IMG/VR virus record: IMGVR_UViG_3300037584_005362
Span: 1 to 46,464 of that record
DNA from: a virus
Length of the DNA stretch: 46,464 nt
Strand: one strand, 5' to 3'
Shown piece by piece: positions 1 through 46,464 of the stretch (position 1 is the first letter of the stretch; each line of letters starts with the position of its first letter). The notes under the pieces were generated by a model. That model did not search any database. It was not told the origin of the DNA and saw only the letters and a list, made by a program, of their open reading frames with translations. The position numbers were made by a program, and so were the translations under genes.

Positions 1-45
1 AAACATTTGTGTAAGGTAGAGTATTATACAGAGGGTGGAGTTCGG

Positions 46-237
46 ATGAATGGTGATTCACGTATTCGACTGAGGTTCAAAGGAATAGATACACCACTTA
101 AAGACTACGATTTGTGTACAAAGACAATTAATAGTCAGATATGGGATATTTTGAGGATTGGATACGATAGATACCTAAGAAGTAATAAACGAAAGAACCA
201 TCTATTGGATGTTCTTAATAAATCAAAAGGAAGATGA
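46..237 (+). CDS. Small hypothetical protein (possibly 5'-partial)
   Basis: The reading frame is open to the window edge, so the gene could begin upstream; the ATG at 46 follows a GGTGGAG stretch and is my preferred start (63 residues). The product is very basic, rich in Arg and Lys towards the C-terminus, with no motif I recognise. Its stop overlaps the start of the next small gene, indicating co-transcription. Function unknown. Confidence 0.5.
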   Translation: MNGDSRIRLRFKGIDTPLKDYDLCTKTINSQIWDILRIGYDRYLRSNKRKNHLLDVLNKSKGR

Positions 238-419
238 TGAATATAAGTAAATGGCTTAAACACTTATCATTTTGGCATAATAAGTCAGATGATGAATGTA
301 TTGAACTGGCAACAAATGAATATGGTGTAGACGCTGAACAGGCTCTAAAAAATATACTTGAACGAGATTTCTGTACAAGTATTAATAATAATGTTGTAGA
401 AGAACTATTAAACCAATAA
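234..419 (+). CDS. Small hypothetical protein
   Basis: A 61-residue product beginning at ATGATGA, overlapping the previous stop by four bases; the second ATG at 237 is an equally good start. It has an amphipathic, mixed-charge N-terminal half and a central acidic stretch. No domain is recognised. It ends eight bases before tRNA-Leu. The coupling to its neighbour suggests an early operon of small accessory proteins. Confidence 0.55.
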   Translation: MMNISKWLKHLSFWHNKSDDECIELATNEYGVDAEQALKNILERDFCTSINNNVVEELLNQ

Positions 420-426
420 TATGAAT

Positions 427-511
427 GCGGGTGTGGTGAAATTGGTAGACACGCTAGACTTAGGATCTAGTACCGCAAGGTGTGTGGGTTCGAATCCCTC
501 CACCCGCACCA
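427..511 (+). tRNA. tRNA-Leu (anticodon UAG), CCA encoded
   Basis: The acceptor stem GCGGGTG (427-433) pairs with CACCCGC (501-507), followed by discriminator A and an encoded CCA (509-511). The anticodon stem CTAGA/TCTAG closes the loop CTTAGGA, giving anticodon UAG, which reads CUA and other CUN leucine codons. There is a long variable arm (about ACCGCAAGGT) as expected for type II tRNA-Leu, and a standard T-arm with GGTTCGAATCC. The other two tRNAs in the window lack an encoded CCA. Confidence 0.95.
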
Positions 512-533
512 AGATGAATAATTCAAAAGAAAG

Positions 534-791
534 ATGAATAAAATACTATCTTATGAAGAAAAGGCCAGAGTTCTTAAAGAAAATGGTTGGGAAACTTGGT
601 ATCACTATGATAACTGGATAAAAACAGAGTGGTATACCCAAGGTAAAAAAATTGATATGATGGGAATATCAACCGACTCGGCCTATAAATCCTATCTTTA
701 TGAATCAAAATTAATAAGAAGAAAAAAAGAGGGATTAAGTAAGGATGAGAAAGCATTTCTTGATAGATTTAAACAAAACAAAGATGACTGA
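534..791 (+). CDS. Hypothetical protein, 85 residues
   Basis: Starts at ATG 534 after a purine-rich stretch (AAAGAAAG). The product is rich in Lys, Trp and Tyr in its first half and ends in a charged helix (about residues 62-85). No known domain seen. Its last codons overlap the ATG of the next gene (784), so the two are probably translated together. Function unknown. Confidence 0.6.
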   Translation: MNKILSYEEKARVLKENGWETWYHYDNWIKTEWYTQGKKIDMMGISTDSAYKSYLYESKLIRRKKEGLSKDEKAFLDRFKQNKDD

Positions 792-942
792 ATTAGAACA
801 AATTGAATTGATATTGGTCGAAGCCTCGGCCTTTGGTCTAAGACAAGAGGTTGAACGAACCGCAGATGACTATCAGAAACGGTATCCAAACGTTTCACGA
901 CTCGTAACCATAACTTGGGCATTTTCTGAATGGGTTAAATAA
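784..942 (+). CDS. Small hypothetical protein, 52 residues
   Basis: The frame is open from 745, but the ATG at 784 overlaps the preceding stop (ATGACTGA) and is the more natural coupled start, giving a 52-residue protein beginning MTELEQIEL. It is predicted to be mostly helical, with acidic N-terminal and mixed C-terminal halves. No domain is recognised. Confidence 0.6.
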   Translation: MTELEQIELILVEASAFGLRQEVERTADDYQKRYPNVSRLVTITWAFSEWVK

Positions 943-948
943 ATCACT

Positions 949-1101
949 ATGAACCAATATTGTGTTAATCACACTAAAGTTATATATGCGGACTCTAACG
1001 ATGAGGCCCGTAAAATACACGATGTCTTTTATGGGACTCCTATATACGATATCAGACTATTAGTTGTTAAGAAAAAAGTGAAAACTTTAACATTTTTTTA
1101 A
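949..1101 (+). CDS. Small hypothetical protein, 50 residues
   Basis: A short ORF running from ATG 949 to TAA 1099-1101, seven bases after the previous gene. The translation starts MNQYCVNHTKVIYADSNDEA and contains an alternating beta-strand-like pattern followed by a Lys-rich C-terminus. The position, close spacing and composition match the neighbouring small genes. Its 3' end runs into the TTAACA boxes of the next promoter, so the two elements overlap. Function unknown. Confidence 0.5.
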   Translation: MNQYCVNHTKVIYADSNDEARKIHDVFYGTPIYDIRLLVVKKKVKTLTFF

Positions 1102-1142
1102 CATTTAAAACTTGACTTTCTCAGCTTTATTTCGTATCTTAG
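1087..1142 (+). promoter_or_regulatory. Strong promoter with two phased TTAACA boxes
   Basis: TTAACA boxes at 1087 and 1098 (11 bp apart) lie upstream of a -35-like TTGACTTT (1112-1119) and a -10-like TATCTTAG (1135-1142) followed by TATTG. The spacing from the last box to the -10 is 37 bp, the same as at 2376, 8373, 9576 and 11812. Expected transcription start is about 1149, in front of the gene at 1207. Confidence 0.75.
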
Positions 1143-1206
1143 TATTGTTGTTAGGGATTTGGGGAAAGACTGAATTATTAAATCGTTAAGAAAAATTTAA
1201 AATTGT

Positions 1207-1575
1207 ATGACCGATAATCAAAAGATAATGAATCACGTTTTGGGTGTTCAATCACTTACTCCTCCAACGGTTACCAAGCCTTGGTCAAAGGAAATGTACG
1301 AATGGAACGATATGGTCGCCGAACAAATGAAGGCAGAAATTCGTATCCGAATCAACCAAGCAGAAGAGATGACTAATGTAGATGCATTAAATGAGTTGAT
1401 GGGTTTATGTGGTGGTAGTAGGTTTGGTGATGGATATACCATTGGTGAAATATGGGAAAGTTGTTTAAGGGAATTAGACCGAGTTCCAAACTATTGGTTG
1501 AATGAAGAATGGGAATATGCCGTTAGTCAAGGTATTGTTTCTGATTGTGTGAAAGTCCAATTCGTTGGATACTAA
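1207..1575 (+). CDS. Hypothetical protein, 122 residues
   Basis: First gene after the 1112-1142 promoter, with a leader of about 60 bases and no Shine-Dalgarno sequence. The product is acidic, with several Trp residues near the C-terminus (WLNEEWEYAV) and no transmembrane segment. No domain is recognised. It probably heads an operon of small genes extending to about 2323. Function unknown. Confidence 0.7.
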   Translation: MTDNQKIMNHVLGVQSLTPPTVTKPWSKEMYEWNDMVAEQMKAEIRIRINQAEEMTNVDALNELMGLCGGSRFGDGYTIGEIWESCLRELDRVPNYWLNEEWEYAVSQGIVSDCVKVQFVGY

Positions 1576-1588
1576 AAATATATTGGTT

Positions 1589-1810
1589 ATGATTAAGACA
1601 AAACAAAAGTCACTTCAAACAACAATTGAAATTGATTTGACCGGCCCACAAGGAAACGCGTTCTACATTTTAGGAGTTGCACAAAACTTGTGTAAACAAT
1701 TTGGAATAGACCACAAACCACTTATAAAAGATATGATGAGTGGTGACTATGAGCATCTTTTAGAGGTGTTTGATAATGAGTTTGGTTCGTTTGTAACAAT
1801 GTATAGATAA
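1589..1810 (+). CDS. Hypothetical protein, 73 residues
   Basis: The frame is open from a TTG at 1565 inside the previous gene, but ATG 1589 is 14 bases after the previous stop and is my preferred start. The product contains the segment IEIDLTGPQGNAFYILG, which resembles short proteins common in phage early regions, but I cannot name a family. Acidic C-terminal half. Function unknown. Confidence 0.6.
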   Translation: MIKTKQKSLQTTIEIDLTGPQGNAFYILGVAQNLCKQFGIDHKPLIKDMMSGDYEHLLEVFDNEFGSFVTMYR

Positions 1811-1842
1811 ATAAATTTTAAAATATAAAAAATATAGAAGTT

Positions 1843-2133
1843 ATGGGAGTACCGTTTAATGTTTATAATGTAATGGATAGTTGTAAAAAAATCGAAGGAT
1901 TCCATTTGATAAAAGAAATGATGGGTAGTAACATTGTTTACTCTGGTGGTTTCAAATACGCAATAGATGAAGTTATTGGTGAGTATGAGGATTGGGACGC
2001 AGGTCACGGCTTTGGGTCTTCGGATTATACATATGCTAGACAATCAATGATTGACCATATGATAAATTACTGTGGGTTATCAACACAATTGAAAACTGTA
2101 TTTAATCCATATCTATCTGTTGTCAAGTTATAA
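1843..2133 (+). CDS. Hypothetical protein, 96 residues
   Basis: Starts at ATG 1843 after an A/T-rich leader with no Shine-Dalgarno. The product has a Gly/Tyr-rich middle (GHGFGSSDYTYARQ) and no evident membrane segment or known domain. It sits in the small-gene operon downstream of the 1112-1142 promoter. Function unknown. Confidence 0.65.
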   Translation: MGVPFNVYNVMDSCKKIEGFHLIKEMMGSNIVYSGGFKYAIDEVIGEYEDWDAGHGFGSSDYTYARQSMIDHMINYCGLSTQLKTVFNPYLSVVKL

Positions 2134-2143
2134 AATCAAACCT

Positions 2144-2323
2144 ATGTTCAAGAAAATAAAAAGCAAATTGTTAACTCGTTGGTTTACTGAATGGGTTGAG
2201 GGTGAGTTCGACTTAGAAACTTTAGAAATCGCAAAGTCTATGATTGTCGAAAAGGAGTTGGAAATCAAACGATTAATAGATGTCTCTAATAGAGTAGAAA
2301 TAAAAGGATTTAGAGCAGGTTGA
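2144..2323 (+). CDS. Small hypothetical protein, 59 residues
   Basis: The frame is open from 2120 inside the previous gene; ATG 2144 lies just after that gene's stop and is the likely start (MFKKIKSKLLTRWF). The N-terminus is strongly basic and the rest forms an amphipathic helix with alternating Glu and Lys. No recognised domain. It is the last gene before the next promoter. Confidence 0.6.
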   Translation: MFKKIKSKLLTRWFTEWVEGEFDLETLEIAKSMIVEKELEIKRLIDVSNRVEIKGFRAG

Positions 2324-2338
2324 AATTTTCTTAAAATT

Positions 2339-2383
2339 TTAACAGTACACACTTCTTTTTCTCACATTTTTTTTGTATATTAC
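2339..2383 (+). promoter_or_regulatory. Promoter with TTAACA box
   Basis: A TTAACA box at 2339-2344 lies exactly 37 bp upstream of TATATTAC (2376-2383), as in the stronger promoters of this window. The -35 region at 2353 is a poor match (TTCTTTTT), so the promoter may depend on the box. The TTTGTATATTA core is shared with promoters at 8373, 18560 and 37261. Confidence 0.55.
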
Positions 2384-2447
2384 ATATGTAAGAGTTGGGA
2401 TGGTGAGGGTTGGTCTAAATAACTTAAAAAAAGTAAAGAACAAAAGT

Positions 2448-2648
2448 ATGAAAGAGATTTTTGAAGTTAAAGTACAAATTGTAGATAGAGGTATTACATT
2501 TCCATTGCAGTCTACTATTGAGGTTCATAAACCAATTAATGAAAATGTACAAAAATTCTTGAATGATAATGCCCATGCAATGGATTTATCACCAATGTTT
2601 GAATTTCAAATATTACGTCAAAAATCCGTAGGATTTGGAACAGTATAA
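2448..2648 (+). CDS. Hypothetical protein, 66 residues
   Basis: The open frame begins at a TTG at 2373, but this falls within the promoter -10 region, so translation should start downstream. ATG 2448 (MKEIFEVKVQIVDRG) gives a compact product with an N-terminal alternating strand pattern; ATG 2400 is a less likely alternative. No known domain. Followed by about 120 bases without a gene that may hold a structured RNA. Confidence 0.6.
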   Translation: MKEIFEVKVQIVDRGITFPLQSTIEVHKPINENVQKFLNDNAHAMDLSPMFEFQILRQKSVGFGTV

Positions 2649-2665
2649 AAATAATTATAAAAACT

Positions 2666-2751
2666 TAGGTAGGGAACAACTAAGGTTAAAAGGGAAGGTT
2701 CAGAGCGTTCGCGATGTTAAACATCTAATACCAAGAGTATATCTCTACCTA
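2666..2751 (+). ncRNA. Possible structured RNA element in the leader of gene 2769
   Basis: In a 120-base gap (2649-2768) a 10-bp stem TAGGTAGGGA (2666-2675) / TCTCTACCTA (2742-2751), with one G-U pair, encloses about 66 bases containing a second hairpin GATGT-TAA-ACATC (2713-2725). The interior is purine-rich and more GC-rich than other gaps. I do not recognise a riboswitch or ribozyme core. It could be a cis-regulatory leader or a free small RNA. Confidence 0.35.
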
Positions 2752-2768
2752 TATTTAAAACTTAAACA

Positions 2769-2975
2769 ATGAACGAACAATCATGGTATAGTGAAAAGGA
2801 CACTAACAGAGTTATAGATTCCTTACTTGACAAACAAGAAATTTTACATGGAAAACTTTCCAATAATAACACAAAGATAGAGGATTTAAAAAAAGAACTA
2901 AAGGATTTAAATTTTGTTCTTACCACTATGATGTTTTTAAATACGGTGTTTTTATTGATAATCGCATTTTCTTAA
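2769..2975 (+). CDS. Small tail-anchored coiled-coil membrane protein
   Basis: The 68-residue product has a helical coiled-coil-like segment (about residues 10-47, Lys/Glu/Leu-rich) followed by a single hydrophobic C-terminal segment (about 49-67, LTTMMFLNTVFLLIIAF). This tail-anchor layout occurs in small phage membrane proteins, including some lysis-related ones, but nothing specific identifies its role. It lies behind the putative structured RNA and ten bases before tRNA-Lys. Confidence 0.6.
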   Translation: MNEQSWYSEKDTNRVIDSLLDKQEILHGKLSNNNTKIEDLKKELKDLNFVLTTMMFLNTVFLLIIAFS

Positions 2976-2984
2976 CATATAATC

Positions 2985-3058
2985 GTCTTTGTAGCTCAGT
3001 TGGTTAGAGCATCTGACTTTTAATCAGAGGGTCATAGGTTCGAATCCTATCAAGGACA
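2985..3058 (+). tRNA. tRNA-Lys (anticodon UUU)
   Basis: Acceptor strands GTCTTTG (2985-2991) and CAAGGAC (3051-3057) pair with one G-U, with discriminator A at 3058 and no encoded CCA. The D-arm is GCTCAGTTGGTTAGAGC. The anticodon stem TCTGA/TCAGA closes loop CTTTTAA, giving anticodon UUU. The T-arm is ATAGG-TTCGAAT-CCTAT. Lysine AAA codons are very common in this AT-rich phage. Confidence 0.95.
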
Positions 3059-3092
3059 CAAATAATTTTTTAACCATTAATATAGATGCTAT

Positions 3093-3551
3093 ATGCAAAC
3101 AACATTAGATTTTCCTAAAAGGATTAAGTTTATTAATAAGTCGGATAATGAAGACCCACAGTTCCAAACAGAGGGTTCCGCTGGATTTGATTTTAGAGCA
3201 AACATTGAAACACCAATTATGTTGGAGTCGGGTGAGTTTAAGGTGATTCCTACAGGTTTATATTTTGAATTACCCAACGATGTAGAGTTACAAGTTAGAC
3301 CACGAAGTGGATTGGCGGCTAAACATGGTGTTACTGTTCTTAATTCACCTGGTACTATTGATTCTGATTATCGTGGGGAGGTTGGTATTATACTAATTAA
3401 CCATTCTAAATATGGATATAAGGTAAATCCTGGTGAAAGGATTGCTCAAGGAGTATTTAGTGAGGTATCATCTGTTGAGTTCAAAAAAACAACTGTTTTA
3501 TCGGAAACTACACGAGGTGGTGGTGGGTTTGGTTCTACAGGTAAGAAATAA
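3093..3551 (+). CDS. dut: dUTPase (trimeric, all-beta type)
   Basis: Deoxyuridine 5'-triphosphate nucleotidohydrolase: hydrolyses dUTP to dUMP and PPi, keeping uracil out of phage DNA and feeding dTMP synthesis. All five family motifs are visible: AGFDFRA (30-36), RPRSGLA (69-75), GTIDSDYRG (87-95) with the catalytic Asp at 90, PGERIAQ (113-119), and the C-terminal GGGGFGSTG that closes over the nucleotide. Length 152 matches cellular enzymes. It stands alone between tRNA-Lys and a promoter-like region, so it may be transcribed with the upstream genes. Confidence 0.95.
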   Translation: MQTTLDFPKRIKFINKSDNEDPQFQTEGSAGFDFRANIETPIMLESGEFKVIPTGLYFELPNDVELQVRPRSGLAAKHGVTVLNSPGTIDSDYRGEVGIILINHSKYGYKVNPGERIAQGVFSEVSSVEFKKTTVLSETTRGGGGFGSTGKK

Positions 3552-3594
3552 ATCCAATTAAACAAATAGTATTCTGTTTTTTTTGACAAAATAC

Positions 3595-3627
3595 TTGTAT
3601 TGTTTACAAAAATTTTTTATATTTATT
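3595..3627 (+). promoter_or_regulatory. Candidate promoter / ATATTTAT late-type element
   Basis: ATATTTATT (3619-3627) lies 43 bases upstream of the ATG at 3662. TTGT at 3595 lies 23 bp upstream of TATATTTA (3618), the spacing seen in the other promoters here, so it may be either a host-type promoter or a late element. No TTAACA box is present. Confidence 0.4.
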
Positions 3628-3661
3628 CTAAATTTAAATCTGTTCAAACATAGGACAACAT

Positions 3662-4048
3662 ATGAAACAAGTATTCACATTTTTACTACTACTAATGGCA
3701 TTTACATCAATCGGCCAAGGTAAATTAACATTTGTTAAGAGTATACAACCGAAAAATGCTACATCTATCACAGCATCTACCGATTATAGCACTGAAATCA
3801 TACCATATGATGGTGATTTTATAAGATTGGTGGTTTCTATTGAAACAAATACCAATGAAAGTATATTAAGACAACTATTTAAGGTAGGTAGGTACAATAT
3901 TTCGGTGATTGATGGTGTAATTACCTTTGATAATCTAAAAAAGGATATATATATCAAGGGTGAAAAACTTTTGGAAGATATTTTACTAAAAATACAAGTC
4001 CCAATTGGAACAGAACTACAAATTGGAGTAAATAAATTAATTAACTAA
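3662..4048 (+). CDS. Secreted or periplasmic protein of unknown function
   Basis: The 128-residue product starts with a clear signal peptide (MKQVFTFLLLLMAFTSIGQG), with likely cleavage after about residue 19; the sequence near the cleavage site resembles signal peptides of Bacteroidetes proteins. The mature part is beta-rich with no Cys. It is ten bases upstream of the membrane-anchored glucosaminidase, so the pair may act together at the cell envelope, for example in lysis or in modifying the surface. No family is recognised. Confidence 0.6.
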   Translation: MKQVFTFLLLLMAFTSIGQGKLTFVKSIQPKNATSITASTDYSTEIIPYDGDFIRLVVSIETNTNESILRQLFKVGRYNISVIDGVITFDNLKKDIYIKGEKLLEDILLKIQVPIGTELQIGVNKLIN

Positions 4049-4058
4049 CACAATTATC

Positions 4059-4913
4059 ATGCATATTTTAAAATTTATAGCTAATTTTTTTCAAAAAAAC
4101 GTACAGTTTACAATTTTTTTATTACTTTTAACCGTATCTATCATATTTGCGGTGTTTGTACATCCACAAGAGACTGAAATAACTCCAAAACCAGTCGAAC
4201 CCGAGATTTATATCACTGATTGCGACACTCAATCGGTTTATGCAGGTAGATTTGATGAAAAACCTGTAGTTAAAAAGAGTAAATCTAAATATTTACGTAA
4301 TGGTGCACCAAGATATAGAACTTGGGTAACTGAAGATGAGTGGCGAGGTAGACATTGTAAGACATCTAAACAACGTAAAGAGTTTCGTAAGTGGAAACAT
4401 CACCAAATAGATAGTTTTATTGAATATATGTCATTCGCCGCAGTCGTTGAATCTAAGGTATTTCCAGATATCCCACCAGAACTTATCGTTGCTCAATCAA
4501 TTTTAGAGTCAAATTTCGGTAAATCAAGACTCGCATCCGATGCAAACAACTTTTTTGGCCATAAATACAATGGTAGTAACAAACATTTGTTCGTTGTTGC
4601 CGCTGATGATAGTCCTTATGACCGATTTACGAAGTACCGTTCACTCTGGTTCTCACTTCGCGGACATAGTACACTACTAATGAGACGTTATAGAAAGAGA
4701 ATTAAAGGTGAACCGACCCTAACCAAGTGGTTATATGCACTATGTGGTGGTATAACTGTTGAACAAAGTAAAAGATGGAGGGCTAGAGGTAACTCAGTTT
4801 ATGCTACATCGTGTATGACTGAGGTATGTTACTCTCAAAAACTAAGAAGTATTATAAATATTTATTCACTAACAGAACGTTGTTCTAAATTTACAAAATT
4901 AGGAAGTGTATGA
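4059..4913 (+). CDS. Membrane-anchored GH73-type endo-beta-N-acetylglucosaminidase
   Basis: Predicted peptidoglycan hydrolase that cleaves N-acetylglucosaminyl bonds in the glycan strand. A single N-terminal membrane segment (about residues 16-34) is followed by a basic linker and a glucosaminidase (FlgJ/LytD-like) domain from about residue 115. The family signature PPELIVAQSILESNFGKS (139-156) contains the expected catalytic Glu at 150, followed by NNFFGHK. A linker of about 80 residues would place the enzyme in the periplasm. A lysis role fits best; trimming the wall for DNA entry or export is an alternative. It overlaps the next gene by ATGA. Confidence 0.85.
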   Translation: MHILKFIANFFQKNVQFTIFLLLLTVSIIFAVFVHPQETEITPKPVEPEIYITDCDTQSVYAGRFDEKPVVKKSKSKYLRNGAPRYRTWVTEDEWRGRHCKTSKQRKEFRKWKHHQIDSFIEYMSFAAVVESKVFPDIPPELIVAQSILESNFGKSRLASDANNFFGHKYNGSNKHLFVVAADDSPYDRFTKYRSLWFSLRGHSTLLMRRYRKRIKGEPTLTKWLYALCGGITVEQSKRWRARGNSVYATSCMTEVCYSQKLRSIINIYSLTERCSKFTKLGSV

Positions 4914-5743
4914 AACAAACACAAACTTATCACGAAATCACTCAAAAATTGAGGGATTTTTTTTTATCTAAGGGATTCATAGAAGTTCCATCACAAAGTA
5001 GAAAATCAATTTTAGCGGCATGTGAAAACCCACATTCAGTTGCAACATTTACATATGATGGTGTAGTATGGCCATTACCACAAACAGGTCAGATGTGGTT
5101 AGAATACGAACTACTTAAAAATCCAGATTGGAAAGGATGTTTCTGTGTATCGACATCTTACAGAAACGAAAAAGACCCAATTCCTGGTCGTCACGAAAAG
5201 ATTTTTCCAATGTTTGAATTTGAATCCAAAGGTAACTTTGATGATTTAAGAAAACTTAACATTGAATTAGCAGAGTACTTAGGGTTTGATACACCAGTAC
5301 AAATTGATTACGATAAAACTTGTGATGAATACGGTGGTGTTGAGATTCTTGAAGATGAACACGAATCAAAAATGTGGAAAGAACTTGGTCATTCAATATC
5401 ATTAGAAACATTCCCAATCAGAACATCACCATTTTGGAATATGAAGTATATAGGTGATGGTAAATTTAACAAATGTGATATTATTCTATTTGGACAAGAA
5501 ACATTTGGAACAGCAGAACGTAGTTGTAGTGCTGAAGAGATGAGAAACTTTTTCTATTCTATTATGGATGGTACTTATTGTGAGAAACTATTTGAATTGT
5601 TTGGTAAAGAAAGAGTAGAGGCAGAGTTAGAAGAGTTCCTATCATATGATTTCTTCCCACGATTTGGTGGTGGTATAGGTCTAACAAGATTAGGAAGAGC
5701 ATGGGAAATGTTAAAGGAAGAAAAACAACCTGAATTGGTGTAA
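4910..5743 (+). CDS. AsnRS-like class II aminoacyl-tRNA synthetase catalytic core
   Basis: The product has the catalytic signatures of class IIb (Asp/Asn/Lys) synthetases but no N-terminal OB-fold anticodon-binding domain. Motif 2 is YRNEKDPIPGRHEKIFPMFE (84-103), with R85 and E87 and a GRHE segment. Motif 3 is GGGIGLTRLGRAW (253-265) with R260. LPQTGQMWLE (56-65) resembles the amino-acid pocket segment of AsnRS. At 277 residues it is close in size to the archaeal AsnRS-related asparagine synthetases and other stand-alone paralogues, so it may make an amide or activate an amino acid rather than charge tRNA. ATGA coupling to the GH73 gene. Function is inferred only from the fold. Confidence 0.75.
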   Translation: MKQTQTYHEITQKLRDFFLSKGFIEVPSQSRKSILAACENPHSVATFTYDGVVWPLPQTGQMWLEYELLKNPDWKGCFCVSTSYRNEKDPIPGRHEKIFPMFEFESKGNFDDLRKLNIELAEYLGFDTPVQIDYDKTCDEYGGVEILEDEHESKMWKELGHSISLETFPIRTSPFWNMKYIGDGKFNKCDIILFGQETFGTAERSCSAEEMRNFFYSIMDGTYCEKLFELFGKERVEAELEEFLSYDFFPRFGGGIGLTRLGRAWEMLKEEKQPELV

Positions 5744-5756
5744 ATGATGTATATTA

Positions 5757-5790
5757 AAATCAGTATCATGTAATGTGGTACTGATTTTTT
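5757..5790 (+). terminator. Intrinsic terminator after the synthetase-like gene
   Basis: AAAATCAGTATCA (5757-5769 approximately) pairs with TGGTACTGATTTT (5776-5788) with one G-U pair, closing a short loop and ending in a run of T. It falls between stop 5743 and the ATG at 5809. Confidence 0.75.
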
Positions 5791-5808
5791 CACTTAAATA
5801 AATTAGTT

Positions 5809-6258
5809 ATGGGATACAATAAATTCAGATGGTGGACAAATGGTAGACATAAAAAAGTATTACCTGCATCAGAACCACTATTACTTAGAATCAAAAATGG
5901 TGATTTTGAATATTCACCATACTTTAAAGAGGGTTATGATAATTTAAAGTTAGCAAAAGATATCTATGATGAAACTCTAAAAACATCAAATGCTGTAAAT
6001 AGACGTAGAGAGGCATTTGATGCCAGTAAAATGAAACGAGTTAAATATTTAAGGTTGATGGAAGAGGCTGATTTTCACGAAACCAAACGACTGGTATTAC
6101 TACGTAAGGCTCTAACAAAAGAATTTGGTAAAGACTATTGGGATGAGGCTATGAAACGTCAGAGGGGTAAAGGAACGACTGAGGATTTGTATTGGTGGTA
6201 TAAGAAAAAAAGTAAGATGGGTACTACACCATCTGAGATTAAATTACAATTAAGATAA
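5809..6258 (+). CDS. Basic hypothetical protein, 149 residues
   Basis: Starts at ATG 5809 after the terminator, with leader AAATTAGTT and no Shine-Dalgarno. The protein is rich in Lys, Arg, Tyr and Trp and strongly basic, with a helical middle (about 45-125) and a motif-like YWWYKKKSKM near the C-terminus. These features would suit a nucleic-acid-associated or structural role, but there is no recognisable domain. Four bases separate it from the next gene. Confidence 0.6.
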   Translation: MGYNKFRWWTNGRHKKVLPASEPLLLRIKNGDFEYSPYFKEGYDNLKLAKDIYDETLKTSNAVNRRREAFDASKMKRVKYLRLMEEADFHETKRLVLLRKALTKEFGKDYWDEAMKRQRGKGTTEDLYWWYKKKSKMGTTPSEIKLQLR

Positions 6259-6261
6259 ATT

Positions 6262-6498
6262 ATGGATACAAACAAATTAAACGAATTATCAGACGAAGAG
6301 TTGTTTGAGATGTTAGATAAACGGTCAAACGAATTACGTAAATCTACAATACCTTTAACTGCACATAAAGCTAAACGGTATGCCGCCATATCAACTTTGA
6401 TGAATGGTGGTGAACTTAGTGATGAGATAATTGATAAGGCACAAGACATCGGAAAGGATAATGAAAGGGAATTGTTTAAAAAGATAGATGGGTGTTAA
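6262..6498 (+). CDS. Small acidic helical protein, 78 residues
   Basis: Follows the basic 149-residue protein by three bases and is presumably co-transcribed. The N-terminal half is acidic and Leu-rich (LSDEELFEMLDKRSNELRK), predicted all-helical. The opposite charge of the two neighbours might reflect a complex, though this is only an inference. No known domain. Confidence 0.6.
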   Translation: MDTNKLNELSDEELFEMLDKRSNELRKSTIPLTAHKAKRYAAISTLMNGGELSDEIIDKAQDIGKDNERELFKKIDGC

Positions 6499-6515
6499 AT
6501 AAACATAACGGAAAC

Positions 6516-6574
6516 TTAACTTATGGTTAACACTAAATCGTGATTCATTAAAAATATTTTTATATTTAGTATTG
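6516..6574 (+). promoter_or_regulatory. Promoter with phased TTAAC boxes upstream of the outer-membrane/PiT pair
   Basis: TTAACT (6516) and TTAACA (6527) are 11 bp apart. A weak -35-like GTGATTCA (6540) and TATTTAG in the context ATATTTAGTATTG (6562-6574) follow; the last nine bases TTAGTATTG are identical to the strong promoters at 1112, 9553 and 11789. The box to -10 distance is 35 bp, two shorter than elsewhere. Confidence 0.6.
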
Positions 6575-6601
6575 AATTAAAAGTTTATAAAAATAAACGT
6601 T

Positions 6602-7198
6602 ATGATAAAATGTATATTACTAATATTTTTTCCGATAATTCTACTTGGTCAAGAGTTTCAAAGTTGGAATACATTTAACATTAAAGGAAAACTTGGTGAT
6701 AAATGGGAATTGGCAGCAGAGCCTGAGTTACGATATTCACTTGATGATATAGAGTATTTTCACTTTGATATTGGTGTTGTTTATAAAGTAATTGATAAGC
6801 TAAAAGTTGGTTTATACTATAGAGAAATCTTTGAAAACAAATCTAATATGAGAGTACATGAAATGAGGCCTCACATTGATGTATTCTATAAATTTAACAA
6901 GTTTTTTAAGATAAGAGTCAGAAACGAATATCAGATAAAACAAATATCTGACAATGTTTGGCGTATACGATTTAGACCTACATTTACATACAAGATACAT
7001 GAACTATTCCAACCATACATCCAAACTGAACCCTTTTTTACGGTAAACGGATTTATTAGAAACCGATTAAACATAGGTATTGGTTTAGTACATAAAAAAA
7101 TGTGGTTCAAACCTGGATATCAACTTCAAACAGATTTAAAAAATGGTAATGTATCACAAATACATACCTTATGGATTAATATAGGAATTAAATTATGA
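6602..7198 (+). CDS. DUF2490-like outer-membrane beta-barrel protein
   Basis: The 198-residue product has a signal peptide (about residues 1-17, ending LLGQ) followed by alternating amphipathic strands with aromatic girdles (for example YYREIFENK, FRPTFTYKI, and a terminal HTLWINIGIKL strand typical of outer-membrane barrels). The pattern matches the DUF2490 family, which I associate with Bacteroidetes and Proteobacteria. It is coupled by ATGA to the phosphate transporter gene, suggesting that it serves as an outer-membrane channel or partner for phosphate entry. That role is inferred from context. It is driven by the promoter at 6516-6574. Confidence 0.7.
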   Translation: MIKCILLIFFPIILLGQEFQSWNTFNIKGKLGDKWELAAEPELRYSLDDIEYFHFDIGVVYKVIDKLKVGLYYREIFENKSNMRVHEMRPHIDVFYKFNKFFKIRVRNEYQIKQISDNVWRIRFRPTFTYKIHELFQPYIQTEPFFTVNGFIRNRLNIGIGLVHKKMWFKPGYQLQTDLKNGNVSQIHTLWINIGIKL

Positions 7199-8328
7199 AA
7201 TCGTTAATGAAATTAGTTTTTGGAAAAAAGTATTCGTACCCAGCTCCATTAAAAGTAACATCAAAGGATAAGACATTTATTTGGACTTTGTTAATTGGAT
7301 TCATTGTATCAATGGTAGTAGTTCCATACCCATCTATCGCGATGTGGGTTGGGTTTATTTTTGCAGGTTATGCCGCGATTGCAAATGATAGTATACAAAC
7401 AATAGGTACATTTATAGCCAGTAACTCTGATAAAAAATGGTATTGGTTGTGGTTATTTTTGGGTTCTATCTTTGTAGCTACAGTAGGTTATAGTTGGGTA
7501 GTTTATGGTGGGGATGTAACACATCAACGTTTATCTGCAAAAGGATTTGAAGTTGCACCTACATCTTTTCATTATTTACAATTAATAGCACCATTACTAC
7601 TATTGATGTTAACACGATTGAAAATGCCTGTATCAACAACATTCCTATTATTGAGTTCGTTTGCAACAACAAGTGGTATCGGTAGTGCTCTATTTAAATC
7701 ATTATCTGGATATGTACTTGCATTTGTATTAGGGTTTTTAGTATTCATAATCATATCCAAACTAACAGTAAGGTGTTTAAAAGATAAAGCATCAGAATGG
7801 TGGACTCCGATTCAATGGAGTGTTTCAGGTCTGTTGTGGTCTATATGGTTAATGCAAGATGCCGCAAACATAGCGGTGTATCTACCAAGAAGTCTAAACG
7901 TTTTTGAATTTCTAGCATTTACATCCATAATAGTAATTGGACTTGGTGTATTGTTGTGGAAGCGTGGTGGTAAGATACAACAACTTGTAACTGAAAAATC
8001 AATTGTTACAGATGTAAGGGCCGCTACCATGATAGATTTTTTATATTGTATAATATTATTTTACTTCAAACTATATTCTAAAGTTCCTATGAGTACAACT
8101 TGGGTTTTTATTGGATTACTTGGTGGTAGAGAAGTGGCTATGGCAGTATGGAAATCTGCAAATAATGGGTTTATGGGAACATTAAAGTTAGTTAGTAAAG
8201 ATGTATTATACGCTGGTATAGGATTAACCGTATCTATACTTATAGCGGTTATGGTCAATGATAATGTTAGTTTATCAGATATCAGTATTCAGTTCACCAA
8301 CCAATTAAACAAACTTATCAAACTTTAA
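7195..8328 (+). CDS. pit: PiT-family inorganic phosphate transporter
   Basis: The 377-residue protein has about ten hydrophobic segments and both copies of the PiT inverted-repeat signature: ANDSIQTIGTF (63-73) with PVSTTF (145-150), and QDAANIAVYLPR (221-232) with PMSTTW (298-303). PiT proteins are ion-coupled phosphate symporters of the inner membrane. It overlaps the outer-membrane barrel gene by ATGA, so the two would be made together. It looks like an auxiliary metabolic gene that keeps phosphate entering an infected cell for DNA synthesis in phosphate-poor water. A related anion such as sulfate as substrate is possible. Confidence 0.85.
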   Translation: MKSLMKLVFGKKYSYPAPLKVTSKDKTFIWTLLIGFIVSMVVVPYPSIAMWVGFIFAGYAAIANDSIQTIGTFIASNSDKKWYWLWLFLGSIFVATVGYSWVVYGGDVTHQRLSAKGFEVAPTSFHYLQLIAPLLLLMLTRLKMPVSTTFLLLSSFATTSGIGSALFKSLSGYVLAFVLGFLVFIIISKLTVRCLKDKASEWWTPIQWSVSGLLWSIWLMQDAANIAVYLPRSLNVFEFLAFTSIIVIGLGVLLWKRGGKIQQLVTEKSIVTDVRAATMIDFLYCIILFYFKLYSKVPMSTTWVFIGLLGGREVAMAVWKSANNGFMGTLKLVSKDVLYAGIGLTVSILIAVMVNDNVSLSDISIQFTNQLNKLIKL

Positions 8329-8380
8329 GAAAATTTTAACACTTTAAATTTTGATTTTTGTAATTATATTTGTATATTCA
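8325..8380 (+). promoter_or_regulatory. Promoter of the tmRNA gene
   Basis: TTAACA (8336-8341, with a variant TTAAGA at 8325) lies 37 bp upstream of the -10-like TATATTCA (8373-8380). The -35-like TTGATTTT is at 8351. The -10 is followed by AGTATTAG. Expected start is near 8387, just ahead of the mature tmRNA 5' end at 8404. Confidence 0.7.
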
Positions 8381-8403
8381 AGTATTAGTTATTTGAAATC
8401 ATT

Positions 8404-8728
8404 GGGGATGACTGGAATTGACAGGTTGATGGAAGTTCTAAGTTCAGTATGGGTGATGACCTACATCAAACTTTTAAGTGGCAACACTTCTTATGCAATG
8501 GCTGCCTAATTAGGTAAGTATTGTACACCATATCATTGAGTATGCTTGTAGATGGGTTAGGTGTAAAAGGAAGCAGATGGTATGATAAGGTAATGATAGA
8601 AAACCGTTAAACATCCTATTGTTTATTAATCCTATCAGTTTTGGAAGTTTAGAAAAACTTATCCTACTACTGTAAAAAACTTATTATGGAAACATCTCTG
8701 GACGTGGGTTCGAATCCCACCATCTCCA
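8404..8728 (+). ncRNA. ssrA: tmRNA (ssrA), tag GNTSYAMAA
   Basis: Transfer-messenger RNA for rescue of stalled ribosomes. The 5' end GGGGATGACTGGAATTGACA is the conserved tmRNA start; GGGGATG (8404-8410) pairs with CATCTCC (8721-8727), with discriminator A at 8728. The T-arm is GTGGG-TTCGAAT-CCCAC. The tag frame starts at GGC 8480 and ends at TAA 8507-8509: Gly-Asn-Thr-Ser-Tyr-Ala-Met-Ala-Ala. Most bacterial tags begin with Ala; Gly at this position is typical of Bacteroidetes tags such as GENNYALAA. The ending AMAA still resembles a protease degron. CCA is not encoded. It has its own promoter. Confidence 0.93.
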
Positions 8729-8733
8729 CGAAT

Positions 8734-8805
8734 GCACCATTCGTCTAACGGTTAGGACGCCAGGTTTTCATCCTGGTAATAGGGGTTCGATTCCCCTATG
8801 GTGTA
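8734..8805 (+). tRNA. tRNA-Glu (anticodon UUC)
   Basis: Acceptor GCACCAT (8734-8740) pairs with ATGGTGT (8798-8804), ending in a G-U pair, with discriminator A at 8805. The anticodon stem CCAGG/CCTGG closes loop TTTTCAT, giving UUC. The T-arm is AGGGG-TTCGATT-CCCCT. It begins five bases after the tmRNA and must be processed from the same transcript. No encoded CCA. Confidence 0.95.
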
Positions 8806-8825
8806 CAAATTAAAAAAATATATCA

Positions 8826-9104
8826 ATGGATTGGGAAAGAATACATTTAGGTACACGTATTAAATTTCTTAGATTACTATTAGAAAATAGTACGTTGGAT
8901 GGTGATATGCATTATCAGACTCTTAATGCACTAATAACAGGTTCACATAATACTTATTCAGGTGATATGTCATTTGAATTTAGTAACCACCACTACAAAT
9001 ACCTAAGAAATCTGTGGGATGATACTATTAAACATCAAAAAGATGATACAGTTATTAATCAGGTAAAGACCCTATTAACCATATCCAAAAAAAAGACTAA
9101 GTAA
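8826..9104 (+). CDS. Hypothetical protein, 92 residues
   Basis: Starts at ATG 8826 shortly after tRNA-Glu, so it probably lies on the tmRNA/tRNA transcript. The product is His-rich in the middle (SNHHYKYLRN) with a Lys-rich C-terminus, predicted helical, with no recognised domain. Its TAA shares a base with the ATG of the thioesterase gene (TAATG), implying translational coupling and perhaps a related role. Confidence 0.65.
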   Translation: MDWERIHLGTRIKFLRLLLENSTLDGDMHYQTLNALITGSHNTYSGDMSFEFSNHHYKYLRNLWDDTIKHQKDDTVINQVKTLLTISKKKTK

Positions 9105-9511
9105 TGAATTTAATATCAACACATCCAATTAAAAAATCCGACTTAGGATTTCACTCAAACCTATTCGGTGGAAAGTTATTGGCTTGGTTAGATGCTGCAG
9201 GAGCTGCCTATGCAATGGAAGTTACTGATACTCCACGAATCGTTACTATTAAAATAGATGAATGTATTTTTAAGAAACCTGCACGAGAGGGTCAGCTGAT
9301 TAAAATCTATGGGTCTGTTTTTGATATAGGTACTACATCCCTTACTCTATACTTAGAGGCAAGGGCACATAACGTATACTCTGGCACTCAAACCACAGTA
9401 TTATCAACTAAAATAAAATTTGTTAGGATTGATGAAAACAATGACCCTATCCCAATTTCAGAGCGAGTTAAAAACAAATATCGTGATGAGATTGAAAAAA
9501 ACAAATCTTAA
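9104..9511 (+). CDS. Acyl-CoA thioesterase, hotdog fold (YciA-like)
   Basis: The 135-residue product carries the 4HBT/acyl-CoA thioesterase pattern: N-terminal FHSNLFGGKLLAWLDAAGAA (about 16-35), in which Asn and Asp of the N-x-x-G-G-x-x-x-x-x-x-D segment are the family's active-site positions, then IDECIFKKPAREGQLIKIYG on the central strand. Enzymes of this type hydrolyse acyl-CoA to free acid and CoA. It is unusual cargo for a phage and could alter host lipid or CoA pools during infection. It is coupled to the upstream gene by TAATG. Substrate unknown. Confidence 0.8.
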   Translation: MNLISTHPIKKSDLGFHSNLFGGKLLAWLDAAGAAYAMEVTDTPRIVTIKIDECIFKKPAREGQLIKIYGSVFDIGTTSLTLYLEARAHNVYSGTQTTVLSTKIKFVRIDENNDPIPISERVKNKYRDEIEKNKS

Positions 9512-9583
9512 CAAACGTTAACAAACTTTAACAAAATCTTAACATTTAAAGCTTGACTTTTTGAGTAAAATGTATTATCTTAG
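9508..9583 (+). promoter_or_regulatory. Strong promoter with four helically phased TTAACA boxes
   Basis: TTAACA occurs at 9508, 9518, 9528 and 9539, at steps of 10, 10 and 11 bp. The first overlaps the end of the thioesterase gene. A -35-like TTGACTTT (9553-9560) and -10-like TATCTTAG (9576-9583) follow, continued by TATTGTAAGGTTG, which also follows the promoter at 11812. It is the most box-rich promoter of the window and drives the VWA gene. Confidence 0.8.
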
Positions 9584-9642
9584 TATTGTAAGGTTGTTAA
9601 AGAGGTGAAGGTATATTCATTAAAAATTAAAAATTATAAAAT

Positions 9643-11748
9643 ATGTCAAAAAACAAATATTCTAACTTTTGGATTGGTGATAACTTTTTCGATTCGGATA
9701 GATTCGATGAGGAAAGTACTAATAGTACTGATGTTATGGCCTTGGCTTCTTGTAAAAGGGCTGTAAAAAACTTTGTTAATATCGTTACTAATAAGGACAT
9801 CAAAGTTACGTTTACTACGGCTGGTGATTCTTATACAGATGGTGAGGTTGTTACAATCTCATCTAAAGTAACTGATAGTGATTTTGACCCTATCGTTGGG
9901 TTGGCTCTTCACGAGGGGTCTCACATCAAACTTACTGATTTTGATGTCTTGAAATCTATGATAGGGGCTAGGTTTGATGAAGATGGTAATTGTTCAAGTG
10001 AGTATTTTATGTTGTCTTATGATTACTGTAAATCTTTGATAAATAAACATAGTTCAACTCCTACATTGTGGGATTCGATATATTACATCACAAGTAAAGT
10101 TAAGGATTTACTTAATGTGATTGAAGACAGACGTATTGACCATTACATTTATACTACCGCTCCTGGTTACAAAGGTTACTACCACTCAATGTATGAGAAG
10201 TATTTCAATGCTAAAATCATTGACAGAGGACTTAAATCAAGTGAGTATAGAGAAAATACTTGGGACTCTTATATGTTTCGTATCATCAACTTGACTAACA
10301 AAAATAGAGACTTGGATGCGTTACCTGTGTTAAGACAAATTTGGGACTTGATTGACTTAAAGAATATATCAAGACTAAAAAATACTACTGAGGTATTGTC
10401 TTTAGCGTTTGAAGTGTTTAAATTGATTGAAGATACTATTCCGGCTTCAAAATCTGATAGTAAGGAACGTGGTGAGAGTGAACAACAAGAGACTGAGGAT
10501 GAATCTAACGACAATAGTGGTAATGGTTCTCAAGGTGGTGACTCGGATGGTGATGATGAATCTAAAAATGATTCTCAAGGTGGTGACTATACAGATGGTG
10601 ATGCTGATGGTGAAGAATCAAATGGTAATAAAACATCCAAAGGTAATGGTAGTCTTAGTGACAGACAACGTAATCAATTAGAAAAAGCCATTAAGAAACA
10701 AAAAGAGTTTGGTAATGGTAATGTTAAAAAGAAACGTCTTTCCAAAAAAGATAATGATGATGTAGAAACTATATCTGAGTCTGGTGTTGACCAACGAATG
10801 GCGGGTAAAGATTATTCAGGTTATTACACAGATGAAATTACAAAAACCAAAGTTACAGTTATCAGTAAACTTACTAAAAAATTATGTGAGTCTAATATCT
10901 TTCATCATATATTGAATAGACCAAATCATTGGCGTTCAGAACGGATGGCGGCCAATATTTCTAAAGGTGTTCAACTTGGTACGGTGTTGGGTAAAAGATT
11001 AAAAGTTAGGTCTGAGGAACGTACCTTAGTTACTCCACGTATGAAATCAGGTAGAATATCAGGTAGATTAATTCACGAACTTGGAATGGGTAATACAGAT
11101 ATATTTGATAACTTGATAGTGAACAAACACAAACCAGCTTTGATACATATTTCTGTTGATGCTAGTGGTTCTATGAGTGGTGAACTTTTTGATAAAACCC
11201 AAACTGCAGTAGTTGCAATCGCCAAAGCGGCATCAATGACACCAAATATGGATGTAGTTATCTCATATAGAAGTTGTCACGAGGCAAACAGAAAAAGTAC
11301 ACCATTAGTATTGATAGGTTATGATTCTCGTGTTGATAAGTTTAGTAAAATTACAAGTTTATTCAAATGTATCACTGCTGGTGGAACTACACCTGAGGGT
11401 TTATGTTTTGAGGCTATATTGGATGAAATCACCAAAGGTGACCCAAGTACCGATAGATACTTTATTAACTTCTCAGATGGAATGCCCTGTTACAGTAGTA
11501 AAGAAATATATTACAATGGGTCTCGTGCTATAGAACATACTTCAAGACAAGTTAAGAAAATTAGAAAAAGTGGTGTTAAGGTTTTATCATATTTCTTATC
11601 GTGGGGTGGTGATTATGGTATTAGTACTAATCGTCATGTATCACAAAGAGAAACTGATTTCAAAACTATGTACGGTAACTCAGCACAGATGATAAATATT
11701 ACAAGTATGATACCACTAGCTAAGTCATTAAACAAAATGTTTGAATAA
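9643..11748 (+). CDS. VWA-domain protein with N-terminal metallopeptidase-like (HExxH) domain
   Basis: The 701-residue protein has three parts. The N-terminal part (about 1-265) contains LHEGSH, an HExxH motif at H90-E91-H94, with E161-D162 as possible further ligands (NVIEDRRID). The middle (about 267-350) is acidic, low-complexity and rich in Gly, Asp and Ser. The C-terminal part is a von Willebrand A domain with MIDAS motif DASGSMS near 504, suggesting metal-dependent protein binding. The layout resembles CobT/DUF2201-like partners of MoxR-type ATPases, and such an ATPase follows directly. Together they probably form a remodelling or chelatase-like machine. Cobalamin synthesis itself is unlikely in a phage; the client is unknown. 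Confidence 0.75.
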   Translation: MSKNKYSNFWIGDNFFDSDRFDEESTNSTDVMALASCKRAVKNFVNIVTNKDIKVTFTTAGDSYTDGEVVTISSKVTDSDFDPIVGLALHEGSHIKLTDFDVLKSMIGARFDEDGNCSSEYFMLSYDYCKSLINKHSSTPTLWDSIYYITSKVKDLLNVIEDRRIDHYIYTTAPGYKGYYHSMYEKYFNAKIIDRGLKSSEYRENTWDSYMFRIINLTNKNRDLDALPVLRQIWDLIDLKNISRLKNTTEVLSLAFEVFKLIEDTIPASKSDSKERGESEQQETEDESNDNSGNGSQGGDSDGDDESKNDSQGGDYTDGDADGEESNGNKTSKGNGSLSDRQRNQLEKAIKKQKEFGNGNVKKKRLSKKDNDDVETISESGVDQRMAGKDYSGYYTDEITKTKVTVISKLTKKLCESNIFHHILNRPNHWRSERMAANISKGVQLGTVLGKRLKVRSEERTLVTPRMKSGRISGRLIHELGMGNTDIFDNLIVNKHKPALIHISVDASGSMSGELFDKTQTAVVAIAKAASMTPNMDVVISYRSCHEANRKSTPLVLIGYDSRVDKFSKITSLFKCITAGGTTPEGLCFEAILDEITKGDPSTDRYFINFSDGMPCYSSKEIYYNGSRAIEHTSRQVKKIRKSGVKVLSYFLSWGGDYGISTNRHVSQRETDFKTMYGNSAQMINITSMIPLAKSLNKMFE

Positions 11749-11753
11749 AAACG

Positions 11754-11819
11754 TTAACAAACTTTAACAAAGTTTTAACATTTAAAGCTTGACTTTTTGA
11801 AATAATTGTCGTATATTAG
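11754..11819 (+). promoter_or_regulatory. Strong promoter with three phased TTAACA boxes, upstream of the MoxR gene
   Basis: TTAACA occurs at 11754, 11764 and 11775 (steps of 10 and 11 bp), followed by TTGACTTT (11789-11796) and TATATTAG (11812-11819), then TATTGTAAGGTTG. Box-to-35 (14 bp) and -35 to -10 (23 bp) offsets are identical to those of the promoter at 9553, so this looks like a promoter duplication. Confidence 0.8.
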
Positions 11820-11891
11820 TATTGTAAGGTTGATGAGGTAGTAAGAATTGAAAATTTTAAACATCTATTATTAAATAAAAAATTATATATT

Positions 11892-13172
11892 ATGTCAAAG
11901 TCTCAAAGATTTGTATTTTTAACAGTTGAAAGAAATGAAAATAAAGAAATATTTTTAGTAGACTCCGCAGGTTCTAAGTTTTTCGTACCTGAAATAAACG
12001 AAAAAGGTACTTCACTTTACAGACGTGCTGTATCGGCCGCTAACAATCCATCTAAATGGTGTTTCAAGGCTCGTATAAGTGGTAATCTAACAAGTGGTGT
12101 TTTAATGTTTAACAAATTACCAGCTGAGAAGTTTAGTGGGGCTGAACCTGTTACTAATTTCAATAAACCAAATGGTGGTTTGGAACAGTATTTAGTTAAT
12201 GTAACACCAACTCAATCTACAGATAGTGTTACTCCACCTGCTCCAGAAGAGTTGTTAAACTTTATCCATTCACAGTCTAACGAATTAAAACCACAAATGT
12301 TGTTTATGACAGATTTGAAATGGAAATATTTGATTCGTAACATCCTTAGAGGTAAGAACATTATGATGACTGGCCCAGCGGGGTGTGGTAAGACTATGGC
12401 GGCCAAAGCGGCGGCCAATTGTTTGGATGGTTACAATATGGAAATATTCAATCTTGGTTCAACCCAAGACCCACGTATTACATTGATTGGTAATACTCAG
12501 TTTGATACTAAAAAAGGAACTGTGTTTAATCCATCACCATTCGTAAAAGCGATACAGACTCCAAATACAGTTATCGTTTTGGATGAGTTGACTCGGGCAC
12601 ATCCTGAGGCTCATAACATCTTAATGTCTGTTTTAGATAGTGGACAAAGATATTTGAGACTTGATGAGGCTTCCGATTCACCAGTAGTAAAAGTTGCAGA
12701 GGGTGTTTCGTTCATCGCTTCGGCTAACATTGGTAATGAATATACCGCGACTCGTCAATTGGATAGAGCGATTGTTGACCGTTTCACAATCATTGAAATG
12801 GATACTCTTAATCTTGAAGAGGAATACTCACTACTGAATATGATGTATCCATCTGTTGATGAAAAGGTTCTACAGTCGGTTGCTGAGATAACTACAATGA
12901 CTCGTAGTGAGGTTAAAAAAGAAACACCACAACTTACGAACTCAATATCAACTCGTTCGGCAGTAGAGATTGGTTCACTACTTTATGATGGGTTTAGTCT
13001 TGAAGAGGCCGCTGAAATAACAGTTTATCCATTATTTGATGAGGCTGGTGGAGCAGAATCTGAGAGAGTTTACATCAAACAGTTTGTACAAAAATTCATT
13101 GATAATAGTACCGATGATGACCTGTTCAATACAAGTGATGACAGTGATTTAGGTAATCCGTTTAATAATTAG
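11892..13172 (+). CDS. MoxR/CobS-type AAA+ ATPase
   Basis: The 426-residue protein has an N-terminal domain of about 130 residues with no clear match, followed by an AAA+ module: Walker A GPAGCGKT (about 159-166), Walker B VIVLDEL (about 225-231), a sensor-1-type FIASANIG, and an arginine-rich RQLDRAIVDRF segment. This is the arrangement of MoxR and CobS ATPases, which remodel proteins together with VWA-domain partners; the gene follows such a partner. CobS-like genes occur in many T4-like marine phages with unsettled function. It has its own promoter and ends in a strong terminator. Confidence 0.85.
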   Translation: MSKSQRFVFLTVERNENKEIFLVDSAGSKFFVPEINEKGTSLYRRAVSAANNPSKWCFKARISGNLTSGVLMFNKLPAEKFSGAEPVTNFNKPNGGLEQYLVNVTPTQSTDSVTPPAPEELLNFIHSQSNELKPQMLFMTDLKWKYLIRNILRGKNIMMTGPAGCGKTMAAKAAANCLDGYNMEIFNLGSTQDPRITLIGNTQFDTKKGTVFNPSPFVKAIQTPNTVIVLDELTRAHPEAHNILMSVLDSGQRYLRLDEASDSPVVKVAEGVSFIASANIGNEYTATRQLDRAIVDRFTIIEMDTLNLEEEYSLLNMMYPSVDEKVLQSVAEITTMTRSEVKKETPQLTNSISTRSAVEIGSLLYDGFSLEEAAEITVYPLFDEAGGAESERVYIKQFVQKFIDNSTDDDLFNTSDDSDLGNPFNN

Positions 13173-13182
13173 ATGTTTATAT

Positions 13183-13215
13183 GGTAGGCCCCATATTGGG
13201 GTTTACCTTTTTTTT
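13183..13215 (+). terminator. Strong intrinsic terminator
   Basis: An 11-bp stem, GGTAGGCCCCA (13183-13193) paired with TGGGGTTTACC (13197-13207) with two G-U pairs and a TAT loop, is followed by a run of nine T. It ends the MoxR transcript. Confidence 0.9.
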
Positions 13216-13232
13216 AAATTAAATATAATGTA

Positions 13233-13532
13233 ATGGATAGTGTAGATGCAAAGAACATAACCAAAATGGTAATAGAAACTCTTGATGAAGAGGGTGTCTT
13301 AGATAACAAATTTTTTGATGAACATAAATTCAGAAGTAGATGTTATAGAGCTTTGATATCATCTGATATTGATGTAAAGGATTACGAAAAAGTATTGGAT
13401 TTAGCTATGTACATAGCTGATAGTATCATAGTTGATAATATCAATTCTACTTTCAAAGGATTAGTAAACAAAGGTATTTTATCAGAAACCGAAAATGATT
13501 CTGGTGATATTTCATATAAATTAAATAAGTAA
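13233..13532 (+). CDS. Hypothetical protein, 99 residues
   Basis: First gene after the terminator; no promoter of the recognised type is visible in the short gap, so it may depend on readthrough or an unrecognised signal. The product is acidic and largely helical, with the segment MYIADSIIVDNINSTFKGLV in its second half. A short MDSVDAKNI N-terminus precedes the helices. Unknown function. Confidence 0.65.
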   Translation: MDSVDAKNITKMVIETLDEEGVLDNKFFDEHKFRSRCYRALISSDIDVKDYEKVLDLAMYIADSIIVDNINSTFKGLVNKGILSETENDSGDISYKLNK

Positions 13533-13543
13533 ATTTAAAAATT

Positions 13544-13915
13544 ATGGTTGAACAAAACTTGTCTGACGAACAGACACAAACAGAAATCGAACAATTGACA
13601 CAAGAAGCTCTTGAAGAGTTAGACAGAGGTTCTTATTGGGTTGAAATGGATGAAGATTATTTCAATGAATTAAGGGAACGTTTTGAAAAGGGGCCCGATG
13701 AAATTGGCCCACGACAGTTTAAAACGTACATAAACAAAGATTTACCAATATATATGATTGTTATACCAGCAGGTAAGCAACTTAATGGTGAACACATTGT
13801 ACAATATTTTCATACAATCGCTGAGGACTTAGATATGGGTGATTGTAATGGTTCATATGAATTGATTACAGAATCTGAATTAGAGAACAAATATAATATT
13901 ATTTATTTTAATTAA
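13544..13915 (+). CDS. Acidic hypothetical protein, 123 residues
   Basis: Starts with ATG 13544 eleven bases after the previous stop. The N-terminal third is Glu/Gln-rich and helical, the remainder mixed alpha/beta (LPIYMIVIPAGKQ is a likely buried strand). No domain recognised. It is part of a run of closely spaced small genes from 13233 to 14642. Confidence 0.65.
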   Translation: MVEQNLSDEQTQTEIEQLTQEALEELDRGSYWVEMDEDYFNELRERFEKGPDEIGPRQFKTYINKDLPIYMIVIPAGKQLNGEHIVQYFHTIAEDLDMGDCNGSYELITESELENKYNIIYFN

Positions 13916-13924
13916 AACATTATT

Positions 13925-14122
13925 ATGGCATATTACATAGCAAAAGTAAAGGTAGTTGTTTCAGATAACAACGGTAAACAGAAAAAGAATGTAGAACAAT
14001 ATTTGGTGAACGCAGTATCAGTTACTGATGCAGAGGCTAAGATTCACAAAGACTTTGAAAATACTGTTATTGATTTTGAAGTTTCATCAGTTTCAGAGAC
14101 TAAAATTATAAAAGTTATTTAG
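13925..14122 (+). CDS. DUF4494-like small protein
   Basis: The 65-residue product begins MAYYIAKVKVVV and contains the segment EQYLVNAVSVTDAEAKIHK, matching my recollection of the DUF4494 family: an N-terminal strand, basic middle, then a YLVxAxSxTxAEA helix. The family is found in Bacteroidetes genomes and their phages and has no known function. The match is from memory rather than a search. It supports a Bacteroidetes host. Confidence 0.6.
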   Translation: MAYYIAKVKVVVSDNNGKQKKNVEQYLVNAVSVTDAEAKIHKDFENTVIDFEVSSVSETKIIKVI

Positions 14123-14134
14123 TGGGGGTATTAA

Positions 14135-14368
14135 ATGAATTACGTAACAGGCTCAATAGTTGTTTTGTCAGTTTTCAATAAATTCAAAGTAGGGAAAATT
14201 ATAGATAGGTCACCAAGTAAAGGTGGCTCTATCTATTCAATAAAAACTGAAGATGGTAGGATATATGATGATGTTTATGTTAATGATTCTAATAACAGTA
14301 TATTTATCAATTCAAGTATTACAAAATCATTTTTAAAATCACAACAAAGTGGAAATAACAAAGAATAA
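14135..14368 (+). CDS. Small hypothetical protein, 77 residues
   Basis: Preceded by GTGGGGGT about ten bases before the ATG, a possible weak ribosome-binding site. The N-terminal half (VTGSIVVLSVFNKFKVGKI) is beta-rich, and residues 20-50 (KIIDRSPSKGGSIYSIKTED) suggest a small SH3-like barrel, though no family can be assigned. Its 3' end overlaps the next gene by 20 bases. Confidence 0.6.
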   Translation: MNYVTGSIVVLSVFNKFKVGKIIDRSPSKGGSIYSIKTEDGRIYDDVYVNDSNNSIFINSSITKSFLKSQQSGNNKE

Positions 14369-14642
14369 GTTAACAAGAATTAAGAAAAAAGTTTTAAGTG
14401 TTTATCCAAAGGCTAAGTGCCTGATGAAAGGAGGTAAGTACTATATATGGGATGGTGCTGATAACTATATCGTGAATGAGTATATGATACCTACACAAAG
14501 TAAACCAGAGATGGCTTGGTATTTCTTTCACGAGATATTAAAAACCAGTAAGAACATACAGAGAACTCATCCTGATAGAATGTGTTTGGATGCATTTGAG
14601 AAAAAGTTTAAAAGAATATCAAACCGTAATAGAAAAAAATAA
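14349..14642 (+). CDS. Hypothetical protein, 97 residues
   Basis: Apparent start is GTG 14349, inside the previous gene; no ATG occurs before 14424, and starting there would lose a well-formed basic helix. The product is strongly basic at both ends, with a Trp/Tyr-rich middle (KYYIWDGADNYIV). The long overlap implies coupled translation. Function unknown. Confidence 0.55.
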   Translation: MEITKNKLTRIKKKVLSVYPKAKCLMKGGKYYIWDGADNYIVNEYMIPTQSKPEMAWYFFHEILKTSKNIQRTHPDRMCLDAFEKKFKRISNRNRKK

Positions 14643-14667
14643 TTACATTTAATAACATTTATTTTAA

Positions 14668-14676
14668 TATTTATTT
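14668..14676 (+). promoter_or_regulatory. ATATTTAT late-type element
   Basis: ATATTTATT lies in the AT-rich gap 14643-14704, 37 bases upstream of the ATG at 14705. It matches the recurring element found upstream of structural genes (22792, 33131, 45851). No -35-like sequence or TTAACA box is present. Confidence 0.4.
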
Positions 14677-14704
14677 GTAGATTATTTAACTTAAAATATA
14701 AACA

Positions 14705-14992
14705 ATGGCACGTAGAAAAAATTTCAAAGGTTCTGTAAATCATATACACGCAGTACCATCAGATGTTAAGAAGAAACAAAACAAATTTGGTAAGAACTAT
14801 TCAAGTATAGATTTTGGGATGTCTGATAGTATTAATGAATTCAATTATAGGGACAAATCTTTGCCAATCGGCTCACTTAAAATAGGTAACCGAGAAATTG
14901 AACTTACTTCTCACGAATGTAATAGAATAATATCAACTCTTGAAAACGCGGTACAAATCCACGACAGACGAATCAAATTAGGTATACAGTAA
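14705..14992 (+). CDS. Basic hypothetical protein, 95 residues
   Basis: Starts MARRKNFKGSVNHIHAV; the first 35 residues are very basic and likely unstructured. The second half contains an acidic-basic helical segment ending HDRRIKLGIQ. It is preceded by a possible late element, so it may be a late or virion-associated small protein. No family recognised. Confidence 0.6.
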   Translation: MARRKNFKGSVNHIHAVPSDVKKKQNKFGKNYSSIDFGMSDSINEFNYRDKSLPIGSLKIGNREIELTSHECNRIISTLENAVQIHDRRIKLGIQ

Positions 14993-15004
14993 TATAATGT
15001 ACAG

Positions 15005-15397
15005 ATGGAACTTGGCACATTTTTAGTCAACGTGTACAAAGGTGCGGTTGACAAAGTAACCGCATACAATGGGTCGGCTGATAGTAAAAGTTTATCGGTT
15101 ATAGAAAATCAAGTATATTACTTAGAAAAAACTCTTATCAAAACATTTTTTGAATCAGATGTTCTTGCATGTGATGCATACATTTCAAAGATGAAGAGAC
15201 GGCTTGATTTGATACGAATAACATTACAATCCGAACTTGCAACGTTTAATGTAGATTGTCAGTATCTTATACGGTTTGTTAGGTTGTGTAATACCCATGT
15301 TATAACTGAAAGGAAGGCTTTACCAAAGGATGTATTGAAAATTTTAAACATAATTTACAAAAGAAAAGGAGATATAATAGATATTTATAAAAAATAG
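15005..15397 (+). CDS. Hypothetical protein, 130 residues
   Basis: Predicted all-helical, with Leu/Ile heptad-like stretches (about 30-75) and a basic C-terminus (KRKGDIIDIYKK). Starts at ATG 15005. No Cys pairs, membrane segments or known domain. It ends in front of the only strong Shine-Dalgarno sequence of the window. Function unknown. Confidence 0.6.
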   Translation: MELGTFLVNVYKGAVDKVTAYNGSADSKSLSVIENQVYYLEKTLIKTFFESDVLACDAYISKMKRRLDLIRITLQSELATFNVDCQYLIRFVRLCNTHVITERKALPKDVLKILNIIYKRKGDIIDIYKK

Positions 15398-15402
15398 GAG
15401 GA
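15396..15402 (+). promoter_or_regulatory. Strong Shine-Dalgarno sequence (unusual here)
   Basis: AGGAGG occurs about seven bases before ATG 15409. Most other genes have A/T-rich leaders with no such sequence, as is usual in Bacteroidetes, so this one stands out. Confidence 0.6.
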
Positions 15403-15408
15403 CAACGT

Positions 15409-15774
15409 ATGATTAATAATGAGTATTGGGATAGTGATGAATATGAATTCTTTAATGAATTGGAAGATGATGATAAACTACTATACATATATGATTTGAT
15501 GTTGGCTGATATTGATGATTTTATATGGGGTGGTGATGATGCTGATTCTGATATATGGGATGAATTGAAACGAGAAACTGAGTTTAGTTATGATACTCCA
15601 TCCCCAAAGGGAGTTAGGATAACTGCTAAGACATTGGATGATATAAAAGATATTGCAGATTTAATGATGATGAACGGTGCTATAATGACAGAGAGTAAAC
15701 TAACCATCACAAAGGAAAATGTCATTATGACATACGTTTTATTGGGTAAATCTAATCCGATATCAATGAACTGA
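15409..15774 (+). CDS. Very acidic hypothetical protein, 121 residues
   Basis: The first half consists largely of Asp, Glu, Tyr and Trp (YWDSDEYEFFNELEDDDK, then IDDFIWGGDDADSDIWDEL), followed by a mixed region (about 65-121). Such negatively charged phage proteins can mimic DNA or bind basic partners, but there is no specific support for that here. It is translated from the strongest ribosome-binding site in the window, suggesting abundant expression. Function unknown. Confidence 0.65.
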   Translation: MINNEYWDSDEYEFFNELEDDDKLLYIYDLMLADIDDFIWGGDDADSDIWDELKRETEFSYDTPSPKGVRITAKTLDDIKDIADLMMMNGAIMTESKLTITKENVIMTYVLLGKSNPISMN

Positions 15775-15860
15775 CAATGTGTCATATATTTTGAGTTGGT
15801 ATACTAATTGATTAATAGTAAGTATAAATTATTTTTAAACATTAAAAAAGAGTATACATT

Positions 15861-16208
15861 ATGCTATTAACAAGAACTTACAACAACGATTTATTAAGTG
15901 ACGTATTTGACACATTTTTAAATCTACCAAGAGAATTTTCAACAGATTATAAGATTGATGGTGATAACATCAAAATGGAATTTGATGTACCAGGTTTCTC
16001 TAAAACAGATTTCACTATTTCTGCAGATGATTTTATTTTAACCATTGAAGGTAAGACTGATGGTCGAACTTTTAACAAGAGACTCAAAATTAATAAAGAT
16101 TTTGATTTATCTAAAACTGAAGCCATTGTTGAAAATGGTGTATTGAATTTAACAATTCCAAAATTAGAGGATAAGAAAAGAAAACTTATTCAAATTAAAG
16201 TTAAATAA
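15861..16208 (+). CDS. hsp20: Small heat-shock protein (Hsp20/alpha-crystallin)
   Basis: A 115-residue Hsp20: a short N-terminal arm, then the alpha-crystallin domain (about 30-112) with the strand MEFDVPGFSKTDF and the family hallmark ENGVLNLTIPK near 93-103. It is an ATP-independent holdase that keeps unfolded proteins soluble; Hsp20 genes are common in T4-like marine phages, where a role in virion morphogenesis or stress during infection has been proposed. The C-terminal IQIKV is a plausible IxI oligomerisation motif. TAATG coupling to the small gene that follows. Confidence 0.9.
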   Translation: MLLTRTYNNDLLSDVFDTFLNLPREFSTDYKIDGDNIKMEFDVPGFSKTDFTISADDFILTIEGKTDGRTFNKRLKINKDFDLSKTEAIVENGVLNLTIPKLEDKKRKLIQIKVK

Positions 16209-16387
16209 TGTTTAACAAAGAAGTTATAAACGCTGGTGATAAATTATATTTAGTGGTTAGAAAGGTTCTTATAGAACATAACCCTATAATTGAAACTTGG
16301 AAAGAACATCTCAGAGCAGATAGAGTTTTTAGAAAAGAACCTTACTTTTATTTTGTAAAGGATATCGTGGATTTAGAACCTAATTAA
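16208..16387 (+). CDS. Small hypothetical protein, 59 residues
   Basis: ATG 16208 shares a base with the Hsp20 stop (TAATG), and the frame closes at TAA 16385-16387. The translation begins MFNKEVINAGDKLYLVVRK and is basic, with an aromatic patch PYFYF. Size, coupling and composition suggest a real gene of the Hsp20 operon. Function unknown. Confidence 0.6.
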   Translation: MFNKEVINAGDKLYLVVRKVLIEHNPIIETWKEHLRADRVFRKEPYFYFVKDIVDLEPN

Positions 16388-16389
16388 TT

Positions 16390-16446
16390 TTAACATTTAT
16401 TTAACATAAGGGAACTTGGAAAAGTTCCCTTTTTTTATTATCTTTA
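16390..16446 (+). promoter_or_regulatory. Promoter with TTAACA boxes overlapping a terminator
   Basis: TTAACA occurs at 16390 and 16401, 11 bp apart. A -35-like TTGGAAAA (16416) is placed inside the terminator hairpin, and the -10-like TATCTTTA (16439-16446) lies just after its T-run. Box to -10 distance is 38 bp; -35 to -10 offset is 23 bp as elsewhere. It should drive uvsE at 16482. Confidence 0.6.
16408..16437 (+). terminator. Intrinsic terminator of the Hsp20 operon
   Basis: AGGGAACTT pairs with AAGTTCCCT around a four-base loop and is followed by seven or more T. The stem's 3' half contains the -35 region of the next promoter. Confidence 0.9.
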
Positions 16447-16481
16447 CAGTGTAATTTATTTACTATTAAAAATTATATATT

Positions 16482-17399
16482 ATGAATTTAGGATATGCGT
16501 GTATCAATATGACACTACGTAAAAAAAATATTACTACGAATCGTAGTATGATTAAAAGAACATTCCAACAAAAGGGTATCGAATATGCTTCAGAGTTAGG
16601 TATTCAGAATGTTAGGGACTTGATAGAAATTATCAAATGGAATCACAAAAATGGTATCAACTTTTTTAGGACAACATCTAATCTGTTTCCTTGGGCATCT
16701 GAATACAAACTATCAGATATGCCACACTACCATCGTATCAAGAATCTACTAAATGGTGCAGGTCACTTGGCTAAGAAATATAATCAACGTATAACGGCTC
16801 ATCCTGGCCCGTTTAATGTGTTGGTATCTCCAAACGAAAATGTTGTAAAGAATACGATTACAGACCTTTCAATACATGGTGAGGTCTTTGATATGATGGG
16901 TTTATCACATACACCTTATAACAAGTTAAATATTCATTGTAATGGTGTCTATGGTGATAAAAAATCCGCTATGGATAGATTCTGTAAAAACTTTGAAAGA
17001 CTTCCTTATTCAGTACAATCTCGTCTTACTGTAGAGAATGATGACAAAGCATCTATGTACTCTGTAAAAGATTTAATGTACATACATGAACGAATTGGTA
17101 TACCTATCGTGTTTGATTACCACCATCACAAATTCAATACAGGTGGGTTATCTGAAAAAGATGCATTAGAGTTAGCTATGACAACTTGGCCTGATGGGAT
17201 TACACCAGTGGTACACTATTCAGAATCTAAAGCTTTACATGAGAACAATTCTAAGATTAAGCCACAGGCACATTCAGATTTTATATCTGATACTATTAAG
17301 ACTTATGGTAACAAGGTAGATGTAATGGTTGAGTCTAAAATGAAAGAATTAACTATTATGGAGTACAGAAAAGCCAATCTGGCAGAGAATGCCCTTTAA
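16482..17399 (+). CDS. uvsE: UV damage endonuclease UvsE/UVDE
   Basis: A 305-residue member of the UVDE family, TIM-barrel endonucleases that nick DNA 5' of UV photoproducts and start an alternative excision repair. It begins with the family's MNLGYACINMTLR, and contains FFRTTSNLFPWASEY, ITAHPGPFNVL, LNIHCNG, LTVENDD and FDYHHHKFN, with the His, Glu and Asp residues that bind the metal cluster. Length is normal. Phages exposed to sunlight often carry repair enzymes (T4 uses DenV). It has its own TTAACA-type promoter and is followed by several hairpins. Confidence 0.93.
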   Translation: MNLGYACINMTLRKKNITTNRSMIKRTFQQKGIEYASELGIQNVRDLIEIIKWNHKNGINFFRTTSNLFPWASEYKLSDMPHYHRIKNLLNGAGHLAKKYNQRITAHPGPFNVLVSPNENVVKNTITDLSIHGEVFDMMGLSHTPYNKLNIHCNGVYGDKKSAMDRFCKNFERLPYSVQSRLTVENDDKASMYSVKDLMYIHERIGIPIVFDYHHHKFNTGGLSEKDALELAMTTWPDGITPVVHYSESKALHENNSKIKPQAHSDFISDTIKTYGNKVDVMVESKMKELTIMEYRKANLAENAL

Positions 17400-17408
17400 G
17401 GTTGTTTT

Positions 17409-17485
17409 ATTATTAATTATTTCTATTAATAATTTAATACTTATTAATGGGATTTTTAATTCCATTATTTCCATTTACAGGAAAT
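17409..17485 (+). terminator. Hairpin cluster downstream of uvsE
   Basis: Three inverted repeats fill the 130-base gap: ATTATTAAT/ATTAATAAT (17409-17417, 17425-17433); TAATGGGATT/AATTCCATTA (17445-17454, 17458-17467); ATTTCC/GGAAAT (17467-17472, 17480-17485). None has a long T-run, so termination would be weak; the second and third share a base and could be alternatives. Confidence 0.45.
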
Positions 17486-17493
17486 GATTTATA

Positions 17494-17501
17494 TATAAAT
17501 A
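17494..17501 (+). promoter_or_regulatory. TATAAATA, identical to the T4 late promoter consensus
   Basis: The octamer TATAAATA lies 29-36 bases upstream of ATG 17530. It matches the T4 late -10 element exactly, but it is the only such instance in an intergenic position here, and the region is very AT-rich. Confidence 0.3.
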
Positions 17502-17529
17502 CAATTTAACAATTTAATAAAACTAAAAA

Positions 17530-18534
17530 ATGAGAAAAAAAATGAAAAAATTTTTCAACAGTCATAATATGTTTATGTTATTGATGGTTAGCAGTACATT
17601 ACTGTTAGCTGGTTCAGCTGCATATTATTCTGTATTCGGTCTAAGTTCTTTATTTGCTGGTGCTAAATTTGAGGTAATAATTTTAGCAGGTGGATTGGAA
17701 TTTTCAAAACTAATCGTGGCATCATACTTACATAATCATTGGAAAATCGCTGGTTGGATGAAGTACTATCTATGTCTGGCTGTTTTTATACTTATGGTAA
17801 TTACATCAGTTGGTATATATGGGTTCTTAACGGCGGCATATCAAAAAACATCTGATGAATTAATGATTACAGATAAGAAAATATCGGTAATAGAATTAAA
17901 GAAAGATAGATTCCAAACTCAGTTAGATGGGGTTGTGGTTGAGAAAGAGCAGATAAACACATCTATTTTAGAACTATCCAAAGGTCTATCAAATAATATT
18001 ATTCAGTATAAAGATAGAGAAACTGGTCAAATTATAACAACGACATCATCATCAACTCGTAGAGCTCTACAAAAACAATTGGATGATAATAAAGAAATTT
18101 TAAATAAAGTATCACAAAAAGTAGAATCATTAACTGATTCTGTAACTAAATTAGATTTTGAAATATTAGATATTCAGTCTAATAATGAAGCAGCTGCCGA
18201 GATTGGGCCATTAAGATATCTATCAAAACTTACAGGTAAGTCAATGGATGTTATTGTGAATTGGTTTACACTATTGATAGTATTTGTGTTTGACCCGTTG
18301 GCAATTGCAATGGTCATAGCATTAAACAAACTCACAGGTTTTGGTAAACCACATAAAACAGTAGAATCAATTCCATTTGAAATTGTTAATCCTATTAAAG
18401 AGCCTGAACCAGAACCTGAGGTTGAGGAAGAGATTAAAGAAGAAAAAGAAGAACCGAAACCAGATACAAATTTATATAATGAACCACGAAAAGATACGTA
18501 TACCGATGGTGATAATGCAAATATGGGTAAATAA
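17530..18534 (+). CDS. Membrane protein with large coiled-coil domain
   Basis: The 334-residue product has hydrophobic segments at about 15-35, 45-65, 80-102 and 240-262, with a coiled-coil-like domain (about 105-225) between the last two. The C-terminal tail is rich in Glu and Pro (EPEPEPEVEEEIKEEKEEPK) and ends with polar residues. This suggests an inner-membrane anchored scaffold with a large extramembrane helical bundle. Similar proteins seem to occur in other T4-like marine phages, but no function is known to me. Confidence 0.65.
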   Translation: MRKKMKKFFNSHNMFMLLMVSSTLLLAGSAAYYSVFGLSSLFAGAKFEVIILAGGLEFSKLIVASYLHNHWKIAGWMKYYLCLAVFILMVITSVGIYGFLTAAYQKTSDELMITDKKISVIELKKDRFQTQLDGVVVEKEQINTSILELSKGLSNNIIQYKDRETGQIITTTSSSTRRALQKQLDDNKEILNKVSQKVESLTDSVTKLDFEILDIQSNNEAAAEIGPLRYLSKLTGKSMDVIVNWFTLLIVFVFDPLAIAMVIALNKLTGFGKPHKTVESIPFEIVNPIKEPEPEPEVEEEIKEEKEEPKPDTNLYNEPRKDTYTDGDNANMGK

Positions 18535-18536
18535 AT

Positions 18537-18567
18537 TTGGAATATTGAAATATTTTTTGTATATTAT
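18537..18567 (+). promoter_or_regulatory. Promoter without TTAACA box, upstream of clpP
   Basis: TTTGG at 18536-18540 lies at the usual 23-bp offset from TATATTAT (18560-18567), preceded by TTTG. The nearly identical arrangement recurs at 37238-37268. It matches the Bacteroidetes TTTG-N19-21-TAnnTTTG pattern in spacing. No TTAACA box is found upstream. Confidence 0.65.
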
Positions 18568-18594
18568 ATAAAATTTAAATTTAAACAATAATAT

Positions 18595-19227
18595 ATGAGT
18601 TTGTATAATGATAATCGTACATCCACAACTGAATCGGATGTGAACTACACATCGTCATCAAAACGAGAACGTGATAAATGGTTTCAAGAATTTAGAGAGT
18701 TTGATTATGGTATTGATATTAATGACAATATTATATTAATACAAGATGAGATTCAAACTGGTCTATTATTTGATGTTGTATCAAAAGTAAGATTACTCAA
18801 AAAGATTAATACAGATTTAAAATCAATAACAATACTATTAAATTCAGGTGGTGGTGATGTTGTTGAAACTTTAGGTTTAATTGATTATATTCGTTCTTTA
18901 GATAGAGATGGTATAAAAACAAATATAGTTTGTAGAGGAATGGCAATGTCAGCCGCGGCATTATTACTAACCGCTGGAACTGGTCTAAGGGCATCATCTA
19001 AACATTCAAAAATAATGGTACATCAATTATCTTCATTTACCGCTGGTAAATTATCTGATATAAAATCCAATGCTAGATTTGCAGAACAATTAGAAGAGGA
19101 TTGTAATCAGATTATGGAAGAGTGTACTAAGAAAGATAAAACGTGGTGGAAATCAAATCAACAAAATGATTATTTCATCACATCAGAAAAAGCATTAGAA
19201 TTAGGTATAATAGATAAAATAATTTAA
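18595..19227 (+). CDS. clpP: ClpP-like serine protease
   Basis: The 210-residue product is a ClpP-family protease. The triad is visible: Ser119 in RGMAMSAAALLLTAG, His143 in MVHQLSS, and Asp192 in DYFITSEKALELGIID, with spacings (24 and 49 residues) like those of cellular ClpP. LLNSGGGDV (81-89) is the substrate-binding Gly-rich segment. It could form barrels with a host Clp ATPase, or process capsid proteins as the prohead protease in place of T4 gp21. GroES follows after three bases, suggesting a protein quality-control or capsid-assembly operon. Confidence 0.9.
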   Translation: MSLYNDNRTSTTESDVNYTSSSKRERDKWFQEFREFDYGIDINDNIILIQDEIQTGLLFDVVSKVRLLKKINTDLKSITILLNSGGGDVVETLGLIDYIRSLDRDGIKTNIVCRGMAMSAAALLLTAGTGLRASSKHSKIMVHQLSSFTAGKLSDIKSNARFAEQLEEDCNQIMEECTKKDKTWWKSNQQNDYFITSEKALELGIIDKII

Positions 19228-19230
19228 GTT

Positions 19231-19533
19231 ATGGAAATGAAATACACACCGTTAGGTGATAGAGTCGTTATTGAAATAATTAAACGACACGATGAAAAAA
19301 CAAAAGGTGGGTTATACAAACCATCAGGTTCTGAAACAACAATGTTAGGGAAAGTAATTGCAGTAGGTGGTGGGTTATTCACTCATACAGGCGATAGAAT
19401 ACCAATGACAGTACAAATTGGTGATACAGTATTATTAGATGGCACTGGTTTCAAGCACAAAAACAATGGAAAGACTTACAACATTTATAGAGAAAGTGAG
19501 TTATTATCAATCATAGAAGAAACTGAAAAATAA
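19231..19533 (+). CDS. groES: GroES-type co-chaperonin
   Basis: The 100-residue product starts YTPLGDRVVIEI, the GroES hallmark, followed by a mobile-loop region (DEKTKGGLYKPSGSETTMLG) and GKVIAVGGG, then GDTVLLDGTGFK. T4 encodes gp31, a GroES substitute needed to fold its capsid protein in host GroEL; this protein is closer to the cellular family and may do the same. It lies three bases from clpP and two from the HD hydrolase, so the three are one operon driven by the promoter at 18537. Confidence 0.92.
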   Translation: MEMKYTPLGDRVVIEIIKRHDEKTKGGLYKPSGSETTMLGKVIAVGGGLFTHTGDRIPMTVQIGDTVLLDGTGFKHKNNGKTYNIYRESELLSIIEETEK

Positions 19534-19535
19534 TT

Positions 19536-20306
19536 ATGATACACATCTTAGATGAAAATAAAATCCAAGAAAACTATTCTAAATTTAGAAAACTAATCAA
19601 CCAAACTTTTAGTGGTGATAGATTGGAATCCTTAAACAAGATGTATGATTTATTGGAAGATAGAATCGTACTTACACCAGCCTCATCAACTGAACATTTT
19701 CACAATGCATTTGCAGGTGGATACATTGACCACATTTTAAGAGTAACTTATAATGCAATTAAAATTTATGAGTTATATGAAACTTTGGGTATGGTATTAG
19801 ACTTTGACAAAGAAACTCTAATATTTACAGCACTACACCACGACTTAGGTAAAGTGGGTAATGATAAAGAGAGTTGGTACATTCCAAATGATTCACAATG
19901 GCATATTGACAATCAAGGTAAGATTTATAAAACAAATCCAGATATGCATTGGATGGAATTGAATGATAGAACATTTTGGATGTTAAACCATTATGGTATT
20001 AAAATTACTGAAGAGGAATACATTGGTATTAAATTAACTGATGGATTATACGATGAGAGTAACAAAAGATATTATATTACGTATAATAAAGATAACGTAC
20101 TAAAAACATCACTACCATTTGTTATGCATCAAGCCGATATGATAGCCTCAAATTTTGAGAGGAACAGAGTAATGAATACCAACAAAAAACCACAGACTAA
20201 GAATGTGGGTGGTAGACCATCTAAAAAACAAAAATTAAAAAACGTAAAAATGCCAGAGAAGATTGATTTCAAATCTATATTTGGTGATACAACTTCCCAA
20301 AGTTAA
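19536..20306 (+). CDS. HD-domain phosphohydrolase
   Basis: The 256-residue product carries an HD-superfamily metal site: His66 (YIDHILRV), His102-Asp103 in HHDLGK, and a distant Asp201 (MHQADMIA). HD proteins hydrolyse phosphate esters of nucleotides, cyclic nucleotides or oligonucleotides. The C-terminal 50 residues are basic and likely disordered (KKPQTKNVGGRPSKKQK), which could bind nucleic acid. It is the third gene of the clpP-groES operon. Substrate unknown; dNTP recycling or removal of a host signalling nucleotide are both possible. Confidence 0.8.
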   Translation: MIHILDENKIQENYSKFRKLINQTFSGDRLESLNKMYDLLEDRIVLTPASSTEHFHNAFAGGYIDHILRVTYNAIKIYELYETLGMVLDFDKETLIFTALHHDLGKVGNDKESWYIPNDSQWHIDNQGKIYKTNPDMHWMELNDRTFWMLNHYGIKITEEEYIGIKLTDGLYDESNKRYYITYNKDNVLKTSLPFVMHQADMIASNFERNRVMNTNKKPQTKNVGGRPSKKQKLKNVKMPEKIDFKSIFGDTTSQS

Positions 20307-20316
20307 ATTATAAAAT

Positions 20317-20616
20317 ATGGTATTAACGACATTTTTCGTAATTTCTTCAGTAGCTACTTTTATTCTACAAATGTATGTTATTCGTAATCTATTAGTCAAG
20401 TACGAGCGGATGGAAGAAGAATTAGAGAAAACTGATGAGTTTTTTTTAGAGTTTTATGATGATATGAAATTAGCATATGACAGAATGAAAAAGATAGATA
20501 GATTGGGTTCATTTGAATCTGATGACGAATCGGGATTTATATTTGAACAAATAAAAAGTTCGATGGAAATGTTAAATAAAAGATTGGATTTAGATGCCAC
20601 GAAAGAGAAAGAATAA
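20317..20616 (+). CDS. Small membrane-anchored coiled-coil protein
   Basis: The 99-residue product has an N-terminal hydrophobic helix (about 4-24, TTFFVISSVATFILQMYVIR) and then a long, charged coiled-coil-like region to the C-terminus. Such proteins sit just before the late sigma gene in this operon; I recall similar ones in marine T4-like phages but with no assigned function. The next gene starts inside its last codons (20594). Confidence 0.65.
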   Translation: MVLTTFFVISSVATFILQMYVIRNLLVKYERMEEELEKTDEFFLEFYDDMKLAYDRMKKIDRLGSFESDDESGFIFEQIKSSMEMLNKRLDLDATKEKE

Positions 20617-21310
20617 AAGATACTTCACAAAGATTACAGAGATTGCTATAAATGCCTACAACAATTGTGAAGACCAAAGATTAAAAAATAAAATCTATAA
20701 CAGATTTATACATTACCCATTCAACAAGTTATCAGAGAATGTAATTCATACATACAAGACTTACTATTTTGATGTACCATATGAGGATGTAAAGGCAAGT
20801 GTTGTTGCTTTCTTGAATGAAAAGATACATAAATTCAATGGTGATAATGGTAGAGCATTTTCATACTTTACAGTTGTAGCTAGAAACTATCTTTTCAATG
20901 AAAATAATGCAAACTATGCCAGAATGAAAGCCAGAGATGATATATCAAAAATTGATACGTCACGTAATATTACAAATGAGGTTGTGGCGTATAACAATAG
21001 AGAATCAAAATCAGATTTTATAGACCAATATGTTGAATACATTGATACCCATTTATTTGATTTATTTTTGAAAGATAGAGATAGGGCTATAGCAGATAGT
21101 ATAAATGAATTGTTTAGAACTCGTGCAGATTTGTATTCTTACAATAAGAAAGCTCTTTACATACTTATTAGAGAGAGAACTGGTGTACATACACAATATA
21201 TAACAAAGGTTGTTGGTAGATTAAAACGTATTTATGCTGAGTTGTTGGTAGAATATAATAGAGATGGATATCTATCTAATAGTTATAAGTTAAAGGAATT
21301 TGATGAATAA
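20594..21310 (+). CDS. 55: gp55-like sigma factor for late transcription
   Basis: The 238-residue product resembles T4 gp55, the small sigma factor that directs host RNA polymerase to late promoters. The segment KIHKFNGDNGRAFSYFTVVA (about 76-95) is the gp55/sigma region 2 core, in which the aromatic FSYFT cluster opens the -10 DNA. The N-terminus is very basic. A helix-turn-helix-like segment near the C-terminus (ERTGVHTQYITKVVGRLK) is present, unlike the minimal T4 protein (185 residues). It overlaps both neighbours and lies directly upstream of the baseplate genes. Confidence 0.8.
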   Translation: MPRKRKNKRYFTKITEIAINAYNNCEDQRLKNKIYNRFIHYPFNKLSENVIHTYKTYYFDVPYEDVKASVVAFLNEKIHKFNGDNGRAFSYFTVVARNYLFNENNANYARMKARDDISKIDTSRNITNEVVAYNNRESKSDFIDQYVEYIDTHLFDLFLKDRDRAIADSINELFRTRADLYSYNKKALYILIRERTGVHTQYITKVVGRLKRIYAELLVEYNRDGYLSNSYKLKEFDE

Positions 21311-21674
21311 AGATACAGAACTTTTTAAAGGTAAATCATTTGCTGATATCATGTCAGATATCTACACCAATTCAAAAAAGAAAGATAGACAGATTAAATT
21401 ACTAATAGCTCAATTAGAACCATTAGTAAAAGATATAAATGATGCCACAGTTGTTGTTCCATTAATAAAAGAATATATGGAAGTCTCAGTTAGAAACGAT
21501 GACCAGATAGTTAAGTTAGCGGCTATAATCCAACGAATGATGAAAGATACTAACTCCGATGATTCGGCTGGTGGCCTTGGTTTAACTGAAGAGGAAAAGA
21601 GGCAACTGTTAGAAAACGCAAAAGAGATTGATGACCAAATCGACTCTTTAAAAAATGATGGAGATGATGAATGA
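21303..21674 (+). CDS. Hypothetical protein between late sigma factor and spike
   Basis: The frame opens at TTG 21300; ATG 21303 is the likely start, overlapping the sigma gene stop. The 123-residue product is helical and acidic, with a Gly/Asp-rich loop (about 89-98) and a Glu-rich C-terminus. Its position next to the sigma factor raises the idea of a gp33-type co-activator or clamp-binding factor, but it does not show a recognisable gp33 sequence or a clear clamp-binding hydrophobic tail. ATGA coupling to the spike gene. Confidence 0.6.
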   Translation: MNKDTELFKGKSFADIMSDIYTNSKKKDRQIKLLIAQLEPLVKDINDATVVVPLIKEYMEVSVRNDDQIVKLAAIIQRMMKDTNSDDSAGGLGLTEEEKRQLLENAKEIDDQIDSLKNDGDDE

Positions 21675-22774
21675 GTATAGTACAAACTGGTGTTATACAA
21701 AATATAACGTTAACAGATAATGATATAAATGAAATATATAGTATAGATATATTTTTGGGAAACTCATCTGGTATATTAAGAAAGGCATATCCATTAGATA
21801 CAAATATAAAGAGAATACCATTATTGGGTGAAGTTGTTTTAATTTTTTCATCAATAGGTCTCGGTACGACTCGACAAGATACAGATTCACGACTATATTA
21901 CATGAGTCCACTTGCCATACACCTAAACCCAAATAGTAATGCGTTCCCACCAATTATAGCACCTATTCAAGAGGAGTCAAATAATCAGAGTTATGAAGAT
22001 ACATCTGCAGGCAATTCCAATGTTGGTAATGTTGATGATGAGGAGTTTGATTTAGGTGAGGGTTTTGATGAAGATGAAAATATAAGCCCATTACAACCAT
22101 TTTTAGGTGATGTTTTGATAGAGGGTAGATTCGGACACTCACTTAGATTTGGATACACGCCAAATACAACAGAGACTTCACAACGACCATCATGGTCATC
22201 AAACAATAGTTCAGACCCCATAACCATACTATCCAATGGTAGAGGTTCACAAGGTGAATATAATAAGTTTGTAATAGAGGATATTGATGATGATAAATCA
22301 TCAATGTGGATGACATCAACACAGAAGATACGATTATCAACTTCACAAAATAATTTAGGTACAGGTGTTCAATCACCAGCACAGTATGATGCGGCATCAA
22401 TCATACTAAACTCTGATAGATTACTATTAAATGCTAAATCAGATTACATACTATTAAGTGCCGATAAATCGGTAAATGTTGCAACACCAAATTGGGCAAT
22501 GGATTTAGATTCATTATTTACAGAGATTAAAAATCTAATTGATAATGTGATAGATTTAAATGAGAATGTAGAAAAAGCACATGAGGAGATTGCAACAGTT
22601 GCACAATCACTTAGTACTTCTCAAGTAACTACACAACTTGGGCCACAACCTTTATTAAATTTTGCTTCATTTATATCATCAAACACTAAGGCCAATGTTA
22701 ATAAGGCTCAGACTCAAACAATAAAACAGACTATACAAAATATTTTACAAACCATTAATAGAATGGAACAGTAG
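21671..22774 (+). CDS. 5: gp5-like baseplate central spike protein
   Basis: The 367-residue protein looks like the OB-fold plus beta-helix spike of T4 gp5, without the lysozyme domain. It has an N-terminal beta-rich OB-like part (about 10-90), an acidic linker (100-135), the gp5-type segment GDVLIEGRFGHSLRFGYTP (about 143-162), then short beta repeats (ILNSDRLLLNAKSDYILLSADKSV, in part) suggesting a triple-stranded beta-helix, and a helical C-terminus. The spike sits at the tail tip and pierces the outer membrane. Lytic activity would need to come from elsewhere, for example GH73. Confidence 0.75.
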   Translation: MSIVQTGVIQNITLTDNDINEIYSIDIFLGNSSGILRKAYPLDTNIKRIPLLGEVVLIFSSIGLGTTRQDTDSRLYYMSPLAIHLNPNSNAFPPIIAPIQEESNNQSYEDTSAGNSNVGNVDDEEFDLGEGFDEDENISPLQPFLGDVLIEGRFGHSLRFGYTPNTTETSQRPSWSSNNSSDPITILSNGRGSQGEYNKFVIEDIDDDKSSMWMTSTQKIRLSTSQNNLGTGVQSPAQYDAASIILNSDRLLLNAKSDYILLSADKSVNVATPNWAMDLDSLFTEIKNLIDNVIDLNENVEKAHEEIATVAQSLSTSQVTTQLGPQPLLNFASFISSNTKANVNKAQTQTIKQTIQNILQTINRMEQ

Positions 22775-22791
22775 TAAAAATAAACATTTTA

Positions 22792-22800
22792 ATATTTATA
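22792..22800 (+). promoter_or_regulatory. ATATTTAT late-type element
   Basis: ATATTTATA lies 23 bases upstream of the ATG at 22815, in a 40-base AT-rich gap between spike and the following structural gene. One of several occurrences of the recurrent element. Confidence 0.45.
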
Positions 22801-22814
22801 TAAAAACTATTACT

Positions 22815-23327
22815 ATGAACACAAGACAAACAGCAAAATTAATAGAAGCAATCGTTAGAAAAGTGGTTAGAGAAGAACTCAAACCTTTTCTAAAAGAGGT
22901 TAAACAAAGTAAACCCAAATCTAAAAAAGTTAAAAGGGTAGAAGAGGTTGAAAAGTTTGACCCATTTGATGTATCTCACATTATAGAGAACAAACCGAAG
23001 AGTAAACCTAAACCTAAAAAGACTTTTTCCAAAGATAAAGTTTTAAATGGATTACTTACAGAAACATACGAGAGTGATGAATGGAGAAATATAAATGCCA
23101 ATCAACCAACGTTTATGTCTAATCAGGCTCAAGGTTTTAATAGAAGTACAATGTCAAGTATGCTTGGGTATGGTGATTCTACACCAACTGTTAGTAATAT
23201 GACACCGACTGTTGACCCTGATGGTAGACCGATGGATGTTAATTTAGAGGGAACTGGTATTGGTAAAGCTCTAACAAGAGATTATTCATCATTGATGAAA
23301 AAAATAAATGCTAAAAAAGGGGCATAG
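22815..23327 (+). CDS. Basic structural-region protein, 170 residues
   Basis: The N-terminal half is helical and highly basic (KQSKPKSKKVKRVEEV and KPKSKPKPKK repeats), the rest polar with Ser, Thr, Asn, Gly and Pro. It is located between the spike gene and gp25 and stops directly before the gp25 ATG. It could be a baseplate hub accessory or assembly factor, but no homologue comes to mind. Function unknown. Confidence 0.6.
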   Translation: MNTRQTAKLIEAIVRKVVREELKPFLKEVKQSKPKSKKVKRVEEVEKFDPFDVSHIIENKPKSKPKPKKTFSKDKVLNGLLTETYESDEWRNINANQPTFMSNQAQGFNRSTMSSMLGYGDSTPTVSNMTPTVDPDGRPMDVNLEGTGIGKALTRDYSSLMKKINAKKGA

Positions 23328-23828
23328 ATGGCTTCCAAAAGAAATAGGAATTCTTTTAATCCATTAGATTTAAATCCAGATGTTGGAGTTGGTGTAACAT
23401 TACCGTTTGGTAAAGAAAATGGATTATTCAATCAAAGTTTTACTACTGAAGAGCAGGCGAATTCAAATTTAAAGTTATTACTATTAACTATTAAAGGTGA
23501 ACGACCATATCAACCAAATTTTGGGTCATCCTTACATGCCCTACTATTCCAACCAATGAATACTGATTTACAAACGTTGGTTGAAGATTCTTTGAGAGAA
23601 GACATTGGGTTTTGGTTACCATATATAGTAATAGATAAAGTTGAATCAGAATTAGATTTTGATAGACATACACTTAGGGTATTATTATCGTATAGAATCA
23701 CACCACAAAATGCCAACCAAGAAGTTGTGATATTCGTTGACCCAGCTGGGACTGAAGTAGTTGATACGGCAGTAGGTACTGGTAATTTTGGTAACGTTGA
23801 GCCAGGTAGTTTTTCAGGTGGTTATTAA
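23328..23828 (+). CDS. 25: gp25-like baseplate wedge protein
   Basis: The 166-residue product contains the gp25/GPW (T4 gp25, P2 gpW) fold signature: NLKLLLLTIKGERPYQPNFG (about 47-66), then SLREDIGFWLPYIVIDKV (about 88-105), in which the conserved family EPR-like motif is replaced. The fold contacts the sheath and wedge and starts sheath polymerisation in contractile tails. It is longer than T4 gp25 (132), with a Gly/Ser-rich C-terminus. It lies immediately before gp6, the same order as in other T4-like phages. Confidence 0.85.
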   Translation: MASKRNRNSFNPLDLNPDVGVGVTLPFGKENGLFNQSFTTEEQANSNLKLLLLTIKGERPYQPNFGSSLHALLFQPMNTDLQTLVEDSLREDIGFWLPYIVIDKVESELDFDRHTLRVLLSYRITPQNANQEVVIFVDPAGTEVVDTAVGTGNFGNVEPGSFSGGY

Positions 23829-23854
23829 TAAATTTTGAATAATTAGAGGTAAAT

Positions 23855-25792
23855 ATGCCAGATAAAAAATATGATACAGTACAGAAAGACGTTAGTTTAA
23901 TCGGTAGAGATTTTGGACAATTTAGAAGAAATCTTATAGATTTTTCAAAAACATACTTTCCGAATACATACAATGATTTTAATGAATCATCACCAGGTAT
24001 GATGTTTATAGAAATGGCGTCTTACGTTGGTGATGTGTTGTCATTTTATACAGATACTCAACTTAGAGAATCACTACTAACTGCCGCAGAAGAATCTACT
24101 AATTTATTTAATATAGCATCAACATTTGGTTACAAACCTAAGAATTACGTACCTGCTACCACTAATTTAGAAATATTTCAATTAGTACCATCAACTGGTA
24201 CTGGTGATAATGTTAAACCTGATATGAGTTATGCTCTAAGAATTGATGAGGGAATGGTGGTGAATTCAACTCAACGTAGCTCGGTTGAATTTAGAACTAC
24301 ACAGGCTGTTGATTTTAGAACATCGTCATCATTTGACCCAATGGAAGTATCAGTCTATCAAATTGATAGTAGTACAAATCTACCAACTTATTATCTTTTA
24401 AAGAAACAAGTAAAAGTATCAAGTGGTACTGTTGAATCACAAGAGTTTACATTTGGGTCACCACGTATTTATGATAAAATACGAATTGAAGACGATAATA
24501 TCATAAGAATAAAATCTATAACAGATAGTGATGGTAATGAATGGACTAAAGTACCTTTCCTAGCACAAGATGCAGTTTTTGAACAAGTTGAAAATAACGA
24601 AGATAATACTACAGAATTTTCTCAGTATAGTGGTGACACTAAATATCTTTTACAATTAAAAAGAGCACCACGTAGATTTACAACACGATTTGAAAATACA
24701 AACACAATTGTTATACAGTTTGGTGCTGGTATATCTGCAAATGCAGATGAGGAGATAGTTCCAAATCCAGATAACGTTGGTTCTGCTCTATATGCGGCAG
24801 TCGGAGATTTAGACCAAGGTATTGACCCATCAAACTTTTTATATACAAAAACATATGGGGTTGCCCCATCAAACACAACACTAACGGTTGAGTATGTAAC
24901 TGGTAATGGAATCTCTGATAATGTATCTGCTAAAGATTTAACAGATATCGGTGGTATAACTTCAACTTTAGCCAATGAGGGTAATTTAGATGCATCATTA
25001 GTTAGATTCGTAAGACAATCAGTTGCTGTTACAAATCCAAACCCTGCAGTTGGTGGTAAAAGTGGTGAATCAATAGAAGAATTACGACAAAATGCCGCCG
25101 CTTATTTTGGAGCACAAAACAGAGCCGTAACACGAGAAGATTATGTAATGAGATGTTACGCAATGCCACCACAATTTGGGTCTGTTGCAAAAGCATATTT
25201 GGTACAAGACTATCAACTGGAAAACAAAACAGTAAATGGCCAATTAGTCCCAGCTGAAATACCAAACCCATTAGCACTGAATTTATATACATTGGGTTAT
25301 GATGCTAACAAAAAACTAACACAGTTAAACCCAGCTACAAAGAATAATCTTAAAAATTACATATCCTACTATCGTATACTAACAGATGCTGTTAATATCA
25401 AAGATGCGTTTATAGTTAATATAGGTATTGATTTTGAAATTAGAGTTTTACCAAATTACAATTCCAATGAGGTCTTGTTGAGATGTGTAAAGGCTCTACA
25501 AGATTATTTCAATATAGATAATTGGAAAATAAACGAACCCATATACTTGTCAAATTTATATTCTTTACTTGATAATATAAAGGGTGTTCAATCCGCCGTT
25601 AGACCTGATACAAATAATAAAGGTGGTTTGGAGATATATAATAAATTTAATGGTAATTATGCACCAAACAAATATACAATTCAAAACGCAACGAGAAGCG
25701 GAGTTATTCATCCACCAAAAGACCCATCTATATTTGAGATAAAATTCCCAGATACAGATATAAGAGGAATGGTAATAACAGATAATTTTTAA
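23855..25792 (+). CDS. 6: gp6-like baseplate wedge protein
   Basis: At 645 residues it is close to T4 gp6 (660). The N-terminus YFPNTYNDFNESSPGMMFIE (about 31-50) is the typical start of gp6/J-like proteins, and the central segment GKSGESIEELRQNAAAYF (about 399-416) with NRAVTREDYVM is the conserved baseplate J core. gp6 dimers clamp gp7 and gp25 and form the inner ring of the baseplate. Weak ribosome-binding site GAGGTAA before ATG 23855. Confidence 0.9.
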   Translation: MPDKKYDTVQKDVSLIGRDFGQFRRNLIDFSKTYFPNTYNDFNESSPGMMFIEMASYVGDVLSFYTDTQLRESLLTAAEESTNLFNIASTFGYKPKNYVPATTNLEIFQLVPSTGTGDNVKPDMSYALRIDEGMVVNSTQRSSVEFRTTQAVDFRTSSSFDPMEVSVYQIDSSTNLPTYYLLKKQVKVSSGTVESQEFTFGSPRIYDKIRIEDDNIIRIKSITDSDGNEWTKVPFLAQDAVFEQVENNEDNTTEFSQYSGDTKYLLQLKRAPRRFTTRFENTNTIVIQFGAGISANADEEIVPNPDNVGSALYAAVGDLDQGIDPSNFLYTKTYGVAPSNTTLTVEYVTGNGISDNVSAKDLTDIGGITSTLANEGNLDASLVRFVRQSVAVTNPNPAVGGKSGESIEELRQNAAAYFGAQNRAVTREDYVMRCYAMPPQFGSVAKAYLVQDYQLENKTVNGQLVPAEIPNPLALNLYTLGYDANKKLTQLNPATKNNLKNYISYYRILTDAVNIKDAFIVNIGIDFEIRVLPNYNSNEVLLRCVKALQDYFNIDNWKINEPIYLSNLYSLLDNIKGVQSAVRPDTNNKGGLEIYNKFNGNYAPNKYTIQNATRSGVIHPPKDPSIFEIKFPDTDIRGMVITDNF

Positions 25793-25805
25793 TAGGATAT
25801 AACAA

Positions 25806-26903
25806 ATGATATTTAGAATTTTTGGACAAAAGGATACTACTATATACGAACAAACACTTCGTAAAACTCAAAATGCAGGTGTTGATGAGATATTAGAGGT
25901 TACCAAATTTTTTGATGAACTAACTGAAACTGATTTTGAAGGTAATAGTAGGGTATTAATACAATTTGATATATCTACGTTATCATCATCCCTTGCTAGT
26001 GGTGATATAGGTGCAGACTCTGAGTTCTATCTAAATCTATCATCCACAGAACAAACAGAAGTTCAAGCAGAATACGATTTAGAGATATATCAAGTTTCAC
26101 AAAGTTGGACAGAAGGTATTGGTCAGTTCTTTGATAATCCAAAAACCGTAGATGGCTGTTCTTGGGAGTTTAGAAATGATACTGATAGATGGTTGACTGG
26201 TTCATTTGCTTTGGGTTCAACGGGTTCATCTCAAATAAATAATGGTGGTGGTACTTGGTATACTGCATCATTTATTGGAACTGAATACTCACAAACATTT
26301 AATAAGAGTACAAATGATTTAGGTGCAGAAGTAACAAATTATGTTTTAGATTGGATAAGTGGTTCAAGAGATAATCATGGATTCTTAGTTAAGAGAACGG
26401 ATGTTGCCGAGAGTGGTAGTTCAAAATTTGGTTCATCTAAATTCTTTTCAAATGAAACACATACAATCTATGTACCAACACTTGAAGCTAGATGGGATGA
26501 CTCATCATTTGAAACGGGCTCATTACAAGAGTTAACTGCAGAAGATATCTTAATATATCCAAAGAATTTAAGAGCCGAATACACAGAAACATCAAGAGGT
26601 AGAATTAGAATTGTTGGTAGAGAAAGATATCCAACAAGAACATTTTCTACATCTTCAGCATATACAACAGTAAAATATTTACCAACATCATCATACTATC
26701 AACTTAGAGATGTTGAAACCAATTTGGTAATGATACCATATGATACATCTTACACTAAGATAAGTTGTGATTCAACTGGTAATTACTTTGATTTTAGATT
26801 TGATACATTACAACCAGAGAGATTTTATCAATTTGAATTCAGAGTTGATAGAGGAACTAAAAAAGAATTTTTCACAGGATACGTATTTAAAGTAGTTAGA
26901 TAA
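25806..26903 (+). CDS. Baseplate or tail structural protein, 365 residues
   Basis: The product is beta-rich and consists of Ser/Thr/Gly-rich strands, with a run of possible jelly-roll or fibronectin-like segments: YDLEIYQVSQSWTEGIGQF in the first third (about 93-111), and ending PERFYQFEFRVDRGTKKEFF. Position after gp6 matches a wedge or tail-fibre-attachment component (T4 has gp7-gp10 here), but sequence alone does not let me choose. Its stop shares a base with the next ATG (TAATG). Confidence 0.65.
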   Translation: MIFRIFGQKDTTIYEQTLRKTQNAGVDEILEVTKFFDELTETDFEGNSRVLIQFDISTLSSSLASGDIGADSEFYLNLSSTEQTEVQAEYDLEIYQVSQSWTEGIGQFFDNPKTVDGCSWEFRNDTDRWLTGSFALGSTGSSQINNGGGTWYTASFIGTEYSQTFNKSTNDLGAEVTNYVLDWISGSRDNHGFLVKRTDVAESGSSKFGSSKFFSNETHTIYVPTLEARWDDSSFETGSLQELTAEDILIYPKNLRAEYTETSRGRIRIVGRERYPTRTFSTSSAYTTVKYLPTSSYYQLRDVETNLVMIPYDTSYTKISCDSTGNYFDFRFDTLQPERFYQFEFRVDRGTKKEFFTGYVFKVVR

Positions 26904-27802
26904 TGGCTAATAGAGAAATTACAAGAAACGTTTTTAGACAAATTATATCAAATGGGTTAGACCCTAATGGTGTATTTACAGATTATGAATCACATTTACT
27001 TGAAATGGGATTAACTGTATTTAATCAAAATGATTACGATAGAATACTTGAGAGAGTATCTGATACATTTATTTTTGATGAAGGTCAGCTACCAGATATA
27101 TCTCCAAGTATTATTAGTGAGATTGGATTTATAGACAAGAACTTATTTACTATAGATGGATTGGTCACTCTCACGATGTATGGTGGTGGTCAATTTGTAA
27201 CATTAGACCCAACTAAAGGTAATTTTATCAGAGGTGAGTTTAAAACCGATGTTTTAGACCAATCACATGCTTTAACACCATCAAACTTTGAAACTGAGTT
27301 TAATATAGTATATCAATCACCATTAACTCCAGGTTCACAGTTAAAAGTTGCACCATCGGGTCAAATTACTACATTTGATGTTTTAAGTGATTTCATTCCA
27401 GGCCCTACTACGCGTTATCATTGTGTAAAGGAATTTGATGAAACTGTAGACACCACATTAGCATCTTTAGTTAATGGTGGTAGTGGTCTTAATAGACCAC
27501 AGAAACTGTTACTCCAACGTGTACTTAATGATAAAAGAAATGGTGGTTGGTCGGCCTTTGGTAATGAGAAAGAAGAGTTCGAAAAATATGATAACAAACC
27601 GTTCACATCATTAATATTAGAGGTGGATAATCAAGGTAGGGTTCAAGAGGTTCATAAGGTTGGTGGTAGATATAAAAATGGTGGTGAGTCAGGCAAGTCA
27701 CCTGGTGTTTCTTTCACTGCAACATCAGCTACAGTTGGTATCAACTTTGGGTCACCTGAGGACGCATATAGAATAATTACTTTTACATCCGATTTGCTAT
27801 AA
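26903..27802 (+). CDS. Baseplate or tail structural protein, 299 residues
   Basis: The N-terminal part is helical (about 1-60), and the rest beta-rich with Gly-rich turns (TMYGGGQFVTLDPTKGNF). It lies between the previous wedge-like protein and the very large gp7-like protein, and is coupled to the former. Probably part of the baseplate wedge or a fibre connector; no family recognised. Confidence 0.6.
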   Translation: MANREITRNVFRQIISNGLDPNGVFTDYESHLLEMGLTVFNQNDYDRILERVSDTFIFDEGQLPDISPSIISEIGFIDKNLFTIDGLVTLTMYGGGQFVTLDPTKGNFIRGEFKTDVLDQSHALTPSNFETEFNIVYQSPLTPGSQLKVAPSGQITTFDVLSDFIPGPTTRYHCVKEFDETVDTTLASLVNGGSGLNRPQKLLLQRVLNDKRNGGWSAFGNEKEEFEKYDNKPFTSLILEVDNQGRVQEVHKVGGRYKNGGESGKSPGVSFTATSATVGINFGSPEDAYRIITFTSDLL

Positions 27803-27815
27803 AAAAGAATAAAAA

Positions 27816-30800
27816 ATGATTGATAGATTTCAAGACGAAGACATATTACTAAACTCTAAACAACCCGAAGAGAATGTTCCATTATTTGATATAGCAGATA
27901 TCAACAAAATGGGTAGTGGTCAGGTAATAGATACCTATGATGGTTTACCAGTAAATGGGTCTCGTCAAGAAGTTCATATATATTCGGGTGATAATCTAAT
28001 ACAATCCAATGTAATGATACCACCTACTGAACAAGGTATCGATGGTAAACGTTTTTTAGAACTTAGACCAGAATATGATGTTAGAACATCGGGTATTGAT
28101 AGAGGTTATTATAGTATAGTATATAACTTTTTAACTAAACTTACAACAAACAGTCTAAAAATAGAAAGAATATCTGGTGATGGAACTGAGATAGAATTAT
28201 CTACAGACACCACAGACGATTTTACACGTTTAAATGCAACTGAACAACTTACAGACCTATTTGGAGGGCCCAACACAACCGCTAGAAACTACGTATTAAA
28301 CTTTGGTGGTAATGATTTAGCACTAATAACAGACGTTAGTTTCCAAAGTAATATTAAAGAACGAGTTGGTGAAAAAACAGTTAATGTTTCATTTCCATCT
28401 GGTAGTTTTTCTGGTATTATTAGATTTGAGGGTATTCTTAAAAATCTTACTTTAGGAGTTGTATTCGACCCGAATGTTAACCCTGCCGCGGCTGGTGACG
28501 TTTTAATAACTAATCAAGATACCACATTCTTTCCATCAATTATAGATTTCAGAGATGGTCAACAATACTACATAGAATGTGCAAATTTTAGAGATGGGTC
28601 TGCAACTGATGTTAGACTTAATTCTAATGGAGAGCCATTATTAATTCAAGGTTTAAGGACAACTGGTAGGGTAGCGAAGTTTATACCAACCGTTACAACC
28701 GTTGCTGGTGAAAAAACAGTAGTATTAGTACAAGAAACAGATATAAATGGTGACCCTATATTTTATACTAATGACCCTAATATAGCGGATAGATTTTTTC
28801 AAATAAACGCAGGTAGAAAGTATCCATTTGAAATACCAGTTCCACAAAGAAATCTAATCATTAGATTCTATGATGATACATTGGTAGTACCTGATATTAA
28901 AAAAGTGGTTGTTAAACTATATAAACCACTAAATCCAGCTCTTGAATCTAAATTTTGTAGTATAGATTTACTAAACAACGATTCGTATATAGAAAGGGTG
29001 TTAGTATATCCATTTAATGAGTTGGTAACTATTGATGATTTTTCACCACCAAATTTTAATATTGACACTGGAACTTACGGTAATTCACAAGGAACTGATT
29101 TAAAAAACTTTAATCAATTATTAGATGCAAATTTAACTACATCACAACAGATAATTGATAAATACATTAGTTCATCATTTGGTGAAATTGATGTCAATAT
29201 AAACTACAATGAGTTACCAAACTTTGTACATTTCTCATCCGCAACAGAACGTGTTAAAAACTTTAAATATAAATTACAACTAATTGAAGGATTTGATACA
29301 CGAATTGCAACATTGGAAAGTGTTAGTGGTTCAGAGGCGTTAACTAATATATCACAATCACGAACAAGAAAAAACAATGTTATAAGTGGATTTGATGGAT
29401 TTGAGAAATTTTTATACTATGAATCTACAGGTTCATTATATACACATTACAGTTCATCTGAGTACATCGTAAATCCATGGCCAAAGGTAACGGAGTATCC
29501 ATTAAAGTTAGAACATTCAACATCATCTACTGCAGTGGGTTACTACAATGATTTAATTGATACTTGTACAACATATGATGTGTTAAATGATGCAAGATTA
29601 ACAAAAACGATACCTGTATCTCTAGCAAATGATTCATTAAATGCAGACTATGTTCTTTTTGTTGATATGATTGGACATCATTTTGATATCACTTGGGGTT
29701 ATATTAAAAAATTAACAAGTTTAAGTTCAAGAGAGGAACATCCAAAAGATGGTATACCAAATGAATTACTGTATAGTGTAGCTCAATCTGCTGGTTGGAA
29801 ACTAACACATGGTAAACAAACATCAGACCTTTGGCAATATGCATTAGGAACAGACCAAAATGGTAATCCCATTCAAAGTGGTTCTCTTGCTTCCAAATCA
29901 CATGAACAAATAAATTATGAAGTTTGGAGACGAATGGTGAGTAATTTACCATACTTACTAAAAACAAAAGGAACGAGTAGAGGTGTAAAAGCTATAATAG
30001 CAACATATGGTATACCACAAACCTTTTTAAACATAAAAGAATATGGTGGGCCTATAATAGAGCCAGATAGTTCTACAATTAAACCGATTTATGAACATGA
30101 TAAGTTCGTTTATAATTTAAAAATGGACTCGTCTACCAATCATATATCAATACCTTGGGGAAATATAAATGATTTAAATCCTAACACATATGTATTAGAT
30201 ACTGCTAATCCAATAGATACAATTGAACTACAATTTAAACATACCAATACTGGTAATAAACACGTATTATTAAGTAAATCGGGTAGTGCATCTAATGCAG
30301 TGGATTTCTTGGTTTTATTAGAACCAACTGCATCCAAAACAAATGCAGGTAATATACATTTATTTTTAAGTGGTAGTGGTGGGTATAAGTCTGCATCAAT
30401 TAATGATGTTATGGTTTTTGATGACAAGATGAGTAGTTTATTCTTAAAAAGAGATACATCGGTAAATGATATCCACCAAGATAACAGCTATACATTACAC
30501 TACCGCAGACAGAGGAATGGTGAGATTGCATTTAGAAAATCAGCAAGTATATCTATAACGGGTGATGCTACCGCGTCATTTAACCCAGCATGGACTGGTA
30601 GTGGAACATTTACTGTTGGAAATGCAAGTTTACCAGGTAGTGGTGTACCAACTATATGGGAGTCATCCGAATATATTAATGGTTCAATTCAAGAGATTAG
30701 ATATTACACAGACCCGCTAAATGATACTGTAATGGATGACCATACACTATCAAGAGTATCTTATCATGGCAATTCACCTACTGCATCATATTTTGATTTG

Positions 30801-32279
30801 AAGTATAGATTTTTACCGAGTAAAGAATTGAAAACAATAACAAGTCCTGATAATTTGGCGTCTAAACATCCAAACCAAAACATAACAACCACGTCTGCTG
30901 GAACGACACTATCTGCTTCAATATTTAATGTAACTTCAACAAACTTAAATGGTGTAGTTGATAAATATTATACAAAAGTTCCAAGTGCAGGCCCTAATAA
31001 CATATTAAATAATAAAGTTAGAGTTGAAGAAAATAGTTTAAATGGTTTACTTGACCCAGACCATAAAAAAGAAACATCAAAATATGATACCGCTCCAGTC
31101 GATACGAATCAAGTTGGTATCTATCTATCCGCAACCGATATGTATAATGATGATATATACAATCACACTGGTTACTTTAACATTGACGATTACATAGGTA
31201 ATCCTGATTCAAGAGATGGATTTCACGATACAAATGTGGAGTTAGAACATCTACGTAGACAAATATTTAAAAAATATAGTTCTAAAAATTTAATAGATTC
31301 TGTAATTGACGTATTAGCACGATTTGATTTCACAGTCTTTAAACAAATAAAACAAGCATTACCTGCTAGGGTTGATTATAACTCGGGTATATTAATAGAA
31401 CCACATATTTTAGAAAGACCTAAAGTTACATCAAAAGTAGATATTAGTCGTACAAGACCACAATATAATACTACATTAAGAATACTTGATAAGGAAATTA
31501 ATATGACAAGTTCATACATAACTTATCAAGGTCAGATTTCATCATCTAATATTTATATAATAACTGCATCAAGAGACGATATTGTGAGTGTGGGTAGTTC
31601 ATCATTGACACCACAGTATGCCCCAGCACAATACCAATACACAATTCTTAATTACTCTGCAGGAACTAATATTGGGTTTGGTGTCAATTGGACAACTGGT
31701 TCAAATGGGCCTTGGAACTATAGTGTAACTGGTTCAAGTATAATTAACAATAAAGTGGCATTACATGCTAAGGTAGAAAACTTTTTCTATTCATCGTCAT
31801 TATCCGCTTCACTCAACAAACCATATTCATCATCATTTACACCAGCTCAAACATCCATAGATGGTCAGTCGATAACTCTTAATAATCTTAAATTTGATGG
31901 GTGTAAAGTTTCATCAGATTCATTGACAACTAATTCACCAGATACACCCGATGGATTACCTGTGGTTGAAGTGTTTAATGCTGACCCTAACGTTTTAGTT
32001 GTAACAACACCAACTGCTAATCAAGGTAATCTTACAATTGATTCAAATACAAATTTACCAATAATACCAACCGATAATTTAGTTATTAGTGGTAAACTTT
32101 TATTCAACAATCAAATACAAGTTAATAACTTAAATAGTACATTCTATACAGATTTACAAAAAATGATTGATTTTGAAGATGAACGTAGAGATGAATTTGA
32201 TGACAAGTATAATTCATTTTTAGATAATATCTCATTAGAGGATGATAGACGTGATTTATTTGATGAAACAAACACTTAA
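27816..32279 (+). CDS. Very large baseplate/tail protein (gp7-position)
   Basis: A 1487-residue beta-rich protein, the longest gene in the window, in the position of T4 gp7 (1032 residues), the wedge organiser. Around residues 700-740 it has the segment WRRMVSNLPYLLKTKGTSRG with AIIATYGIP, a signature I recall in large phage tail proteins. Residues about 770-990 look like a LamG/concanavalin-type domain (a NGSIQEIRYYTDPL strand pattern), which could bind surface glycans. The last 40 residues are Asp/Arg-rich (FEDERRDEF). It probably combines a wedge core with receptor-binding modules; the gp7 link is by position only. Confidence 0.65.
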   Translation: MIDRFQDEDILLNSKQPEENVPLFDIADINKMGSGQVIDTYDGLPVNGSRQEVHIYSGDNLIQSNVMIPPTEQGIDGKRFLELRPEYDVRTSGIDRGYYSIVYNFLTKLTTNSLKIERISGDGTEIELSTDTTDDFTRLNATEQLTDLFGGPNTTARNYVLNFGGNDLALITDVSFQSNIKERVGEKTVNVSFPSGSFSGIIRFEGILKNLTLGVVFDPNVNPAAAGDVLITNQDTTFFPSIIDFRDGQQYYIECANFRDGSATDVRLNSNGEPLLIQGLRTTGRVAKFIPTVTTVAGEKTVVLVQETDINGDPIFYTNDPNIADRFFQINAGRKYPFEIPVPQRNLIIRFYDDTLVVPDIKKVVVKLYKPLNPALESKFCSIDLLNNDSYIERVLVYPFNELVTIDDFSPPNFNIDTGTYGNSQGTDLKNFNQLLDANLTTSQQIIDKYISSSFGEIDVNINYNELPNFVHFSSATERVKNFKYKLQLIEGFDTRIATLESVSGSEALTNISQSRTRKNNVISGFDGFEKFLYYESTGSLYTHYSSSEYIVNPWPKVTEYPLKLEHSTSSTAVGYYNDLIDTCTTYDVLNDARLTKTIPVSLANDSLNADYVLFVDMIGHHFDITWGYIKKLTSLSSREEHPKDGIPNELLYSVAQSAGWKLTHGKQTSDLWQYALGTDQNGNPIQSGSLASKSHEQINYEVWRRMVSNLPYLLKTKGTSRGVKAIIATYGIPQTFLNIKEYGGPIIEPDSSTIKPIYEHDKFVYNLKMDSSTNHISIPWGNINDLNPNTYVLDTANPIDTIELQFKHTNTGNKHVLLSKSGSASNAVDFLVLLEPTASKTNAGNIHLFLSGSGGYKSASINDVMVFDDKMSSLFLKRDTSVNDIHQDNSYTLHYRRQRNGEIAFRKSASISITGDATASFNPAWTGSGTFTVGNASLPGSGVPTIWESSEYINGSIQEIRYYTDPLNDTVMDDHTLSRVSYHGNSPTASYFDLKYRFLPSKELKTITSPDNLASKHPNQNITTTSAGTTLSASIFNVTSTNLNGVVDKYYTKVPSAGPNNILNNKVRVEENSLNGLLDPDHKKETSKYDTAPVDTNQVGIYLSATDMYNDDIYNHTGYFNIDDYIGNPDSRDGFHDTNVELEHLRRQIFKKYSSKNLIDSVIDVLARFDFTVFKQIKQALPARVDYNSGILIEPHILERPKVTSKVDISRTRPQYNTTLRILDKEINMTSSYITYQGQISSSNIYIITASRDDIVSVGSSSLTPQYAPAQYQYTILNYSAGTNIGFGVNWTTGSNGPWNYSVTGSSIINNKVALHAKVENFFYSSSLSASLNKPYSSSFTPAQTSIDGQSITLNNLKFDGCKVSSDSLTTNSPDTPDGLPVVEVFNADPNVLVVTTPTANQGNLTIDSNTNLPIIPTDNLVISGKLLFNNQIQVNNLNSTFYTDLQKMIDFEDERRDEFDDKYNSFLDNISLEDDRRDLFDETNT

Positions 32280-32284
32280 TTATT

Positions 32285-33097
32285 ATGGCAAAAAAAAGAT
32301 TAAATAAACTAATTAGTTCGGTAAAAAAGATACTATCTACGGGTGACCCAACAGATACTGACAAGTTAATAACAAAAAATGATAAAGTATCCACCGATGA
32401 GTTATCTAATTTGGTCAATAATCAACCGACAGCCCAACCATCAGTTACTGTAGTTAGTGCTGCAAGTTTATCAGAAAGTGATTCTAAGAAACTACTAACT
32501 GAGGAACAGAAACGTAGAAAAATAGACGATGCGAGGCGATTAGATGTTGAAGAGGCACAAAAGGATGAAATGGAACGTAGACTCTTGTTTGATGATAAAG
32601 TTCAACTAATGAAAGACGAATATCAGTTATTCCTAAAAAACAATTATCCAAGTGTAGTTGGGGAAAAACAAATTAAAGACGATAATGTATCCACTTTACA
32701 AGCAAGTATTAACCAAAGAAAAACTCAAATTGAAGTAAAAGAAAATAAATTAAAAGATAGAATAGTTGAAAGATTAGAACGTGAAAAACGTAGAAAGGTT
32801 CAAGAATCTAAACTAACAATAAACAGAGTAACATCCAATCAGAGATTTTTTGAAAGTGAGGTAGAAAAAGAATATGAAGAGAAATTAGTTAATAATCCTG
32901 AAATAGAAAATCTAACTGATGTCCAATTAACACTAAAGCAAGTATCTGAATTAGAACAAAAACTTGGTAGAAAGATTATATCACATAGGGATGTAATGGA
33001 ACGACCTGAATCTGACTTTAGTGTTAACACAAACTTTAAACCAAATGATATACTTATTATCAAAGAAACAACCACAATAAACGAAGAAAATGGTTAA
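32285..33097 (+). CDS. Coiled-coil protein, 270 residues
   Basis: Basic N-terminus (MAKKRLNKLISSVKKILS), then a long charged coiled-coil-like region (about 75-225) rich in Glu, Lys, Arg, and a C-terminal part with RDVMERPESDF. The segment ERRLLFDDKVQLMKDEYQLF resembles the end of the upstream 1487-residue protein (FEDERRDEF and DDKYNSFLDN), perhaps reflecting a shared assembly motif. Six bases from the previous gene. It could be a tail-fibre chaperone or a structural rod. Confidence 0.6.
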   Translation: MAKKRLNKLISSVKKILSTGDPTDTDKLITKNDKVSTDELSNLVNNQPTAQPSVTVVSAASLSESDSKKLLTEEQKRRKIDDARRLDVEEAQKDEMERRLLFDDKVQLMKDEYQLFLKNNYPSVVGEKQIKDDNVSTLQASINQRKTQIEVKENKLKDRIVERLEREKRRKVQESKLTINRVTSNQRFFESEVEKEYEEKLVNNPEIENLTDVQLTLKQVSELEQKLGRKIISHRDVMERPESDFSVNTNFKPNDILIIKETTTINEENG

Positions 33098-33118
33098 TTT
33101 TAAAAAATTAGTTTAATA

Positions 33119-33139
33119 ATATTTATTAATATATTTATT
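33119..33139 (+). promoter_or_regulatory. Two ATATTTAT late-type elements
   Basis: ATATTTATT occurs twice in the 73-base gap, at 33119-33127 and 33131-33139, 40 to 52 bases upstream of the ATG at 33171. No -35 partner or TTAACA box is visible. Confidence 0.5.
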
Positions 33140-33170
33140 ACAAGAGACAAACACAAAAAAGGTAATATAA

Positions 33171-33845
33171 ATGGGATATTTAGATAATTCATCAATAACA
33201 GTAGACGCAATCTTAACCAAGAAAGGTAGAGAGTTACTGGCAAAAGGAAGAGATAATTTTGTAATCACTCAATTTGCGTTGGCAGATGATGAGGTTGATT
33301 ATAATCTTTTTAATACAGCACATCCATTGGGTTCTGATTTCTATGGTATAATAATTGAAAACTTACCATTGGTAGAAGCAACAACAGATGAAAACTTTAT
33401 GATGAAATATAAATTATTAAGTTTACCAAAAAATACTGTACGTATTCCTAAAGTTACATCAACAACACCATCGGTAACATTAAAAGAGGGTGGACAGACT
33501 GCTACTGTAAATATACTTACATTACATTCAACAGGTAATACACAGTTAGGTTACACAGTTACATTACTAAATTCAGATGCGGCAACAATAACTGGTGATA
33601 GTAATGGTATAGGTGTAAACACAGACCCTGTCGGTGCTAATGAGGACAGACGAAGTGTAACAATCACAACTGGTGGTCAATTTACAATAACATCAAAAGT
33701 ATTAGCAGACGCAACAGATATTTCAACTAAAATAATAATCGTAGGTAATGAGACTGGTGGTAGAGATGAGGTTTCTTTAACAATAACAAATGACCCAACT
33801 ATAGCAGTGGGTAGTACTATTGGCCAAACAAAAACATCACTTTAA
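33171..33845 (+). CDS. Virion structural protein with Ig-like domain
   Basis: Its start, MGYLDNSSITVDAILTKKGR, matches what I recall as a conserved N-terminus among structural proteins of T4-like marine phages. Residues about 1-90 form this module; from about 103 onward an Ig-like beta-sandwich is likely (SVTLKEGGQTATVNILTLHS and GQFTITSKV). The combination of a virion-attachment part and an Ig-like part suggests surface decoration or a fibre base. It has late-type elements upstream and is the first of three related tail genes. Confidence 0.7.
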   Translation: MGYLDNSSITVDAILTKKGRELLAKGRDNFVITQFALADDEVDYNLFNTAHPLGSDFYGIIIENLPLVEATTDENFMMKYKLLSLPKNTVRIPKVTSTTPSVTLKEGGQTATVNILTLHSTGNTQLGYTVTLLNSDAATITGDSNGIGVNTDPVGANEDRRSVTITTGGQFTITSKVLADATDISTKIIIVGNETGGRDEVSLTITNDPTIAVGSTIGQTKTSL

Positions 33846-33867
33846 AATATAAAACGGAGTAATTAAT

Positions 33868-34947
33868 ATGAGTTTAGGAGCAGGAAGTTTAGCTTCAAGT
33901 AAAAGAACATTTACATCATTACTTAACGGTGATGTTGTAGAGGGTGGTTCTGAGAGAGTAACAAGAGGACTTTGGTCGGGTAACGTTGGTACGTTAGCCG
34001 CATATCATACGTCATCTGGACAATCTTCCACTCAACAACAATATTATTATGAGATATTTGATGGTGTATCAACAACATCTACTTCAGAGCCACAATTTTC
34101 AGTAGCATATGGCCATAAGGCAGGTAGTGGTTCTTTATCAACTAATAATGATTCACCAACTCAAGCAATTTACTCTCAATATGCACAGATTTTGTTAGAG
34201 GATAATAAAACTACATTTGAATTTGATAGTGTATCTACAAATCAAATATATGTCGTTAATATTAATAGAGCTCGGTTAAAGGATAGATTAGACCCTGGTA
34301 ATTTTCAATTAAATTTAGCAAAACTTAGTGGTAGTGGATTTATAAATACTGACCATACAGGCTCTAATGTACACGTTTTTGGTGATAACGAAGTAATCAG
34401 ATTAATTGATGATTCTGGTGATTCTCTACAAACACAAAACCAATTAGGTAGAGTGTTTAATTTAGTTTCAGGTTCAATTACAAATGGTATTCACTCGCCA
34501 ACAACAACTTATGGTCAAGTTTATCCAGAACAAGGTGTGATAGTTTTAAATGCTGACACTCTGGATAGTAATTTATTATTCAACAGTGTAACGAGTTCAA
34601 ATCTCAATGGTGATAATGCTTTTAAATTATTCACTGCTATAAGTGGTGCATATTCTATTAGTACATCCGATGGTTTTGCAGCAAGAAACGAAGAGGAAGT
34701 AAAATCAACATTCTTTTTTGTAAGAGCAAAAAATGGTGAATATAATTTTTCAAACAATCCATCATTCGCTACAGGCTCTGATGGTAGATTTACACAATCA
34801 ACTTTTGTTAATGACCCTAAAGTTTATATAACAACAGTTGGATTGTACAATGAAAATCAAGAATTATTAGCGGTTGCTAAATTATCACAACCAGTTCTTA
34901 AATCATTTTCAAATGAGATATTAGTTAAGGTTAAATTAGACTTTTAG
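33868..34947 (+). CDS. Tail/fibre structural protein with shared C-terminal module
   Basis: The 359-residue Ser/Gly/Thr-rich product has an N-terminal unit with YYYEIFDG and an internal IYVVNINRARLKDRLDPG, typical of structural proteins of marine T4-like phages. The last 80 residues (ending KVYITTVGLYNENQELLAVA plus a charged strand) align with the C-terminal region of the next protein, so both probably share an assembly interface. GGAG at about 33855 may serve as a weak ribosome-binding site. Confidence 0.65.
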   Translation: MSLGAGSLASSKRTFTSLLNGDVVEGGSERVTRGLWSGNVGTLAAYHTSSGQSSTQQQYYYEIFDGVSTTSTSEPQFSVAYGHKAGSGSLSTNNDSPTQAIYSQYAQILLEDNKTTFEFDSVSTNQIYVVNINRARLKDRLDPGNFQLNLAKLSGSGFINTDHTGSNVHVFGDNEVIRLIDDSGDSLQTQNQLGRVFNLVSGSITNGIHSPTTTYGQVYPEQGVIVLNADTLDSNLLFNSVTSSNLNGDNAFKLFTAISGAYSISTSDGFAARNEEEVKSTFFFVRAKNGEYNFSNNPSFATGSDGRFTQSTFVNDPKVYITTVGLYNENQELLAVAKLSQPVLKSFSNEILVKVKLDF

Positions 34948-34964
34948 AAAGATAATGAAACATA

Positions 34965-36812
34965 ATGGCAAAAGCATTCAAACCGATAAACGATGGTGGA
35001 TTTCAAAGATATCCATACAATGTCTATAAACAATTTGTTGTAACTAACTCAAATTATAGAGATAGTGATTTTCAAATATCTATACTAAAGGGTGTATCAC
35101 CATTACATAATCAAAAAATACCAGTATCAAAATCTATAGATGGTGAGATAGGGGCGGATACTACTGAGTTAGATAATTCAAATTCTAACAATAGTGGGTC
35201 TCTTGCAACAGTCCATCAAAAGATAGTATGGTCTGCGGTAAATCAAATGTTTTATTCCACTCGTGGAGTAATGGAACGTAACCTATTCAAATCTGCATCT
35301 ATATTTTCAGTCCCACATAATAGACTTGGTGATGGTATAAAACCTGGTAGTGTAACCATAACAGACAGAAGTCCATTAGTTGGTGAAATAACAATAACAG
35401 ATAATAAGTTAGACGAATATCATGGTGAATTAATAAATAGTGGTTTAACTACAACGAACTATACACTACAAAGTGATTTATATGGATATTGGGGTTTTAA
35501 CGAAAAGGTGGCTGATAGAACCATATCATTTGATAGTCAAATAAATGACAAAAGTGGTTATCTTAATCACGCGTTTGGTAGAGACTTAGTTTATGATGCT
35601 GGTATAGAAACGAGTGGTTCTGTTGGTCTTGGAACTGTTTTACCATCTGGTACTAAAGTTAATTTAAACGGAAGTTCTTCATATGTTAGGGTAAAACACA
35701 ACAAACAACTTGACTTTACAAAAGGTGATGATTACTCAGTTTCATTATGGGTTGTATTACCAGTATCACAATCTGATACATCGGATGTGGTTAATTCCAT
35801 AATATCTAAGAATGGAACATATGAAGAATCTGTTTTTGGCCCAACAACACAATATTTAATGCGAAGTAGAAATATAGCTACTTCAATATTTCCATTTGAT
35901 TTACAAGTTTTCAATCAAACAAGTGCTGATGTAGGTAAAATAAAGGCATCTATATCAGATGGTTTAACAACTTTGCATGTAACATCATCGACATCTATAA
36001 ACGATGGTACACCACATCACATTGCGTTTGTTAAAGAGCAAAATGGATTTGCATTATATATAGATGGTACACGAGGACTTACACAAGCCATTAACTCACT
36101 TGGTCAAGTACATAATAAGTATGATATGTTAATGGGTGCTAAGTTCTTATCAGATGGTGGGTTTGATGTTACATCTGATTTTAAAAGTTTAAGTGGTTCG
36201 TTAGACGAGGTTAGAATATATAATAAAGCATTAACTTTTACTGAAGTTGGAACTCTATCAACTAATACATATACTAATGGAGACGCTTACCAAACAAATG
36301 TGGTAGGTGAGGTATTTTACAAACATGGATTAATGGTTATATCTGACCCAAGACCAATTTATAATAATGTTTTTACAGGTAGAAGTGGTAGTTGGGATTA
36401 TACGACTGGTGGTGATGCTGGGTTTACCGCAAAATATAAATCTACAAAAGAACTTCACGAGGTATCGTTATTATGTGAGATTAGTTCTAATGATTTTAAT
36501 GTATCACAGAATGTATCACTAAGAGAAAATGATAATATAAACAATAGTATTTTAAAATCGTTTGTTACAGGCTCCGATTTCAAACCATACTTTACTACAA
36601 TAGGATTATACAATGATACAGGTGACCTATTGGCTATTGGTAAGATGGGCTCGGCGACACAAGTTAGAAATGACGTGGATATCACAGTAAAAGTTAGATT
36701 TGACTTGGATGGGCCATTCGGGTCAGTTACTGTTAATGAATTACCACAAGAAACTGAAACGGATACTTTGAGTGAAAATGAAGATGGTACTTTCACTTGG
36801 AACAAATTATAA
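34965..36812 (+). CDS. Tail/fibre protein with LamG-type domain
   Basis: The 615-residue protein has a central LamG/concanavalin A-like domain (about residues 225-425): YSVSLWVVLPV, then DGTPHHIAFVKEQNGFALYI with a following DG, and SGSLDEVRIYNKAL, the three hallmark strands. These domains bind carbohydrates, which suits a receptor-binding or decoration role. A C-terminal module (from about 495, PYFTTIGLYNDTGDLLAIGK) is shared with the upstream protein. The N-terminus FQRYPYNVYKQFVVTNSNYR probably docks to the virion. Confidence 0.75.
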   Translation: MAKAFKPINDGGFQRYPYNVYKQFVVTNSNYRDSDFQISILKGVSPLHNQKIPVSKSIDGEIGADTTELDNSNSNNSGSLATVHQKIVWSAVNQMFYSTRGVMERNLFKSASIFSVPHNRLGDGIKPGSVTITDRSPLVGEITITDNKLDEYHGELINSGLTTTNYTLQSDLYGYWGFNEKVADRTISFDSQINDKSGYLNHAFGRDLVYDAGIETSGSVGLGTVLPSGTKVNLNGSSSYVRVKHNKQLDFTKGDDYSVSLWVVLPVSQSDTSDVVNSIISKNGTYEESVFGPTTQYLMRSRNIATSIFPFDLQVFNQTSADVGKIKASISDGLTTLHVTSSTSINDGTPHHIAFVKEQNGFALYIDGTRGLTQAINSLGQVHNKYDMLMGAKFLSDGGFDVTSDFKSLSGSLDEVRIYNKALTFTEVGTLSTNTYTNGDAYQTNVVGEVFYKHGLMVISDPRPIYNNVFTGRSGSWDYTTGGDAGFTAKYKSTKELHEVSLLCEISSNDFNVSQNVSLRENDNINNSILKSFVTGSDFKPYFTTIGLYNDTGDLLAIGKMGSATQVRNDVDITVKVRFDLDGPFGSVTVNELPQETETDTLSENEDGTFTWNKL

Positions 36813-36822
36813 ATAAAGTGTT

Positions 36823-37245
36823 ATGAAAAAATCTAATTGGAGTCATATCCAACGAAAGAAAGGTCACAAAAGTGGCCTTGAAACTAAAATTGACGAACAA
36901 CTAAAGTCAAAAGGTATTGATGGTGAATACGAACAACACGAAATAAAGTACACCATTCCAGCCACAGACCATTCATACAAACCCGATTTTAGATTACCAA
37001 ATGGTATATTTATAGAATCAAAAGGCTGGTTTTTACCAGAGGATAGAAAAAAACATCTACTAATCAAAAAACAACATCCACATTTAGATATACGGTTTGT
37101 TTTACAGTCTCCAAATGGAAAGATATACAAGGGGTCTAAAACCACATATGCACAATGGTGTGATAAGAATGGATTCAAATGGGCTAAGAAAGAAATCCCA
37201 CAAGAATGGATAGATGAGAAAAAAAGTGAAGTTTTCTTTGGATAA
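36823..37245 (+). CDS. T7-type endonuclease I (Holliday junction resolvase)
   Basis: The 140-residue product closely resembles T7 gp3 endonuclease I. The four catalytic residues are all present and at the same numbering: Glu20 (SGLETKI), Asp55 (YKPDFRL), Glu65 and Lys67 (IESKG). The rest also follows T7: RKKHLLIKKQHPHLDIRFV and YKGSKTTYAQWCDKNGFK. It cleaves four-way junctions in replicating and recombining DNA and prepares concatemers for packaging. T4 itself uses the unrelated endonuclease VII (gp49). It directly precedes the primase operon promoter. Confidence 0.95.
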   Translation: MKKSNWSHIQRKKGHKSGLETKIDEQLKSKGIDGEYEQHEIKYTIPATDHSYKPDFRLPNGIFIESKGWFLPEDRKKHLLIKKQHPHLDIRFVLQSPNGKIYKGSKTTYAQWCDKNGFKWAKKEIPQEWIDEKKSEVFFG

Positions 37246-37268
37246 TACAAAAATATTTTGTATATTAT
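37238..37268 (+). promoter_or_regulatory. Promoter without TTAACA box, upstream of primase
   Basis: TTTGGATAAT (37237) is followed at the usual offset of 23 bp by TATATTAT (37261-37268), preceded by TTTTG. It is nearly the same as the promoter at 18537 and overlaps the end of the endonuclease gene. The ATG at 37275 is only seven bases beyond the -10 element, so the transcript leader would be very short or absent. Confidence 0.6.
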
Positions 37269-37274
37269 AAGAAT

Positions 37275-38207
37275 ATGGAAGAAAGACTTTTAAATTTATT
37301 GGAATCTGTTTTAGGAAAGTCCAAGAGAACATCTGGTGATAATTATGCATTCTACTCACCATTTGTGGAACACTACAAACCTAAATTAGAGATTAACATC
37401 AAACTAAATTCTGATGGCAACAATCCATGGCATTGTTGGATATCTGATGAAAAGGGTAAATCAATCAAATCTCTTCTCAGAAAACTAAAAGTATCTAAAG
37501 ATGTTTGGGATGAACACAACGCCATCTTCAATCGAAGACATCGTTATGTTAGTAACAATAATGATGTTAAAAATGATGTTGTAGAATTACCAAAAGAATA
37601 TATACCACTTTATAAGGCATCAAACTCTGTAATTAGAAAACATGCTTTAAATTATTTAAAAGAAAGGGGTATACGTCCATCTGATATAATTAAATATAAT
37701 ATTGGATATTGTGAAGAGGGTATTTACAAACACAAGATTATTGTTCCATCTTATGATGAGAATGGTAGACTTAATTATTTTGTTGGTAGAAGTTTTTATG
37801 AGGGTAATTTTAAACATAAAAATCCAACTGTATCAAAGGATGTGGTTGGGTTTGATTTATTTGTAAATTGGGACTTACCGATTGTTATATGTGAGGGTGT
37901 ATTTGATGCCATTGCAATAAGAAGTAACTCCATACCATTGTTTGGTAAATCACCACAATCAAAAATAAAAACAAAAATAATCCAAAGAGGTGTTAAAAAG
38001 ATATATCTAGCATTAGACTCAGACGCATTGAAAAACTCATTACAATTCGCAGAGGAACTAATGAATTATGGTATTGATGTTCACCTTATAGAACTAAATG
38101 AATCAGACCCATCCGAAATGGGCTTTGATAATTTTTATAAGCTTATGAGAAATACTAAAATATTAACCCTAAAAAGGTTAATGGAATACAAGTTATTAGG
38201 TGTATGA
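37275..38207 (+). CDS. 61: gp61-like DNA primase
   Basis: The 310-residue product is a DnaG-type phage primase that makes RNA primers for lagging-strand synthesis. The TOPRIM centre is intact: VICEGVFDAI with Glu207, and LALDSDA with Asp248 and Asp250; GYCEEGIYKHKIIVPSYD is the preceding basic segment. The N-terminal zinc-ribbon region keeps its outline (YSPFVEHYKPKLEIN, WHCWISDEKG) but only Cys54 remains of the usual four ligands. Normal length for gp61. It overlaps the nuclease gene by ATGA. Confidence 0.85.
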   Translation: MEERLLNLLESVLGKSKRTSGDNYAFYSPFVEHYKPKLEINIKLNSDGNNPWHCWISDEKGKSIKSLLRKLKVSKDVWDEHNAIFNRRHRYVSNNNDVKNDVVELPKEYIPLYKASNSVIRKHALNYLKERGIRPSDIIKYNIGYCEEGIYKHKIIVPSYDENGRLNYFVGRSFYEGNFKHKNPTVSKDVVGFDLFVNWDLPIVICEGVFDAIAIRSNSIPLFGKSPQSKIKTKIIQRGVKKIYLALDSDALKNSLQFAEELMNYGIDVHLIELNESDPSEMGFDNFYKLMRNTKILTLKRLMEYKLLGV

Positions 38208-41200
38208 TAGAATCAAAAATTATTCCTTGTAATGGTGATATTAAAAAAATATATCACATTGCAGATGTCCACATTAGAAACCTAAAAAGACATGCCGAAT
38301 ATAGAGAGGTATTTGATAGACTCTATAAATATATTAACGATACAAAAACATCAGATTCAATTATAGTGTTAGTAGGTGATATCGTTCACGCTAAAACTGA
38401 TATGACACCAGAGGTTATAGAGATGACACAAACATTTCTAAAAAACCTATCTGATATGTTACCTACCATTTTGATACCTGGTAATCACGATGCTAATCTA
38501 AATAACTCATCACGATTGGATGCCCTATCACCAATTGTAAATGCATTGAATCATCGTAATCTACATTATCTTAAAGATGATGGTGTTTGGGATATGGGTG
38601 GATTGACATTCATCCACACATCAGTTTTTAGTGATAGTAAAAAGATTATTCCAGCTGATAACGTAGATGGTGATTATAAGATTGGGTTATATCATGGGCC
38701 TGTTGATAGAGTTAAAACAGAGCATGGATTCAGTATTAGTAACAAAAATGTAAATGTAGAATCATTTGATGGTTATGATTTAGTACTATTGGGTGACATC
38801 CACGTTCCAAACCAATCACTAAATGACGAGGGTACAATTAAGTATTGTGGTTCAACTATAATGCAGAATCACTCTGAGGCCAAATATCCTGAGCATGGAT
38901 TATTAGTTTGGGATGTTGATACAAAGGAATCAGAGTTTGTACCAATACACAACGATTACGGTTATGTTACAGTTGATATTGATAACGGTAAGGTGATTGG
39001 TAATCCTAACATACCTAACAAACCACGAATGAGAGTACGTGTTAAAAACACGACACAGGCTAAACTAAAAAAGATTTTATCCAAACTTGGATTCAACAGA
39101 AGTATGAAAGAGGTTTCAATCCAAAAAATACTATCCGATGAAAAAGAGTTTAGTGGTGGTACAAATGTAGTTTTACAGAATGTTAGAGATGTTGGATTTC
39201 AAAACGAGTTAATAGAACAATTCCTAACAGATAAATATATAATTGGTGAATCTGAATTGGATATTGTAAAGGACATAAATAATGATATCAATAGTAAAAT
39301 CATAAGTAATACTGGTCTTAAAAATGTAATATGGAAACCAAAGAGATTTGAGTTTTCTAATATGTTTTCATATGGTGGGGATAATGTTATTGATTTTACA
39401 AATATGAAAGGAGCATATGGTATATTTGCACCAAATACAAGTGGTAAATCATCTATGTGGGATGCTCTATCATTTTGTTTATTTGATAAGTGTTCTCGGA
39501 CATCCAAAGCAATTGACGTATTAAATTACTCTAAATCTGCATTTGATTGTAAGTTTAATTTTGAGATAAATGATGTTGATTATTTTATAGAGAGACGTGC
39601 TAAGAAATCTCCAAAACGAGGAACTGTAAAAGTTGATGTAGAGTTTTATTGTATAGTTGATGGTAAAACACATTCATTAAATGGTGAGGAACGTAGAGAT
39701 ACTAATTCTATCATCAGACAATATGTTGGTTCATACGATGATTTTATATTAACGGCAATGTCAATTCAAGGAAACAATAGTGGATTCATAGAAAAGTCTC
39801 AAAAAGAACGTAAGGAGTTACTAGCTCAATTCTTGGATATGAGTGTATTTGAACAATTGTATCAAGTGGCAAATGATGAGATAAAAGAACTATCTGCTTT
39901 ATTAAGAGAATATAAGAAAGAAAATCTACCTGATAAATTATCTACTGCAGAAGAGGATTTAGTAAAACACAATAAAAAATTAAAAGATGTGACACTCAAA
40001 CTTGATAGATATAAAAAATCACGTACTGAAATTCAAGAAAAAATTGAGTCATATATTAACAAGTTAAAAACAGTAGATGGTTATGTGGGTGACATAGACG
40101 AATTAAACATTGAAAAGACTAAGTTAGTAAATAAAATATCACAACAAGAAAAACTATGTACTGAATACACAAAAAAACTAATCAATTTTGAAAAACTGTT
40201 TGAAACTTTAAGTAGTAAGTATGATACATATGATTTAGATTTATTAAATGATATAAGTAAAAAGTATAACAACTTACATGCAAAAAAGGTATCAACCGAT
40301 AATAAAATATTAAATTTATTAAAATCCATAGAACATAATCAAAAACATTTAGATGGTATTGGTTCTTTAAGTTTTGACGATAATTGTGAACATTGCATAT
40401 CAAATAAGAATACACCTTTTGCACAGCAATCAAAAACGTTAGATATTGAGATTAATTCTTTAAAAGAACAGCTGGATAACCAAAAATCTAAATTAGATAA
40501 AATAATATCAGATATGGATTCCTATGATTGGGTACACGAAGACTTAGAATCGGTTCAAGATTTAAAGTATGGTATGACAGACACAAAGGACTCTATAAAT
40601 GAATATAAATATAAAAAAGAAAATTGTAATCTAAACTTAGTTACTTTACAATCAAAACTATCAAAAGTAAATGATAATATAGAAAATACTACAAAACAAA
40701 AGGAATCTGTACAACACAATATTAAAATACAAAGTTTAGTTAGTAATTACAAATCTAAACTAAAAGTAGTAGAATCTGATATATCAGACCTTAATGATAA
40801 AATTATAAATATAAATGGTGATGTTAGGATAGCTGAAAACACGATTGATATGGTTAATGCATCGATTGATAAGTTAGCTAAAATGGAAAAGAAATACATT
40901 GGGTATGAGAATTATTTACAATGTGTAAAACGTGATGGAATACCTTACAAACTAATATCAGACATCCTACCAAAGTTAGAGGTTGAGATAAATAATATAT
41001 TACAACCAATTGTAGATTTCCAAATAGTATTGAACACAGATGGTAAAAATATTAATTCATATATAGCATATGGTGATACTGAATTCTGGCCATTAGAACT
41101 AACGAGTGGGATGGAAAAGTTTATCTCATCAGTAGCGATTAGAACTGCTTTAGTAAATGTATCTAATTTACCACGACCTAATTTTATGGCAATTGATGAA

Positions 41201-41377
41201 GGATTTGGTTCATTGGATAGTGATAACTTTAACTCTTTATATTTATTATTTAACTACCTAAAGAATCAATTTGATTATATTATTACCATTTCTCATATTG
41301 ATAAGACGAGAGATATGGTTGACTATATTATAGATATTAATAAAATGGGTGGATTTTCATCTATACAATATTTATAA
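38204..41377 (+). CDS. SbcD-SbcC (gp47-gp46) fusion nuclease
   Basis: A single 1057-residue chain combining both subunits of the Mre11-Rad50 type complex, which T4 encodes as gp47 and gp46. Residues 1-350 carry the SbcD metallophosphatase motifs: ADVHIRN (about 19), VGDIVHAK (about 58) and GNHDAN (about 97), then LGDIHVPN. From about 385 follows SbcC: Walker A APNTSGKS (about 410-417), long coiled coils, a zinc hook CEHC near 728, and a C-terminal Walker B AIDEGFGSLD near 995. The complex processes double-strand ends for recombination-dependent replication. It is coupled to the primase, so replication and recombination are co-expressed. Confidence 0.92.
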   Translation: MIESKIIPCNGDIKKIYHIADVHIRNLKRHAEYREVFDRLYKYINDTKTSDSIIVLVGDIVHAKTDMTPEVIEMTQTFLKNLSDMLPTILIPGNHDANLNNSSRLDALSPIVNALNHRNLHYLKDDGVWDMGGLTFIHTSVFSDSKKIIPADNVDGDYKIGLYHGPVDRVKTEHGFSISNKNVNVESFDGYDLVLLGDIHVPNQSLNDEGTIKYCGSTIMQNHSEAKYPEHGLLVWDVDTKESEFVPIHNDYGYVTVDIDNGKVIGNPNIPNKPRMRVRVKNTTQAKLKKILSKLGFNRSMKEVSIQKILSDEKEFSGGTNVVLQNVRDVGFQNELIEQFLTDKYIIGESELDIVKDINNDINSKIISNTGLKNVIWKPKRFEFSNMFSYGGDNVIDFTNMKGAYGIFAPNTSGKSSMWDALSFCLFDKCSRTSKAIDVLNYSKSAFDCKFNFEINDVDYFIERRAKKSPKRGTVKVDVEFYCIVDGKTHSLNGEERRDTNSIIRQYVGSYDDFILTAMSIQGNNSGFIEKSQKERKELLAQFLDMSVFEQLYQVANDEIKELSALLREYKKENLPDKLSTAEEDLVKHNKKLKDVTLKLDRYKKSRTEIQEKIESYINKLKTVDGYVGDIDELNIEKTKLVNKISQQEKLCTEYTKKLINFEKLFETLSSKYDTYDLDLLNDISKKYNNLHAKKVSTDNKILNLLKSIEHNQKHLDGIGSLSFDDNCEHCISNKNTPFAQQSKTLDIEINSLKEQLDNQKSKLDKIISDMDSYDWVHEDLESVQDLKYGMTDTKDSINEYKYKKENCNLNLVTLQSKLSKVNDNIENTTKQKESVQHNIKIQSLVSNYKSKLKVVESDISDLNDKIININGDVRIAENTIDMVNASIDKLAKMEKKYIGYENYLQCVKRDGIPYKLISDILPKLEVEINNILQPIVDFQIVLNTDGKNINSYIAYGDTEFWPLELTSGMEKFISSVAIRTALVNVSNLPRPNFMAIDEGFGSLDSDNFNSLYLLFNYLKNQFDYIITISHIDKTRDMVDYIIDINKMGGFSSIQYL

Positions 41378-41402
41378 TTATGAAACAATTTGTGGAGCAT
41401 AA

Positions 41403-43340
41403 ATGTCATTAATACTTAAAAAAGAAAAAAGACAGAATTTATCAAACTTAAAAGTTTTTGTTGAGGATAATTCACTATTCTCACCAAACTACTTTAAGGT
41501 ATCTGATGTACCACAAATCCTACAAAAAGGTAAGAATCTTTTAAGAATAAAGGGTAACTCGGATAATTTAGTAGAGGGGTCTCAATTACTAATTGATGTA
41601 AGAGATACGAACGGTAATGAGATATTTTTTGAAATACCTGATTTTATTGAAGATGATAAGGGTAGAATAATATCAATTTTTGTATATCACGACAAAGGTA
41701 TTGATAACACACCAAATGGTGATGCCACAATAACAATCGTTGGTACTGCTAAGTTTGACTTAAATGGAAATCCAATACCAAAACAATTTCAAAATATACC
41801 AAATGTTAGATGGTCTGAAACAGTTACAGTAGATAGGGATAGAGGTAACACATCACCTATTATATTTAATACAACTACGTTACCAACTGTAACAGTCTCT
41901 GAAAGTATTGAGACTTATACTGACATACCACAAGGTAGTGGGTCACCAACTAAAACAACAACCACTGGTACTGATGCAAAATATATATTTAAAGGAAGTA
42001 CACCGATAGTTCAAACATCCACAAGTACTCCATTTAATCAAGAGATGGTGGGTGGTGCTTTATTTTTACACTCGTTCACAAACCCAGCGACACCTGTAAC
42101 ATCAATAAATAATCCAACTAATACTACATCTTATACAAGTTCAATCGTAGAGGTGTTAGACAATCAAACAGTTAAATTAGCAACACCATTTACAACAACA
42201 TTTGATAATAGAGTTGGATTAATACATACATTTAGTAATATAGATGTTGCATCTTATAAAATAGAGTTTTTCTCTACTGGTTCTAATACAACAACTGAAA
42301 ATCAAACTTCTTTCGCAAATCTAATAATAAGTGGTTCTGACCCTATGGTTGGTGTTGTTGATAAGGTAACGGTATTAATAAAATCAGATGGGTTGGATGG
42401 TGAGTTTGAATTGTTGAATGAAATATCAGTACCATTCAGTTCTTCTTTTTTAATAAAAACACCAGTTCCATCAAAACATCTAAAAGACGTTAAGAAAATA
42501 CAATTACTTTATTTAAACTCGATTGGTAACATATCAAGAACACAAACAATTTCGGATTCTATCGTATTTGAGGGTGTGAGTGCAGTGGTTCAAGGCACTA
42601 TTGGTGGATTTGGAATTACTGCAACCGCAATAACATCATCTCGTAATCTACAAGATGGGTCATCTGCGTTAAATATTGAAAAGGATGGTGTTATAAGTGG
42701 TTCATCTGTTTTATTAAGACAAAGTTATGAGGGTAATACATACACAATGGTGGATACCACAAATGGTACAATAGATGCTAAAAATGTTGGTAGACAAATA
42801 GTTTCAGACTCATCCGAATACTCAATATCAAACGTTGACCACGATGATTTTGATACTTTTGTAGAAAAAGCACATTATCCGATAACATTTTTAAAAGAAG
42901 AGACTCATATTGGTATATCGTTTCAGGCTAGGGGGTTTTATAACGGAGATGCATCTGGTCAAAGTAAAATTAGATTTTCTATCGCGACACCAGTTGCCTC
43001 ATCACCTGTGGCAAGTACTACTGTTGATTATTATGATTCCTGGAACAGTAGTGTATTAGACCAAGATTATACTTTACCTGTGATTGAACATGGAGCTTCT
43101 CAAATTTCAAGTAGTATATCACTCGGCACGTCTGGTTCATCATTAGTGGCAATACCAGATTCTGTAAAGGGTAAATATTGTAAAATAATACTATCACTAA
43201 GTCAAGACGTTATTGGTGGAGTTCAAGATAATGTAAGTACAAAAGTGAAAAATATTTCAATATTCGCTAGTAGACAATTTGCTGGGAATATTATAACACA
43301 TACGATATCTGGAAGTCAGTCACCAGATAGCACTACATAG
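41403..43340 (+). CDS. Tail-associated beta-rich structural protein, 645 residues
   Basis: Ser/Thr/Gly-rich beta-sandwich composition, with the N-terminal NYFKVSDVPQILQKGKNLLR and repeated strands similar in flavour to the fibre genes at 33-36 kb. A segment about residues 155-190 is Thr/Ser-rich and probably a linker. Preceded by GTGGAG about seven bases before the ATG. No enzyme motif. It lies after the recombination operon; a tail-fibre or decoration role is inferred from composition and location only. Confidence 0.6.
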   Translation: MSLILKKEKRQNLSNLKVFVEDNSLFSPNYFKVSDVPQILQKGKNLLRIKGNSDNLVEGSQLLIDVRDTNGNEIFFEIPDFIEDDKGRIISIFVYHDKGIDNTPNGDATITIVGTAKFDLNGNPIPKQFQNIPNVRWSETVTVDRDRGNTSPIIFNTTTLPTVTVSESIETYTDIPQGSGSPTKTTTTGTDAKYIFKGSTPIVQTSTSTPFNQEMVGGALFLHSFTNPATPVTSINNPTNTTSYTSSIVEVLDNQTVKLATPFTTTFDNRVGLIHTFSNIDVASYKIEFFSTGSNTTTENQTSFANLIISGSDPMVGVVDKVTVLIKSDGLDGEFELLNEISVPFSSSFLIKTPVPSKHLKDVKKIQLLYLNSIGNISRTQTISDSIVFEGVSAVVQGTIGGFGITATAITSSRNLQDGSSALNIEKDGVISGSSVLLRQSYEGNTYTMVDTTNGTIDAKNVGRQIVSDSSEYSISNVDHDDFDTFVEKAHYPITFLKEETHIGISFQARGFYNGDASGQSKIRFSIATPVASSPVASTTVDYYDSWNSSVLDQDYTLPVIEHGASQISSSISLGTSGSSLVAIPDSVKGKYCKIILSLSQDVIGGVQDNVSTKVKNISIFASRQFAGNIITHTISGSQSPDSTT

Positions 43341-43364
43341 ATTGATGTATAAAACATAATTAGG

Positions 43365-43373
43365 ATATTTATT
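43365..43373 (+). promoter_or_regulatory. ATATTTAT late-type element abutting a start codon
   Basis: ATATTTATT ends only three bases before the ATG at 43377. If it acts as a -10 element, transcription would begin near or inside the start codon and the message would be leaderless; alternatively it is a leader sequence only. Confidence 0.3.
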
Positions 43374-43376
43374 ATT

Positions 43377-45848
43377 ATGGGAAAAATAATTAACGAATGG
43401 GTAAAGTCAGTACTGACTGAGAATATAAACAAAACGATTGTAGTCTATAGTGGTAGATTTCAACCATTTCACTCTGGTCATTATGCAACTTACAAACACT
43501 TAGTGGGTAAGTTTGGTAAAGATAATGTATATATTGGAACATCAAATAAAACTGATAGTTTTAAATCACCATTTAAGTTTGTTGAGAAGAAACAAATAAT
43601 GATGAAAATGTTTGGTATTCCATCAGCTAAAATAGTTCAGATTAGGAATCCATATGCACCAAAACAAATCATTGGTAATTTTGATGAAGATACTACTGCG
43701 TTTGTAACCGTTGTTGGTGAGAAAGACAGATACAGATTAAAAGGGAAATACTTTGACCCATATCATCCTGATAAAATCCAAATGGGATATAAACAAAAAG
43801 GATATGTTTATGTAGCACCAGAACAACCAAATCCAATTAGTGGAACTGAAGTTAGGAAGTTACTATCTACTGGTTCAGATTCAAAAAGAAAATCAGAGTT
43901 CAAAAAAATATATGGTAAGTTAGACCCAAAAATATTTAATCTAATTAGTGGTAGATTAGTAAAGGTAGAACAAACTTTAGAATCATTTATGAAGTCATTT
44001 GATATAAATGATATACTAAAAGAAAGTGTTGCCGCTAATTCAGGTGCAGGTGAACCAGAAGACAGATACACACCACCTAATAAGGCAAGAACAATAAATG
44101 TATTAGGTAAAGAAGAATGGATGGAACGTGGTGGATATACCCAAATGCATTTTCCAGTTGCAGATGATATGTATCCTGAGGGTTGGGATGAGGAAACTGA
44201 AGGTAAAGACTCACGAGAGAAATCAGCACATAATCCACATTACTCAGAACCAGATATAACAATAGATTATCTTACAGGTAAACCAATAGAGGAATCATCC
44301 TCAACATCAGGACAAGGTATGGTAGATGATGGGCCAGGTATTTTCTATGGTGATTTCCAATCATATAAAAATGTAAATGATAGAACGGCATCAAAATTAG
44401 GATTTGCAGTTATTGATTATATAATGAATGATGATTCTATGGAATCGTTTGATACAGATTACCCAAAAGGTTCAGGTAGATATCCTGTTTCATTCTTTCC
44501 ATCAGGTGTAAGTAAGGATGAAGTAACGCCTGATGTTTACTTCAAATGGTTAAATCACATATCGGGTGTTGCAACAAAAGTTGGTTACAAGTTAATAGAT
44601 TTCTTAGATGCTAAAATGTCGGTAAATGAAAGTTTGATAACTGAGGGTGGTGCATACGGACATATGAATCATCCATTTGATGTTGAGATGAATTTAACAT
44701 TTGGTGATTTAAAACAAATAATCAATGGTGCTCTAAACGGTAACTTAGAACTTGCCAGAGAAAAAACAGATGGTCAGGCATTGGCCGTTAGTTGGAGAGA
44801 TGACAGAGGATTGATTGCCGCAAGAAATAAAGGACATCTAAAAAATAGTGGTGAGGGTGCTTTAGATATTAGTGGAGTGGCCTCCAAGTTTCAAGGTAGA
44901 GGTGGATTAACAGATGCATACAATTTTGCAATGACTGATTTATCTAAAGCAATTAGTGGATTATCAAAAGCTCAAAGAGATAAGATATTTCAACAAGGTT
45001 CATCTTTTATGAATTTAGAAGTTATATATCCAACATCAGTAAATGTTATACCATACGGACAACCACTATTAGTATTTCATGGAACAATGCAGTATGATGT
45101 GGATGGTAAAGCTATTGGTGAAAATCAAGGTTCTGCAAGAATCTTGGCTGGTATGATTAAACAAATCAATCAGAACGTACAAGATAATTATACTATACAA
45201 GGCCCACCTGTGATGACTCTACCAAAATCAAAAGAGTTATCATCTAAACAATCAATATTTTTATCAAAGTTGAAAAAATTACAAAGTGAATATGGATTGA
45301 GTGATACAGATGGAGTTGCTGACTATCATCAAGCATGGTGGGAATCTTGGGTTGAGAAAAACTCACCATCTACCTTAGACAACAAAACTAAGATGGGATT
45401 GGTAAAGAGATGGGCATTTATGGATAAATCATTTAGATTGGATTCCAAAAACATAAGTGATGTAAAAGTTTTAGATTGGGCTAAGAAAACTGATAAACAA
45501 GACCACAAAAAATTATCTAAGACTAATTTAAGAAAGTTTGAAGATATATTCTTAGGAGTAGGTGCTGAGGTTCTATCATTCGCAAGTTCAGTTCTAACAG
45601 TAAATCCAGATTCAGCATTAAGAGATATGAAAAAACGATTGGATAAAACTATCGTGGATATTAAGAAAAGTGGTAATGTCAAAAAGATACAAAAATTAAA
45701 ATTTGAATTAGAACGATTATTGGCCATCGGTGGGAAACAAAAGATAGTTCCAAATGAGGGTATCGTATTTGTTTATAAAGGTAATACATACAAACTAACA
45801 GGTACATTTGCACCACTAAATCAGATATTAGGTTTAATGTACTTTTAA
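43377..45848 (+). CDS. HxGH nucleotidyltransferase fused to a ligase-type nucleotidyltransferase domain
   Basis: An 823-residue protein with two enzyme-like parts. Residues about 20-190 are a cytidylyl/adenylyltransferase (NMNAT-like) fold: YSGRFQPFHSGH with His32 and His35, and an ISGTEVRKLL-type segment near 160. Residues about 435-823 have the ordered motifs of covalent DNA/RNA ligases and capping enzymes: KTDG with putative nucleophile Lys463, ARNKG (482-486), an acidic motif FMNLEV (Glu548), EGIVF (794-798) and YKLTG (Lys806). A disordered linker joins the two. The first domain could make a dinucleotide such as NAD, and the second could use or attach a nucleotide. Activity and substrate are inferred. 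Confidence 0.7.
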   Translation: MGKIINEWVKSVLTENINKTIVVYSGRFQPFHSGHYATYKHLVGKFGKDNVYIGTSNKTDSFKSPFKFVEKKQIMMKMFGIPSAKIVQIRNPYAPKQIIGNFDEDTTAFVTVVGEKDRYRLKGKYFDPYHPDKIQMGYKQKGYVYVAPEQPNPISGTEVRKLLSTGSDSKRKSEFKKIYGKLDPKIFNLISGRLVKVEQTLESFMKSFDINDILKESVAANSGAGEPEDRYTPPNKARTINVLGKEEWMERGGYTQMHFPVADDMYPEGWDEETEGKDSREKSAHNPHYSEPDITIDYLTGKPIEESSSTSGQGMVDDGPGIFYGDFQSYKNVNDRTASKLGFAVIDYIMNDDSMESFDTDYPKGSGRYPVSFFPSGVSKDEVTPDVYFKWLNHISGVATKVGYKLIDFLDAKMSVNESLITEGGAYGHMNHPFDVEMNLTFGDLKQIINGALNGNLELAREKTDGQALAVSWRDDRGLIAARNKGHLKNSGEGALDISGVASKFQGRGGLTDAYNFAMTDLSKAISGLSKAQRDKIFQQGSSFMNLEVIYPTSVNVIPYGQPLLVFHGTMQYDVDGKAIGENQGSARILAGMIKQINQNVQDNYTIQGPPVMTLPKSKELSSKQSIFLSKLKKLQSEYGLSDTDGVADYHQAWWESWVEKNSPSTLDNKTKMGLVKRWAFMDKSFRLDSKNISDVKVLDWAKKTDKQDHKKLSKTNLRKFEDIFLGVGAEVLSFASSVLTVNPDSALRDMKKRLDKTIVDIKKSGNVKKIQKLKFELERLLAIGGKQKIVPNEGIVFVYKGNTYKLTGTFAPLNQILGLMYF

Positions 45849-45850
45849 CC

Positions 45851-45859
45851 ATATTTATA
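45851..45859 (+). promoter_or_regulatory. ATATTTAT late-type element
   Basis: ATATTTATA sits just after the stop of the fusion gene and 40 bases upstream of the ATG at 45891, a spacing like those at 33131 and 14668. Confidence 0.45.
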
Positions 45860-45890
45860 TGAAATGATAAAATTAATTGATGAGTAAATT

Positions 45891-46418
45891 ATGAAATCTA
45901 AATCTAAGAAGAAATTACTAATTGAGCAGATTAAAAAACTACAAAGAATAGTAGAACAAGCTGGACTTGAGAAATGTCCTACTGCTACTCAAGATTTGAT
46001 GGTAAATACTGCCAATCGTGATAGGGCTATAAAAACGGATTACATAACCTACGGCCCATTAAATGTAGAAGAACCTGGTGATTATTGGGAAAAGATAGCT
46101 GAGAAGTGGGATACTACATTGGAAGCGGCTAAAAAATCGAGATGTGTAAATTGTGTAGCATTTGATATATCACCAAGAATGATTGAGGGATGTATACCTG
46201 CATTTACAACACAACCAGTAGAGGATGATTTTGGTATATTAGGATATTGTTGGATGCATCATTTTAAATGTCATTCAGCACGTTCTTGCAATACATGGGC
46301 TGGTGGTGGGCCAATCAGTGATGATAGTGAATCCTATAAATGGCAAAAAAAGAATTTTAAACAAGCGTTAAATCCAAAACCAATTGACCCTACTATGTAT
46401 AAGGGAGATGGTTCATAA
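45891..46418 (+). CDS. Cys/His-rich, probably metal-binding protein
   Basis: The 175-residue product has a basic N-terminal helix and a cysteine-rich core: CVNC (about 100-103), a lone Cys (about 115), then YCWMHHFKCHSARSCNTWAG (about 134-153). Spacing resembles small zinc or iron-sulfur sites in certain phage virion proteins (a high-potential-iron-like arrangement), but the metal is not clear from sequence. It is located after structural genes and behind a late-type element, so a virion-associated role is plausible. Confidence 0.6.
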   Translation: MKSKSKKKLLIEQIKKLQRIVEQAGLEKCPTATQDLMVNTANRDRAIKTDYITYGPLNVEEPGDYWEKIAEKWDTTLEAAKKSRCVNCVAFDISPRMIEGCIPAFTTQPVEDDFGILGYCWMHHFKCHSARSCNTWAGGGPISDDSESYKWQKKNFKQALNPKPIDPTMYKGDGS

Positions 46419-46429
46419 AAAAAGTAGTT

Positions 46430-46464
46430 ATGAGTAAATTAAAAAATGTAAAGGCAGTTAAAGA
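46430..46464 (+). CDS. Start of a further gene (3'-partial)
   Basis: ATG 46430 opens a frame (MSKLKNVKAVK) that runs off the window. It lies 11 bases after the previous stop. The A/T-rich leader with no Shine-Dalgarno is like that of its neighbours. Too short to interpret. Confidence 0.5.
   Translation, partial: MSKLKNVKAVK

Follow-up and report, generated by a model that had tools for sequence, protein, structure and literature searches.

The stretch of DNA analysed here (the window) is a 46,464-base virus fragment from IMG/VR with a GC content of 32%, which carries T4-type genes for a baseplate wedge, an SbcC-like nuclease subunit and a primase, as well as one tmRNA and three tRNA genes, and which belongs to a large group of T4-like phages. 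Among the matches listed in a near-identity search of phage records with the window, there was only a tRNA-Lys. A first-pass annotation of the letters had described seven promoters preceded by TTAACA boxes, and these are collected in Table 1 with the genes that follow them.

Table 1. Boxed promoters of the window and the genes behind them.
Feature	Position	Strand	Details
TTAACA-N5-TTAACA pair, Pho-box-like	1087..1103	+	-10 TATCTTAG at 1135, -35 TTGACTTT at 1112; 59.2 bits; before ORF 1207-1575
Single TTAACA box	2339..2344	+	-10 TATATTAC at 2376
TTAACT-N5-TTAACA pair	6516..6532	+	-10 TATATTTA at 6561; before the DUF2490 and PiT-like pair
DUF2490 protein, putative outer-membrane beta-barrel	6602..7198	+	PF10677, 7e-20
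PiT-like phosphate permease (putative)	7195..8328	+	PF01384 in 15/21 aligned members; AF2 model
TTAAGA-N5-TTAACA pair	8325..8341	+	-10 TATATTCA at 8373; 14.1 bits; before tmRNA
tmRNA	8404..8729	+	
Four TTAACA boxes, steps 10,10,11	9508..9544	+	-10 TATCTTAG at 9576; 52.7 bits; before 701-aa protein gene
701-aa protein (earlier label VWA)	9643..11748	+	weak PHROG 'peptidase' match; downstream of four-box promoter
Three TTAACA boxes, steps 10,11	11754..11780	+	-10 TATATTAG at 11812; 51.4 bits; footprint in alignment A3
MoxR-type AAA ATPase	11892..13172	+	PF07728, 6e-17
TTAACA-N5-TTAACA pair	16390..16406	+	-10 TATCTTTA at 16439; before uvsE
Intrinsic terminator hairpin	16408..16431	+	between boxes and -10; TTGG -35 inside hairpin
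UV endonuclease UvdE/UvsE	16482..17399	+	PF03851, 1.6e-65

The identity of the permease emerged from its relatives and from modelling. Searches with NCBIfam, single-sequence Pfam and PDB sequences gave no match, and an AlphaFold model built from 5 sequences reached a pLDDT of only 36. With an alignment of 21 sequences, 15 of which match PHO4 (PF01384), the AF2 model rose to a pLDDT of 83 and its best PDB match was the Na-dependent phosphate transporter 6L85 (probability 1.00, TM ~0.5). One boxed operon of the window is accordingly composed of the DUF2490 protein and of what the model indicates to be a PiT-fold phosphate permease, which, among the phage loci read, is present only in the window and in one near-identical contig. 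The best-scoring cellular relatives of this permease lie in marine Flavobacteriales. The 701-residue protein was without a match in a Pfam search.

TTAACA occurs 80 times in the window against 79.7 expected, so the single hexamer is not enriched, a lone copy is uninformative, and counts alone were dropped as a signal. What sets the boxes apart is their spacing. There are seven same-strand pairs 10 or 11 bp apart, all on the plus strand and none on the minus strand, whereas 300 dinucleotide shuffles gave 0.15 such pairs on average and never more than 2, and no other hexamer in the window comes near TTAACA in such pairing; the helical stepping that the first-pass annotation had pointed out is thus real, and all its TTAACA coordinates are correct. 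Every pair stands upstream of a Bacteroidota-type promoter, the -10 element being one that we take to be typical of this phylum. The last box starts 37 nt before the TAnnTT -10 element at 1098, 2339, 8336, 9539 and 11775 and 38 nt before it at 16401, as had been proposed, while the box at 6527 lies 34 nt, rather than the proposed 35, from its -10. The -35 elements likewise agree with the earlier reading (TTGACT at 1112, 9553 and 11789; TTGATT at 8351). Close inspection of the less regular sites shows that the seemingly single box at 8336 has a degenerate partner at 8325, that the site homologous to 2339 in the near relative L008 consists of two perfect boxes with a step of 11 bp, and that the terminator between the boxes and the -10 upstream of uvsE is in keeping with the 38-nt spacing and with the degenerate -35 found there.

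A position matrix with fixed spacing was built from 144 promoters of related phages, the window and its closest relatives being excluded from the training set. It regained four of the seven sites, at 1135, 9576 and 11812 (51-59 bits) and, for the tmRNA, at 8373 (14 bits). These were the only hits above 8 bits in the window (the best of 20 shuffles scored -4), and the fixed-spacing matrix misses the other three, which have a single box or a spacing of 34 or 38 nt. A generic sigma-70 scan returned a number of sites that was not above that of shuffles.

To follow the class beyond the window, 84 related phage loci (a few contigs duplicated, and some of the loci from records of 110-180 kb) were gathered with the MoxR and 701-aa proteins as queries; the MoxR query run against phage records found only distant ATPases. 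TTAACA arrays number 265 in 72 of the 84 loci, where permuted hexamers give 0-4, and 153 of the 188 deduplicated pairs with an 11-bp step have a TAnnTT(T/A)(A/G) whose distance from the first base of the last box is exactly 37 nt, steps of 10 bp being a minority among the arrays. Thirteen long records were searched over their full length: exact 11-bp-step pairs occur in 12, with 9-16 copies in 10 of these, and nearly all lie on a single strand. In the two long records that were read through, all arrays are on the coding strand and none falls inside a long ORF. Relatives therefore conserve the class, and it keeps to promoters; the first-pass annotation had made both points a test of its proposal. 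Arrays are absent in the more distant relatives L075-L084 and L090, which argues that the promoter class is confined to one clade or host range.

Individual promoters show which letters matter. At the moxR promoter, aligned across seven phages, both hexamers are invariant, including the C, and the flanks and the spacer vary; in the tmRNA promoter alignment the boxes are kept in L008 and L009 only, and L031 differs. The commonest spacer among the phage pairs is ATTTC (62 of 188) and the commonest complete site is TTAACAATTTCTTAACATT. A conserved TTTGG/TTGAC -35 follows the boxes without overlapping them, its TTTGG taking the position where the next repeat would fall, and a GT is conserved about 12 nt past the start of the -10. 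The genes downstream across the clade are chiefly those of the 701-aa protein family (the commonest, behind 53 of 189 promoters in relatives), UvsE and MoxR. Most of the boxed phage genes are without an evident phosphate role.

Phosphate genes of the presumed host group are preceded by the same motif. The Flavobacteriales genome that encodes the best-scoring PiT relative of the window permease is 1.8 Mb in size, and its sole exact TTAACA-N5-TTAACATT lies at the PiT locus, which adjoins genes for a histidine kinase, a glycosyltransferase and a response regulator (best NCBIfam model PhoB, below cutoff); the phoBR operon of F. johnsoniae has a matching gene set, several members of which are phosphate-regulated (PMC8115612). 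Among 246 Flavobacteriales genomes scanned, the pattern occurs in 108, and 35 of the 94 matches examined precede PiT, DUF47-PiT, PstS, Na/Pi symporter or porin genes (identified by Pfam and NCBIfam, the porins by eye, one of them having been searched without a Pfam or NCBIfam match). The remaining 59 precede non-phosphate or no recognised genes and have mainly other spacers, so a TTAACA tandem does not by itself mark a phosphate gene. Host matches whose spacer begins with AT, like the majority of phage spacers, are ahead of phosphate genes in 26 of 28 cases (Fisher p 2e-13), and the commonest phage site has 7 host matches, all of them before PiT-type genes. When sites were scored for resemblance to those at phosphate genes, 70% of the phage pairs fell on that side, the proportion being 78% for phosphate sites that had been left out and 8% for the other host sites.

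Two further lines of host evidence point the same way. When one mismatch is allowed, a pair is present upstream of 6 of 10 PstS genes and in about 1% of random segments (p about 2e-9), and in Flavobacterium degenerate tandems of the same form precede phoB and its divergent neighbour. At the host sites with a clear -10, a small sample of roughly 16, the boxes start 25-27, 36, 47-48 or 58 nt before it, that is, at 26+11k, which together with the phage value of 37 nt means that the same DNA face is turned toward the polymerase. In the phages the pair leaves the -35 intact and sits 5' of it, whereas host sites at 25-27 nt overlap the -35 position. We judge this independent host-side evidence to be stronger than a consensus match, though it ranks below a binding assay. 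The papers found gave no Pho box for Flavobacterium, no Pho-box definition for Flavobacteriales and none of PhoB specificity for Bacteroidota; PhoB of B. fragilis binds its own pst promoter, the motif not being given (PMC3547664).

Taken together, the 11-bp tandem direct repeats and the presence of the same motif at phosphate genes of the presumed host group make it very likely that the boxes are Pho boxes bound by host PhoB and driving phage promoters. The activator is likely to be host PhoB because the same sites, in the same helical phase, stand at Flavobacteriales phosphate genes and because the phages have no recognisable regulator of the OmpR/PhoB type: the OmpR/PhoB DNA-binding domain (PF00486) and the receiver domain (PF00072) are absent from 12 long phage records, perhaps incomplete, in which controls were detected. 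Like the cyanophages discussed below, these phages would thus lack a PhoB of their own, as judged from those 12 records and with the window itself being a 46-kb fragment. The hosts are probably marine flavobacteria, a reading that draws on the promoter type and on a PiT kinship of 51-58%.

In the mechanism that we propose, the tandem repeats would serve PhoB, the OmpR/PhoB-family response regulator of the PhoBR system and phosphate-starvation regulator of Flavobacteriales. Phosphorylated host PhoB would bind the pair head-to-tail directly 5' of the retained TTTGG/TTGAC -35 and, always the same number of helical turns away from the TAnnTTTR -10, would recruit the host RNA polymerase, which agrees with the earlier prediction of an activator on tandem sites along one face of the DNA. 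The predicted output comprises the phosphate permease, the tmRNA, the MoxR and VWA-like operons, UvsE and small genes, and it would be switched on when the host is phosphate-starved or becomes so during infection. The virus thus appears to read the phosphate state of its host to turn on its own genes from about a dozen promoters. A wider proposal, for which belief and doubt are nearly balanced with doubt slightly ahead, is that the whole T4-like lineage may use the phosphate-starvation regulator of the host as its principal early/middle activator, so that the course of infection, beyond a few auxiliary genes, would be gated by phosphate status.

Other proteins could in principle occupy the boxes. 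An activator encoded by the phage and resembling MotA, with the likeness to host Pho boxes arising by convergence or by mimicry of PhoB, would account for a class as uniform and numerous as this one, since that is how a phage-wide programme looks, and the conserved GT past the -10 may be specific to phages. However, hexamer, spacer bias (AT..C) and phase are all as at host phosphate genes, and the domain searches described above leave a novel fold as the form that such a regulator could take; we therefore regard it as unlikely. T4 middle promoters, where the phage-encoded MotA (with AsiA) acts, are likewise a dedicated phage class that needs an additional DNA-binding activator, yet the MotA box replaces the -35, which the promoters described here retain, and no phage regulator is evident here. 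The T4-style middle-mode regulator suggested in the first-pass annotation consequently gives way to host PhoB, given the sites 5' of a retained -35, their match to host phosphate genes and the lack of an OmpR/PhoB-type phage gene.

A different host regulator of the OmpR family with a TTAACA-like specificity could explain the 59 host matches at non-phosphate or unrecognised genes, but their spacers are mainly different, and the phage spacers go with the phosphate-gene class in the scoring given above, which makes this alternative very improbable. Least probable of all, to the point of being nearly negligible, is that no activator is involved and that A/T-rich DNA touches the alpha subunit of the polymerase in the manner of an UP element. 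Helically phased, A/T-rich DNA immediately 5' of the -35 is what such an element would look like, but the C at position 5 of both moxR-promoter hexamers is invariant, so that the conserved letters are not A/T only, permuted A/T-rich hexamers form no arrays, and the presence of the motif at host phosphate genes would be left unexplained.

Host PhoB remains the reading that we prefer. TTAACA itself resembles the PhoP repeat of B. subtilis. Bacterial Pho boxes are tandem 11-bp direct repeats, arranged head-to-tail ahead of phosphate genes (PMC4415409), and this arrangement is common to the PhoB, PhoP and SphR operators and to the phage boxes. The E. coli repeat, CTGTCAT (PMC4415409), is unlike TTAACA, whereas the cyanobacterial consensus PyTTAAPyPyT/A (PMC10976474) is similar to it. 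The principle of a phage under host PhoB is already known, since cyanophage genes, including non-phosphate ones, are run by host PhoB via Pho boxes (P-SSM2 pstS; S-PM2d, PMC10976474). For S-PM2d, RNA-seq and gel shift demonstrated this control; Pho boxes could be assigned to 7 of the 14 up-regulated genes, those listed being degenerate and differing in position, and predicted boxes are not always bound by PhoB (PMC10976474). The class described here differs in its uniformity, with near-invariant boxes, one distance to the -10 and, in most long records, 9-16 exact pairs, and in belonging to phages of a different host phylum, Bacteroidota, though it is known from sequence alone. Against the literature that we found, what would be new is the group of phages, the phylum of their hosts and the uniformity of the class, a single architecture present mostly in 9-16 copies per long record, and the exploitation of a host nutrient regulator by phages would be extended from cyanophages to Bacteroidota phages. 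An ordered class of this kind, legible in the sequence itself, lets phosphate-dependent infection be predicted for about 70 phage loci and makes the prediction open to direct test; should the phages require active PhoB, the outcome of infection would depend on environmental phosphate. The host sites also supply a candidate Pho-box definition for Flavobacteriales, with the spacing rule of 26+11k from the -10.

In the promoter of uvsE, an intrinsic terminator is placed between the TTAACA boxes on one side and the -10 element on the other, and the -35 element falls within the terminator hairpin. A perfect stem followed by a T-run is present at the equivalent position in at least 16 of the 218 distinct phage promoters, and the arrangement forms a compact terminator-promoter fusion. 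Downstream, a GT(AA) element is conserved in the relatives' phage promoters at a fixed place, 12 nt after the start of the -10, and may mark where transcription starts or serve as a signal in the initially transcribed stretch.

Features located in the window
Feature	Position	Strand	Remarks
Phage-encoded tmRNA	8404-8729		short tag GNTSYAMAA; followed by tRNA-Glu
AATATTTAT-like motif	14666		intergenic, ahead of structural and other ORFs
Intrinsic terminator	16408-16431	+	inside the uvsE promoter
AATATTTAT-like motif	22791		intergenic, ahead of structural and other ORFs
AATATTTAT-like motif	33118		intergenic, ahead of structural and other ORFs

The boxes of the tmRNA promoter are present in near relatives and absent from one related phage locus, L031. 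No TTAACA arrays were found in the loci carrying more distant relatives of the MoxR and 701-aa genes (L075-L084 and L090); their GC content is nevertheless similar, and the absence suggests a different host or a different regulation. In the related locus L010 (7339-7420), an inverted TTAACA pair lies immediately 5' of the regular pair at one promoter, an arrangement repeated at one promoter in L074 and other relatives; the combined pairs are a predicted divergent or extended binding site.

The genomes of the Flavobacteriales, the presumed host group, also contain a second set of TTAACA tandems with other spacers (e.g., L224, L227 and L231), located ahead of a conserved gene of ~228 aa, and these are perhaps the site of another regulator. 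The N-terminus of the ~228-aa product appears Nudix-like by eye. Finally, the AATATTTAT-like motifs of the window are possible late promoters.
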